A DNA stretch of 64,000 nt from Dendrophyllia cribrosa. Taxonomy: Eukaryota > Cnidaria > Anthozoa > Scleractinia > Dendrophylliidae. Position numbers and translations under genes: made by a program. Shown here piece after piece: positions 1-64,000 of the stretch (positions within the stretch are counted from its first letter, which is position 1; each line of letters starts with the position of its first letter). The stretch covers positions 4,070,562-4,134,561 of the forward strand of contig JAJLRJ010000001.1 of NCBI GenBank assembly GCA_024195265.1, given 5' to 3'. The notes below the pieces were generated by a model, which was not told the origin of the DNA, made no database searches, and saw nothing but the letters and a program-made list of their open reading frames with translations.

Positions 1-883
1 CTGTGGCCTGGTAAGAACACTGATGATGAAACACTGTTCCATTCAAATTCAAGATGGTACAACCCTTGTAATGTTGTGTTTCCAAATACACAGGAATAAA
101 AGTAAACGTGTCTGATTTCAAGACTATTTGGCTTTGTTAGTGACATACATGTAAGTGTATCATACCATGTATTGACAGCTATATCAAGATAATGTATCAT
201 ATCATGAGAAATAAATTATTATATTGTATCATGGCAGCACTAGTTACAGGTGTGAGAATCATTGAGAAAATCCAACACTCTCCTTCTCTCAAGTTATACA
301 CGGGTGCAGTCATACCAGAATTTAGATAGCATCTCTGATTGATTTCTTTTATGATTATTCCATAACAATAACGTTCAGAAATGATGATTACATGTAATAC
401 TGCAAGGGCCCTCGATGACCAATCAGAAAACAGGTGTCAATTTTATGGGGCACGGAATTTCTTTTGCCTTATAAAATTAATGTGGTTGCTCAGTAAAGGA
501 GTTCACAGTCATGATAAATCAAAATGCCAGGACATTTATCTGATAAGCACAGTTTTCATTCAAGGCATGTTTTGTTGTACATTTTGTACTTTTGATGTAC
601 TAGCAGTACAAAACACTAGGTGAGTGTTATCTCAGTGCTCAACATGTACTAACCAAATATATTTCTTTCTAACTATATGTAGCTCTGAAATGAAAACTCT
701 CTGAGTTTTCCTGGCTAATGACACAATAACCAGAATATATAATAAATTTTATAGTCCCAAGGAAATGGACTTATAATGTGTAAACCAGTCAGAAACACTA
801 TCCAAATATTGGTATCATAACTTCGCCAGTGAGGAGTTCCCTCGCTCATCTCTCGCACCTTCCCAAAGGAACAAGAAACCAAC
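1..883 (-). other. TCERG1 intronic sequence at the left edge
   Basis: The last TCERG1 exon found here ends with a GT donor at 883/882. The reading frame is incomplete, because several FF domains are still expected, so this stretch is most simply the following intron. I saw no acceptor plus coding continuation and no recognisable repeat. The open frames in it are short and show no family features. Confidence 0.5.
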
Positions 884-3800
884 CTTATCGTGTTTCAACT
901 TGGCATTTTCTTTCTCTTTCTTCTTCAGCTCAGCTAAGAACTCTACAAACAAAGTCTCCCTGTCCTTCATTTTCTCAATTCCTTTGAATCGTTCATCCTT
1001 TCCATACTTCATAGCAAACTCACTAAATGTTGTTCTGTAAGAAGTAATTGCTCATAGTTACATGTAGAACTTGCATTAGTGATGTAAATTATTTTGTTAG
1101 TTTAAATGACACTGGGGTTGTAATCTCAATTCATTCAAGCTTAGGGTATAGTTTTCTATTTACTGTACATGTGTATGCCTGATGACAGTTTTGTCCTGGA
1201 ACAAACTCAAAACTTCAGAATCTCTTAAATATGCATTTATTAGGGCTGTAAGTTTCCTTAACAGTCTGTTGCAAGTGAATATAAATTATAATGGTGTACT
1301 TGATGGGACCTTGCCGTTGCAGGTGAATTTGTTGTTACAGGATTAAATTTAAATACTGACAAAACAACAAGTCTACAACAGTTATTAATGCTGACACAAA
1401 TGAACAAACTTACTTTCCCGCTGTTCTAGCCTCTTCCACCAATGCCTTAAACTCATCTTTCTTTGCTTTCAGCTTGCTCTTTCTCTCCTGTCTCTCCTCG
1501 TCTGCCCGAGTGCGCACGAACTTTTCAAAACACTGCTTCCGTTCTTTTTGGGTCAGCAGTAAAAATCGTGGATCAAACACTATCTTTGGTAGCTCCTTCT
1601 CCCAAGTTGAAAATGCTGACACCTAAATAATGAATTCAACCAAACAAAATAAATTAGGAGAAGGAGTTTGCTGTAAACAAGAAAAATTATCTTAAGTTTG
1701 TGTTGTGCCATGATGCGGCTGGAAGCTTGCATGCCCTTGAAACTCCAAGGGCTGTGCAGGAGGGATTCTACAGATTACAATTTTTAACAAAAATATGTTG
1801 TGGTCCAGCTTAATTTTTGTTTTTTTCTTTGTCCGAAAATTTTCAAACAACAACAACAACAAAACACTTTATTAAATAACAAATATTGATGTAAATAGTA
1901 CCTACCCACAAATAGTTAAAAAACTAGTCGAGGCGGGTAGGTATAATTAAGTTAGGCTTATTACAAGGGTTCAGATTACAGCAGTTCAGATCAGTTCAAA
2001 AAAACTAACTACAACACATACGTTGTACACTAACTTACAGATCTTTCAAGCAACATATCTCTGAACTCCTTCATTCTGTCATCTAGAGACAACATCCTTT
2101 TGTCTTTTGCAGAAGTTGTTCTTATCGGTTGAAACACAGGCGCTGGTTGCTCAACTTGTTTCTGTTGTTCAAAGATTTCAGTTTGGGTTGGAGCTACTTC
2201 CTTAGGTTCTTCATCTTTCATCTCCACATCCTCCATTTCTTCACCTTGACTCTCCAACCTATAACAAAATATTATTAGATAAACAAGCAACAAAAGGGAA
2301 ATCAAATACATGTAGCACCATATGGAACAACTTACAGCTCATTTTGATGGTCACTGCACACTTCAGGATTTTATCAAAGTTAGAACCAGCTTGTACAGAT
2401 CAGTATGCGAAATGAACCACTCCAGCAATGTTCATTTGTATCCATCGCATCAATCAATCAATCAATCTTTTATTAAACATTCAAATAAATTATTTTCAAA
2501 ATTATAGGCACCCGTAGGTAGCATCAAGCTAATCGAGGCAGGTGCTTTTAGAAATAAATAAATAAATAAATAAGAAATCACATTACAAATAAAATACGGA
2601 GATCTATAAATAAATTGATAGATAAATAAATAAATAAACTGAGTCTTACAAGATTTTGAGTGAGACATTTACAGTGTAACAAGTCGGATAATAATTATTG
2701 TTTTCACACATCGGAATATGTTATATTAGTATATACTAAAACAGTGGATAGCATTGTTGGCGCGCTCTGATTGGCTACTGAAACTCGGAATAGCAAGTGC
2801 TATTCACCTCCCAGCAATTTGCGTGCGAAAATTGTAATCGTTGACAGGAATAAATGAGTTAAAAAGCATCATTTTCGTTACATTATCTCACTGTTTCAGT
2901 TTTATACTAAAACAACTATTCACCTCAGTGTAGGTGGGTAGTGGTGGATATTTACCTCGCCGCTTCGCAGCTCAGTAAATATCAACCACTACCCACCTCC
3001 ACTTCGGTGAATAGTTGTTAAATATAATAATATAATATATAATTATTTTCACACATCGGAAAATCGCATATAAATAATGTGTGTCTTTCTGTCTGTCTGT
3101 CTGTCTGTTTGTCTGCTTTAAGGTGATCTTTCCCTGAAATATCTCCAAAAAGTCCATTTTGAAATAAACCCAAACACTCTTCCTACTAATTTAAGGCTTG
3201 GTCAAGCTACATGTACGTTAGACATTTTTTGAATTGATCAAGTCCTTAATTCTCCCTATTTTAGAGTATAAGACTATTGGAGAAGACAGACAGTGATCAG
3301 TTCATACCTTTGCTTCTTGGCAGGAGGAGCTTCATTAGTGTCTTCAGCTGCAGGCATCTTGCTCTCTTTTTCTGCAATGGAAATCATTGAAAATACCATA
3401 AAAACCAATTGAATAAGCCAGGGTCAGATTCTAATTAAACTTTCAGTGGTGCTTCATCATCCATGGAAAAGTGATACAATTTACACAATATGTTGTGGTT
3501 CACATTTTACTTTGGTTTAGAAATTTTTTGAAAACTTTTGTTTTACCTTGTCTCACATTATGGAATTAGTGTAAAATAGGGTCGACAGGCCTGCACAACT
3601 CCCAAGCGTGTGTTTAGCCATTTTCATAGTTTTGCTTTTACGAGTATGTCTCTGAGTGACCGTCCTCATTTGTATGATACGAGGGGCAGCTCTTTGATTG
3701 TTGTTCTAACACATAATTTATCCGAGACAAAGGAAACATTTTCAAACCAAAGAAACATTTTATCCACAACATATTCAATATTAAGTGATACACATATTAT

Positions 3801-6800
3801 TGTAAACACTGGTAGATAAGACATACTTTTCACACAAGAGCAACAAACCAGTGCTTTGTAGCACCCTAAAAGTTTAATGAAAATAATGAAATCCAAACCA
3901 GAACATACTATCACCTGCTGGCTGTTTCTTTGGCGGGCCCTTGCTAATGATCTCTTCAACTTTATCATTATCTTCAAGCTCATCAGGCCTTTCCCATATG
4001 GACAGCCTTGATGTAGGATTGAAGAAAAACATCTTTTCATCTCCGGTCCAAACAACACACCAGCTAGTTCCTGGTATAAGTTGACTAGCAACAGGTTTAC
4101 TTTTGTCCCCATCTTCATCATGCGCATCATCCTTTTCTATTTCCTCGCTTTCTTTCTCATCCTCTGTTTGTAAGGAGCAAAAACAAAAAGTCAGAATGTT
4201 TTACTGTACAGTAACTATATTTGTACAGTAGTAGTTTTAGATGAGTTATCTTAAATGAATTTGAATCATACAGCGACAGCGTTATTAAAGGCCCATGTTC
4301 ACCCAATCTGCTTTGTGCACCCGACTGATTTTCGCACAGACGGAAAATCGAAAAATCAACGTGCCAGCCAATCACAATGCTACATTGAACAGATGAAGCA
4401 TTTCAAAACAAAAACACAAGTGCGCAAAGCAGATTGGGTGAACATGGGCCTTTAATAGTTTATTATTGACTGTGTTCAGGATATTAAGAATACATTTGCA
4501 AGCTTTGGACAATCAGTCTCCCAAAACTGAATGGCACTGAAATAATTAAGGATCATTATTTTGAAGCATATTTGCATGTCATTTGAGCATAACATTGACA
4601 TTGAGATTCCATTTATGGTTTTTTTGGTTATTTGTATTCTCACATTTCTTGTATGTAAGCAGGATTGTAGTGTACAAGTAACCTTACATGTACATGCAGT
4701 CATATAAACTGCCAGAAAATTTCAGCAGCTTTATGTATAGGAGAATTTATTACCAGCTCACATTTCACTGAACAACAAATTATAGCAAGTTTTCTCAAAT
4801 GCAGCATTTACACAAAGAAAGCTAGATGGTGGATTATACCCTTTGATGCGGTGTTCTCTTCACTGTTTAACTCCTCTTTCTTGTTGCTTTCATCTTTGAC
4901 TTTGTCCTTATCCCCAGCATCCCCTTGAGAGGCTGGTTCTTGTATGACCCCTGCACCCCCTGGTGGGGGGTGTTGTTGCATTCCTGGTCGAACAAGTCCA
5001 GGGAAAAGTCCAGGAGGAATCATCCCAGGAGGTGGCATTCCTGGAAATAATACAAACAACCATAATATTAACTGCTTCCCTCCACAAGTGTAGAGACATG
5101 CACAGTAAACTTTCTCTAAGCCAGACACCTTGTCCCTGATTACCTAGCCAGGATATTTACACTGCGTTCTCAAACTCATACTAGAAACACTAGCCAGAAT
5201 AGTACAGGGGGTGGGGGTGGGGATTGGGCGGGGGCGACAATAACATGTGTAACACTGATTAAGAAAAAAATCTCCAAGACTCAGAACCACAGTTTGGTCA
5301 TATTGTTTAGTTTTCTTCATAAATCTCATACTAAGACCTTACGAACCTACATGTATTAACATAATTACGGAAAAACGTTGAGAAGATAAGACTAACACCT
5401 TATGCACATACAAATGTACAGGAAAACGTTGAAAATGTAAGACTAATGCCTTAAGGAAGGTACTAACATACCAACAAACATATTTGTACCAAGTGAACGT
5501 ACTGTAGAAACGTACATTGGTGTAATTTTCAGTTTGGTTTCGTCTGGTGCTTCATGATTTTTACTAGCCCAAATGGCTAGTGAAAGCAAAATTCCACTAG
5601 CCAAAACTGAATTTGTACTAGACTTTTGCTAGTTGGCTACCGTTAGTCTCAAGTCCTGCCATACCTGGAGGTGGCATGCCTTGCATGAGTGGTGGAACTT
5701 GGTCCATCTCCTTTGGCCGCTCCCAAGTCGACTGCAGGGTTTTTGAGTTGTAGTAGTATACTCGTCCATCTGCTGTACGATGCTCAGACCACTCACTCTT
5801 GGGACCAACGGGGGGCATCCCCATGGGAGACATGCCAAGACCGGGAGGAGGCATACCCAGCGGGGGCATCCGCGGGGGCATCATACCAAGCATCATTCCA
5901 GGTGGTGGTAGCCGGGGTGGACGCATGCCTGGAACAAATGCCCCAGGTGGCGGCATTCCTGGATTGCTAAGAAAATTAATAGTAACATCAAATTAAAGCT
6001 GATTAATGAGTCAACAAGAGGCAGGTTAATGTGCAAGCAGGAAAAGGACCCTATCTGGATCCTCATCTGGACCAGGAAGTGTGGGTGGTCTATGTTTTGT
6101 ACCAACCCCTTAAATTTATCATCTTATCTAAAGTTCAGTTGAGTATGTGACAATCTCAAACATGTGAGCATTGGTAAAGACAGTGCTACCATATCTTGGG
6201 TATCAAATAACAGACAGGAAGAGGCAGAAGAGAAGTTGCCGGATTAGCCTCGCTATTGGCAATTATTCTTTATTAAAGATTAAAGATTCTAGAGAAATTG
6301 CAACCTGGAAAAATGAGGTGATGGAAACGAGAAGTAATAGGGAGCAAAGGCACAAATACAAGAGAAAAAAGCAAAAGTTCAGAATTTTTTCTCCCCCTCC
6401 CCCCCAATACTTACACCATACAAGCAAACTGTACCTTTGTGGTGGTGGAAGCTTCTCAGGAGAGGGGCCACCTGTCTGCTGAGCTGCAGCCTGCGGCTGC
6501 TGCTGATTCTGTTGTTGATTATTTCCTGGTGCCTTATCTTGCTCTACAGATGTTTGTTGTTGTCCTTCAGTTGTAACATTCTGTCCCTTACAAATAAATG
6601 AAAATAAATTAACGTTGGTTGCACCTAAGTGTAAACACACAAGGAAAGATATAACCTTTGGAAGTGTGCATCAAACATGACATGATTCATGGTCACCAAA
6701 GTTTATAAATTTACCGGCCTGATGAGCCATTTAGGCTCGACCACAGACTTCAGTTTTACCTGAGTTGGTTGAGCAGGTTGTTGTGTTTGTGGTGTTTGTG

Positions 6801-7999
6801 GCTGACCCTGTGAAGGAGGGACGACCAGATTCTTCGGCTTTTCCCATGCAGATTCCCGTGTCCTTGCATTGTAATAGTACATCTTTCCTTCAGGGGTCTT
6901 GTGTTCAAGCCAGACATCACCATTGGTGTCAATCATGGGAGGATCTTTGTTCTGCTGTTGTTGCTGCATGGTCATGTTCTGTTGCATTTGTTGGTTTAGC
7001 ATCATTTGTGGCGGCATTTGATTTGGCATCATTGGCCTTGCCTATTAAAATTTTAAAACACCACATTAGAGCGGTTTTCAATTGAGTGTCAAAAGTAATT
7101 TTGTGATTGCTTTGCTTTGGTTTTGCTTTGCTATGTTTTGTGATTCTCAACCAAACCAATAAATGGTAATTTTAAAAGGTTAAAAACTCTTAAAAGTGTC
7201 AAAAAATTTAAATTTACAAACAATTCAGGATGAGCCCTTTGTCAGTGTGACCAAAACTTTTGTAAATTTAAAACACATTGACACTTTTAACATTACATTT
7301 TAATGAAAGTGTCACGCATCACAATACTGTAGTCCCAAAACATTAAAATTATTTTGAAGCAGCCGTGTATTGTCTTTTTTTTGCATTAGAAAAAATGTGT
7401 CAGTCCAGTACAGATTTCACTAGCTTAGTATATTCATCAAGCTTTCCCTTTTAAATCCTTCTTCAAAATGTTCCATTCCATGCAGTAATAAAATTTGATT
7501 ACAACGTACACTGTATGAACACCAATACACAGTAAACACCGTTTTTTTTTTCATTATTTTGGGTCATTTGTTCTCAACTCCCGGTTACTCGAACTCCCAA
7601 TAACTTGAACCTTTTTCTATTTCCCTTGAAGGTTCGAGTTATCGGGAGTCGACTGTAATCTACACGTAGGAGAGGTTGGCATCACGTACATAACTGGCCA
7701 CTTATGAGTGATGGTCACAGAGGAGATGTAATTGTACAAGGAATCAACTTACAGTAACCATCAAATACCTGTAGATTAGGCATCATAGGAGCATTCCCCT
7801 GAGGTCCTCCAAAGGGTGGTCTCATGTTATTCATCATGTTCCTTGGATCAAATGGCCCCCTCATAAACTGCCCAGGAGGTTGACCCAAAAGAGAGCCTCT
7901 GGGTCCTTGTCCCATAGGTGGCCCCCGAGGTGGTGGCCCTCTGACGTTTGGTGGGAGCGCCCTTTGGGACATGAGAGGGGGCGGCATACTGTTTCTCAT
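884..7999 (-). CDS. TCERG1: Transcription elongation regulator 1 (CA150), 5' ten coding exons, partial
   Basis: Nuclear WW/FF protein that couples RNA polymerase II elongation to splicing (known for the family). Exons read on the minus strand: 7999-7769, 7041-6760, 6586-6435, 5966-5665, 5040-4840, 4163-3915, 3371-3308, 2258-2039, 1622-1414, 1034-884. All junctions are AG/GT and the phases agree, giving 687 codons. The product starts [10 protein letters not shown] and is rich in proline, methionine and glutamine. WW1 lies near residues 118-147 (DVWLEH...YYYN...AWEKP), WW2 near 279-306 (SEWSEH...YYYN...TWERP), WW3 near 423-452 (TSWCVVW...FFFN...IWERP). FF1 ([12 protein letters not shown]) starts near 569, and FF2 ([16 protein letters not shown]) is in the last exon. 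Human TCERG1 has three WW and six FF domains, so FF3-6 should lie left of the window. The start was chosen because the acceptor at 8013/8012 leads into an in-frame Met 12 nt later and the N-terminus resembles the proline-rich TCERG1 start. Confidence 0.93.
2322..2440 (+). repeat. Degenerate single copy of the 106-bp dispersed repeat
   Basis: It contains recognisable pieces of the repeat that forms arrays at 39 and 47-48 kb: GATGGTCAC, CACTTCAGGATTTTATC, AAAGTTAGAACCA and CTTGTACAG. It sits in the TCERG1 intron upstream of the exon at 2258-2039. Confidence 0.5.
2689..3063. repeat. Foldback element with a long near-perfect hairpin in a TCERG1 intron
   Basis: The arms at about 2909-2953 and 2974-3019 are complementary: AACAACTATTCACC and AGGTGGGTAGTGGT on the left return as their reverse complements on the right. 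A loop of about 20 bases (CTCGCCGCTTCGCAGCTCA) separates them. Flanking direct repeats (ATAATTATT...TTTCACACATCGGAA) occur at 2689 and 3039. Probably a non-autonomous element. Confidence 0.7.
3085..3118. repeat. CTGT microsatellite
   Basis: Repeated CTGT units with a single TTTGT interruption, in the intron between TCERG1 exons 3371-3308 and 2258-2039. Confidence 0.85.
4288..4451. mobile_element. MITE with AAGGCCCATGTTCACCC termini (PIF/Harbinger-like)
   Basis: About 30-bp terminal inverted repeats (AAGGCCCATGTTCACCCAAT and its complement), with TTA on both sides as a possible target duplication. Total about 164 bp, no coding capacity. It lies in the TCERG1 intron between the exons at 5040-4840 and 4163-3915. 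The superfamily is inferred from the 3-bp TWA target site. Confidence 0.75.
7535..7660. mobile_element. Partial pogo/Tigger-like MITE
   Basis: It holds the arms GGTTACTCGAACTCCC and GGTTCGAGTTATCGGGAGTC seen in the better preserved copy at 41731-41909. The left end is eroded. Located in a TCERG1 intron. Confidence 0.55.
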
Positions 8000-8588
8000 G
8001 GTTTTCAATGTCTGAAAATAAGAATGACCATAAAACATTGGAATACTATAGCAAATGCTATATATTACTGTATATGTAATACAGTAACTATAATATTATT
8101 TTATTACTACATGTACATGTATAGCAAAATGATCATTAGAAGCCCTTAAAGTCTAATAAATAAATGTCATTGTCATTGTTATCTATGCTATGGAAAAGAT
8201 GAAAGAAGATACGCTAATGGTGAATAACCCTAACTCCCATCCCCTCACCCCCACATCGGTCCCCTATCCCCCACCCCTCCCCCACATGGTCATCCATACA
8301 GCTTTACAGAAAGAATATTACTGTAATTGAGTGAAAGATGCACGGAACTGTAGACAAAACAGAAAATGAATCTAAAAATCCGACAGAAATGATTTAGCTT
8401 GTTGTAGGGTAAAGAACCAAAGTGGCATTTATTCCAGAGACTGAGAGATTCATTCCAAATCTGGGAGAGTTGACAGGTAGGGGAACAAAACAATCCCTTG
8501 AAACACCAAATTTCAGATTTGAAAGTCCAACACACCATCAACTAGATCACTCTACCACAGATTCCTGCAAAGCTCCATACTTAATATA

Positions 8589-8955
8589 CCTGCCAACTTT
8601 TTCTGAGTGATAGGCGTGAGAATTTTTTCGTAGGAGTGCCAGGATTTCCGAAGGCGACCCGACCAAATCCGAAGAAAACCCGATCTATTCCGAAGATGTC
8701 CGAAGTTGTCCGAAGATGTTCCGAAGAATTCGGAAATTTCCATGGACCTCAGACCTCTGTAATAATTGTAATGTTCAGAACGATAAAAACCTACAAAAAA
8801 GTGCCATATTTTCAAGAACGTAACTATATTTTTAATTGGCTCATACGCATGCGATCAGTTAAAGCTCATATCTCAAATCTGTAAGTCAGGCGTGAAAAAT
8901 TGCTCCATAGGCGTGAGATTGGGGTTTTGGACTCGCAGGCGTGAGACTTGGCAGG
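8589..8955. mobile_element. Eroded TIR element in the first TCERG1 intron
   Basis: The ends read CCTGCCAACTTTTTCTGAG and, inverted, GAGACTTGGCAGG. GGCGTGAG recurs inside near both ends. The centre has several CCGAAGATGTCCGAAG-type short repeats. No coding capacity seen. Confidence 0.5.
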
Positions 8956-9360
8956 CCTAACTTAGTTATTCATTCAACTCCTTTCATAATTATCATGTCC
9001 ACAAAAAGCTGTTATTTTTAATAAAAGATTGGCAAAATCTTATTCATAAATAAATAGAAACGTTGCAGAAATAGCGCCAATGCTACTAGCATAACAATCA
9101 TAATTATTTTAACACGTATATTGGTGAGGGGCAAAGTTACTACAAACGATCGCGATGGAACAAAATATGTGAACAGTTAATTCGCAAACAGATCAAAAGA
9201 ACGCCAACTTTAAAAGGGTTCGGGTAGCGCTATACTAGATTTCGAACCTAATTGTCGATCAAGATGCAAAATAGAATTAACATAAAGCTTACCTCTTTGA
9301 TTACAAGTAATTATAGATAGATTTTAAGGTAACTTTGCGCTCAAATGTGCTATTTCTTAC

Positions 9361-9430
9361 TTATCATCCACTTCCCATGGCCGCCATTTTCATTTCCCAT
9401 GATACTCTACGAGTTCTATAAAATCCCCGG
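9361..9430 (-). promoter_or_regulatory. TCERG1: Probable noncoding first exon and start region of TCERG1
   Basis: On the minus strand a strong donor (GATAA|GTAAGA) ends at 9361, just after a GGCGGCC-containing stretch typical of 5' untranslated exons. ATG triplets in it run into stops before the donor, so translation would start in the next exon at 7999. The exon start is not resolved and no TATA box was seen. Confidence 0.45.
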
Positions 9431-10155
9431 ATTAGCGGGCTAGTGAAGGAGAGGTCGCATAGCGATAGCGCGGGAAAGTAAAAAATAGATGCATTCTTTC
9501 ACATCGAACTCAAATTTGCAGACGTATACGTATATTCGCATTGAATGATCGATTGGTAAGTAGGAAAATTATTTTCCTTTGGAAAAAACAGCTACAGCAA
9601 GGAGTTGGCAATGTGTAAATCTACAGAGCTCCGGATCCGCATGATTCAGCTCTGCTAAACTTAATCCCCCCTCCCCCCACACTTATCTTATACACAAAAA
9701 ACTTCTTGGACACACAGTTATGAAATATTGACTGGATATGTTTATTTGAAACAGAGATAAATGTCTTTTCACTGACATTATTAGTTGCTAGTAAGTACAT
9801 GCTTTATTTAGGCAGGATAACTCTACATGTATCAGGTTATGCGCTGTTCTTCCTGTAAGATTCTAACCAAAGAGTAGTATAGCTAATGGTCATTCAAAAC
9901 ATACAGATCTTGTATAATTTTACAGGTCTTACAGTCTTTGTTTTTTTAGTGATTCTCCTGATCACACAGTCTCAATTTTTTCATTAAGCCACATTGCATT
10001 CTAGGTCTTGTATTTTAAAATGTCAAGAACTCTTTGAGGGCTTTCTGAGAAAATGCAAGCTCATCCTCTCACAAACTTTTGGAATTTACTGTCAGCCACA
10101 CTACTTGACTTAATACATTAAAAAAAATTTCAATTCATGGTTGGAAGCAACTAGA

Positions 10156-10308
10156 CAGGGGCATAGCTAGGATTTTTCAAAGGGGGGGGGGGGGGGGGGG
10201 GGGGTCACACCCAAGGTACTTACCAGATTGTCGTGTCGACACCCACGCTGTGTTTTGCTAAAATTATCCCACAAAGGGGCACCCCAGAACCCCCTAGCTA
10301 TGCCCCTG
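10156..10308. mobile_element. hAT-like MITE containing a 23-bp poly-G tract
   Basis: Terminal inverted repeats CAGGGGCATAGCTAGG and CCTAGCTATGCCCCTG bound 153 bp. A run of 23 G lies at 10182-10204. CTAG occurs on both flanks and may be part of an imperfect target duplication. Confidence 0.65.
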
Positions 10309-10609
10309 CTAGGCCGCTTGCAGCCATAAAAGTTGTCGTCAGAATACCTAGCTGGATATATAACCCAGTGTAAGGTCTTTAAAATAATGAAATTAACTTA
10401 AACTAATTATTTCATCTTAATATCATTTGTTTATATTTTATACATTATTTTGAAGATAACTCACTTATAACTTCCGTCATAATTTTAATATGATGAACAT
10501 TTTAATAAATCGGTTTATTTTAGAATTTTTGTTTAAGGGGCAAGAAGAAGGTACCTTTGTGATAGATCACGGCACGTCATAAGGTAGAGGCAAAGGTAGT
10601 CTCACGCGA

Positions 10610-10688
10610 GTCACAGGTCACCCACACAAGCCACAGGTGGTCCACACAAACCACAGGTGACCCACACAAGCCACAGGTGGCCCACACG
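10610..10688. repeat. 20-bp minisatellite, about four units
   Basis: Units of the form CCCACACAAGCCACAGGTGG repeat head to tail, with A/G changes at the 10th and 20th positions. Confidence 0.8.
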
Positions 10689-11232
10689 GCCGGAGCTTAA
10701 CCCAGTTTTCATGGCATGAAGCAAATATGAATATTACTACTCGCCCTGCAGGATGAGGTGCAAGTTCATCACAGGGTTACCCCCAGCATTTTGTTGCCAG
10801 TACCCATTTAAAGATCAGGGTGGAGAGAGAGACAATGTGGGGTAAAGTTTCTTGTCTAAGGAAGCAACCACTACACCATGGCGACTTCACATGGCACGTC
10901 ACAAGCAAAATATAAAGCATTTTGTTAGAAATTTGTGTTTGTCGGCAATATGACGGGCTGATTGCAAAAAGGGCCTATGTGCAAAAATTTTTTAGGGTAA
11001 TTTTTCAAGTTTCAACTTTTTGGAAAACAAATCCAATACAACATCTAATTTTGAGTCCCTGAACAAAAATCGACTGCATTTAAACCAGTAGAAATGCCTA
11101 AATTTCAAGTTGAATTGTATGTCAACAAGTAGGATTAAAGGGTTAAAACGTTCTTGCCTGGAACCCTTCAATTTTAATACCAAAATTTTATGTAATCTCT
11201 TACTAATAATTTATCTTATACATTAAAGTTAA

Positions 11233-11417
11233 TGAGTGAAATTTGTGATCCATGCAGCATGCTATCAACTTTAGCAGTTGAAACAGCAATTAAATAAAAA
11301 TCAGGCTTAAATGGGATTAAGCCTGAATTTTCCCATTCAAGCAAAATTTTTTCAGGTTGCTTTTTCAACTACTTAAGTTGAAAGCTGCACACTGCGAGGA
11401 TCACAAATTTCACTCAC
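11233..11417. repeat. Foldback repeat
   Basis: GAGTGAAATTTGTGATCC at the left end is matched by GGATCACAAATTTCACTC at the right end. An inner pair (AGGCTTAA, TTAAGCCT) also pairs. Probably a MITE. Confidence 0.65.
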
Positions 11418-11664
11418 GTTTCATCTGCAGTTCACATATTATTTTTATATAATTATTCATATTCAGGATTAGTTATTATATTATATTATTATATTATATT
11501 TTTCAGTTACTATAAATTTACTAATAATTTATTCTTACTTTAAATACAGCATACTTTGATATAATTGATAATTTGACCATTATTTCTGTAACTACAGTAT
11601 GATGTAGATATTAGATCAATCGATGGAAGGCTTAAAATTTAATTAACAATATTGTCTTCTTAAT

Positions 11665-12309
11665 AATGGCTCTGGCCGCACTTGGTGAGTTAACTGGGTT
11701 ATTTTTTTAGTAACCCGGTTAAAATAACCCGGTTAAAATAACTCGGTGAAAAGTGAAATAACTGAGTTTATTTTTCTGAGCGGCCGCACTTCAGAAGGTT
11801 GAACTTCGAACGTGAGAGATCATGTTATCATTTGCTAGTGAGAGCTGCACAAAACAATACGATTAATAAACGAAAACAATGCCTCTGCATGTGCATTTTA
11901 CATTATTGTTATTCCCTGCAGAATAACATCGTCAAATGATCAAATTATAGGTTTTGTGGAGAACATAAACACACGACTGTTTTCCTTTCTCTATTTGAAA
12001 TTGAAAGTCATCCCTACGAAGGTCTACGAATTCAACAGGAAGCCAAAAATTACCCTTTAAGCGAAGATGATTGACAGATCGGGAAAGTTAACCTGCACTA
12101 AACCACATAGCGAGGTGGTTTAAATAAACCTAACCCGGTTAAAAAAAATCTATTGTTCTTTAATTCATTTCCATAGGAACCGCTAACACGGTAAAAATTC
12201 GGTGAATGCAAAAAATATGCGGCCGCATCAGGAAATTTGTTAAATGAGTTAATTTTAATTAATTAATTGCAAATAACCTGGTTAACTACTCTTAGTGCGG
12301 CCGCAGCCA
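11665..12309. mobile_element. Non-autonomous TIR element of about 640 bp
   Basis: The ends GGCCGCACTTGGTGAGTTAA and, inverted, TTAACTACTCTTAGTGCGGCC match imperfectly over about 35 bp. Short AACCCGGTTAAAATA direct repeats follow the left end, and further GCGGCCGCA blocks occur inside. No open frame of note. Confidence 0.55.
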
Positions 12310-12354
12310 ATATCATACAATGAAAGTAATTTCACCAGTGCAAGTGGGCTTATT

Positions 12355-12420
12355 TAATAGGCCATTTCCGAGTTGCCTTTAGCCTCTCTATCAAAGCGAG
12401 GCTAGGTGCGAAACCTTTCA

Positions 12421-12451
<31 letters not shown>

Positions 12452-12534
12452 GAAAACTCATTTTCATATCAAAGGTTGTGCACCTAGCCTCGCTTTGACA
12501 ACGAGGCGTAACATAACTCGGAAATGGCCTATTT
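12355..12534. repeat. Near-palindromic foldback just downstream of the Rab gene
   Basis: Arms of about 85 bp pair with each other: AATAGGCCATTTCCGAG outermost, then GCCTC...AGCGAGGCTAGGTGC, then the inner palindrome ATGAAAATGAGTTTTCATT. The minus-strand Rab stop codon is about 40 bp away, so the hairpin may fall in its 3' untranslated region. Confidence 0.75.
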
Positions 12535-12574
12535 CTTTACCTGTGAAGGATAATCTAATATAATTACTGAAGCT

Positions 12575-15500
12575 TTAACTGCTGCAACCACACTTTTCTT
12601 TTTCGCTTCCCTCTCCTGTTCTTAACCCACGTTCCATGCTTTCTCCGAGCACAAATGCCCTTTGTTCAGCGTGGTTATCTTTAACATGTTTATTTACCAG
12701 CTCGGCCAGCATTGTAAATGCCTCTGTAACATTTGTAGCATTTTTCGCACTAGTCTCTATAAAAGGCATGTCGTTAAGCGCTGCCCACTCTGCTCCACTC
12801 TCTGCTGAAACTTGACGATGTGAATTAAGATCTGTCTTGTTTCCTACCAGTATCATCAATACTCCCTCGTTCGCATATGTTTCTACCTCGTTGAGCCATT
12901 TGTTGAGGTTGTTAAAAGTTTCTTTCTTTGCAATATCATAGACTATCATTACACCATGAGCACCCCTGTAGTATGAAGAGGTTATTGTTTTGAATCTCTC
13001 TTGGCCAGCTTGAATAAAAGAAAAAAGAAATGTTAACAGAGATTCACCATTTACTTGCCCAAACATTAGCTGGAAATATTTGATTATCGTAAATCCTTTT
13101 CAAATCTGGGATAAGGAGGGGGGCACTTATTCGAGAGGAGGCACTAATTTGAGGATTTCAGTAGTACATGTTTTCTATAATTAATAATGCAAACAATTTG
13201 GGGTTTTCACTTATGTCGTGTTAAAATTCAGAAGCATTAAACAACAGATTTCGAATTCAAAACTTTTATGGAATTGTAGAGAAATTAATCCTACACATAT
13301 GGGCCAAATTTTGAAGCGCAAGAGCATTTTGTTCAAGAGTTTCAGGCGAACAAGTGTCAGACATTTTTAGTAAGAAATGCATCATTGGATCGGCCATCTT
13401 GGTGCCCCACTCAGGGGCACCAACAATGGCGGCCAAAATTCAAAGTCACCAAAAATAAAATCACAAAATGTTTTATTCGCTATATCAGTTCCATAAAATA
13501 GGCTTATAAGCATTTATAATACAATAATATTTTTCATCTGGTTCAATTTTGTTTATTCTCACAGCTGTAAAATAGTGTGATGAATTGCATGACACATTTA
13601 AAACCTATATAAATCAGGAGCAAAACATCGTTAAAACCTGAAACTTTTTGTGAAAGATTATAACACTGGTATCCACATACCATTATTTGAAACAGCTTTG
13701 TAGGACGTATACTTTAGATTTTTTATTTTTTATGACATCATGTGCAACCCCCCAAAAATCTGTACCCAAGGCTTTTTTCTTGCTCGTGTTGTTTCTCATA
13801 TTGCACACCCCTACCGTCTCTTTTGTGTTAGCTTCCAACACCCCCCCCCCCCCCCCCCCCAACTCCTCATATGAAAATGACAGAGCTGATTGAACCTAAA
13901 AGGTGTCGGTGTGGCTTACATTCATTTTCATTTCTGTCATTGTTCAGCTTATTAAATACCAAATTTAAAAAGATACCACAACAATAATTTTAACAATGGT
14001 CATGTTAGATTTTACATCCAAAAGGGAAAACAATCATTCCTGTCATTTTGGCAAGGGGGTCTAACCCCCCACCCCCCTCCCCCACCCTCCCCAAACTTTC
14101 CATGGTTGATATCAAGTGGTTTGATAACTTGATAACTTTAACTTGGTAACTTTGCATTTTATTCTTCATGCAGTGCGAGCCTACATAACTGTCACAGGGT
14201 TCCAAATCATCATTGTTTGCATCTGCCGGCCATGATGGTTTCCCGGACTAATAAAGAGGAGTGTTTGTGGTGGGGGAGGGGAGGGGGATAAGGTATGTGA
14301 CAGAAGGAAAGAAGTCTTAATAAAGATCTACACAATGCGATATTTTCCCTGTTTTGCTCAGCCAAGTAACTGTTATGGGCTGGATTTACCAAAAACACAA
14401 AATTGCAACTGGTTTGCATTGGTGCATTCATTTTCTTAACAAATTGGAGACAAATCATGGTGAATGTGTAACTCAATCTATTAATAAATTGACCATGCTA
14501 GCTGGGTTTTATTAATAAAAATAACTAATTCACGTTATGTTGCAAAATAAAGTAAATTAATCCTTATTTCGGATGGAATTTTTAAATCCAGACTCCAACA
14601 GTACAGCATAGATATGAAATTCTTATACTGAATTATTTAAAAAAAATATGTTCACAGTATTATTTAAATCTAATAAAGGATCCAGAGCAAATTTTACACA
14701 TGGATCTAAACAGAGCAAGATAAATAGAGAGAGAGATATAAGATTAAAGGCGGCCGCGAAAACAAAATGATCTCGACATGCTCTTCCCTGAGCTAATCCC
14801 CATGACTTCGACTTCCCAGCTTGGCATCAAATGCTGATGCTGGCTGACACTAAGGCAGACAGATTTTCTGTAGATATTAACTAAACATGGTGAATTTTGC
14901 ACTTGTCTAGCTTTGTAATATATTGTTACAACAAGGATGCTGTGATCGAATTATAAATATCTTCGCAAATCTATACATGCCCATGTTTATAGTATGTTTA
15001 TACTTCAGGAAGTCAACAATCGTGTACAATACGGACGTTTCCTGTACTTATCATCGATCACAATCGCTAAATTTTGAGCGTGAATTCTTAATGTGTGTAA
15101 AATTAAATATTTCTAGAGGGATATAGACGATTATCATTTTTTCACAGACAACGCGTCGTTTTGAATTTTCTGTTTATTGTCTACGACAAAGAAACCGTAA
15201 TAGTATAGACTGGAACTGTTGCTTTAAAACCAATATTTTTACTATCCTGGGGTGCCATAGGACTCCAATTAAAAATGCAAACAGTTTTGTTCGTGGGATT
15301 TCGCGAAATGATGGGCTAATAATATTCGCCTCCGCTCACGAAAGAAAACTGGTAGATTTTTCTGCGAACAAAAAGTCGCGATAAGAGCCCGCGTCATAAA
15401 ATTCGATTTTAGTAATACACCATCATAGTCTGAGATCAAGTACAACTTGAACAATTCAGAAACCATTAATTTTTGAACAGATCAAACACAGCGAGGAAAC

Positions 15501-15859
15501 AAAAGCATGATATTTAAACACAGCCTTGGGGCAACTTGTGTTTATGACTTGAAGATCAGAATTCACTCGATCGCCATAATGTTTTCACAATCACGCGCTT
15601 TCAGATGTCAAAATTTGAATTTCTACTTGATTGTCAACTTACCCGTGTCCCAGACTTGTAAACGGATCCTTTTTCCGTTAAGTTTGATGGTTTTTATTTT
15701 GAAATCTACGCCAATCGTGTTTAGGTAAGCCTCTCTGTGGGCGAAATCCACATAACGAAGAAGAAGACACGATTTTCCCACGCCAGAGTCCCCGATCATC
15801 AGAACTTTGAACAGATAGTCATACTGAAGCTGCAAGTCAACCTTTAAATCCGTGTCCAT
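12575..15859 (-). CDS. Rab1-like small GTPase
   Basis: Two exons, 15859-15643 and 13008-12575, joined within the DTAGQ codon for Ala (G|CT), encode 216 aa. Guanine-nucleotide motifs are complete: GDSGVGKS (23-30), switch I Thr48 in [18 protein letters not shown] (70-78), NKTD (129-132) and ETSAK (157-161). The C-terminus is CGCSS, so Cys212 and Cys214 are the likely geranylgeranylation sites. [12 protein letters not shown] and SAKNATNV are typical of the Rab1/Rab8/Rab35 group, which acts in vesicle traffic. The core is close to Rab1, but the region after the NKTD box diverges, so the exact subfamily is left open. The long intron (2.6 kb) contains no gene. Confidence 0.9.
13009..15642 (-). other. 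Intron of the Rab1-like gene
   Basis: Donor GTAAGT at 15642 and a pyrimidine-rich acceptor ending TTCAAG at 13010/13009. Inside are a 20-bp poly-C run (13841-13860), a short hairpin (GGTGCCCC/GGGGCACC near 13400) and polypurine patches. No coding feature is supported. Confidence 0.7.
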
Positions 15860-16560
15860 GGTCGTAATTTTTCAAAAATAATGTTTTAGAACGTGAAGAT
15901 CGCGAGTACCATCATCTAATTAAGCACAGTTTATCATTCGAACATGCGATCGAACCTACACGCGAACAGTAAACGTTGTTTTGAGATGCGAATTGAAATC
16001 GAATCAATCAGCTGAACGATCAAATGTTATTATTTTGTCCGTTGGGAGACTGGTCCAAGGGGCGTGAAGAATTTAGAAAGAAGTGTAGGATAGGACTGCG
16101 AAATGGTGGATTATCAGATTATGGAGCGAGACTGGTTGGTATAGCCGACCGCAACACGAAGAGAGCCCCATCTCACGTAAAATTAACGTAACATTTCAAG
16201 GAAAAATCCCTTAGTAAAGAAAAATAGGATATAAAAATATAAAATTGGAGTGGGGAAAATTTTACAGACAAGTATACAGTTTAGCTTGTCTGAACATGAA
16301 TTTCGTTATTGACTTCAAAGAAACAAGCATATTTATACATATTGTTTTAAAAATGGGTGGTTTATTTAATACCGCGTCCATTCTATAACTTTTTATTAGT
16401 ACAATGTAGTTCCAGCATAATAACGAAGCTTTGTCAGGTTCAAAAAAATTGAGACGCATTGTGCATACATAAATAATGAATAACTCGTACGTTATAAATA
16501 ATGAACAGTTAAAAAAAATACTGGTTCGTGATATAAGTTCTGGCCTCAAATGTGGCAACG
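15860..16560. other. Rab promoter region and spacer to paralog A
   Basis: It holds the presumed promoter of the minus-strand Rab gene, without a clear TATA box. A possible AATAAA polyadenylation signal for paralog A lies on the minus strand at about 16391-16396, 165 bp after its stop. Nothing else recognised. Confidence 0.45.
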
Positions 16561-17145
16561 TCACAGTTTTATAAAACTGCGACAGCTACAGGAAGATCTA
16601 ACTTCCTGGCTCACTACGTCCCACTTCTCTTTTCCATCGTCTCCGCATTCCCCTGTCTTCTTCAAAACGTCCAGAAAGAATTTCCCTTGGACACATTCAC
16701 CCTGGTTGCTCTGAAGGCAAAAATTGTCAGTGGTATCGCAGATTACTTCATTCAGATGGCGTGGGAAGTAATCTGTCGACAGCGTTGTGACAGCTGACCT
16801 CTCCGTACACAGGTAGTAGAGATTGTTTCTCGGGTCTTGCGAGCCTCGCTTTGCCACGCTTACGTTATCCGTTTGCGGATAAGAGCTGTCCTCTCTTTTC
16901 CTTCGGAATAGCTCTTTGATACTGTTATTCGCTGTAGGGGCAGCATACTTTTGATTGGTTAGGCTTGGAAATTTATCGGCATCCTGTTTTGTGATGGCTT
17001 GGTATCGCTTGTTGTAGCCGCCAAACGTTTCGAGTTTTGTTTCCAGTTCTCTTCTTGTCCTGGGTTGACACGAGATGTAGAGTGCATCTAAGCAACTAAG
17101 AAAGGCGGCAAGGACGATCGCCACTGAAATGATTTGTTTAAGCAT
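16561..17145 (-). CDS. Secreted cysteine-rich paralog A
   Basis: 194 aa from MLKQIISVAI. A hydrophobic signal peptide (about 1-21) is followed by the upstream module (CQP...LETFGGYNKRYQAITKQDADKFPSL, about 26-62). Two basic sites, RRKR (81-84) and KR (99-100), precede the C-terminal module with FPRHLNEVIC (127-136), FC (143), GEC (151), GEC (167) and RSSCSC (183-188). It lacks the CxxC pair that the other copies have just before the FPR motif, and ends CSC rather than CCxC, so it is the most divergent member. An acceptor (TTCTATAG) lies 3 nt upstream of the Met, so the transcript should have an upstream exon; the best candidate is at about 21717. Family function is unknown to me. A secreted, proteolytically matured ligand is inferred. 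Confidence 0.8.
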   Translation of the reverse strand: MLKQIISVAIVLAAFLSCLDALYISCQPRTRRELETKLETFGGYNKRYQAITKQDADKFPSLTNQKYAAPTANNSIKELFRRKREDSSYPQTDNVSVAKRGSQDPRNNLYYLCTERSAVTTLSTDYFPRHLNEVICDTTDNFCLQSNQGECVQGKFFLDVLKKTGECGDDGKEKWDVVSQEVRSSCSCRSFIKL

Positions 17146-17689
17146 ATCCTATAGAATAGAAAAAGTTGATAGTTTATTAACATAACTAAAACATTTTTAA
17201 AAAATGCCAATCAGTTATTCTGATGCCGTAGTTAACCTCATCACCAATAGCTTAAGGTGGCTCCGTTGTTATTTTGGGCCGCGCACTCGTCTATGACAAA
17301 CTTTGGGTCACAACTTTTCGGTGTCTAAAGCGATGCTTATAAAACTTTAAGAAAACTAACAGCTATTATTTATCAATGATATGATAGAATTCGATATTAC
17401 TGGGCAAAGTATTTTTTTGTGATAATCGGGCTTAAATGAACCCTATGAAAATGATCCAGCAGTTTGGTGTCAAACTCCTTCCACATGAATTTCAAGATAC
17501 TGCAATACTTTTGCATCGATTTTTTTTTTGCTTAGAAGGGCTTTCAATTGGATAAATAGTTGTTGGGCTTATAAGCTGCATCTAAGCAATTATCAGAGTT
17601 TTTATTCTAAGAATTCGCACCTTTATCACGAACGACCCCTTACAAAGGTGCGAATTCTTAGAATACATTCCACGTGCTCATTTCGTATT

Positions 17690-18166
17690 CTACCCTTTTA
17701 TATCTTATGCAATCTTGGCTGGGGCAGCGCTTACAAATCCAAAAAGTACAAACAAAACAAAACAAAACAAAGTTGTAAGATTAATCTTTTTTGCAGCATC
17801 CTATGGGAAAAATACTGAAAGCGCTCTCCCCCTACTAAACTTATTATAAATATTCTAACAGTAAATAACGTTTATTGCCTACATGCCCTAAACTTCACTT
17901 ACCTACGGCATAAAGGATTATTGCCAAATATATTTAATGACTTCTTTCAATACGCAAGCAATGTGCACAATTACAGTACTAGATATGCAGTTAAACAAAA
18001 TCTGTATAAATCGCGCGTGCGAACAAATACCGGTAAACAAATGATCTCTTTCATGGCAATTGATCTTTGGAAAAATCTCCCTCATCAACTTATTAAGGAA
18101 CTAAAGGTATTTTCCTTCTCCAAAAAGTTAAAGCATTATTTACTGTCACAACAATGTATGAAATAA
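17690..18166 (+). pseudogene. LINE reverse transcriptase 3' remnant, frameshifted
   Basis: Conceptual translation in shifting frames gives features common at the C-terminus of non-LTR retrotransposon polyproteins: CNLGWGS, then QNKVVRLI-like, then LPNIFNDFF...VHNYSTR and the WKNLPHQLIKELKVFSFSKK stretch with LKHYLLS at the end (stop at 18166). Stop codons and at least one frameshift interrupt it near 17840. Clade not determined. Confidence 0.65.
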
Positions 18167-18219
18167 CTGAGTTGCTTATATTTTGTTTCAAACGTCTTCC
18201 TATTTTAATAGATTATTGA

Positions 18220-18485
18220 GTTAACTCAGAAACCCATAAGTGGGTTGAAACGTGTAACGCGCATTCACAGCTTCCGAATATTCATTTTTTGCGTAGTACC
18301 ATATTTGGAAACCCCTCGGGATTGGAAGCAAGTTGTTCTAGCAAATTGATTGGTTAATATTTTTATCTTGATTTTCCAAATATGGCTGTAACAACTTCTT
18401 AGCAAATCGAATAATCGGAAGCTTGTTTTGAAGCGTGCAAGAGACAGTTGCACGTTTCAACCCACTTATGGGTTTCTGGTTAACT
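18220..18485. mobile_element. Foldback element nested in the TTAA composite
   Basis: The left arm GTTAACTCAGAAACCCATAA GTGGGTTGAAACGTG is mirrored by CACGTTTCAACCCACTTATG GGTTTCTGGTTAAC at the right. About 35-bp arms, 266 bp in total, with an inner imperfect pair (CCATATTTGGAAA, TTTCCAAATATGG-like). No coding capacity. Confidence 0.75.
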
Positions 18486-19369
18486 TCAATACTCTTTCTT
18501 TGATTTCCTTTAGCCTTTATTCCTGTATTAAAATTAAATGGCTGGAGGCTAACTTGAAAACTCTTGGGTTAATTTAGCCTCCAGTCTCTAATGTTAATTT
18601 ATATATTTTATAAGTATTATTATCTGTAGTTTTTCTTGTTTAGCGTGTTCTTGTAAAATGTATATATCTATTGTTATGAGTAAAATAAAATTGTATTGTA
18701 TATCCATAAACAAAACTCTGAAAACTGTTTGTCAGCTAAAGCATCCCTTTAGAGCCGGAAAAGTAATGTCCCAAAGTTTGTCATAGACGAGTGCGCCCGA
18801 AATAATGGAGCCACCTTAACTTGGGTAAAGTTGTCACACGGTTGGGCCTGATACAACGAGGAACCAACCGACACGAAGAGAGTCATGGTCCATGGCAACC
18901 GTGGCAGAGCCCACCAGTGACTCTGGCATCGCCCGCGCGACTATCTAGAGAGGGATTGTTAGCGGTCTAGGAAATGAGAAGCGAAGAACTTTAAGAAAGT
19001 CTAATACCCTCATTCAGTTGTCAAACGTTCTGACAGTGACAGGAGGGAAGGACATGGAGCAAGGATCCGATCTAGTACAACGAACCGCAAGGACCTGCAG
19101 CAATGACGAGCAATTAAACAATGGTATTGAATCAGTTAATATTGGTGGGAGTTGTTGGGCGGAAGAGCCAGAACAATGGACTGTCTACAGGCACTTATTT
19201 TTCCCCTCCCCTCGATCGTCTCGCGCTTCGCGCTCGTGTCGCGATTGGCGCGAAATGCTTCGCTCGCCCCGCTTGGCTCATAATTATAAAGCGTGGGCCT
19301 GTCATGCAGGCTAAACTTCGCATGTCAAGAACACTTCATAAGAAACGTTTTGTTCTAATACTAGTTGCG

Positions 19370-21150
19370 GTTTTAAAGCCTGTTCTATGAAAGCAAACCG
19401 GAAAACAATTAAATAGGCTGTCGTTACAAGAGCCAGTATGACGTTCAGTGACGTAGCTTTTTAGTTTGCTACAGAGCAGATTTTCTGAAACATTCAAATT
19501 CTTTTCTAACCAAAATATTGTCTTAAATGTGACATAAATACTCACTAACACAGTCAACATGGTCAAATAGTTACCTCTCTCAGGCTAGTTTTTGTTACGT
19601 CGAGAGTTATGAATTACAATTTTCTGCACATTCAAAAGCCACGACTTTTACATTTCAGGTAGGGATCAGTCTATTCATGTCATTTAAAATCCTAATATCC
19701 AGTATTGTTCATGACATCCAGATGCATTTTTATTAAGTAAAAGAGATAACTAACCAAACCGTAACTTATGACTATAATAATTACAATAATCATTTAATAA
19801 TAATTAATAAAGGTCTTCACTTCACTAATACGATAAAAATAATATAAATATATATCATGTTTCAAAGGGAACTGGCTAAAAATATACATATATGTACAAA
19901 TGCAGATGGCCATTAAACTAACTATAACTGATTATTGCTACTCTAGAGTAAACGAAAACAATCAGGTAAAACGTTAACAAACTGACTCAATCCGTAAATT
20001 ATCAAATGAATGTTTGAGCTTATTTTATTTCTTACAGACTGTAAAGAAATACTTTCTTTATAAAAATTATCTTTCCTTATTTCCTTAGTTTTTTCATGAT
20101 TGCAAGAAATTTTCAGTCATTACTGAAAATATGTAAGTTTTTTTTTATCTTCTTAAACAGAATTTTGATACATCTCAGAGATATATTTAAACTTGTTCTC
20201 CCCTCGAGGCATTTGCATCCTAAAGAGCTCTGCGCATTTTGTGGTTTACAATAGACCTTTTTACCGATATGGCAGCTGTATTGATTTTGCCTCCCTGGAT
20301 ATCCCATAATGACCATTAAAATTAATTGTTAACAAACAAATATATTAACTTCGATGGTCATTATGGGATGCCCAAGGGGCAAATTAAAGATGACTGCCGT
20401 ATCAGTGAAAGAGTCTGTCTATAAATACTGCACCAGTTAGATCTGCTTTAAACTAGTCGCGTCATTGACATTTTAAAAAAGACAATGCTGGAAGGAAACT
20501 CAGTTTCTTCTAATAATAGTTGCGGTTTTATAAAGGCCGGCTCTACGGAAGCAAACCGGAAAATATTTAAAAAACTGTCGTGATAAAAGCTTGTTCCGTC
20601 ACATTGACGTAGCTTTTAGTAAGGACTTTCGCATAGGGACTGGGTGCAGTTTTTCTGAAACATTTCAAATTCTTTTCTTACTAAAAATTTTATCTTTATG
20701 CTACAAAAATTACAAACTTAAGATCTAATAGTTACCTCTCGAGCTAGCTTTTGTTTTGTCGTCGGTGAGTGATGAAGAATTACAATTTTCTGCATAATTC
20801 AAAGGTCGCCACGGGTGCGACCACAGTGACTTAGCTGTTTTCTAAGGACTTTTGCAGAGAACACATTTTCTGAAACATTTCAAATTCTTTTCTCGCCAAA
20901 AACTAATAAAATATTCACTGACAGTCAAATAGTTACCTCTCTCAGGCTAGTTTTTGTTACGTCGAGAGTTGTGAATTACAATTTTCTGCACATTTAAAAG
21001 CCACAGCTTTTACTCATTTCAGGCAGGGATCTTTTAATGCCGGCATTCAAAATCCTTTTATTCAGTGTGATTTATGACATGCAGATGCACTGATTTTAAT
21101 TTAATAAATAAGAGAGATTACTTACAAAACCGTAACTGACGTAACTACAG
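19370..21150. repeat. Triplicated block of 300-420 bp upstream of paralog A
   Basis: Three diverged direct copies start near 19370, 20512 and 20819. Shared landmarks, in order: GCGGTTTTA..., GCAAACCGGAAAA (copies 1 and 2), TTTCTGAAACATT, CAAATTCTTTTCT, TAGTTACCTCTC, GCTAG(T/C)TTTTGTT, GAATTACAATTTTCTGCA. On the minus strand each carries a GAG|GTAACTA donor-like motif. Copies 1 and 3 also share a tail ending ACCGTAACT. They may be relics of duplicated 5' exons of the paralog family. Confidence 0.65.
20252..20421. repeat. Imperfect foldback element
   Basis: TAGACCTTTTTACCGATATG and ATCCCATAATGACCAT at the left are mirrored by ATGGTCATTATGGGAT and CTGTCTA-type sequence at the right. Inserted between copies 1 and 2 of the triplicated block. 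Confidence 0.6.
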
Positions 21151-21716
21151 TGTTTAAAAAAATGACTCAATCCGCAAAATCGTGGGTTAAAATTGGATCT
21201 CTTTTTTGGCGATACAATAACGCTAAAAATCGCCAGAAGGATTAAAGCCGATTTTTTAATAATAATAAAAAAACAATGCATAAATCACTTTATTTAGTGT
21301 TAATTTATTTATTTCAAGAGTGCTAACAGAGAAAACTGTAAATTCAGTATAGACGACAGTGAACTTGAATTGAAACTAAACACAAACATTTTAGAAATTA
21401 ACCTAATTGTCCTTTTCGTTGTCGTTAATTTTCCAAGAACAAAAAACACGTATTTTTTACTATGAAATGCCTCAAGTAGGTAAATGTCAATCTCTTAAGC
21501 ATTTCCATGCTAGATCTCAACTGAAGTAAAATATTGAAATAAGCTCATGCCAGCTTTTACACTGATGACAAACTGAATCATCTGCGACAGCGCAAAAAAA
21601 AAAACGTAAAATGAAACAATGAAACTACAAAAGCTAAAATGAAAGTACGGTAAAAAAACTTTTTTCACTCTCTATGCCTAAACATTATACCGACAGTTTG
21701 TTGGTTCGGAACTTAC

Positions 21717-21829
21717 CTTTAACAGATTCAACGTTTCTCTTTTTGTAAGGACGACTGGAATGAAGACCTCCTTCGGTGCAGAACCTCAAAGTCTTTAGCT
21801 CCAAGTCAACTGTTCGCCCCCATTTTATA
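21717..21829 (-). promoter_or_regulatory. Candidate TATA promoter and noncoding first exon of paralog A
   Basis: On the minus strand a TATAAAA box lies at 21829-21823. About 110 nt downstream is a strong donor (TTAAAG|GTAAGT) with the exon end at 21717. The exon has no ATG. The nearest downstream minus-strand gene is paralog A, which starts right after an acceptor, so a 4.6-kb intron would link them. A linking transcript has not been seen. Confidence 0.4.
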
Positions 21830-22874
21830 TTCAGCTAGGAGCGGAAAATTGGTCATCTGTCAATCATTTCTGGCATCTAAATACGATAATTAGACGTGAA
21901 ATGTCGTGTTGAAGATTTATGAAATGCATTTCATTTGTCAGCAAAACGGTGTCACAAAATCAATAATTTAAGGAATGTTCTTGTTTTCGGAGAAAATATG
22001 TTGGACCGACGAGACATGCAATGATGACGAGCTTCTGTATGAATTTTTGTCGTCAGCATTTTACTGCCAATTTTACTACAAGGTTATTTTAGTTTCTGTT
22101 AAATTACGGCTTAAATTTTTATGCTTTCAGGTTTATCTCCAGCTTATAGCTTGCAAAAATAGCGTATAAAAATTAACTTTTGTGGGGCTGTGCATGTTTC
22201 TTGCCAACCTACAGACCCTGCAACAGACCCTCACTCTCTGATGATGCAAGTTTTAGTAAATTTGCGTGTCTGGGCGTCTAGTTTTCTCCGATTTTTCCGC
22301 TCACGATGTTGTAAAGACCCACATATGTTGTGTCACTTTTAAAAAAGAAAACTATTACAATGATATAAAAATAGACAAATAAAATTTTTGTCAATATTTC
22401 TCGATATTGACCCTTCTTCCATGGTTTCGTCACGTGCAGATCAAAGCCTTAAACGTCGTCGCAACAAACAACTAACTTATTAAAAATATTGCTCATGTGC
22501 TGTTGTTTAAAGAGTTAAAAATTGTTTATAATTTCAGTGGCTCCCAAGTGTATTTACAGATTGAAGGCATCCTCAGTGACTATCATGCCATCAAACCAAA
22601 TTTTCTTGTAATCCCAATTTAGTTTAGGAAATTTACCAATGAAGATACAAACTTTCAAATTTACGCTTATTTTAATTATCAGTTGTTACTATTTAACAGA
22701 TGCCGTTGCCATGTCAACAAAATTGTTTGCCAAAATTGACCTTTCGAATTGAATTTTCTATTAAATTGTTTTAAACTTTGTTATCTTCGTGAACATTATT
22801 ACAACCAACATTTTGGAAGAAAATAAACATAGGATGGTTCAGACGGTTGCCAATTTCGGGCAAAAAAAATACCA

Positions 22875-23234
22875 TTTACAGCCATGCTCCGTCACGCGTG
22901 ACCAGTATTTTTGAAAATTTGAATGGATTTTTCAAGTTTACGCGTCGGTTTTGTAAATTCATTCCGAGATTCGGAATTCCCGTTAGAATTTTACCGCATT
23001 TTCGGAAACAAAGAGCAACAAAATATCATTTTATTTGAAATGTTACATATCCGAACAATATTTGTTTTTTTATACGCGTAGCGAAGTTATTTTTCCGTTA
23101 ACTCGTGACTTTCAAAGTGTTTTCCAGAAAGATCTTCAAGGTTTCATTCAAATCTCGGACGTTACAAAGAAATATTCAAATGTTCATTTCAGTCTTGTGA
23201 TTACTGGTCACGCGTGACGGAGCATGGCTGTAAA
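22875..23234. mobile_element. MITE with TTTACAGCCATGCTCCGTCA termini
   Basis: Perfect inverted ends of about 30 bp include the CGTCACGCGTGACC palindrome and bound about 360 bp. Open frames inside are short and unremarkable. The sequence from 21830 to 22874 to its left holds nothing recognised. Confidence 0.75.
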
Positions 23235-23609
23235 GAAACTCGATCAGTTCCGCACACAATTTTTTTTTTTGGCTTGGCTTACGTCAGAAACTCGAAAAAA
23301 ACTGCAGTCTCGTGGCTGAAAAGCTCACGCAAATTGACTACAACTTGCGTCATCAGAGCGGGGGGTCTTTTACATGTAAGCTTTACCCTGGGGGTATTTT
23401 TCATTCACGCACCGTTGTTTGATTGCCACCTGTCTATTCTAAAAATGTTGATACGAAATGCATTCCTGTGCGCAAAAAGGTCTGAATTCAAGCCGTTCGC
23501 TGCAAAGCCAAAACAGGTTTCGCTGAGAAGTATCAAACTCTTCGGGATGAGTGAAAATTGACATTTTAAACAACTGCAATTGTTGGCTGCAAGAAAGCAC
23601 GCTTCTTCA

Positions 23610-23850
23610 AACCACTCGTTGTGACCATTAGCTTACGCATGCGCACAACCGTAACACCTGGTAGTGGCAGCTTAGCCATGGACAGCTGTAAACAGCGGGG
23701 TCGATGATTTTATCTGAGACCCTTATGTCTGGCTATGCCATGCTGATGAGTCCTAACCAGGACGAAACAGCTGTCCATGGCTGCCACTACAAGGGTAATA
23801 TGGTTGTGCGCATGCGTAAGTTAATGGCCATACGTAGTATGATGAAGTGT
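23610..23850. mobile_element. Foldback element carrying a hammerhead ribozyme
   Basis: The left arm (CGCATGCGCACAACCGTAAC, GTAGTGGCAG, GCCATGGACAGCTGT) is mirrored at the right (ACAGCTGTCCATGG, CTGCCACTAC, GGTTGTGCGCATGCG). The centre holds a complete hammerhead motif. Small hammerhead-bearing retroelements (retrozymes, Penelope-like relatives) are known in metazoans; that this is a remnant of one is inference. Confidence 0.65.
23726..23791 (+). ncRNA. Type I hammerhead ribozyme with minimal stem III
   Basis: All core elements are present in order. CTGATGA is at 23743-23749. Stem II GTCC/GGAC (23750-23753, 23760-23763) has a TAACCA loop. GAAAC is at 23764-23768, with a 2-bp stem III (AC/GT) closing an AGCT loop. 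The predicted cleavage site is GTC|C after 23775. Stem I pairs GCCATG (23737-23742) with CATGGC (23776-23781); beyond a small TAT/T internal loop it continues GGC/GCC and TGT/ACA. This is the short-stem-III type I form reported from metazoan retroelements. Confidence 0.85.
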
Positions 23851-24320
23851 GCTTTTCTGCAATTATAGTTAAGCAATGATTGGTATTGCGAACTTTCTTG
23901 TCGTTTTTTGAAACACAAGTGTGAAGTACAATACAAAACTAAATTTGATTTTGAGAGGGAGACTAATATGTATTATGTATTGGTCTTCGTCGCTTCTCGC
24001 CTGCGTAGCAGCCACGTAACCTACGTCGCTTTGCAACTTCGCCCAATACCGGATATATACAGATGTTACTGAACGTGCGTGAGGTCCTTATTGGGGGAAA
24101 TATTGGCCGAGTTCTTTTGATAACATAAATAGTAGAAAATTAATAACAGATACCATGACGACAACATAATTTTATTTTCATTTTCATTGTTATTCATAAG
24201 TTACTCACACTCTGACATAAAAAAAATACCAAATACAAATTTACACAATCATTAAGATAACTGCTGAATGTAAATTACACATTTATAGAATAAGTAAAAA
24301 AAATTGTCACAGTTAAATGT

Positions 24321-24926
24321 TCAGGGGAACAGTGCACATTCACAGCACACTCGTATTTCCTGCGAGTAAACCACCGTAGACGAACCTACCATCATTAAGA
24401 AATCCTGCACCACCTTAGAATTCTGGCACTCTCCTACCATGCCTGGCACTGAACAGCTGGTCTCATCTCCACATAACACTTCGTTGATGTAGCGGGGGAT
24501 CTTGTCTGGACCAAGATCTGTTACTGCCGGGCAAACTTCACAGAGCCTCTCCATCCCTCCAATGGTAGATTCACAGGGGCCTGAAGGCGTTGTAACGGGA
24601 AAGGAGGAATCCCTCTGAAATCTATTCCTGGTTGTCTTGACGAGTTTATCACTTTGTAGATCGAGGGACGCGCTATACAATGTATCGTTGTAGGTTTTCA
24701 TTTGCCTCATCCTCGTGCGGAAAGACACCAGATTGGGAAATTCATCTGCTTCCTCGCTAGTGAACGCCATGTAAGCAGAGTTAAAGTATCCCAGTGGCCC
24801 TGGTTTCTTGCCCATACTCTTGAGGTAATCCGTTAACTCCTCGCCGTCTCGTGGAACGTTCATCAAAGACATGACTCCACAGAAAACAGAGAAAGCAGTG
24901 GCACACAACAGTATTCGAACGGCCAT
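24321..24926 (-). CDS. Secreted cysteine-rich paralog B
   Basis: 201 aa. Signal peptide MAVRILLCATAFSVFCG (about 1-20). Upstream module LKSMGK...GYFNSAYMAFTSEEADEFPNL (35-66). A furin-like RFQR site (102-105) is followed by SSFPVTT. The C-terminal module has Cys at 118, 129, 132, 152, 158, 167, 194, 195 and 197, with LCEVCPAVTDLG, KIPRYINEVLC (142-152), GEC and IRVCCEC. The Met directly follows an acceptor (TTTTTAATAG|ATG), so the 5' untranslated region lies in an upstream exon, perhaps at about 27878. An AATAAA-type signal occurs on the minus strand near 24171-24176. Closest in layout to paralog C (shared SSFPVTT and CPAVTDLGP). Function not known; a matured secreted ligand is the inference. 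Confidence 0.85.
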   Translation of the reverse strand: MAVRILLCATAFSVFCGVMSLMNVPRDGEELTDYLKSMGKKPGPLGYFNSAYMAFTSEEADEFPNLVSFRTRMRQMKTYNDTLYSASLDLQSDKLVKTTRNRFQRDSSFPVTTPSGPCESTIGGMERLCEVCPAVTDLGPDKIPRYINEVLCGDETSCSVPGMVGECQNSKVVQDFLMMVGSSTVVYSQEIRVCCECALFP

Positions 24927-26721
24927 CTATTAAAAAAAAAGATAGAGAAAACGATAAGTATTGAACAAGCCACCGAATCTTGTACTGATCGGTAAGCAAG
25001 CCGCATGTTTATCACTCTTGACACCTTATCACCAGTTCCATGAAGTGATTAACGTAAGGAGTATCAACTGCCCCCGCCCCAACCTCCAGCAATGCAAAAT
25101 CATAGAATGAAAAACATGATATTATGCTTTGAGAATTAGAAGAGATATTATCGATAGATTAAATCAGATACTAGCGGTTTTAAGTCATGTTTTCTCCCTT
25201 TTTTATTTTTGTATTTCGCTAAACAACCTTATGTTCTTTGTGTTGATTCAACGTAAGGAAAAATTTTTCAAAAAAAACCAAACTGGTGGCGTGTCCTAAA
25301 CACTTGTTTTAGGCGTTCCTTTGGTGTCATTTTCATCCACCCAGCTATTGAGCTTTTTTCCATAGCCGCGCCAGAGAACGAAGTACTGAACGCGAACATG
25401 AGCGTCTGTACGCTTATCGAGCACCAGTACTTCAAAAAAACTCATGTTGCTTAATTCTTTTCTCAATCAGAGATTGTAAAAAGTGATTATGACTTGCTTT
25501 TACGTGGCTTTTATATAAGTATTATTTAGAAAACTAATGAGGTTTTCAACTGCAGAACAATACAGTCAATCAGAGTGTATGGCCCCCCCCCCCCCCCCCC
25601 CCCCGTTTATTTTTAAACGGCCTCGTGTGGGCAATGATCAAAAACAAATTTGAAACAACCTTAAACGCGCGCGAGGTAGGGACTCGTCATGCGAAAAACG
25701 GCGTTTGTGCAACAAATTCCAAACGAGTATTTTTTTTAACTCACTGGATGACGACTCTTAAGATTTTGGTTTGATAACTTTCTGGCCCCTCGACCGAAAA
25801 CCGTAAAATCACTGAAAAGGAAAAAGGTGCGAAAATCACACCTTTTGTTTTTGCCTTCAACAGCGATGTTTTGTATCTCGCCCGGCCCGTTTATCCTTTT
25901 TTTCACATCTTTCTGGCTTGCCAGCCTAAGTGCAAAATGATTCAAACATAAAAAGGTGTAAAAGGCACACTAGTTTTTTTTATTTACCGCAGTGCTGTTT
26001 TTGTTTATTCGTATACATGTCAGTATTGTTTTCGCCGGTCCATGCGCCTTTGTTTGTAAAGCCATGCACGAAGTAAATTCAAATAGAAGTCAATTTCAAA
26101 GCACTAAAGCAAATTTAAAGCGTATACCGCATAACTGGCATAAAGCGTCCCTAGACTTTTCTTATTAGCGAGAAGCCGCCATTCTGATCGCCACAACTCG
26201 GCTACTCACGGCCGCTTGCTCGCAAAAACATCAAGAAATAAGCTTACGGAGAATACCACAAGCTAGATTACGCATGTGGTTCCACACGCGCGCGAGGTAT
26301 GACAATAGTTTAGTCAAACTCAGTGGTCAAACTCAGTGTGGCGTACCCGTGGTATTTACCAACACAGCCCCTGTAAACGTCGGTATGTCATTGTTTTCCC
26401 AACTAGGGAACCGTTGAGAACAAAATTGTCATCATCGACAGTTTGCCGATTGAATTCGATTTGACCCGAGTGCAATCAGGACAGAGTAATCCCTAAGGAC
26501 GGACAACAAAAGGGCCATTGTCTTAAAAAATTGAAACCATAAATTACAATAGGCAAAGTTTGATATGAAATCTCGAATTCACTGTTGAATTTGTCAATCC
26601 AAAGGCACATCTGTCAGTGAATAATATGAGTGATTAATTATTAATCAAGTCTGATAGATAGTTATCAAATACACGACCCCACAAGCGGCAGCGCTTAAAC
26701 TTTATCGTGTTTAAATAAAGA

Positions 26722-26753
<32 letters not shown>

Positions 26754-27429
26754 ATTAGTGCAGTCTAGATTTTCCACGTACAAGATTTTTTTTACTAGAT
26801 AACAAGAAGCTAGCATGCGCAAGCCTACTGTACCTTTATAAAAATCTGTAATCAAGTGTGAACACAATATTAGTGCGGTCTAAATTTCCCTCGTACAAGA
26901 TTATTTTTGACGAGATAACAAGCTAGCAAGAAACATGCATGACTTTTAAATGAATCTCACAATATTGGAAAGGTTAATTAACTTACAATTATATTGTTAA
27001 AGGTTAATTAATTTACATTCCAGGATATTGTAAAGTGTTAAGTAATTAAATAAAATGATTTTGGTAAATTAAAATATCATGTCAATAGTCATGACCAAGC
27101 AAACATGTCATCGACTAAGCAAAATGGAATCTTAATTTAGGGTAAAACTTTGAGAGCATAAATAGGGTATCATTTAAAAACCGAGCACTGCACTAAGGTG
27201 TTTGTTATTTAACAAGCAAAAAACACAAATTCCGACTAAAAAAGAAAAACAAGCTAAAATATTTCTAAAATGGTAAGCGTCATTTCGTTCACGGAATAGA
27301 CATTGGCTACTATGTCAGTGGAGCGATGTTTTTTTCTCTTTGTAGTGTTTAATTATAACAGCGTTTGATGTACCGTTTCTAGTTTTCGTAAAGTCGGGCT
27401 AAATCATTCACCAGAGCGTAAATTTCTAA
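24927..27429. other. Spacer between paralog B and its candidate first exon
   Basis: No gene supported. Contents: a 22-bp poly-C run (25583-25604), a TGAT microsatellite (about 26724-26753), and a pair of direct repeats about 118 bp apart (TATTAGTGCAGTCTA... and TATTAGTGCGGTCTA...; near 26754 and 26868). AAGGTTAATTAA also repeats near 26970 and 27000. Confidence 0.5.
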
Positions 27430-27726
27430 AGGCCCGTTTACACAGACGATTTTTTGTGCAATTTTTGTCGCACTCGTTGATGCAATTTTTGTCGCGCGCT
27501 AGTTGCATCTTCAAATCGCGATTTCAGTGCAATTTGGGCGCGATTTGTCGCGCGATGTCGCAGAGGTTTCGAACATGTTCGAAACCTGATGCAACTTGGC
27601 GGCGATTTTTGGAAAATCCTGACAGCAAATCAAAGCAAATGTCGCACAGGAAATCGCCGCTCGTTTACACTTGCCACCAAATTTGCATTGGAGAGCGCAA
27701 CAAAAATCGCATGTGTAAACGGGCCT
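27430..27726. mobile_element. MITE with AGGCCCGTTTACAC termini and TAA target duplication
   Basis: The ends AGGCCCGTTTACAC and GTGTAAACGGGCCT are flanked by TAA on both sides, as expected for PIF/Harbinger-type insertion. The interior is rich in CGCGAC/GTCGCG words. It lies inside the presumed first intron of paralog B. Confidence 0.75.
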
Positions 27727-27877
27727 TAACAAAGCAACCGCAACAAATTTACAACACGAAGAACCTTAGTTTATGCAATGGTGTGCGCCACTTCCAGCCT
27801 ATTTCAGGCGCTATGACGCTTATATATAAAAACATTTGAAATTTAAAACAAAGTGATAAAATGTAATAGCTACTCAC

Positions 27878-28029
27878 CGTTTTTAATCGGAGAATTTCAA
27901 CGGTTTTTAACGTTCTTAATTCTTTTCCTGAACACCTTGCTGCCTTCAGCGATCACGAAATTGTATTTGAAATTGTGAAACCAACTAACTCCAATTGTTA
28001 ATATTTATGTTTAAACAAAGATATTTATA
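27878..28029 (-). promoter_or_regulatory. Candidate TATA promoter and noncoding exon of paralog B
   Basis: On the minus strand TATAAATA (28029-28022) is followed about 150 nt later by a strong donor (AAACG|GTGAGTA; exon end at 27878). The same TATA word occurs upstream of paralog D. The link to paralog B across a 3-kb intron is inferred. Confidence 0.33.
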
Positions 28030-28086
28030 ATAACCAATAAAAATGTCTTATTTTAATATCAAAGGTGCAATGAAAGCTATACATTA

Positions 28087-28255
28087 CAGGCGCGGATCCA
28101 GACCGGTTTCACCGTTTCACGGAATCGATTAGATTGTTAAAAAATGACTCAAAATCGAGGGACATAGCAATTTTAGAGAGTGAAAATCTAAAATATATTA
28201 GCCCTTAGAGTCGAGTCTAGGAAACCGGTCAAGTTTTTTCCTGGATCCGCGCCTG
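28087..28255. mobile_element. hAT-like MITE with CAGGCGCGGATCCAG termini
   Basis: The ends CAGGCGCGGATCCAG and CTGGATCCGCGCCTG bound 169 bp. CATTA lies on both flanks and may be part of the target duplication. An inner pair, GACCGGTTTC and GAAACCGGTC, extends the arms. Confidence 0.75.
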
Positions 28256-31200
28256 CATTAAAACAGAGAGGTGAGTTGACTACTCATTGCCTAGCAGTTC
28301 TGTAACACCCAATATTTTAAAATACACTATATAATATATCTCCAAGAATGCCAAAATCATCTTAAATCAGGCGCATTTGATTTGTAATTTTGTTGGTAAA
28401 CTGTGATTAATAGCGATGATACTAATACGACGCAGACAATAAGAAGTTTGACAACAAACGAGAAGCTCAAAAAATAAAATTATTAACAAAGATCCACGGG
28501 AAAGTAATATTCACTGAATTTAAACAGCATCATGGATGATCTTTTAGCTGATGTCCAATTTGAAGACGTACTTAAAGGGTTGCCTGCGCAATTGGCGGTA
28601 TTGTTCGCGAATTAAGGCAAGGAGCGACGGATCGGCCCCACCAAATTGAGTACCAAGCATAGCGATTTAGTACAGTCAGGCATTTTTATGTGCTGTGCAC
28701 GCTAGCTTTAAATATTAAATAGATGCTGAGCTACGACTTTAAGTATGTGTACAGCTCTTAAGTCGCTCAAAACTGACCTTCAGAGACGAAACTTTAGTGG
28801 CTTCAGTGTTAAAATTAATAGCTCGAAGTAGGCACAGCAACACGATGTCTTTTAATAAATGTCTGATGTATTTTTTGAAGTGCGGCAAGCTTAGTTTTAT
28901 TGGCATCTCCGGCCTCCTTATACTCACTTCCGGAAAGTGGTTGATGCCACGTCATGATTATCGGATAGATTGGTAACCATCATCAGCTGACTTCACGTAG
29001 CTGCGTCACTAACCAGGCAATGCTCTTTGTAAAGCGATATAAGAATAAGCAGAACTGAACAAGAGAATTTGCGTCAAGTGAAAGCCGATAAGCCGATAAG
29101 ATTTTGCGTCAAGTGAACTGAATGAACATTGTTGATATAAGCATGACGATTAATCCTTATGCTTACACTTGCGCTTGTTTTACATATAGAGCAGTTTTCA
29201 ATTGAGTATCGAAAGTAATTACACAATTGCTTTGGTTTTGCATTGCTACGCTTTGTGATTGGCTAAAAAATCTCGCGCCACTTTATCGATCAATCAGAAG
29301 TAAAACCAAAACCAATCGTGACTTGCTCGCACGCGTTTTCCCGCGCTTGGCGCCGCCGACATGTAATTGCTTCGAGCTCTAATTGGTTCATTGGATTGTT
29401 TACGACTGCTGTGATTGGTCAGAGTAATTGATGGTTTTCACTTGCGACATAAGCATAAGCGGAAGCAAACGAATTAATTTGCGTCAAGTGAAAACGAACA
29501 CTGACATAAGCGTAACAGCATACGTCATTACTAGGCCATTATGACACAAATTAAAAAAACATTATCAATGGAAAGGTAGTCGTCATTAGTACCATCATAC
29601 TGAATTATATTTTAATAGATGAACTTCTGGGGTCTTTTTTTTTTTTACTTTGCTTTCGCAATTTTTTGGTTTGTTGCGATTTTTGAAGTAAATTTTAGTT
29701 ATAGGACGCTCTAGTCAACCACATTTCATGATTGAAGGACGCCTAAATTTGCTATTCAAACCCAAAAGATGTGAAATGAAGGAGGTATCATCCCTTTTAC
29801 AGTGGAATTTCTTCAGTATTTAAAGCGACACTGTCATGGATTCGCATAATTCCGGCGATTTCGACCACTCTTTCTTCTTTTCCTTTCGGCGTACCAAATA
29901 TCCTTTTCTGTCCAGAGTTTCTTTGTTTTCCACCGTGACCGCCGCCACTAGTCGACGCGATTTTGAAATTGACATGCACTTCAACTTGAAAAATTCAGAC
30001 TGAACGTTTCAAGTTTCGATTCGAGAAACTGGCGCATGCGCCCTCGTGACAGTGCCCCTTTAATGGGTCGGACACGGAAGCCCCACGTCCTTGTTTTCCT
30101 GTGCTTTACGGACGAAACCCAACGACAAATGGTGAAGGCAGCGTTTACAGGCCTTATAACCACTGTAATCCCCCCTTTTTGCGGGCCTCACTCTTTATAA
30201 AGACACCTGTTCATAGCAGAACGTAGTTAATTTCCCTGCGAATAAGATTTCGAAAACATTTTAGTGGGCATGAAGTGTTAGTTAAGTTACCTTTCGGAGT
30301 CTTTCAGTCCACGCGTACGGCCGATTTTAATTCAAAGCAAGTCTTCAGGTCTAATGTATTCTTAACCTTTCACCAGGTAAGTGTTTTTACTTTGCTCATC
30401 GAGAAGATGAGACCAGCACAAAAAATACGAAAATAATGATCTCGGTTTTTCAATTGTGTCATTCATACTCTAATCATTTCCAACCTGTTTAATTTGTACT
30501 GCTAATGAATAATAAGCGGAAGCAACCAATTCATGACTTTAAAAGAAATCAATTTGAAAAGACCTGTCATGGCTTAAGTATCCAACAAATGTTTTCTTGC
30601 GACAGTCACTGTAAAATTGTCATTGTAACAGCAGATATCGAGCGACTGTCCGGAACTCTTTACATGGCACGATATTTTATTCAGCAAAACAAATCTTTCA
30701 TTCCCAGAAGCGGCAAACTTTGACCCCAACACCTCTGATAAATATACTGGGTTATATGGACTTTTTTCTTTGGATTAAATCTTTGTCAGAGAACTTTCTC
30801 CCATGCAGACAACCTATCGGAGACTTTACAGAAAGCTAGTTAGTCAGCCGCTAATGGACAACATTGTGCCAAATGGGATGTACCCGTGGTAGCCTGTTCC
30901 AGGTGTTCATATAGTGGGGATCGATCGGAGCGAAGGAAAAATATCGCAAGTGCTGACGGAGGGGATAGACGCAGAACTAGAAGAGAGCGAAGTGAAAGCA
31001 CCCCCTCTCCCCAGTCACCCCTCGTTTTCCCACTCGTTCGCGCGCCGATTTTTAGCTGCTCATCGACCCCACAATCCTAACACCCGTAAAACATACGAAA
31101 CCTATAGGACAGAGAAAGGATGCGTTATTTGGAACTTTTTATCAAACCGTGCTGCGCAAAAAGACAGTATCATTTTTGTATCGCAGCAACTGAGATATCA

Positions 31201-31778
31201 AGAAATAAAAAAGCTCCTGTGAGATTTGAGGTTGATCCGAACCCCCCTTCATTCCATTTAACTCCCAAAGATTTGTATCGAAGAATGTATTTTCAAGCAT
31301 TACATTTGGTTGTGTCGGCCATCGAAGAACATAGCTTTAAAGCATTCCTGAACATGAACATGGAGACCCTTTTGATAAGTTTTCTCACAAATAAAGTACA
31401 TAAAAGAAAATTATGATGAGGACGTAAAAACTGGTTATCTTTATTCGCAACTCGAAACACCTGAATAATATTTTAGCTTCCGTAAAGAACCTTGCCATCC
31501 ATGAGAAACACATGATTAGTGAGATTATAGTCATTTGTTAGTTGCTGCTGGTTTACTGATCATGACTAAAAAGGCAACTGGTGAATAAACACTCTGGCCA
31601 TTGCTAAACGAGTGAAAACATGGTTGTGAGCGTACATGAGTTAACAATAGTCTGCGACAGGAGCCAATATTGATGGGCTCCTGTCTGCGAGCAATCTCTT
31701 TTGGAGAAAAAGTGAGAGGGAGGAGGGTGAACAAAGGTTTAATCACTTGGCAATGTTAAACACTCACAAGGAAAGAAT
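28256..31778. other. Spacer with eroded repeats
   Basis: No gene supported. At 29060-29520, TTTGCGTCAAGTGAA occurs near both ends around an inner block (29189-29450) beginning AGAGCAGTTTTCAATTGAGT, also found at 7069-7150 in a TCERG1 intron, so it is a dispersed repeat. The rest is unremarkable. Confidence 0.45.
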
Positions 31779-32248
31779 TGACAGGATTCGACTTGTCGAT
31801 GTGGCAAATGAATTTGCCCAGCGAATTGGAAACTGCATATGCAACTTTGGTAATTTTACGGAGTCAGATCTGTGTTAAGTTGTTGACATTTCATTTGCGT
31901 TTAGCATTTTACCTGTTGTTCCAATTTGCTGATTTCAGTATAAATCTACTAGCGTTCTATCACGAATGCTGTTCTCCTATTGGCTACGCTACTCATGCAC
32001 TATCTATTTTGTTGTAGAAAATGAGTAGAGTGAGAAGCCTAATGGCGGCCGCTTCTTCGCGTTTTCGAAGTGTCTGTGAAAAGTATTTGTTGTTAAGTTT
32101 TGAACGTCTAGTAGATTTATACTAAAACGCCCTCATCAACTATCACGCGATAGAAATCTCGAGCTCATAATCTATAAATTGTTAAATGATAAATTCATGC
32201 CTTGCGTTTGACGTATTTTCTATGATGCATTTTAGTCGAATCCTGTCG
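31779..32248. mobile_element. TIR element next to the Gypsy insertion
   Basis: The outer ends GACAGGATTCGACT and AGTCGAATCCTGTC and the inner pair TATAAATCTACTAG and CTAGTAGATTTATA are complementary. About 470 bp, no coding capacity. Confidence 0.65.
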
Positions 32249-32457
32249 GTTATCTCCCGCCATTTTGCAGTGCACGATCGCGAAGGGCGAGCAACGAGCG
32301 CGAAGCGCGTATCACAACATGTGTGATTCATCAAGACAGTACTTACATGTAAATCAATTGCAAGTAGATCATGCTTTCACTTTTGTTGGTGAACGAAATA
32401 AAACGAGTTCCAATCGATGAAATTAGCAAGACACTACTGAGACAAGCGTAGCGAGTG

Positions 32458-32604
32458 TATAATGTCCACACAAGAGACTGAACGTGTAGAAACTCAAAAT
32501 GTTTAATGGTCGATCACTGATAACAACGTTTACAAAGCATGTGCTCTCCTCGATCTCGAGTGCGCATGTCCTACAATAACATGGCCGCTGACCTAAACAT
32601 TACA
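32458..32604 (-). repeat. 3' LTR of the Gypsy element
   Basis: 147 bp, identical to the other LTR except for G/A in the ATGGCCGCTG / ATGACCGCTG segment. On the coding strand it starts TGTAATGTTTAGG and ends GTGGACATTATA. Confidence 0.93.
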
Positions 32605-32708
32605 TTTCTCCCCCCGTTGAGGAAAACAAAACAGTTAGCTAGAAATAACAAAGAAAAAAAACTTAGTCGACTCAAAGATGCTTAGAGAGGTTTTCTTTGA
32701 CCTATGTC

Positions 32709-33230
32709 CTAATGACTGTCCATAACAAAGTCTTTAAACCGCACTGGTCTTTTGATTTGCCTTCCACTCCGGGAAAATCGGATAGGCGTTGTGGTGTCTG
32801 GATCATCATTTACGGAGGTCGATGGGGCATTGCTAGACTCTTCCGGGTTTGCTTGATCACTCTCGGGTTGAGGGTCGGGGGGTTGGGCAGATTCGCACAT
32901 TTCCAGGCCGTCAAAGTCTGTTGGATCAGGTGGCTCTGGTTGAGGTGCTTGTTGGGGTTGCGCTTGTGCCTGGTCCGGTTGGCTTCCAAGCTTCTTGAAA
33001 TGTGAGCTGTTCCTGGTGACTTCTCTGAGGTCTGTATTTCTGCTTGCGGTAACCATGGAACCCTTGATGTCACGGATGGTGTATGGTACTGGTTCAAAAG
33101 GTGGACTAGCCTTGTTCAGTTTTCTCTGCTTCACTAGGGCACTATCACCGATGTGGAGGTCATGGGGTTTCGTGTTCCGTTTGGTGTCGGCGTAAGCTTT
33201 CATCCGCGCTTTAAAGTGCTGATGCTTGGG
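32709..33230 (-). pseudogene. Integrase C-terminal region displaced by a frameshift
   Basis: It encodes the basic, proline-bearing tail usual after the Gypsy integrase core (MKAYADTKRN, GDSALVKQRK, PPFEPVPYTI, HFKKLG) in a frame that overlaps the end of gag-pol by about 20 bp and has no ATG at the overlap. A single indel between about 33211 and 33260 explains this best. Programmed frameshifting is possible but unusual at this point. Confidence 0.75.
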
Positions 33231-36200
33231 CAAAATTTGGCAATTTCGTTCGCACAGTTCTGTTCATGGATAGCTCATATGGACTTCTTCGGGTACTTGG
33301 GTGAGGCGTAGCTCGGTAGTTGCTCAAGAAGCTGTAAAGCTCTCTTCTCCAGTCCTTGCCTTCAGAATGGGCGGTTTTTGCAACTTTACCGATGTTCTTC
33401 ATGAAGCTCTCCGCATGGCCATTTGCTTCTGGCCACAGCGGTGTGATCTTTTGGTGAGTGAACCCTTTCTCCTCTGCGAAGGAACGGAAGGCTTGGCCAT
33501 GAAATGGGGGCCCATTGTCGGTTTTTAGAACTTCTGGTATGCCGTGAGTGGCGAAGATTCGCTCCATGGCAGGGAGGACTTCTTTCGCTGCTGTGCTGTT
33601 GATGATTTCTACTTCCGGGTACTTTGAGTAAGCGTCAATGACAACAAGTACTGTCTCGCCGGTAGGAAATGGGCCACAAAAGTCCGCTGAGGCTTGTACC
33701 CATGGTCCCTTTGGCGTAGGGGACATTTGGAGGGGCTCGCGCTGAGTCGTGTTAACACAGGCTTGGCAGGGTATGCAGTTGGCGATACGCTGCTCGACTT
33801 TCTTGTCAATTCCCGGAAACCACACCTTTGAACGGAGCAGTTGTTTGGTTTTCACGACTCCAAGATGACCCTCGTGACATATGTTGATCACTTGCTCCTG
33901 CAGGCTCTTTGGGATTAGTATCTGCTGACTTCGGAGGATTACTCGTTCTGTGTAGGTGAGCTCGTGAAAGACTTGGGCATACTTGGCCAGGTCAGGGTCT
34001 TTTTTACAAGCGCGATGATCCCCGGCTTGAATGAGTGGAGCAAGCTTGCGGAGCTCTGGGTCGTTTCCTGTGGCATTCTGGATTTGGGTGAGTGTGATAG
34101 CTTTCGGCACAGTGTTCACTATGATGTTGTGTACCACTTGAGACCGGGTCTCACTGGTCTTAGCATCGCCTTCAGTAAGGGGTAGCATGTGTCTTGACAG
34201 GTAATCTGCGGCGTTCTTGTTTCCTGGGCGGTACACTAGCTTGTAGTCAAACTGTTGGAGATACAAGAACCAGCGTTCAATTCTCATAGGGGGTCTGCTG
34301 TGGGGATTGTTGAAAAGGGGCAACAATGGCTGGTGATCGGTTTCAATGGTAAATACGCTGCCGATCAAGTACATGTAACAACGTTCGCAGGCCCATCTGA
34401 TGGCAAGAGCCTCGCGTTCGGTCTGTGAGTAGCGCTGTTCCGTTTCCGTCAGGCTTCTGCTAGCACATTCGATTGGTTTCCACCCCTGGGGTTTCTTCTG
34501 CAAAAGGATTAATCCTAGGCCATTGGGACTTGCGTCGACTTGCAGTTTGGTTTCCGCGCCTACTTCATAATATCCAAGTACTGAATCACTGGATAATGTT
34601 CCCTTCAGCTTGTCGAAAGCTCTTTGTTCTGTTGGAGACCATTTCCATGGAGTGCCTTGGTGGGTGAGCTTGCGCAGGGGCGTGGTCAATTCTGAGAAGT
34701 TAGGGATAAATCGTGAAGAATATTGAGCCATACCCAACAGGGACCTCACTTCCGACACATTCTTTGGGGGGCCCATTTTGTGAAGAGCCTCTACTTTGCT
34801 GGGCGATGGCCTGATTCCGTCTTGGGAAAATACGAAGCCGAAGAATTCGATCTGGGGCAGGCGAAACTTGCACTTTTTGAGGTTCAACGTGAGCCCACAT
34901 TCTCTGAATCGCTGTAAGAGGTTTCTGAGTGCGTCGTCATGCTCCGTAACGTCACTTCCAAACACAATGAAGTCATCTCGGATGTGAAGGACGCCAGTTA
35001 AGCCCTCAATGGTGTCGTCCATTGCCTTATCGAAGATGTCTTGTGCAGAGATGGTACCATAATTCAACCTAGTGTATCGCATTCTAGAGGTTGTTCCATA
35101 GAAGGTGGTGAGGTGTCTGCTAGGTTCGTCTAGTTCGAGTTGGTGATAACCCTCATTCATATCAAGGACGCTGAAAACTGTAGCTCCTTCCAACCTGAAC
35201 TTTATGTCTTCTACGGTTAGGGCCTCTGTTACCGGGCGGAGGATGGCGGTGTTGGGTACTCTCATGTCAGAGCAGAACCTGATGGCCTCTGGGTTGTGTG
35301 GTTTGGGTGCTACCACTGGGTTAGTGCACCAAGTAGTGGGTTGGTTGTCCGGCACAGTTTCGATTACTCCTATATCCTTTAGTCGCTGTTCCTCCTCCGT
35401 AGCTTTCTTGGCTAGGTTGTAGGGGATTTTTCTCGGTTTGTGCGCAATAGGGGTTACGTTTCCATCGACGATCAGCTTTGCCTTAATGTTCTTGTGTTTT
35501 CCCAAACCAGAGAAAACGTCCTTGAATTCAGAGGTCAGCTGTGACACGGTATTGTCCTGTTGTTCACTGTCCTTAACCGGAGGTTCGACTTCTGCTTGGG
35601 TGGAGTAGGCTAATTGTAATAGACCTAGTTTCACACTAGTGTCCAGGCTTAGGAGAGGCCGGGACTTTGTGGTTCCCTTAACAACAAGAAAAGGGGCCAT
35701 TGTTTTTTTCCCTGTGCTGACACTCTCTACTTCTGCGTCGAAACAGCCAAGAAGAGGTACTGGTTTCTCCTGGGCAAAGGCATAGAGCTTAGTGTCGGTG
35801 GATTGCAGTGATACTTTGTGCTTGAGTGAGTTTTGGAGTTTCTGGAATTTTTCCTCATCCAGGATGTTAGCTGATGAACCTGAGTCTGCTTCCATTCTTC
35901 CCTTGACACCATTGATTAAAACATGAACCGTGGGGGTGTTGCCTGGGCGTGGACTGCCGGGCTGTAACTGAAAAGCAAAATCAGAGTCTGAAGAGCTGTC
36001 TTGTTCTGGCTGGACCGAATTTGCCGCTGAGTTGCCTGAGGTTTGTTTATCTTTGCCTTTTTGTTTCCCCTTGCACATTTTTGCAAAATGACCTTTCTTG
36101 GAGCAGGCTGAGCATGTCTTCCCTGATGCTGGGCACTTGGATCGTGGTCCTTCGTGGTTAAATCCGCAATATTGGCAAATATTCCCGTTTTCCTCGTTAG

Positions 36201-36951
36201 GCTTTGGTGGAGGTTTCTTTTTGTTCCGTCTTCCCTTGGGATTTCGGGGTCTCCGCTCGTGTACTCTGTTTACTGGAACTGTTTCAGAGGGTAATGCTTT
36301 TTCCATGTCCTGAGCCTGTCTGTCGATATCCTCTGTGTTTGCTGCGTGTTCCAATAGCTGTAGAAGAGTGTACCTTTTAACCATGGCTTCTCTACGTAGT
36401 TTCTTGTCTCGCATGGTCTGCAAAATTTTGCTGCGAATTGCATCATCAGGGTCGGCGAAGCCACATTTAGAAACCTGAAGTCGCAAACGAACGTGATATT
36501 GAGCGATTGATTCTCCTTCCCTCTGATACATCTTGTCCAATTTACTGCGGGCACAGTCCGGGTTAACCATAGGAATGAAATGGTTGTCGAGCTTGGCGAC
36601 AATCTTGTCGAATTCGTTTTGTTCGGCCGAGGTTGGCGATGCGAGTGGAACGTTCTCGAGGGATTCAGTCAGTTCGCGAATCTGTTCGCCGCCGTAAATT
36701 TGAAGTGCATCAACGCGGTCTTGCGTGTTTGAAATTCTAAAGTACCTGAAACGAGTGAGTAGTTCGTTTTTCCATTTTTTCCAGCAGCGACCAGTTTCGT
36801 CGGGGTCTGTGCCGGCGGTGAACGCGTGCATTCTGATGTCCTTCGGTCCGTGTAACGAAGGTTGAGCTGCTTGTGTCGCCGGTCCTGCTGACGAAATTTG
36901 CGGCGCTGGAACCTGAGCTGTCGATGCAGTGTTATCCTCATGATCTGACAT
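33211..36951 (-). CDS. Gag-Pol polyprotein of the Gypsy element
   Basis: 1246 aa from the first ATG (MSDHEDNTAS), one frame for gag and pol. The gag region has two cysteine clusters, CQYCGFNHEG and CSACSKKGHFAKMC, the second a CCHC knuckle near residue 285. A retropepsin-like DSGSSANI follows near 355. The RT has FSVLDMNEGYHQL and an unusual IRDD in place of the usual YxDD. RNase H shows VDASPNGLG and ETDHQPL. Integrase has the HHCC zinc region (HEGHLG...CIPCQAC) and the D, D-35-E set (ADFCGPF, TDNGPPF, PEANGHAES). The frame ends shortly after RATPHPSTRRSPYEL, earlier than expected, because the integrase C-terminus lies in another frame. Confidence 0.92.
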   Translation of the reverse strand: MSDHEDNTASTAQVPAPQISSAGPATQAAQPSLHGPKDIRMHAFTAGTDPDETGRCWKKWKNELLTRFRYFRISNTQDRVDALQIYGGEQIRELTESLENVPLASPTSAEQNEFDKIVAKLDNHFIPMVNPDCARSKLDKMYQREGESIAQYHVRLRLQVSKCGFADPDDAIRSKILQTMRDKKLRREAMVKRYTLLQLLEHAANTEDIDRQAQDMEKALPSETVPVNRVHERRPRNPKGRRNKKKPPPKPNEENGNICQYCGFNHEGPRSKCPASGKTCSACSKKGHFAKMCKGKQKGKDKQTSGNSAANSVQPEQDSSSDSDFAFQLQPGSPRPGNTPTVHVLINGVKGRMEADSGSSANILDEEKFQKLQNSLKHKVSLQSTDTKLYAFAQEKPVPLLGCFDAEVESVSTGKKTMAPFLVVKGTTKSRPLLSLDTSVKLGLLQLAYSTQAEVEPPVKDSEQQDNTVSQLTSEFKDVFSGLGKHKNIKAKLIVDGNVTPIAHKPRKIPYNLAKKATEEEQRLKDIGVIETVPDNQPTTWCTNPVVAPKPHNPEAIRFCSDMRVPNTAILRPVTEALTVEDIKFRLEGATVFSVLDMNEGYHQLELDEPSRHLTTFYGTTSRMRYTRLNYGTISAQDIFDKAMDDTIEGLTGVLHIRDDFIVFGSDVTEHDDALRNLLQRFRECGLTLNLKKCKFRLPQIEFFGFVFSQDGIRPSPSKVEALHKMGPPKNVSEVRSLLGMAQYSSRFIPNFSELTTPLRKLTHQGTPWKWSPTEQRAFDKLKGTLSSDSVLGYYEVGAETKLQVDASPNGLGLILLQKKPQGWKPIECASRSLTETEQRYSQTEREALAIRWACERCYMYLIGSVFTIETDHQPLLPLFNNPHSRPPMRIERWFLYLQQFDYKLVYRPGNKNAADYLSRHMLPLTEGDAKTSETRSQVVHNIIVNTVPKAITLTQIQNATGNDPELRKLAPLIQAGDHRACKKDPDLAKYAQVFHELTYTERVILRSQQILIPKSLQEQVINICHEGHLGVVKTKQLLRSKVWFPGIDKKVEQRIANCIPCQACVNTTQREPLQMSPTPKGPWVQASADFCGPFPTGETVLVVIDAYSKYPEVEIINSTAAKEVLPAMERIFATHGIPEVLKTDNGPPFHGQAFRSFAEEKGFTHQKITPLWPEANGHAESFMKNIGKVAKTAHSEGKDWRRELYSFLSNYRATPHPSTRRSPYELSMNRTVRTKLPNFAQASAL

Positions 36952-36966
36952 ATCCTCGTCGCCAGA

Positions 36967-37113
36967 TATAATGTCCACACAAGAGACTGAACGTGTAGAA
37001 ACTCAAAATGTTTAATGGTCGATCACTGATAACAACGTTTACAAAGCATGTGCTCTCCTCGATCTCGAGTGCGCATGTCCTACAATAACATGACCGCTGA
37101 CCTAAACATTACA
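36967..37113 (-). repeat. 5' LTR of the Gypsy element
   Basis: 147 bp, bearing the promoter side of the element. It ends two bases before the primer-binding site. The open frame continues into its end, so a GTG in the LTR is in frame with gag-pol. Confidence 0.93.
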
Positions 37114-37770
37114 AGTGCGACGAGGCGTAAGTTAAAACACCTGAAGACATTTCGGGACAGAGACTCTTCAGCTTGCAAAGCAACGCGACTTGTTTCTTCA
37201 ACTTATTTTAATTTATTGTTTATGTTTTACAATCAATAAAAATTGTATATTATAATGTTAGAAGCTTAAGCAACGACGACGGTAACGCCAAGGAAAACGT
37301 CAATTGAAAAAAGGATTCGCGCTATTTTAAACTACTTTGCAGTTGTTCAATTTGTTTAGTTTGTCTAATGTGACCGGATTGTCCAGGAGCTGAATTTGAA
37401 GGGATGGCTTTCCAGTTCAAATGGAGAAAGGAAAATTTACCGTCGTGTGTTCGCGTTCTCCAAGAAACCTATAATTTGATTATTTAACGTTGTTGTTTTA
37501 CAAGGAACGGCAAAGAAATGTACCAAAATGTAAAACGCACGTGAAGAGGCATTGTTTTCGCGTTTTGTGCCGTTCTCGTTGCCGTCGCCGTCGCCGTCGT
37601 GGTTGCTTAAGCTCCCTATTATTAGCTTTTTGCGCCCGAAATATTTTCGGGTCTTTTAATTTTGGAAACGCACGCAACCTCGTCCCTAGGGTCTTCTCCG
37701 CTCTCAAAATGAGGGAGCGTGAAGAAGGCCCTGGGGCAAAGGTTCAAACGTACAGTTTACGGTCAAGCGC

Positions 37771-38087
37771 AAATCATACCGTCCAGAAGGACGTCGGACA
37801 CCTTATTGAGACTTACATAACGGAGTAACTGGTTAGCTTTTAGTTGAGGTTGGGGGTAGCAGTTTATATAGTTAAATTTAGGACTAAGCAACCCGAGAAA
37901 CTAGGTAGTACATTGGTACGGTAGGCTATGTAAGCCTAAGCCTAGCTGAGGTCACAGGTTCAATCCTGAGTGGGGATTTTAGATTTTCTTTTTTACACTT
38001 AAAAATTTATTGAAAATAAGTGTCGACACAATTACGTTATGCGAGTCTCAATAAGGTGTCCGACGTCCTTCTGGACGGTATGATTTT
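37771..38087. mobile_element. MITE with 43-bp termini and an internal B-box-like motif
   Basis: Inverted ends (AAATCATACCGTCCAGAAGG ... ) of about 43 bp are practically perfect. Inside, at about 37890-37990, CTAGGTAGTACATTGG and, 45 nt later, AGGTTCAATCCTGAG resemble tRNA A and B boxes, so the interior may derive from a tRNA-like SINE. No complete tRNA fold was found. Confidence 0.7.
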
Positions 38088-38271
38088 GGCACAACCACAG
38101 TTAACAGTGGCCACTTCACCCACATAGCTGTAACTAAAATATATAACATTATTATTTTTTTTTGCATGTGTCCATAAAATAAAATAAAAGAAAACTTTTT
38201 TCCTTCTTTACACAAATTAAAGTTATAGAAATGCTCTTGAAAGTTTCCATTGTGTCCTTGTGTTTCTTCAT

Positions 38272-41017
38272 TTAGAACAGAAAGCATTCGCAGCAACTTC
38301 TGATAAGCTGTGTGTAACTTTCAAGCATTTCTTTCCCAGCCGACGAATCACACGTGGATACCAAGAGCTGCTGGTTCAGGCCCGTGGTCTTACAAAATCC
38401 TTCAGCCTGTGGCCCACATATCGCACTTTCGTTCATGCAGATGACCTCGTTGATGTAGCGAGGGAACCTCCCTGGGCCGAGGTCTGTGACGGCCGGGCAC
38501 GCACTGCAGTATGGAAATTTTCCCTGATTGACTGTACAGGCTCCCGTGACTGTGGTGACAGGAAAACTCGAGGAACTCTGTTGTGTTGCTGACAGGTTCA
38601 AGTGTCGCATCGTGATAAGGTTATTAAAGTTGTTCACTGCGTCTGCCCAGGTAAAGGCCATGTAATTTTTGTTGAAGAAACCCAGAGGCCCTCCGCCATC
38701 TGTCTTTAGCTTCGTCAAGGCATCTTGGACAGTGGCATTAATGCAGGAGCTTCCCGCCCCGTCTTCCTGCGTCGTGGCAGGCATCTGTGTCGTGAGCACA
38801 ATAAGTGAAAGAAGCAGGAGCTGAAAATTCAATTGAGCTCAGAGTGAGAATTGATTTAGTTATACGTATTTCACCCCTAGCAGCAGGGTAAAGCATCCTT
38901 TATTATTTAATTAGTTTGGTTCATTTTGTAAACTGTATTTAAATAGAGGCATCGCTCATCACAAGCTAGCTTTTCTTCATTTGGTCATACAGGAGGATTT
39001 TAGATTACCCACCTTACGGGTACAGCACAACAGAAAAGTACTGCTTAATAGCTTTCATTTGAGTGGTCACACTGCAGGATTTCATCCACAGACTCAAAAG
39101 TTAGAGCCACCTTGAACAGCATAATAAACAGTACCACAGGAAAGTACTGCTAAAGAGCTTTCATTTGAATGGTCACACTGCAGGATTTAATCCACAGATT
39201 CAAAGGTTAGAGCCACCTTGTACAGCATAATAAATTGAGTAGTACAGGCAAGTATCATGCTCAATAGCTTTCATTTGAATCAGTCGCGCTTTAGGAAGTT
39301 CAGCCACAGACTCAAAATGTTACAACAAACGTGTACAGCATAATAAACAGTACCACAGGAAAGTACTGCTCAGTACATTTGAATGTTCAAAATGTGAATT
39401 TCTGTCACAGAATCAAAGATTGGAACTAACTCAGTGTATAGCACAGTAAACAGTACCACATGAACTTCTCGTTAGCTTCCATTGAAAATTTAATTTTGTT
39501 GAAACAATTTTCCTCTTCTCCAATAAAATAAATTTAAATCCGCTTAATTCATTTAATACCAGTATTTGCTTAAAATAGGTATCTGATCTATCGATTACAA
39601 TTGCCTTTGCCTTAAAAATGTTTCTTGTACATATTTTCTAAAGGCAGAATTAAAAGGTTTGGTCACGTTTCCACCAAAACCTCTCCATTTTAAAACCATG
39701 AATTTTGAGGTGTCATTAAATGCGGAAGGACCAATACTTTGTTGATAGTAGAGATTTTGGATTTGATCACCTCGTTGCGAGTTGCAAACAAACCCAAGCC
39801 CGATGATTGTTAGTCGTTGGGATTAAATCTATTCATGCATGAGTTAACGGAATAAAATTTGATGAAGATAGTTTTAAATTTTCTTCTTTCATCATGACTT
39901 ATGACTCTCGACGTGGTATTGTGTTCCGACCCCTGATATATTATAAAGAACACGGCACTGATTGAATCAGGAAAACACATGGGGAGGAGCAAATATCCCC
40001 AACAATACTATACTTGTACTTACACCAAACTGTCTAACAAAGAAACTCAAGCTATTATCCAACCTTCCGAAACACAAATATCGTATGACGGCTTAAAGCC
40101 TTTTCGCGTATTATTTGTATTCTATACTCAGTGATGTTTGATTGCGCAGCCTGTTTTCTTTTCCGACCGAACTACTTCGGGTTACAAATCTCACAAAAGA
40201 AAAACTATGGAAATAGTATGTGTGAGCGAGCGAGCGAGCGTGTGCATGGTATCGATCAGTAACAAAGAGAAGTGACATGTTCTAAGCAAGATTTAGGGTG
40301 ACCAATATCTGTCTTGAATTCTTTAGCTTTGAATATGCTTTACGTACAAGAAATTTGCTCAATCTAAATGGCAGCTATGACTACATTTATCTGCTTTAAT
40401 ATTTTTTATCTTAAGCACTGTCAATATATTGGTTAAATTCACTTGAAAATCTCTCATAGAACAAACATGGCGGTTACCCACCTTTGAGTAGTTTTCTTTG
40501 GCATGTAATGCATCTAAAAACGTTCAAAGCACATGGCATTGTAATGATTTAAAATTTCCAAAGGGCGCTAACTCAAAAAATTCTTAGTTTCGAAAACGTT
40601 TTCCGCCACGCTGCGTGAAAGTACTGCTCAACAGCTTCCATTTGAATGATCACGCTTTAAACTTTCATCCACGGAATTTGGAATCTCCTTTTACGACATA
40701 TCAAAAAGCGCCACAGGAAAGTAGTGACTCTGGTAGGACAAAGATTAAGTGTGTTTCTCGTCTGAAAATCTAACCGCAGCTATCTCAACATTGTTTCTGT
40801 CTTACTTCCGTATTTGTTAAAGTATTTTCTTTGTATGATCAAAACCCAATTTAACTTCAATTAAAACAATTAGGAACATGCCTCATTTTCTGCTAAACTA
40901 ACTTTATTATAGACATCGACTAAACGTAACAATTTTACTCCCCAATACAAAACAATAGATGTTGAAACAAAAGGCGCAAATGTAACTAACCTTAATAAGA
41001 AGTGAGTAAGAATCCAT
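38272..41017 (-). CDS. Secreted cysteine-rich paralog C
   Basis: The main exon 38820-38272 starts after acceptor TTTTCAG with no in-frame ATG. A mini-exon at 41017-40991 (MDSYSLLIK, donor AAG|GTTAGT) fits in phase and gives 191 aa with a convincing signal peptide (MDSYSLLIKLLLLSLIVLTT). The main exon is secure, the mini-exon tentative. Upstream module: LKTDGG...GFFNKNYMAFTWADAVNNFNNL (47-78). C-terminal module Cys at 104, 114, 117, 137, 144, 152, 166, 185, 186 and 188, with YCSACPAVTDLGPG, RFPRYINEVIC (127-137), GFC and IRSCCEC. There is no RxxR site in the linker, unlike paralogs A and B. Potential N-glycosylation sites are NATV, NLSA and NESA. Four 106-bp repeat units lie in the 2.2-kb intron. 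Confidence 0.78.
39028..39475 (+). repeat. 106-bp dispersed repeat, about four units, in the intron of paralog C
   Basis: The units share AGCTTTCATTTGAATGGTCA, AGGATTTCATCCACAG, ACTCAAAAGTTAGAGCCACC, TTGTACAGCATAATAAACAG and ACCACAGGAAAGTACTGCT. They are more diverged than the array at 47-48 kb. Confidence 0.85.
40605..40735 (+). repeat. Single degenerate copy of the 106-bp repeat
   Basis: GAAAGTACTGCTCAACAGCT, TCCATTTGAATGATCACGCT, TTTCATCCACGG and GCCACAGGAAAGTA mark the unit. Confidence 0.65.
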
Positions 41018-41730
41018 TGGTTTCTCACACGAGTTATAAATTCTATAATTGCGTTTGTTTTCAGTACAGCCGGACACAGTTCCGTTGTCAGCGGCCCAAT
41101 TCAAATTACAAATGACTCACAAAGTGAAATATCAAACGCTTAAATAATCTACTGAAGATCTGTGGTGGTATAGGGACCAACATTTGGCAGTATACCAAGT
41201 GTCAAACGTTATATAATATTGCACATAATCGCGGTAAAATTGATGGTGTATATTTGACCGCCTGTAAGAGAATGATTGATTTGTCGATCATAATAAAACC
41301 TTTTTTGGTTGGATCCAACTGAGCGAGTTTCTCAGTATGTGTTCACAGTTGGTTGGTTACAGAACTTTTTTTATTTGTTTAAAAATGATTTTAATGTTAT
41401 ATTGGGAGCACTCTGATTGGCCAGTTTCAAAATCATTCCCACAATTGTTTGCCACACAGATAGAACTGTTGATTATTATTAACAACGAAATTAATATAAG
41501 AAGCAGGAAATACTCAGTGGTTTCCTGATGCCAAAAAATGGTGGATATTTTAAATTGCAAAAGGTCTAGACTACTCAAACAGTCTCTAAACAAAATAATT
41601 TTCTCAAACACAAACAAAACTCCATACCGAAGCTGAATGGAATTATTGGAAATCCTATCTCCGAATACCCGGACTATCCGAACTATACCCTATGGAATAG
41701 GTGTAAAACTGAATTCTCACATTTCAACTA

Positions 41731-41909
41731 CAGTAGAACCCCGCTAACTCGAACTCGGATAACTCGAACACCCCGCCAATTCGAACACCGACACATTTCC
41801 CTTGTATTGTTTTCTCAGTCAATTACTATCGGATAACTAGCCTCGAACCCCCGCTATCTCGAACAATTTATTGTTTCCCTTGGGAGTTCGAGTTAGCGGG
41901 GTTCTACTG
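41731..41909. mobile_element. Pogo/Tigger-like MITE with TA target duplication
   Basis: Inverted ends CAGTAGAACCCCGCTAACTC and GAGTTAGCGGGGTTCTACTG, flanked by TA on both sides (41729-41730, 41910-41911). 179 bp; internal sub-repeats of AACTCGAAC. The terminal sequence and TA target fit pogo/Tc1-type elements. Confidence 0.8.
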
Positions 41910-42964
41910 TACTACTATTTATTAAAAAGCTAAATTTTTGTACATATTTTAGACAAAAGAAGCCAGTGAATTTAATTTAATATCAAAGTAATAATGAACT
42001 CATTAACGCAAATCAATTTTTGGAACCTGATCATCGGGATGTATGATTTCTGATAACCGAACTACCTGACGTTGCTCAAATTAAATTTCCCAAAACCCAA
42101 TATTTTTGTCAGCCCTTCTTTCGTTTCGCATGTGACAACAAACTAGAATTTTAAGTGATATCTTAGAGAGTCGGCTTAAACTAGTGATATTGTAGACAAA
42201 ATCTAGTTGCTTCGCATGCACTTTTGTGTAATGGCCAATATTTATCGAGACGTTGCATTCATGTGAGAAAGTACCCGATTTTTTATGTGTCACTCCACGT
42301 AAGTACTTTACAGGGAATATTTCCGTCTTTTACTGGCTACATAATAAACACGTTTTTTGGATTCTGTTCGAGTCAAAGTTCTTCTCCTCAGTAGAATTAA
42401 CTCCCTGAATTCTGTAATGTTGAATCCGCAGAATGGTAACGGAATTGTAAATAAATACCTGTCTCCGCCCACGATCGAGTTCTCAAAAAATTACAGGGTT
42501 TCAAAAGTTGCTCTTCAAACTGCCAAAAATAGTGTATAGCCAAATTGCACGATACCATTGTTTCTATTTTATTCTTTTCAAACACTCGTATTCACATCTT
42601 AAAAAGACCTTTCCTCGTGATTTCTTGCAAAAAGCATGCCTCTGTTACTTCAAATACATCAGGTTAACATGCAATATACCGAGCGGCGAGCTATATTCGA
42701 CTTTTAGAACAATGATTACATGATTTATCTGATATGTATCTGCACTTGTATGAGTACCGTATTTTATAGACCCGTGTACGTGTTCCGACTACAGAGATGC
42801 CTAATATAAACTACGAAAGAGAATATAAGCGGCTTTTTCCCTCAAATTCGTGATCCAGCTTTTCCCGATTACACTCTCATCATGAAACTAACTTTTGGAG
42901 ACAAACCTGTTGCGTCAATGGATGAAATACTAGAGTATTCAATAAATAAGGGCTATAAATGCCG

Positions 42965-43330
42965 CGTTTCTGTGACAGTGTTTATTATGCTGTTCAAGGT
43001 GGTTCTAAATTTTGAGTCTGTGGATCAAATCCTGAAGTGTGACCATTCAAATGAAAGCTGTTGAGCAATACATTTTTGTGATGTTGTACATGCCTGTATA
43101 CTTGTACAAGGTTGGTCTCTGTCACTTTTGAGTCTGTGGATTAAATCCCAAGTTATGACCATTCAAGTGAAAGCTATAATTGAGCACTACTTTCCTGTAG
43201 TACAATGATGTTTATTATGCAGTAACGTATGGTTATAACGTCTAAGACTGTTTAGTAGATAAAATCCTGAAGTGTAATCATTCAAATAAAAGCTGTCAGT
43301 GAGCAGTATACTTTTCTATGGCTGGTGGTG
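42965..43330 (-). repeat. 106-bp repeat, three units in reverse orientation
   Basis: GTTTATTATGCTGTTCAAGG, TTTTGAGTCTGTGGAT, CCATTCAAATGAAAGCTGTT are the reverse complement of the unit found at 39 and 47 kb. The first and second units are separated by extra sequence. Confidence 0.8.
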
Positions 43331-46206
43331 TACTGCACGGTGATTGCGAGGTGGTACTGCGCAGTGGTTCTAATTGGCAAGGCTGGAATGTGCTTTCAAG
43401 CCGAGTCCTGTTTATTTCAGAAGCCCAATTCTACACTTCTATATACCAAAATAACCAGCTTTAAAATAACTTCAACTTTGAACTAAACGCGGCGTACCAG
43501 ACCGAAAGACAGTCATTTCGTGGGCCGGGGCATGAATACATGCTGCAGTTCCAGTCGTGAAACGAAGTTTCACTTATTTATGAGATCAAACTATCGGTTT
43601 TATACTATGGTATCATTTGAACGTTTTTCGTTAACGCTCTTACCGTATGAAAAAATTACAAGCAAAATATACATTTCAGTTCTTAAAAAATACGCCCGCA
43701 CTTGTAGTGAAATAGACTCCTTTCGTTATATTACTGAATTTAACTTAATAGTGCGGCCCGTCCTCCAGGCGTCGCTATCAAGTTGAATCGAAAGGACAAA
43801 AAAAAAAAATCGGAGTCCTTCATTATTTTTGACGCTACTTTAATTTGGGCGTTGTTACAATAACTGCTCAGTTTGTCGATATCGCAATTTTGAGACATCT
43901 CACATATGTTGTATTTTGTTGGCATATTCTAATTAAAAAAAAATGTTGATTGAAATATTGTTTAGTAGTTGTAGTCTGGTTTGATGTTATGTTAAGAAGT
44001 TGTTGGCGTGTTTAAATTCCTTTAAAACAAATTATAGATCTCAAACTTGTACACATTTAAGCTGACTTCTAACTGTACTGTACTAATCGCTGTAATTTCT
44101 TTCAAGATGGAATTAAACTGTTTGCGAAAGACCTAGTGTAGTGCGCATTTCAGACTTTAGTTATTTTACCTTCACAAGAGCATTTCAGACCGATCCTTTG
44201 ACGTAATAATTTCACTGATGTCGAAAACAACTTACGATAAACAAGTAAACAGAGAGAGAGAGCGAGACAGGACAGAGAGTCTCAGAAAAACAAAAACAAA
44301 AACCTTAAAACGTATTTTGACTTAAACCAAAATCATTTCTGTCCTTATTATTACGAGGTAATGATTTTATCTGCAGGTTTTGCAAATGTAGATTGACTTG
44401 CTTCTAACGCAAAATCTAACAGCCTGAACAGCTTGCTAAGACTGTAGTAAGACCGTTTGAAGGGTGCGAGCAATGATAAATGAACACAATTGTATAAAAT
44501 TCTTCACCCCGCCAGTGACGTCGTTAGTTGGCATAACCGGGATGCAAAAACAGCAACGTCATGATACTAGTGGCCCGCGGTGTTACGATCGTAAAAATAT
44601 TATAATAAAAGGCAGTTTAAGTTTTTACTCGCGTGCATGTTATGTCTTACGGCCAACGTAAACTAACACACTTAGAGATGGATACTGGATGAGGCAAGAA
44701 CTTTAAAAATATGTTTGCAAGCACAGTTGTGCACGTGCTGCATTTGAAGTATCAATATCACTATGGTTCGCTAGAATTTGAGGTTTCTAAGTACAGAATT
44801 TTGTTCAGTATTGAGGCTGAGAACAAAGACCATCTAAAGGGGACAATGAAACTTAATTTTTTTTCAAGGAAGTGAAAGTACTTCAGTTTACGAAGCAATA
44901 AGAAACAAAATGCAGGATTCTCTCATGGAAGAAGATAATCATTAAAAACCGTCAAGCAATATCTCTAATGGCGTATTAGTTTTTTCCGTTTTGTCATATT
45001 TATGACATTGGATAACTGCTTAGCATTCCTTTTTGTCGGCAAAAACTGGTCAGCATTTTTATTTTCGTTTCATAATACTTCACGCTGTTAGACACTTGAA
45101 AACATGCACGCAACAATACTAAAATTATCTGTTTCGAAAGCAACAACAACACTTGCCTGCTAGTGCATAACAAGACTTATTTTTTAAGTGTTTCAGGCGA
45201 ACACGATAGAAGAGCACGCGTAGCGCGAAGAGCGACGCGAATCCGCTCACCTCAAAAACACAAAAAAATAACGCCCGTTGTGCAGGCTCCAGCTACACGT
45301 AATCACTTTTGTGATCAGAAATCACAACAATTCCGAAACAGGCGTCCAATGAACAAATCGAAATGAAGATAATGTCAACAAGGTCAATGAATCGATTGAA
45401 GTGATCAGCGGGAATCGACGGACCCCGTCATGATCAATAGTGATCATACACGAGATGCCTCACATATTTACGCGCAAACATTGTTCGTATATACGTACGT
45501 ATTTGCTATGATACAGCTGCAAAATTAACGTCTATTTAACGAATTTTGCTTTTCTATTTTTTCTGCACCGCAAAGTCCGCAATATAAAACAGTTGGGTAT
45601 CGCCAGTTTCTTTTTTCTCCTCCGCTCTGTTCCTGGAGCTTTTATTTCTCTTTTGTGCAGTTTTCGGGTTGATAGGAGACATAAAACCCTTGTCTGAGCA
45701 TAGCGCATCAACCACTTTTTTAAAAAATATCAGGTAGCTATGTAAAATGGATAATGTTACTATTCAAGTGAGAGTTCAATAGATCTTCATGAGTAACTTT
45801 TTTAAAAATCTGTTTCTTTATGTTTTCAAAATCACAAAAGCAGTGATTTTTACTTTTTTTGTAAATAAACGGGCCCTCTTGCGTAAGAAACGGTCAAGAA
45901 CAGGGTTGCCGCACCTCAAATATACTCACTAGCACTATAAATTCAAACAATACTATTTTGTATTATGTAGTTGTGGATTAGAAGCATTTTTGCCGCCGAT
46001 ATATCTGACTGGAGGAGGTGGATAAAAGCTTGAATGCTTCAAATAAATTATATTTCTGTTATAAATTACGATTACAACTGAGCAATTTCAGATCTGCTGT
46101 GAAGTCGTTATATACTCGTCAATCTTATCTCTCGACAATCTTAACAAACATTTTTTGACACTATTTGCATTTTCTTATTTTATTCTAAAAAAAAACGTTA
46201 CGGCTT
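43331..46206. other. Spacer without recognised genes
   Basis: AT-rich, with a short GA-rich microsatellite near 44250-44280. Open frames of 60-90 codons show no family features, signal peptide or cysteine pattern like the neighbouring cluster. I see nothing else. Confidence 0.5.
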
Positions 46207-46565
46207 AGGCCCGGACTACACTGGAGTGAATTTTGTTTATTTATGTTATCAATCTGTCAACAAACAACGAAAAATAAGTGCGACCCCACGTTAAAAAAAA
46301 CTTTACAATGTTTCGCGAATTGACAAAATTCGGCCAATCTTCAAAGAAACCGAAGCGCTGCCTCGGAGGCGACCAAATTTTGGCAAAACAATTTTTTATT
46401 TAAGCATTTATGTCAATTATTGGAGTTTTGGAAATGGAAATTTTGTTTAATGCGACCCACGGCAAAAATTGGTAAAATTGGAATCTAGTAGGTTTTTTTT
46501 TCCCAAAAATTATATCGCCACAAATTTTGAAGGTATTAGAATTCGCTCCGGTGCTACCCGGCCCT
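46207..46565. mobile_element. Eroded TIR element
   Basis: The left end AGGCCCGGACTACACTGGAG TGAATTTTG matches the inverted right end (GAATTCGCTCCGGTGCTACC CGGCCCTT) at about 70% over 29 bp. No coding capacity. Confidence 0.5.
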
Positions 46566-47374
46566 TATTCCACTGAATATCGCTGTATATCGGCACTGTA
46601 TATCGTTATGTCTAAACAGAGCGAAACCCTGATCAGTAATTCAAGCACCGGACTAAGTGTTTCAGCGATAAAACTTCAAAGTGCTTTTGATATATCCGTC
46701 CCCGGCGACACTTTGTACTTCATGCGATTAAACAACTGTGCAAAACAGTTGAACAGTTCCTGGAAACGAACCTAGGATCTCTTGTGTCATTCAGTTGCAT
46801 AAAAACTCGTCAGTTTTGATTTAATAACAACAAAAACAACAGTTTCCCAGCTCTTTTTTCGTTGCGTGTTCAACTGTTATCTGGAACTGACAGCAGAGGA
46901 TGTGTTGGTGCCTTTCAGGCGCATTGGCACAAGACTCATTATCACCGACGCCCATTTTTAAGGCCAAACACCCGACTAAACACAAGTAACCGACGAAGTT
47001 TTAGTCAGTAGCTCATTGTCGTCGAAAGAATTTGTTCCGTTTTCAGTTTCAGAAACTTGAAAGCATGTTTAACCTAGTCCTGTATTAAATTCTCCAGTGG
47101 TATCTGTTGAATCCTGTTTACATTTATAAATCACTTATGGAAATATTGGTCAATGGTGTTTGGTATGTTTGTGTCCTTTATTTTTCGTATATTTGCTTTA
47201 CTATTACGTGCCCAAGATTAAATGATTAAGAAAATAAAAACTCCAAAATTAACTTTGAAAAGTACTCATTCACAATAGGATTTTGTTCCCACACTCAATG
47301 ACTAGGAGCATATACGAAACTATGAAAACCGCAACGAAGTCCTGCATGCTCAATACAGTACATTTCAAATTACA

Positions 47375-48480
47375 GACTCAACAGCTTTCATTTAATGGTC
47401 ACACTTTAGGATTCCATCCACAGACTCAAAAGTTAGAACCACCTCGTACAGCATGATAAACAGCACCACAGAAAAGTACAGCTCAATAGCTTTCATTTGA
47501 ATGGTCACACTTTAGGATTTCATCCACAGACTCAAACGTTAGAACCACCTTGTACAGCATGATAAACAGCACCACGGGAAAGTACTGCTCAGTAGCTCTC
47601 ATTTGAATGGTCACACTTTAGGATTTCATCCACAGACTCAAAAGTTAGAACCACCTCGTACAGCATGATAAACAGCACCACGGGAAAGTATTGCTCAGTA
47701 GCATTCATTTAAATGGTCACACTTTAGGATTTCATCCACAGACTCAAAAGTTAGAACCACCTTGTACAGCATGATAAACAGCACCACGGGAAAGTACTGC
47801 TCAGTAGCTCTCATTTGAATGGTCACACTTTAGGATTTCATCCACAGACTCAAAAGTTAGAACCACCTCGTACAGCATGATAAACAGTACTACAGGAAAG
47901 TACTGCTCAATAGCTTTCATTTGAATGGTCACACTTTAGGATTTCATCCACAGACTCAAAAGTTAGAACCACCTCGTACAGCATAATAAACAACGCCACG
48001 GGAAAGTATTGCTCAGTAGCTCTCATTTGAATGGTCACTCACATTGAGTCTGCATGTGGATTTCATCCACATACAGACTCAAAAGTTGGAACCGCCTTTC
48101 ACAGCATAATAAATGTTCAGCACCACAGGAAAGTGCTGCTCAGAAGCTTTCATTTGAATGGTCACACTCTAGGATTTCATCTACAGACTCACAAGTTAGA
48201 ATTACCTTGTCAAAAAAGTACTGCTCAGTAGCTTGATTTGAATGGCCACACTTCGGGATTTTATCCACAGACTCAAAAGTTAGAACAACCTTGTACAGCA
48301 TAATAAACAGAACCACAGGAAAGTAGTTCTCATCAGTAGCTTCCATTTGAATGGTTACACATCAGGATGTTACCCACGGCTGGAGAGTGAGCCTAAAGAA
48401 AAGTGCTGCTCGGTAGCTTTCATATGTCGAATGGATGGTCACATTTAAAAGATTTTTATTCACAGGACTCAAAAGACAGG
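47375..48480 (+). repeat. 106-bp satellite array, about ten units, downstream of paralog D
   Basis: The ATGG of each unit starts at 47395, 47501, 47607, 47713, 47819, 47925 and 48031, an exact 106-bp spacing. Then come 48158 (a 21-bp expansion), 48242 (a deletion) and 48351, with a last degenerate unit near 48435. The period and order of words match the units at 39028, 42965 (inverted) and the single copies. No spacer diversity, so not a CRISPR array. Confidence 0.95.
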
Positions 48481-48844
48481 GACAGGTATACTCTCAAATT
48501 CTCATAACTAGGAATCTTATAAGAAGTGTTTGAGGTAAGTTAGAAGATTTTGAGATAGTCATCTATAGTCCATAATCATAATTTCTGTTTTATTATAATT
48601 TTACACGGCGACTGAAATATCATAACAATTCGATTTAGCAAATAAAATGTATTTCTTCCATATTATCTATGCGCTACAATTATTTGTTTTTTACAGATGA
48701 CATTATTAAATAACCAACTACTTTGAAATATTAAACATGATCCTAGATGAACAGAATAAAATTAATCATTTTCCCTTAATTATATGGTTTCTTGATTTCT
48801 TTGCGTTTGGTTTATCTTCCTTTGGAATCTACCTATCATTCGGC

Positions 48845-49010
48845 CCAGTCCCCAGGCGTTCTGCTTCTCTCACGGGCGATCGCGAAGTTTAAGTAAGGTG
48901 GGAACGAGTGGCATATCGGCCAGAGAACGCGTTCCCACGGTTTGCCATTCACTGACGTCAAAAATTGGCGCCAAAAATTGAGTGATATGGAAGAGAACGC
49001 CTGGGTTCTA
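48845..49010. repeat. Foldback ending at the 3' end of paralog D
   Basis: CCCCAGGCGTTCTGCTTCTC at the left and GAGAACGCCTGGG at the right are inverted repeats. The inner AGAACGCGTTC is itself palindromic. It lies immediately downstream of the paralog D stop codon. Confidence 0.6.
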
Positions 49011-49026
49011 GGCTGGACGTCATTTA

Positions 49027-50389
49027 TTACATCATGCATTCACAGCACACTCGTATAGACTGGGTGTAGGGCAATAATTCTTCATAGCCGGTGATTGGAT
49101 TACACTGTCCTGTTTTGTACAGAAATGTCTGATGCATGACAGCATTCTGACAAATGCCTTGTACTCCAAATGAACACTGAGTTTGACCACAAATGACTTC
49201 GTTGATATAGGACGGAATTTTGTTGTGACCCAGGAATGTGACTGCAGGACATGCACTACACAGACGTTGTAAGCCACCGTCTGACGTTTTACAGTTGGCG
49301 CTTGACATGATGGTGCTTGCCTTCGTGGGAGAGCGAAGCGGAAGAGCACGGATCGAGGAGATATTTCGGGGCGTCGCGCTCACGGTTGCAACTATGCTCG
49401 GGAATTTAATTGCGTCCCTCCACGTAAACGCCATATATCGTCGATTATAACCCCCATACGAAAATCCGCTTTTGGAGCCTAGCTTGTTTAGCTTCCTTAT
49501 TAGCTGTCCTTGGCGATAAGACCTGCACCTAAATGCACGTTTCTGCCGATGAGGATTTGGCGGGAAAATCGTCCAGTCCGTTTTGTTACCGTCTGTTTCC
49601 ATGGCATCACCTTCTTCTTTCGCTGTGGGAAGACTGCTGACTGGTGTAAGCTGTAGGCAATTGATGATAGCCATGGTCGTGAAAACGAGCTGCAAAAGCA
49701 AAATAGACAGAAGAAATTATAGTAATTTAATTGATAAGTATAAATTAAATTTAACTGTACGTGTGTAATGTGCTTTTAGCATTTAAGATATGATTAGAAA
49801 AGAAAAAACATGAGCGAGTGATCGAACGAATACACGAACGAAGGAATAGTGAAATGCCATTGGATAGTCAAATATCCACGCGTGTTTGATGGAATATTTA
49901 AATTAAAGTGTTGGTAACTTTTTAGTTACCCATTTTAATGCATCAGTTAATTTCTGATCTTTAAAAACTGAATGGGGCGGGTTCATAACGTTGTTTGCCA
50001 TGCAGTTCAAATCAGTAGCTACCCAAAACGATTATTAATAAAGAAATTAATAAAGAAATAATAAAGAAATTAATAAAGAAATCAGACTGGATGCACAATC
50101 TGATCTGTTAAAATTTTAATGTGAAAGGAAACACTCGAAAATACTTTTTCATGTTTTCTACGGTCCCTGAAGTACATACCCGCTGATTACATTTTTACCG
50201 GCCGAACCCAATAGCTTGCAGCTAGGGACTAGCGGTCCCGAATTAACGTAACGTAACGTAACCGATTCATCGCCGGCGAAGAGCAAAGAAAAGAGGGCTT
50301 TTCTCTGGCTAAATTCCGAGAAACTTAACGCCGGTTCTTTAAAAAAAAACACGAAAAATTAAAGTACTTACCAGTAGTTTTACGTCCAT
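49027..50389 (-). CDS. Secreted cysteine-rich paralog D
   Basis: Coding exons 50389-50372 (MDVKLL) and 49689-49027 join in phase 0 (CTG|gtaag ... TTTTGCAG|CTC) into 226 aa. Signal peptide about 1-25. A dibasic HRQKR (53-57) precedes FRC, where the upstream module starts: LNKLG...YGGYNRRYMAFTWRDAIKFPS (73-104). C-terminal module Cys at 139, 150, 153, 173, 178, 186, 202, 221, 222 and 224, with LCSACPAVTFLG, KIPSYINEVIC (163-173), GIC and IRVCCECMM. The mini-exon has its own acceptor (TTATTGCAG), and a noncoding exon with TATA box lies at about 51052-51150, so this is the best resolved gene of the cluster. AATAAA overlaps the stop codon (TGTAATAAATG). Confidence 0.88.
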
Positions 50390-50806
50390 TTTTAATATCA
50401 ATTGCTGCAATAAACAAAACGTAAAGCTTGTGAGAATGGATAATTTTTAACTAATTATAACTGTTCTTACGCTTTTTGTTCTTACAAGTTTGAATTCCCG
50501 TAAATGGTGGTTGAACTAGAATCTAGAGCTGGCCACCTTTCATTGTCGTCGACAGAAGTTACTGAAAAATGACTCTGTCGCATGAAAAGCATTGCTGTAT
50601 AATGTATATGTATAAATGGAAGCTAATGGAGTTGAAAGAAAAAGTGAACTCAGATGACTTTACTTTACTAGAATTTCGGCCTGAACACTAGGATACTAAC
50701 AAAATCTAAGGTCGCTCTATGAAAAATGTAAAAACGCAATTAATTTCCAAACATCTGGACACAAGACGACGATCTCAAGGGATTAGTTTCTGTCAGTGTA
50801 AACGTT

Positions 50807-50995
50807 TTTGTTAAGAAAAGACAAGATAAAAATGTGACGAGTAAATGCTGAGCGAGTCAAATTGTTTCCCACGATTACGGATGGTTTCATTGTAGAAATT
50901 TTTGTTAAGAAAAGACAAGATAAAAATGTGACGAGTAAATGTTGAGCGAGCGAAATTGTTTTCCACGATTACGGATCGAACCCAAAAGCAAAATA
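50807..50995. repeat. 94-bp tandem duplication in the first intron of paralog D
   Basis: GTTAAGAAAAGACAAGATAA starts at 50810 and again at 50904. The match continues through GTGACGAGTAAATG and CACGATTACGGAT with few differences. Confidence 0.9.
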
Positions 50996-51051
50996 AGATA
51001 ATTCCTACAATGTCTCTGAATAACTGTTGTAGAAAATTTAGTTTAACATAC

Positions 51052-51150
51052 CTTTTTGTTTGAAGGTCTTACTTCTCTTCAGTTTCAGTCTTCAGTTGAA
51101 TAGTCAGAAGTAGCTTGGCTTGCTGACTGAGAATCGTCTTGTATTTATAT
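51052..51150 (-). promoter_or_regulatory. TATA promoter and noncoding first exon of paralog D
   Basis: TATAAATA (51149-51142, minus) stands about 30 nt upstream of a probable start near 51115. An ATG-free exon ends at 51052 with donor AAAAAG|GTATGT. The next minus-strand acceptor found leads to the mini-exon of paralog D. Confidence 0.6.
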
Positions 51151-53825
51151 CGTTTATTATCTAGGCATTGTTCAGCGGGGATTCTCCCGCTTCAACGTGG
51201 TCAATCAGTAAAATCAACAGGGCGGCTCCTTGTGACATCATTGTTTTACTGACTTGCGGAACGGAAAATTAAAGACAGACTGGTCTGACAACGCGGAAGA
51301 AGACAAGATAAATTTAGCTGACTGGACAATATCAAACTTAAGATAATTCGAAATCCTTAAAGTAGTCCATAAATGAAAACAATACACTGACTTTTTTAAT
51401 ATTTTAAGTTTGCAAATTTAAAAAAAAAGTCTGAGAAACTAAATCCACTAAAACGAACACAGATTTTCAGACATGTTTGTTAGGCATACATTCATGAAGC
51501 AAATTTACACTGCAGTTATTACGTCATTATAGGGGCGGTTTTGTCTACTCAAAATAACTGATAAACATCATTTTACTTTAAGCTAAATTTAATACTATCA
51601 GACGTAAATTATACTTAGTTACGCATTCAAAACAGTAAATAACATGAAGTAAAATATTTGGGTGCGAGAGTAATTTTCTCGATTCAAGACTCTAACTCAC
51701 TTATCTCGCATAAAAGAAGACAATTTTAATATTGCTAGAAGACCATTTTTGTTGTTTGTGTTACTCAGAAATTTAACGTTTTTAGCCCGTAGTTATCAAG
51801 AATGTTGTCATGGGGGAACAGAATTTCAGACAGTGACTGGGATACTTTCGGATCTGGGAAAGTTGCTTATCAAGCGCGTTTTAGTTCACACGACAGGAAC
51901 TAATGAATAATAGTTCCCGTCTGCCCGTGGCGTATTTTTTTTTTTTGCCTTTTTTGGCACAGTACATCGATTATCAAGATTATAGGTTATATCCTGTCAC
52001 GATGCATGTTTGTTTATATCATTCAGATGTTCTCAGTATAACCATTCAATGTAGCTCAATTTGTTACAACCGTCATTTTCTATGATGAAATCGAAAACAA
52101 ACATATCCTTGATTAAGGTTCAAACTTCCAGTTACAGAATTGGACACCGTTTTTTTTATAAAATTTAGCAGTAATAACAGTCTAAAGATTTATTTGGAGA
52201 GTGAAGTTTTAATTTTATGGAGGCGTTTTATGTCACCGATATCAACTTAATACCCGAGTAAGTAATCCCTTGACACAAATGAATTAACACTGCAGTCATT
52301 TTGTCATTTCAGGGAAGTTTTGTCTCCCAAAATAACTGATAAAGATCACCTTGAGCTAAATTTAATACTTTTGACGTAAATTCAGCTTAGTTACGCATTT
52401 AATCTGTAAAATAAAGTCAAATATTTACAGCGAGATTAACTTTCTCGACTGACGGCTAGTACTCCATTTATTTATTTCTCAGTTTTACGCACAGTGCTCG
52501 TCTTCAAATTGTAATTGTCGCAGATAGGTACCTTTCTAATTTTAAAAGGGCGATAAAATTGCTGATACAAAAGTATTTAGCAGATGCAATATAAATAGGT
52601 TTTTCTTTTATAAAAATAGTAGGGGGAACTGTTTCGGATTATCTGTTAAAATGCGTGACTATTTGACGTTCAGGATATGTATGTTTGTTTACCGGTCAAC
52701 CCGATTCTTTACCTCACATTGTGCTAAGACTGGATCAGAGATCGTGAGGTGGGGCCGGAAAGCCCCAGGTGAGTGCCCGGACTTATTTTCCAAAAATGTA
52801 AAATATTCTCTTTTCTTTGGGCTATTACACTGAATTGTTCCAAATACAGTAGAAGCTAGGCGTGGGATCTTACGTATTTGTTAGATCAATTCGAAAAAGC
52901 AAACATAAATCTAAACACAGGCAGAGAAATAACCTAAAAAGGAATTTAATAGGAGAACAAAGACCTTTTTCAGAGAAAGATATTTTTTCATTTATGGCAT
53001 CATCACCAAAGGCGATTTTTATGGTAAATGAGTTCTGTTTCAAGTTCCTCTCTGGTAGATTCTCCGACTGACATGATCTATTTGAGAATTACATTCATAC
53101 CGGCGTTTAATTCAGTAATGACTGATAACAACGCAATGACTATATAGAATGACTAGACTCGGCCTATTCAGAACTTTACCAAAAACACTCTTCAATAAAA
53201 ATGACTTTTCATTTCATGTGCATTTAAAGTGCATTAATATCGCGATCGAGGAACAAAATCTACCTACCAGTTCAAGTAGAGGATATAAAACCTATCATTT
53301 AGTGTACAGACAACTTCAATTTTGTGTCGATCATTAAAATAAAATTGTTCTTCATGGTATACCGAAACAGGGACACGCGGGATATTGTCAAAGATCCTCT
53401 GGGATACAAACTATGATAACTAAAACCCTCCTCCGCGAAAATAAAAAAGCTTCGATTGCTGTCTAGTGACATTAGATATGATTATTGCTCCCATCAGCTT
53501 TCAGATAATTAAACGATAATACGATATGTTTTTACCATGTTTCTAAGTCTGTTTACCAGAATAAAAAGCGTAGACTTGTGATAAAAGCTTAGATATCTGT
53601 TTTGTTTGCACAGCAACCTCTTTTATTAACTTTATACTAGGTAAAATACCACTTTTTATCACTCACTGATCTTTTTCTTTCTCTTTTTGCATGATCTGTC
53701 ACGTGATGTGTCAAGATCCAAGGCAGGTGTGCCAACGTTAGTTGAACAACAATCAGTTATTTGTTTTACCCGTGTTCCCTCTTTTTCGTTTGCGCATTAC
53801 AAATCTTGAATTTTATAAAGTGAAA
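51151..53825. other. Spacer between paralogs D and E
   Basis: Presumed shared upstream region of the divergent genes D (minus) and E (plus). A diverged direct repeat is visible: AACACTGCAGTCATT..., TTTTGTCTCC..., CTAAATTTAATACT near 52288-52450 resembles 51508-51700. No gene supported. Confidence 0.45.
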
Positions 53826-55357
53826 ATGCGTCCGCAGGTAAGCATTTTCTTTTATTAACTGCGTTTATGTTCAAATTTGAAAATTTACCAGTTTTAAAAT
53901 ATTACAAACCGCGCGCACTGTACAAAGATACTTTGGGGTTACATCAAGAGACTCGAAAACTACGTAAAGCGAGCTTATCAATGACAATGATAGAGATTAA
54001 GGTTGAAACATTTTTCCCAAGGAGGATCGAATTGTAGTTCATGCATCGGGGTAGAAATTTATGGATCAAGAGTGTCATCCTTGTTATGTCAGTTATCTTC
54101 ATTTTTCTCTTGGTTCGGCGGGAAGGAACTTTATTATCGCAATAAAAAACATCTCGGAACAAGTTATAAATATGTGTCGATTACCTTTTTAAGGAAATAA
54201 ACAAATTGCTAACGGGTAGACTGCATGCAGTTTGAGGGAGTAACTGAGTTATAATCATGTTCGCTTCTTAATATTAGATTCACCGATAAGTTGGGAAGAC
54301 ATGATAATTATGATGATGATGATGATGATGATAATGGTAATGATGATGATGATGATTGTCTGAATTATGAGCCGACAACAGACGTTCCCACTTTTCATTG
54401 TGTATCACAGTGAGATCAAGTATCATTATCAGAAGGAAAGCATGTAAACTCTAGAAATGTGAATTTATCGCAACCTTGTTCCTTTCGTTTTCGTAGGTAA
54501 TGCACAAAGTTTTCTTTATCGTAGTTTTGATGGGCACAAGTGACAGCCGGAACGACTTCGTGTTGCCTCAAATCGGGCATCAAACGGCTGACACGCGTGA
54601 TGTCAACAGACAACCGGAAAATTATAAACGTCATCCATGCTTTGCAGGAAATGGTACTGTACCGACTAGCAACGGTTTGATTTTGTGCCTGATTCCCACT
54701 GAAAAAGAGCTTGAAACCCAACTGAAAGAAATTGGAGGTTTAAACAGACATTACGCTGCGGTGAGCAAAGCGGAAGCTGATAAATTTGCCAATTTAATTT
54801 CACGTCCTCGACCGACCTTACCACAACAGCAAGAAACCAAGCCATTCCTCATAATATGGAGTTACCTCACGTCTGGAGTGTCACACAGAAAGAAGATTGT
54901 GTCTTACAAGTCTTACAATGTGAAGCCTGAGTCACGCAATCAGAAGACTAAGGATATGCTTAGTAGTGAAGACCTGGATAACAACATGATAAGCTCTAAG
55001 AAAACCCGCTGTATTTATTCTGGTGAACAAACGGAATATGGCATGTTTCGTTTGTGCACTGAATGCCAAAGAATCTCCAAGCTGAAATCCGACCGTTTTC
55101 CACGTTACATCAACGAAGTTGCTTGCCATAATAAAATTCCCAGTGAGGTGGGACATAGCACAGCAGGCTGTCATAGGAATCAGGGAATGTGTTTTCAGCG
55201 ATTTCTTTTCACAGATTTTTTGGTGAGAACTGAAAAGTTCGTGGAGGTCCCTTCACCGAATCCTGAGAAGTTTCCCAAAGCTTTCAAGCAAGTCTGGGAG
55301 CCATACACGCAAAAGATTCGTAGCTGCTGTGAATGCCAATTAGCATTTAATATCTAG
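53826..55357 (+). CDS. Secreted cysteine-rich paralog E (only plus-strand copy)
   Basis: Exons 53826-53837 (MRPQ|gtaagc) and 54497-55357 (TTCGTAG|GTAATG) join in phase 0 into 290 aa. The alternative start ATG at 54500 would also keep the hydrophobic stretch MHKVFFIVVLMG. Upstream module: HPCF (50-53), CLIP, LKEIGGLNRHYAAVSKAEADKFANL (80-104). A lysine-rich linker without a classic RxxR site follows. C-terminal module Cys at 176, 191, 194, 214, 229, 236, 281, 282 and 284, with LCTEC, RFPRYINEVAC (204-214), GMCFQRFLFTDFL and VWEPYTQKIRSCCEC (270-284). HPC...CL(I/V)P and WEPY tie it to paralogs F and G. AATAAA at 55373-55378, 16 nt after the stop. Confidence 0.85.
54309..54358. repeat. GAT microsatellite in the intron of paralog E
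   Basis: About 15 GAT/AAT units with two interruptions. Confidence 0.9.
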
Positions 55358-55378
55358 AGATCGCCTGGTGTCAATAAA

Positions 55379-57039
55379 TTAAAACCCCAAAATACTTAAC
55401 AGAATCTCGCTTGTCCCCCCACCCCCCCCCCCCCCCCCCCCCCATCCTTGGGATATAAGAAATAACGTGATCTGATTCCTTGTTATTAGTCTGTGAGCTC
55501 GCTTCCTTCAAGTAGAAAAGTCACTCAAGGAAATGGTGCAACAAATAGATATAAATCATTATTTGACGGACATATAATTTCTTAAATGTATTAAACCACT
55601 GATGAAATTTAGTAATAAAACTTTCGCGTAATTCAAATGTTGTCTATTTGTTGAGGCACGATGGTATAGTGGTAAATGATTTGAAATTTCTATCTCAAGC
55701 CTAGCTCGTGTAGGACTGGGTACGAGGCTGAGAAGCGAGTGAAACGAGAGGGCTTGGCCAAATCTTCTTAGAATCGGCTCGATGGATGACGTCACATTCG
55801 ATTACGCGCCAAAAAGATTAGGAACTGATTACTGAAATCAGTTGAGATGGCTCCCTGTTACAACTGGAGTCCATATTACAGAGTTTGCAGTTGGATTAAC
55901 GAATATAAAATCTTGTGGTCTTGAGATATTGCCAACGAAATTTCCAGATCATATAATATTTGGCAAACAGTCAAGGAAGTTTGATATAAACACCATCAAT
56001 TGCTTTACTCGCATCAATGTTAAACGTTTTAATTAATTATAATTGTCAATCATTTTAAAATTCAGTAGGCGTAGAGCCGAAACAATATACACTCCCTACA
56101 TCATCGACTTTAAATAAATTTATGTGTCGTGTTGTAATATTATTATATAATGCGCTGGTAAAGCGAAGAGTTGAATCCTTTCAGTCTTGGTAAAGTCTCT
56201 TTCTCTGTTAAGTATATCTTAGGATGACTATCTAAAATTTACGTTAAAGTTCTATTTTTCTTGAAATTTTAAATTTTGACTAACTGGTTGATTGATTAAT
56301 TCATTAACTGACGATAAAGTGTGAGACATTTTTTGGTTGCTTTTTTTGGTTGTTGTTGTTGTTTTATGAAGTAGTAAGTATTGGATAGCGCAAAGAGCAA
56401 ATTCTCCAAAATTTCTTTCAATTACAACAACAGTTTATGGGTAGTTTTCTATTGACTTTTGGAAGTAGATACCTATCAGACTTCCTCTATCACTAACTTG
56501 TTTTAGACCTTAAATGTTACAGTACAATAAAAAAACAACAACAACAACAACAACAAAAAACAGAACAACACCAACAACAGAACCAATCATGCGGAACAAA
56601 TGAAGAGATATTTTTGTGTTTCCCGCGCTTGGCACCGGCTGCGCGTTGTTGTAATCTGATTGGTCCATAATGCGTTATGTACGTTGATACAATAAGTAGA
56701 TAATACGCGCGCTCTGATTAGTCAATAGCTAATGACTATCATGATATGCACTGGTAAGCCATATAGAAAATGTAGTTGTTATGAATATAGAAGCAATATA
56801 CCACACATTTCTAGGAATGTTGTAATAACACTCAAAAAAGCTTGTAAAAAAAGCTTACAATCTCTTCTCGTGTTCTTACAACATCCCTAATGGTTTATTG
56901 AACCGATAAACCATAGAAATAATGTGGTTTATTGCTTAATTGTTTGATCAGTTGCCACTTGAAAAAAATTGGGTTTTGTTCAGTAAAGAAAATCATTAGA
57001 AAATCGCCCTGAGTAAAATATTTCTACAGAAACTGCATT
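55379..57039. other. Spacer between the convergent paralogs E and F
   Basis: The 3' ends of E (plus) and F (minus) face each other. Contents: a 22-bp poly-C run (55422-55443), AAC/GTT microsatellites (about 56345-56365 and 56530-56558) and short repeats. AATAAA on the minus strand near 56925 could serve paralog F. No gene supported. Confidence 0.5.
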
Positions 57040-60000
57040 CTAAAAGTTTTGACATTGACAACAGCTCCTGATTGGCTGACCGTATGGCTCCCAAACCTGC
57101 TTGTAGACAGTGTCGTACTGTGGGTCAGGTGACGCGATTTTTTCATACCGATTGCTTCTCATCAGAAGATCTTGCGTCAGCGACCGCTGGAAGCACTGAC
57201 CGCTGTAACTGTTGCAGTAGCTAGTGGGAGGAGAGGAACTGGCACCATCTGGACCGCAGATCCGTTCATTAATGTATCGCGGGAACCTGTCCTCTGGCAA
57301 AAACCTGATCCACCAGCATTCCTCGCAGAGTTGAACGAATCCCATGGAATTGCGCTGACCTTGTTTCACGCAAGATTGAAGCCCGCTCACACTTCTTTTT
57401 CGTCGATCATTGCCTGGTTTTGCTTTATCATTTCCCATCTTGTATTCGCTTTCGTGAATGGATCGTCGACGCCTTCCTGTGACATTCAACCAATCTGGAA
57501 CCTTGGACTGGACTAGAGGATTGAAAGGATTTTCGAAATTTTCTTCGGCTTCCTCTTCGGTGGCAGCTACGTAATGTTTGTTGAAGCCTCCGGATTCCTT
57601 AAGATTCTTCAGTAGGTTGGCAATCGAAGGTACCAAACAGAGGATTTTCTCACCCTCTGCCGTAGTCACGGTCTTGTTCACCCTGGTGTTGAAACACGGA
57701 TGAACCTTAGGCGCAAGCTCGTCTGTGGGGGGTGCAACAGGTGTAGGCTCATTCTCATGCTCTTCATCTGAGTATTCTTCATTTTTTTCTGGGTTCACCT
57801 CATTCGTTAAAAGCTGAAGAGCTTTTTGACGCGAAACAATGCTTCTTTTGTGGGGTAGTGAGTAAACTCCAGTGATAATCAGGATGACAGCTGTGAGACA
57901 AGTAGGAGAAACTAAAACCTGCAAAATACAAAAACCAATAAAAAATTAATGATAAATAACAGAAAGTGACGGCTAAAAGTGAATCATAGTCCGTTTGGAA
58001 AATATAGCATTTCTGTTCAGTTTAGATCAGAGAGTACTCGCTTGCTACCATTCTGGCCCGGGTTCGAAGTCTACGCCATATATGGGTTGGAATTGGTGAT
58101 GGTTCACCCCGTACCCCGGCATATTCCTGCTACGAGGCTTCTAGTTTCCCTCCCTCCGGCAAAAACAGCAAACGACATTCTAAATTCCAATTCGATCTGG
58201 AAGCACGTCATATTTGAACAAGTTTCAGCGAGCACTTGCGTGGTAATTGCGAAAAAGAAATTACATTTTTTCCACAGTTACATTTTTAGGGCTCAATTGG
58301 AACACAAGTACGCTTAGCGCACCCGGATTGTTTTTAATGTTGCCACAAAGCTACACAAAATACTGATTGCACCTGTATTCTCCACGGGCCCCTCTCTTAA
58401 GGAGGAGGCAGGAGCCGTCAGGAACTGGGAATGAATGCAAAATGGGAAGGGCAGAGCTTGGGAACGAGCGCGAAGCGCGAGAGTGGGCTTATGGGATTCG
58501 CTTTCCGGCCCAGCCTTCCTGTTTTTCTCCGCACCCCACTCTGATCAATTATTGACTTCTCATGTTTCTTCTCAGAAAGCGGGCGAATGAGGACGATGCA
58601 GATATTTCACTCCACATAAATCATTTATCTGTTAATTCAGTTTTAAAACTAGTAACAAATGAAATGAAAGGCTGATCGTACAGTAAAAGAATATATTTTT
58701 TTACCCGATTAATTTCGAACAGCACGGCCGTTCTTCATCAGGGTATAACCGTACTAAAAGAAAAACGTTACAAATTTAAATTTAAAACAAGCGAAAGATA
58801 TGAAATTACATATGACATGATGAAACGATGAAAAGGACGCTAAAATTTACATGAATATTAAGTTTCGTGGCGTCTACTGTTAACCCTTTATGTAATTTCA
58901 TATCTTCCGCTTGTTTTTAATTTAAATTTGTAACGTTTTTCTTTTAGTACGGTTATACCCTGATGAAGAACGGCCGTGCTGTTCGAAATTAATCGGTTAA
59001 AAAAATATATTCCTTTATACTGTACATTTAGCCTTTCATTTCATTTGTTTATAATTTTTTTCGCTGATCAGATCCTTCCCAGGGATCCAGTCAGTTTCGA
59101 ATTTGTCGAGTGGTCCTTTCATTTACACAATTTATATTTAAAATTAGTATTTGTCCTATTATACGTTTGTTTGAATCTAGAGTTTGTTTTCTTTATTACG
59201 TTGGACAAATTAATTTTACGCTCAGTGGGTCGTGTTTTAAAAATACTGAATTTAAATATCATAGCAGCCATTAAATAATTTGTCATACTAAATGTACGGA
59301 AATGTGAAAGATAATTCTGACCACCATTTTCCCGATATTTTACCTTGAAATGGAATTTACTTTTCACACAAGTCGATTGACACTATTTGTTTTTTAGCAA
59401 AATTGCAGGGTTAACTCGTATGCTTAAGGTTTAAGTCGAATGACTTCCACAAATGCGTGTAGATTATTTTTCGTGTTTAATTTAGTTTTCATAGCTAATT
59501 CAGGTGTTGTCACTGGTTTAAAATCACCAAGTTCGCATTGTACAGTAAAAAAACAGTGAAGAAAATTCTTTTTCCTGCCATTTTAAAAACAATGACTGCG
59601 TGTAATCAAGAGTATACTGTATCGTTTAACCAAATCACCCAGAGTAAAACCTGGCTCTTACCAGAGGCACCTAACGAATCGTTTCGCAGAAATGAAATTC
59701 TGTTCGGAAATGCTTCAATCGCCTAAAAAAAATATAGTCATTCACTAGATTAAAAACTAGAGTTTTCTTTAATAAAATGTCGCCCCAAACGTTCATAAAA
59801 TCGGAAATTAAATTTAACGCCTTTAGTTTTTGAGGGATAATTCTTTTTTTCCTGCATGAATATTCCTCGTTGTGTGCCCGTGTCTAACGTGCGTCTTAAG
59901 TCAGTGGATGAAATCCACGTCGTGTTAAACTGATTCAAATGAAAGCTCTTCAGCATTACCTTTCTATGGTTTTGTTTGATTTCCAATATTTTAAGAATGA

Positions 60001-60103
60001 AAGTAAATTAGTGTGTATCTAAAATTTTGACTTTGGCTGTCGGTGTGTCGGGAAAAATTTAAGGGCCGAGTTTATACAAAACAGATACTCTACTGACCTT
60101 CAT
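57040..60103 (-). CDS. Secreted cysteine-rich paralog F
   Basis: Coding exons 60103-60098 (ATGAAG|GTCAGT) and 57918-57040 (TTTTGCAG|GTT) join in phase 0 into 294 aa with signal peptide MKVLVSPTCLTAVILIITG. An acidic stretch (EKNEEYSDEEHENE, 46-59) is followed by the upstream module HPCF (75-78), CLVP, LKESGGFNKHYVAATEEEAEENF (108-130). Two strong basic sites follow, RRRR (151-154) and RRKR (174-177), the latter eight residues before the first domain Cys. C-terminal module Cys at 185, 200, 203, 223, 237, 244, 288, 289 and 291, with LCEEC, RFPRYINERIC (213-223), GQCFQRSLTQDLL and VWEPYGQPIRSCCQC. The main exon is secure. The mini-exon is short (6 bp) but gives a proper signal peptide; TATATATT about 40 nt upstream supports it as first exon. 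Confidence 0.83.
58655..59050. mobile_element. Foldback element with hammerhead-like cores in both arms
   Basis: Arms of about 155 bp (58655-58810 and 58886-59050) mirror each other, including AAATGAAATGAAAGGCT at the outer ends and GTTTTTCTTTTAGTACGG inside. Each arm, read outward from the loop, has CCTGATGAAGAACGGCCGTG followed by CTGTTCGAAATTAATCGG: a hammerhead-like CTGATGA, a GAAC/GTTC stem and GAAA. The right-arm core is at about 58956-58998 plus, the left-arm core at about 58706-58751 minus. It lies in the intron of paralog F. Confidence 0.65.
59885..59985 (-). repeat. Single degenerate copy of the 106-bp repeat
   Basis: GTCAGTGGATGAAATCCACG, TTCAAATGAAAGCTCTTCAG and CCTTTCTATGG are the reverse complement of parts of the unit. 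It lies in the intron of paralog F. Confidence 0.6.
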
Positions 60104-61317
60104 GTTACTGCCGGACACTTTGTAGGTCTTTCTGAAAGGATAATATATAGCATGCGTCTCTTATTGAAAAGGTTATAATATTTAATATAAGCGGCTCACA
60201 CAGGGTTTTAATAACGTTATCTCTCAGTAAAACAAACATTAGGAACCGGTGGTTTTTAAGCTCGATAAACAATAAATTGCAAGCATATTCGATTTCAATA
60301 CTAAACTGTCCATTCTACATAAAAAGGAAATAAAAAACGGAGAATCGAAAATTATTCGCGACTTTTTGGGAATTCGAATGTGATACAACTTTATCAGTTG
60401 ATTGTAAGTTTTATCTGACTAAATAACAAAAATGACAAATTATTAAAATGCGGTCGCTTTGCGTTTATTTTTAATTGCTATCGATTAGATATTATTTACA
60501 CAATCTTGTATCATTATGAAATTAGAAGGAACACTATGGCACGGTTCGCACTTATTCTAAAAGCTGAATGCAATCATATAACATGCCCGCTTTTACCACA
60601 ATAAGTAATTCGTGACCAGTTAAGGGTTAAGAAACAGTTCCGAAAGAGTCGAATGAACTCACACAAGCTATAAGGCTATAGCAGTACATGTAATTCTGTT
60701 ATTTCCTCGATCAAATATTGTAGTACTGGCGGTGTTGAACTATAACTTTCAGAAGAGTTAGTCGTTTATGCCCATATCAGAACTATTCTCATGTACAAAT
60801 ATCGCCTTCTTACCTGAGATAAATGCCGTACGGACCTATGTACTGTACTGAACGGTACTTCGAGGCATTAGTTAAGTGAGCCACGTTATGCACATGCGGA
60901 TGCGATCTGCAAACGAGGCGGGGGGGGGGGGGGGGGGGGGGCTGAGAAAAAGCAAATATTGAATAAAACTGTTGGAGTGTATGAATTAACGAATGGACTT
61001 TTAAAACTCTGGTTATTTTCTTTATGACACTGGAAACGGAACGTTCGTCATGATGATATCGTGACCGGATTAATATAATAATGGATTTTCAAAGAACGCC
61101 TTTCTTTGAGTTCTTATATATGTAAAATATAGTACTTTTTTGTTGCTATAGAGCCGCATTAACTTACATGGTATACCAAGGGCTTTTATCCCCCAGCCTG
61201 CCAAACAAAAAATACATTCTTTCAAATTAAGATCGTTTTCCAGAGCAACGGACGACTGGAGCCAAATATATAATGAACGATTTTTGTAACTGGGAACTGT
61301 TGTGAGCCACCTTCTGA
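60104..61317. other. Spacer between paralogs F and G, left part
   Basis: It holds the presumed paralog F promoter (TATATATT on the minus strand at about 60148-60141) and a 22-bp poly-G run (60920-60941). No gene supported. Confidence 0.45.
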
Positions 61318-62096
61318 AGTCGATTTAATTTAGACGGTACGATATCGCTTGCGACACGCTTACGCCATGACTTACGACCATTTACACGCGGTCGAGATTT
61401 TCATTTTCCTGACATCACACTGAATCGCATACGATGTTGCCAAAATGGCTGACACGCAAATCGTGTTGGCTATAGCTGTGGCTGTTTTATGCAAAAGAAG
61501 AAGAAAACGGCGAAGGGTACGAGAAGTTAGAGAGGAGAAATGGCTAAAGCGAAGATGGGAAAAAGGGGGTTTCCGACAGTTGATGAAGGAACTACGTTTA
61601 CAGGACGAATTAAACAATCGATGAGATTGATGGCATTTTGTCGTGGATCGGTCCGTAAAATAGTCTTTGTGTTTACAATTGAACAACACCTCCTCCTCAC
61701 TCCACAATGATATGAGGCGTTCTGTCTCTTTTTGAGAAAAAGATACCGTGGGTTTACCCTTGGGTTTATCGGATTTACAGGCATTTTGAACTTGTACCAA
61801 AACAACTTCTCAGAACTTCCTCCGACTTTGACGCAACGCCACTTCCACCCTCCTCCTAATCAGTAAATTTTTGTCACTAAAACTTCACGAAATTAACGTC
61901 ATCTTTTTATTGTTCTCGGCTGCGATTGTCGTAGAGTTTTAAAACATGTTTTAAAAGCCTACAACATTTTTCGTGTTGTGTGCGTCTTTGGTAAGGACGT
62001 TGTAGGTTGATTTACACGATGCGATTCGTGTTGTAGTCATGGCGTAAGCATGTCGCATGCGATAATCGTAGGCAAAATCGTACTGTCTAAATCGCC
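61318..62096. mobile_element. Degraded PIF/Harbinger-type element
   Basis: The left end (TTTAGACGGTACGATATCGC, CGACACGCTTACGCCATGAC) matches the inverted right end (GTCATGGCGTAAGCATGTCG, ATCGTACTGTCTAAATC) with an indel. About 780 bp. It carries a 59-codon frame resembling the transposase N-terminus, and is located about 720 bp downstream of paralog G. Confidence 0.65.
61445..61624 (+). pseudogene. Harbinger transposase N-terminal remnant (59 codons)
   Basis: The frame starts MADTQIVLAIAV and contains the arginine block KRRRKRRR, then WLKRRWEKGGFRQLMKELRL. In HARBI1-like transposases a basic stretch followed by a (R)W...RR...GA(Y/F)..L..EL+ pattern occupies the N-terminus just before the catalytic domain. 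The stop after NNR truncates it before any DDE residue, so it cannot be an active transposase. Family assignment is from recall of the pattern. Confidence 0.55.
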
Positions 62097-62814
62097 CTTT
62101 AGATATCATCCAACGACAATTGGTGTAAAATGTACTGTTGCCAATGTTCGGCAAGTACCATCATTTGCATTAAAAAAAACATTTTTTGCCATACACTGAC
62201 ATTTTAATTAAAAGGTATAAAAATCAAACGATTTGCAATACTTTTTGGAAAAAAAGAAAACAATTCCGATTTTGAAAGACTATTTCAAGAGATTCACCTG
62301 TCATCATCATTTACAATTGATAAACTTTATTGTTATGTACACTGTACATAAGCTGACTGAATTTATAAAGCGATAATTTAGAGCATTCAGAATAGACAAA
62401 AAAGAAAAAATAAGAGTTTACAAACAAGCAGAGCAAAGTACAAATTATAATACAGATCAAAGAACAAGAAAAATATTTATTATTTATTTTATTCCAAATT
62501 CACAAAACGGAAGTATGGAGCGAAAATTCGCGACTTAGCAATCTTTAACAGAAGATGTCAATTCTTTATCAGGTTAATTCCTTTATTACCCCCCATTTCT
62601 AGCTCAGATCACTAGTTACAATAGTCCGAAATTTATGATCACGAGAAACTACTGTTAAATATAGGTCATTATTATGTTATATATGTTTTACCCAATGCAT
62701 AGGATACCGCAGAATATGAAAAACAGTGTGTTTGCTTTCTCTGGTTGAAATTTAACTATAGATGGAATATTTAGTTCACAGAGTTGTTTTGAATATAGAG
62801 GTAAACTGGTATGT
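62097..62814. other. 3' flank of paralog G
   Basis: AT-rich, no gene. A minus-strand AATAAA near 62328-62333 and A/T-rich patches near 62460-62490 could include its polyadenylation site. Confidence 0.4.
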
Positions 62815-64000
62815 TTACAAAAATGATGCTATTGGACTTGACGGCAGCAGCTCGCATGCGCAATGGCGCTTTATCGTTTGAGTGTATGGTTCCCATTTTT
62901 CTGTGTAAACGTCGTGCCCAGCCTCTGCGCTGAGTGCGGAATTTTTCTCCCAGTCCTCTTCAAACTGTAGCAAATCAAGAGTAAATGTCTTCTGAACACA
63001 AAACCCATCGATACCTGGGAGATAGTTCGACTTTGCTTTAGGATCACACACTAGCTCGTTAATGAATTCCGGAAATCTTCTTGGCTGTGATGGCTGCCGT
63101 GTAATGGCCGTGCAAATGGGACACATTCTCAAATGGCCGGATTCCGTGTGAGATTTTGACGCATAACACTGACCGATCAATGTTTCACCAGGATCGATAT
63201 GCATGCCCCGCTTTGTTCGAATGCTGCCAGACTCGGAACGATGCAAAACAAATGACCGGCTAAGGTTGAGTTTCTCTCCGGTATCCAGATCTGTAAAATT
63301 ATTCAAAGCTTCTTGTAAGGTCGTCGCTAGATACTGGTGATTAAAAGTTCCAAGACAGTTCATCCTCTGCTGCAGATCGGTTTTCCGCCATCGCCGACAC
63401 TCGATATTTTTCACTTTGTATTCCATCGCCGATGAGTTAGCTTCAACGTTGCAAGGGTGGAACTTGCCTTCGACAACCACCTCTGACCCGTTTTGAGTTG
63501 TGTTTGTCGTTGGGCGGATCACACTTGATGTACTTGTAGTAGTACTGCTTCTTTTTCTTCGTGTTCTGATTGTAGGGGTCACTCGACGTCTTTTTCTTTG
63601 GCTTACCCGGCGACGAGACCTATACCTAACTCTCCTGTTTCTTCGGCTGCTTCTCTTGACAACCGGATGTTTGTTTCTTGGAGCTTGATTCACTGACCTT
63701 TTGACTAACGATCTTTGTTTTTGATTCATCTTTTGGTTCTCTGTTATTCTATCCCTTGAATCATATTTTTTATTTGTTGGCATTTGACTGTCAAAAGGAA
63801 CAAACATTGAAGCTTGCCCTTGCGTTAAATTGATAGGGTTAGTGTTGATGGCGAACATTTTGAAAGGTTTCACTTTGGTTCTTTTAATTTTTGCTTCATT
63901 TTTAAGGCTACTTTTTGCGAAGTACTGTTTGTTGTTGATTACATGGAACTCTCCGTGGATTGGGACCTTGTAATGAGGCTCCATGGATGTGCCGACATTG
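62815..64000 (-). CDS. Secreted cysteine-rich paralog G, partial at the right edge
   Basis: 389 aa from the Met at 63984, but the frame stays open to the window edge and the first residues (MEPHYKVPIH) are not a signal peptide, so the exon and gene continue to the right. A strongly basic stretch (about 95-146: KRSSRRNRR, RSRRRVSQRKRRR, RRKR) is unique in the cluster. Upstream module: FHPC (175-178), IEC (194-196), MNCLGTFNHQYLATTLQEALNNFTDL (208-233). RTKR (256-259) is a furin-type site. C-terminal module Cys at 273, 288, 291, 313, 329, 375 and 377, with MCPIC, RFPEFINELVC (303-313), GFC, FTLDLLQ and KWEPYTQTIKRHCAC (363-377). It has HCAC where the others have CCxC. Closest to paralogs E and F. 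Confidence 0.83.
   Translation of the reverse strand, partial: NVGTSMEPHYKVPIHGEFHVINNKQYFAKSSLKNEAKIKRTKVKPFKMFAINTNPINLTQGQASMFVPFDSQMPTNKKYDSRDRITENQKMNQKQRSLVKRSVNQAPRNKHPVVKRSSRRNRRVRYRSRRRVSQRKRRRVTPTIRTRRKRSSTTTSTSSVIRPTTNTTQNGSEVVVEGKFHPCNVEANSSAMEYKVKNIECRRWRKTDLQQRMNCLGTFNHQYLATTLQEALNNFTDLDTGEKLNLSRSFVLHRSESGSIRTKRGMHIDPGETLIGQCYASKSHTESGHLRMCPICTAITRQPSQPRRFPEFINELVCDPKAKSNYLPGIDGFCVQKTFTLDLLQFEEDWEKNSALSAEAGHDVYTEKWEPYTQTIKRHCACELLPSSPIASFL

Follow-up and report, generated by a model that had tools for sequence, protein, structure and literature searches.

Background

The described systems closest to the genes reported here are Noggin (PF05806; structures 1m4u and 7ag0) and the Torso ligands PTTH and Trunk (structure 5aoq). 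Cleavage of Trunk is reportedly essential. In the sections of PMC9071555 that deal with these proteins, PTTH and Trunk are described as having no clip, and Noggin-related genes as adjoining Noggin in many animals. Planarian and arthropod Noggin-like proteins, which combine the Noggin knot with the lack of a conserved clip according to the same sections, resemble the coral family in this respect. Trunk has also been reported from anthozoans, namely Stylophora pistillata and Orbicella faveolata, in part of a further paper (PMC6660194), and these are possibly the same genes as those analysed here.

We followed up a first-pass annotation of the window, i.e. the whole 64-kb stretch of Dendrophyllia cribrosa DNA analysed, which had described seven genes (A to G) of an apparently undescribed secreted, cysteine-rich family.

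A cluster of seven related genes

The tandem cluster of seven genes with a common cysteine module was recovered both by a pattern scan and by an independent profile. When all six frames of the window were scanned with the pattern [FI]P.[YFH][IL]NE..C, seven sites were found and none elsewhere (Table 1). The profile was built from 37 database relatives, leaving out the window sequence, and was run against 2151 ORFs (stop to stop, 20 aa or longer). It matched exactly A to G (E 2.3e-87 to 2.4e-15), the next best ORF having E 0.22; in controls, the best E was 1.7 for reversed ORFs and 0.22 for shuffled ones, which rules out a chance motif. By this profile A to G are one family, and neither extra members nor pseudogene copies were found in the window at E below 0.2. 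The start of gene E had been set at 53826, which is 674 bases before its ATG.

The members share more than the signature first described. An N-terminal motif, G-x-[FYL]-N-x-x-Y-x-A, is common to all seven, so that the view that sequence outside the signature is very divergent was only partly right. Within the signature, the second cysteine is absent from G and present in the other six, and the terminal CCxC is found in five, A and G having CxC instead; CxxC stands at the start of the knot in six of the seven. In the linker, R-x-[KR]-R occurs in A, F and G and R-x-x-R in B, and C, D and E have neither. Furin-type sites are kept in many relatives of the F and G classes.

A signal peptide had been assigned to every gene with a resolved 5' end. 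In A, B and E, a hydrophobic leader begins with ATG directly after a pyrimidine-rich AG (a candidate acceptor). As for C, D and F, a hydrophobic stretch is present with no fitting ATG within the ORF, and these genes probably start in an upstream exon, which was not found in the window; the 5' part of G is cut off by the window end. To judge by the hydrophobic leaders, A to G are probably secreted.

Table 1. Positions of the seven genes and of their elements in the window
Gene	Strand	Extent	ORF	N-terminal motif	Linker site	First base of pattern	Knot module	Remarks
A	-	16561..17145	17148-16561	16996-17022	RRKR, 16894-16905	16767	16564-16809	coding ORF of 194 aa after candidate AG acceptor; leader
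B	-	24321..24926	24926-24321	24765-24791	RFQR, 24612-24623	24500	24324-24542	ORF of 201 aa after candidate AG acceptor; above Pfam Noggin cut-off
C	-	38272..38838	38838-38272	38656-38682		38466	38275-38508	ORF of 188 aa, first exon unplaced; orthologue P0108
D	-	49027..49716	49716-49027	49429-49455		49218	49030-49260	ORF of 229 codons; candidate acceptor ~49690; orthologues P0105, P0072
E	+	54500..55357	54497-55357	54734-54760		55097	55055-55354	285 aa; sole + strand member
F	-	57040..57945	57945-57040	57565-57591	furin-type RRKR, 57394-57405	57285	57043-57327	candidate acceptor ~57919; F-class relatives found
G	-	62815..63999	63999-62815, open at window edge	63325-63351	RTKR, 63208-63219	63075	62818-63123	partial at window end; Arg-rich N-terminal part; well conserved class

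Age and conservation of the classes

All seven relatives for which an organism is named come from corals. Orthologues of five of the genes (B, C, D, F and G) occur in other corals, which rules out that all seven arose by recent tandem duplication within one species; these orthologues appear to be linked there too, indicating that the cluster is apparently old. A and E form long branches, and a close orthologue of A was not found among the relatives. The earlier suggestion of fast evolution agrees with the low identity between paralogues (23-39%), but not with the age of the classes or with the good conservation of some of them between corals, above all of G, with 18 relatives of its class that are 58-92% identical to the member in the window.

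Probable relationship to Noggin and PTTH

The first-pass annotation had recognised no named family in these genes. B, however, exceeds the gathering score of Pfam Noggin (27.3 and 26.0 versus 24.1), and C scores 14.5, below that threshold, while the modules of A, D, E, F and G gave no Pfam Noggin match at E up to 1. Among 44 family members, 15 matched Pfam Noggin at E up to 0.1. When the family profile was compared with the PDB, the best match over the module was PTTH (E 0.002), in an alignment covering the knot with its DLG and PRxI, followed by Noggin (E 0.035). A knot profile of 79 rows gave 24.5 bits with PTTH and 20.4 bits with Noggin, neither of which was reached in 2000 cysteine-fixed shuffles (0/2000 each). 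This signal comes from the B/C/D class (18.6 bits with Noggin for its own profile) and, for PTTH, from E/F; A taken with E to G scored 12.1 bits against PTTH (6/2000 shuffles), and the G class alone gave no signal with Noggin or PTTH by knot profile. In single-sequence comparison, Noggin outscores PTTH for B (19.8 versus 9.7 bits) and for C (12.9 versus 7.8 bits), and the other five members are weakly nearer PTTH. An alignment search for Noggin or Trunk of other phyla returned 119 matches, none so named.

From these comparisons, A to G probably share a distant kinship with Noggin and with PTTH, a hormone of insects; we place them with considerable confidence in the Noggin-like/Trunk/PTTH branch of cystine-knot proteins. 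The order of elements is that of Noggin: an N-terminal motif, a linker, and a knot with C, PRY[IV], C, C, C and CxC, the coral GGFNxxYMA resembling the GGHYDPGFMA segment of Noggin. The coral family differs from Noggin in the extra cysteines (CxxC, CCxC), the furin-type site of several classes, the clustering of its genes and the lack of a detectable clip. None of the seven members showed convincing similarity to either of two Noggin clips in 14 tests, the upstream sequence of C, D, F and G being incomplete. The best result was that of B against the ApNL1 clip (12/500 shuffles; 32/500 against the human clip), and the best family member scored 24 where clip against clip scores 38. As far as sequence goes, the family has a Noggin/PTTH-type knot without a detectable clip. 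PTTH and Trunk, described as clip-less, resemble it in this, and PTTH provides the best PDB sequence match over the knot.

Could the genes instead belong to a defence family that evolves rapidly, has not been described and has no relation to any named family? The long branches of A and E would suit this, and for the E/F and G classes alone the absence of a named family stands: no relevant Pfam family was matched, Pfam Noggin at E up to 1 was found in 0/20 and 0/19 members, respectively, and their whole-protein profiles had no match in the PDB. For the family as a whole it does not stand, since A to G form a single family by profile, whose similarity extends to Noggin and PTTH; a relative from Oculina, moreover, already bears a name (see below), and the classes are old and conserved. 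The Pfam, PDB and knot-profile comparisons largely refute this reading at the level of sequence, and we consider it the most improbable of all.

Of the parent families proposed earlier, neurotrophin (NGF) was rejected at 3.2 bits with the family profile (204/2000 shuffles) and no Pfam match, and Spaetzle, compared through Pfam alone, was absent from the Pfam matches. IL-17-like cytokines serving immunity, with the knot of the IL-17 family, are very improbable as well. IL-17A scored 3.7 bits with the whole-family knot profile (66/2000 shuffles), as opposed to 20-24 for Noggin and PTTH, and 7.4 bits with the B/C/D profile (5/2000 shuffles), well below Noggin. No window module matched Pfam IL17 (PF06083) at E up to 1, and only one of the 44 members did so, at E 0.015. 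Among structure models, VIA placed Noggin first for that of B, a result that is not decisive by itself because IL-17 rows tied with Noggin, and clearly first for that of G (7.1 versus 4.8 for IL-17); Foldseek placed Noggin first for B and IL-17F first for G. IL-17 and NGF were rejected as parent families by sequence, although structures are close.

Proposed activity of the family

We propose, with a probability of roughly 0.6, that A to G are old coral paralogues encoding secreted Noggin-like/Trunk-type ligands, partly processed by furin, with a Torso-like receptor kinase or BMPs as the target. According to this model, an N-terminal element with a Noggin-like motif would be followed by a linker, bearing a strong furin-type site in A, F and G, and by a Noggin/PTTH-type knot. 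The knots would act as dimers outside cells, and proprotein cleavage may release or activate some classes. The most likely activity would be that of ligands for a receptor tyrosine kinase resembling Torso, in the manner of Trunk and PTTH, which we favour because the Noggin clip is not detectable; BMP antagonism would come next, and the activity of individual classes may differ. Provided that the family placement is right, a receptor-kinase ligand is the leading option at a little under even odds, a BMP antagonist is possible but less probable, and both or another activity less probable again.

A reading in which all classes are clip-less Noggins, catching BMPs by the knot and tuning BMP signalling in different tissues, appears rather unlikely to us. 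The greater closeness of B and C to Noggin speaks for it, as do the VIA rankings of B (with its tie) and G. Against it stand the lack of a convincing clip in any member and the weak leaning of the other five towards PTTH. A further point against it is that vertebrate Noggin is not known to be furin-activated. In its favour, too, ApNL1 without the clip still inhibits BMP according to PMC9071555.

Coral genes so far unnamed, 'hypothetical' or labelled 'skeletal organic matrix protein' gain a testable identity from these results. The data indicate that in corals such Noggin-like/Trunk-like ligands form an old family, with clustered genes and conserved classes.

A possible link to skeletal organic matrix protein 8

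The named relative is P0019, an Oculina B-class protein called 'putative skeletal organic matrix protein 8' in its source. A name of this kind belongs to USOMP-8 (B3EWZ2), whose likeness to the coral family consists in the name and in size. It is listed among the skeletal matrix proteins of Acropora millepora (214 aa, signal peptide 1-24; excerpts of PMC4043741) and first appears in corallimorphs (excerpts of PMC6824150). These data would favour the identity of the B (or C) class with USOMP-8, a protein that would be secreted to the calcifying space and incorporated in the skeleton, serving there as a structural component or modifier of the mineral and not as a signal. We consider this improbable: the Oculina name looks like annotation transfer, no match of the E, F and G classes bears such a name, and pI, Ser content and sequons, when compared with published USOMP-8 values, single out neither B nor C. 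Moreover, the furin-type sites kept in many F- and G-class relatives are as expected for ligands, and occlusion in the skeleton is no proof of a structural role.

It is also conceivable, albeit doubtful, that USOMP-8 is itself a clip-less Noggin and the cluster a set of coral Noggin-class regulators, at least one class of which was drawn into calcification. A relative of Noggin would then tune BMP- or Torso-type signalling at the surface where calcification takes place, like in vertebrate bone formation. Should USOMP-8 prove to be of the B or C class, a hitherto uncharacterised protein of the skeleton would become a candidate growth-factor regulator, and the presence of related extracellular regulators at coral and vertebrate skeletons a directly testable question. 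Our literature search found no link between the Oculina skeletal protein 8 and Noggin; in the literature seen in excerpt, USOMP-8 is uncharacterized or given without stated function, and the word Noggin is absent from those main texts. In length, the B class has a median of 211 aa (n=77), and the size of USOMP-8 fits both B and C.

Seven genes with one cysteine module

The seven genes A to G form one family with a conserved C-terminal cysteine module (the knot), with leaders in three members and furin-type processing sites in some classes. Translated in all six frames, the window contains the cysteine signature at exactly seven places, and seven long ORFs bear it. When a profile of 37 database relatives, built without window sequence, was scanned against 2151 window ORFs, A to G were recovered with E-values from 2.3e-87 (B) to 2.4e-15 (G). 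The eighth-best ORF reached 0.22, and the best reversed and shuffled control ORFs 1.7 and 0.22, respectively. The first-pass annotation of seven genes sharing one signature is thus borne out. Pairwise identity is 23-39% over aligned stretches. All seven also have another conserved stretch, G-x-[FYL]-N-x-x-Y-x-A (the N-motif), which lies 49-98 residues from the knot. Only E is on the forward strand.

Signal peptides had been claimed for every member with a resolved 5' end. This fits A, B and E, where a pyrimidine-rich AG is followed directly by ATG and a hydrophobic leader. D and F have no suitable ATG upstream of the leader within the ORF. Both contain a candidate acceptor 27 bases within the ORF (F has a second at 55). 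F, at least, is therefore likely to have an upstream first exon, and C and D may have one; versions starting with methionine occur among the relatives (P0072 and P0076). Gene G extends past the window end.

Affinity to PTTH and Noggin

Against the Pfam Noggin model (cut-off 24.1), the modules of B and C scored 27.3 and 14.5 bits. Among 44 full-length members, 15 matched Noggin at E <=0.1 and one matched IL17. The 44-member profile retrieved three PDB sequences at E <=10: PTTH (0.002), Noggin (0.035) and myosin (0.54), the last in the N-terminal part. A knot profile of 79 rows gave 24.5 bits for PTTH and 20.4 for Noggin, scores reached by none of 2000 shuffles with cysteines kept in position, nor in 5000. 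Comparison with IL17 and NGF had been proposed earlier; IL-17A (3.7 bits, 66/2000 shuffles) and NGF (3.2, 204/2000) fall far below both and were rejected on sequence as parent family.

The signal differed between classes, i.e. window genes with their database relatives. Pooled B/C/D knots gave 18.6 bits for Noggin and 18.8 for PTTH (0/2000 each), 7.4 for IL-17A (5/2000) and 5.1 for NGF (32/2000). E/F knots gave 15.5 for PTTH (0/2000) and 4.1 for Noggin (15/2000), and A with E-G 12.1 (6/2000) and 5.5 (17/2000). The G-class knot profile showed no signal for Noggin (1.2 bits, 64/2000) or PTTH (1.4, 346/2000). In single-sequence comparison, B and C preferred Noggin and the other five weakly preferred PTTH; NGF ranked ahead of Noggin for F, and IL-17A for G. 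Neither the G nor the E/F class retrieved a PDB chain when its whole-protein profile was searched, and relevant Pfam matches were absent among the members of both. The earlier description of an apparently undescribed family is in part fair for these classes; it does not suit B or the family profile.

The clip, the BMP-binding N-terminal segment of Noggin, was sought by aligning the human Noggin and aphid ApNL1 (PMC9071555) clips with the region ahead of the N-motif in all seven members (14 tests). No convincing clip was found in any member: the best test, B against ApNL1, was reached by 12/500 shuffles and B against human Noggin by 32/500, and the highest member score was 24 vs 38 for clip against clip. 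Because of this, A to G look more like Noggin-like/Trunk proteins than canonical Noggin, a comparison limited by the first exons missing from some of the tested sequences.

Strict furin-type sites (R-x-[KR]-R) occur in window members A, F and G. Among the 147 of 157 relatives parsed, they were counted in 46/71 of B class, 24/26 of F, 18/44 of G, 0/4 of D, 0/1 of C and 1/1 of E. The proteins would be secreted, dimeric and receptor-acting. According to the available text of PMC9071555, Trunk and ApNL2, which lacks a clip, act as activators of the MAPK pathway, and ApNL1 without its clip still inhibits BMP, so both a receptor-kinase ligand and a BMP antagonist have to be considered. The lack of a clip, the predicted processing and the first rank of PTTH among sequence matches make us lean towards receptor-kinase ligands; B and C are closer to Noggin. 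Cnidarian torso genes are described in available text of PMC6660194, as are trunk genes of Stylophora and of Orbicella, which may be the same as genes of this family.

Relatives and linkage

Database searches returned 74 proteins for B, 30 for F and 119 for a 24-row alignment, 157 different ones overall. The seven from named organisms are all from stony corals (four Oculina patagonica, one each Porites evermanni, Acropora cervicornis and Desmophyllum pertusum), which points to a stony coral or a near relative as the source of the window. In a quick 79-row tree, five window genes (B, C, D, F and G) were each paired with a non-window relative (SH-aLRT 96-100), and A and E remained on long branches. 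Eighteen G-class relatives are 58-92% identical to window G, with many invariant positions. A further relative, P0153 (264 aa), has its own long branch and is perhaps an eighth class absent from the window.

Several relatives list equal contig figures: P0105, P0075 and P0109 (of D, F, G; longest contig 33,804 bases), P0013, P0080 and P0115 (B, F, G; 4,724,444) and P0042, P0108 and P0123 (B, C, G; 1,823,789). We infer that each set shares one contig, i.e. that the genes are linked elsewhere too. More direct evidence comes from Oculina patagonica. Consecutive locus numbers there belong to a G-like gene (ACROYT_G004376), one resembling the N-terminal part of G whose annotated protein is without the knot (004377) and an F-like gene (004378), and the B-class protein has the same contig figure.

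The B-class Oculina relative P0019 is named 'putative skeletal organic matrix protein 8'. The skeletal proteome was reportedly first described by Ramos-Silva 2013. Available text describes the Acropora millepora protein USOMP-8 (B3EWZ2) as uncharacterized, with 214 aa and signal peptide 1-24 (PMC4043741), first appearing in corallimorphs (PMC6824150) and with expression >0 in one of four corals tabulated (PMC9570262). The word Noggin is absent from the main text of these three, the only ones among the papers searched to use the term USOMP-8, and literature searches found no published link of either protein name to Noggin among the matches listed. 'Skeletal organic matrix' and Noggin both occur in PMC4320547, where the passage names Noggin only as BMP inhibitor, and in PMC12874333, on bone biomaterials according to its abstract. 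A coral cluster of Noggin-like identity may include a skeletal protein, which is relevant to coral and evo-devo workers.

Unusual members and other features

Gene A has an intact ORF, yet no end branch in the tree is longer than its own. The two extra cysteines that B-F have in common (CxxC, CCxC), which may pair with each other, are both missing from A. In the N-terminal part of G, an Arg-rich tract with many RRR/KR clusters precedes the N-motif, and by visual inspection many relatives of the G class have it as well. The tract may bind matrix or heparin, or may hold several sites for cleavage.

A single Rfam match in the window attains the gathering score: a hammerhead ribozyme ~540 bases beyond the gene B stop, on the opposite strand. 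Between B and C sits an LTR retroelement whose 147-base terminal direct repeats are 99% alike, indicating recent insertion into the cluster.

Coordinates of individual features in the window
Feature	Position	Strand	Details
TCERG1-like gene, exons	818-7041	-	FF, WW domains; one over Pfam WW_TCERG1 cut-off
Ras-superfamily gene, at least 2 exons	12578-15871	-	Pfam Ras; Rab-like by eye; adjoins gene A
Gene A	16561-17145	-	
Type I hammerhead ribozyme	23737-23781	+	Rfam 45.7 bits (gathering 34)
LTR retroelement, Ty3/gypsy-like	32458-37113	-	gag, RT, RNase H, integrase domains
Gene G, N-terminal part	about 63480-63999	-	Arg-rich tract
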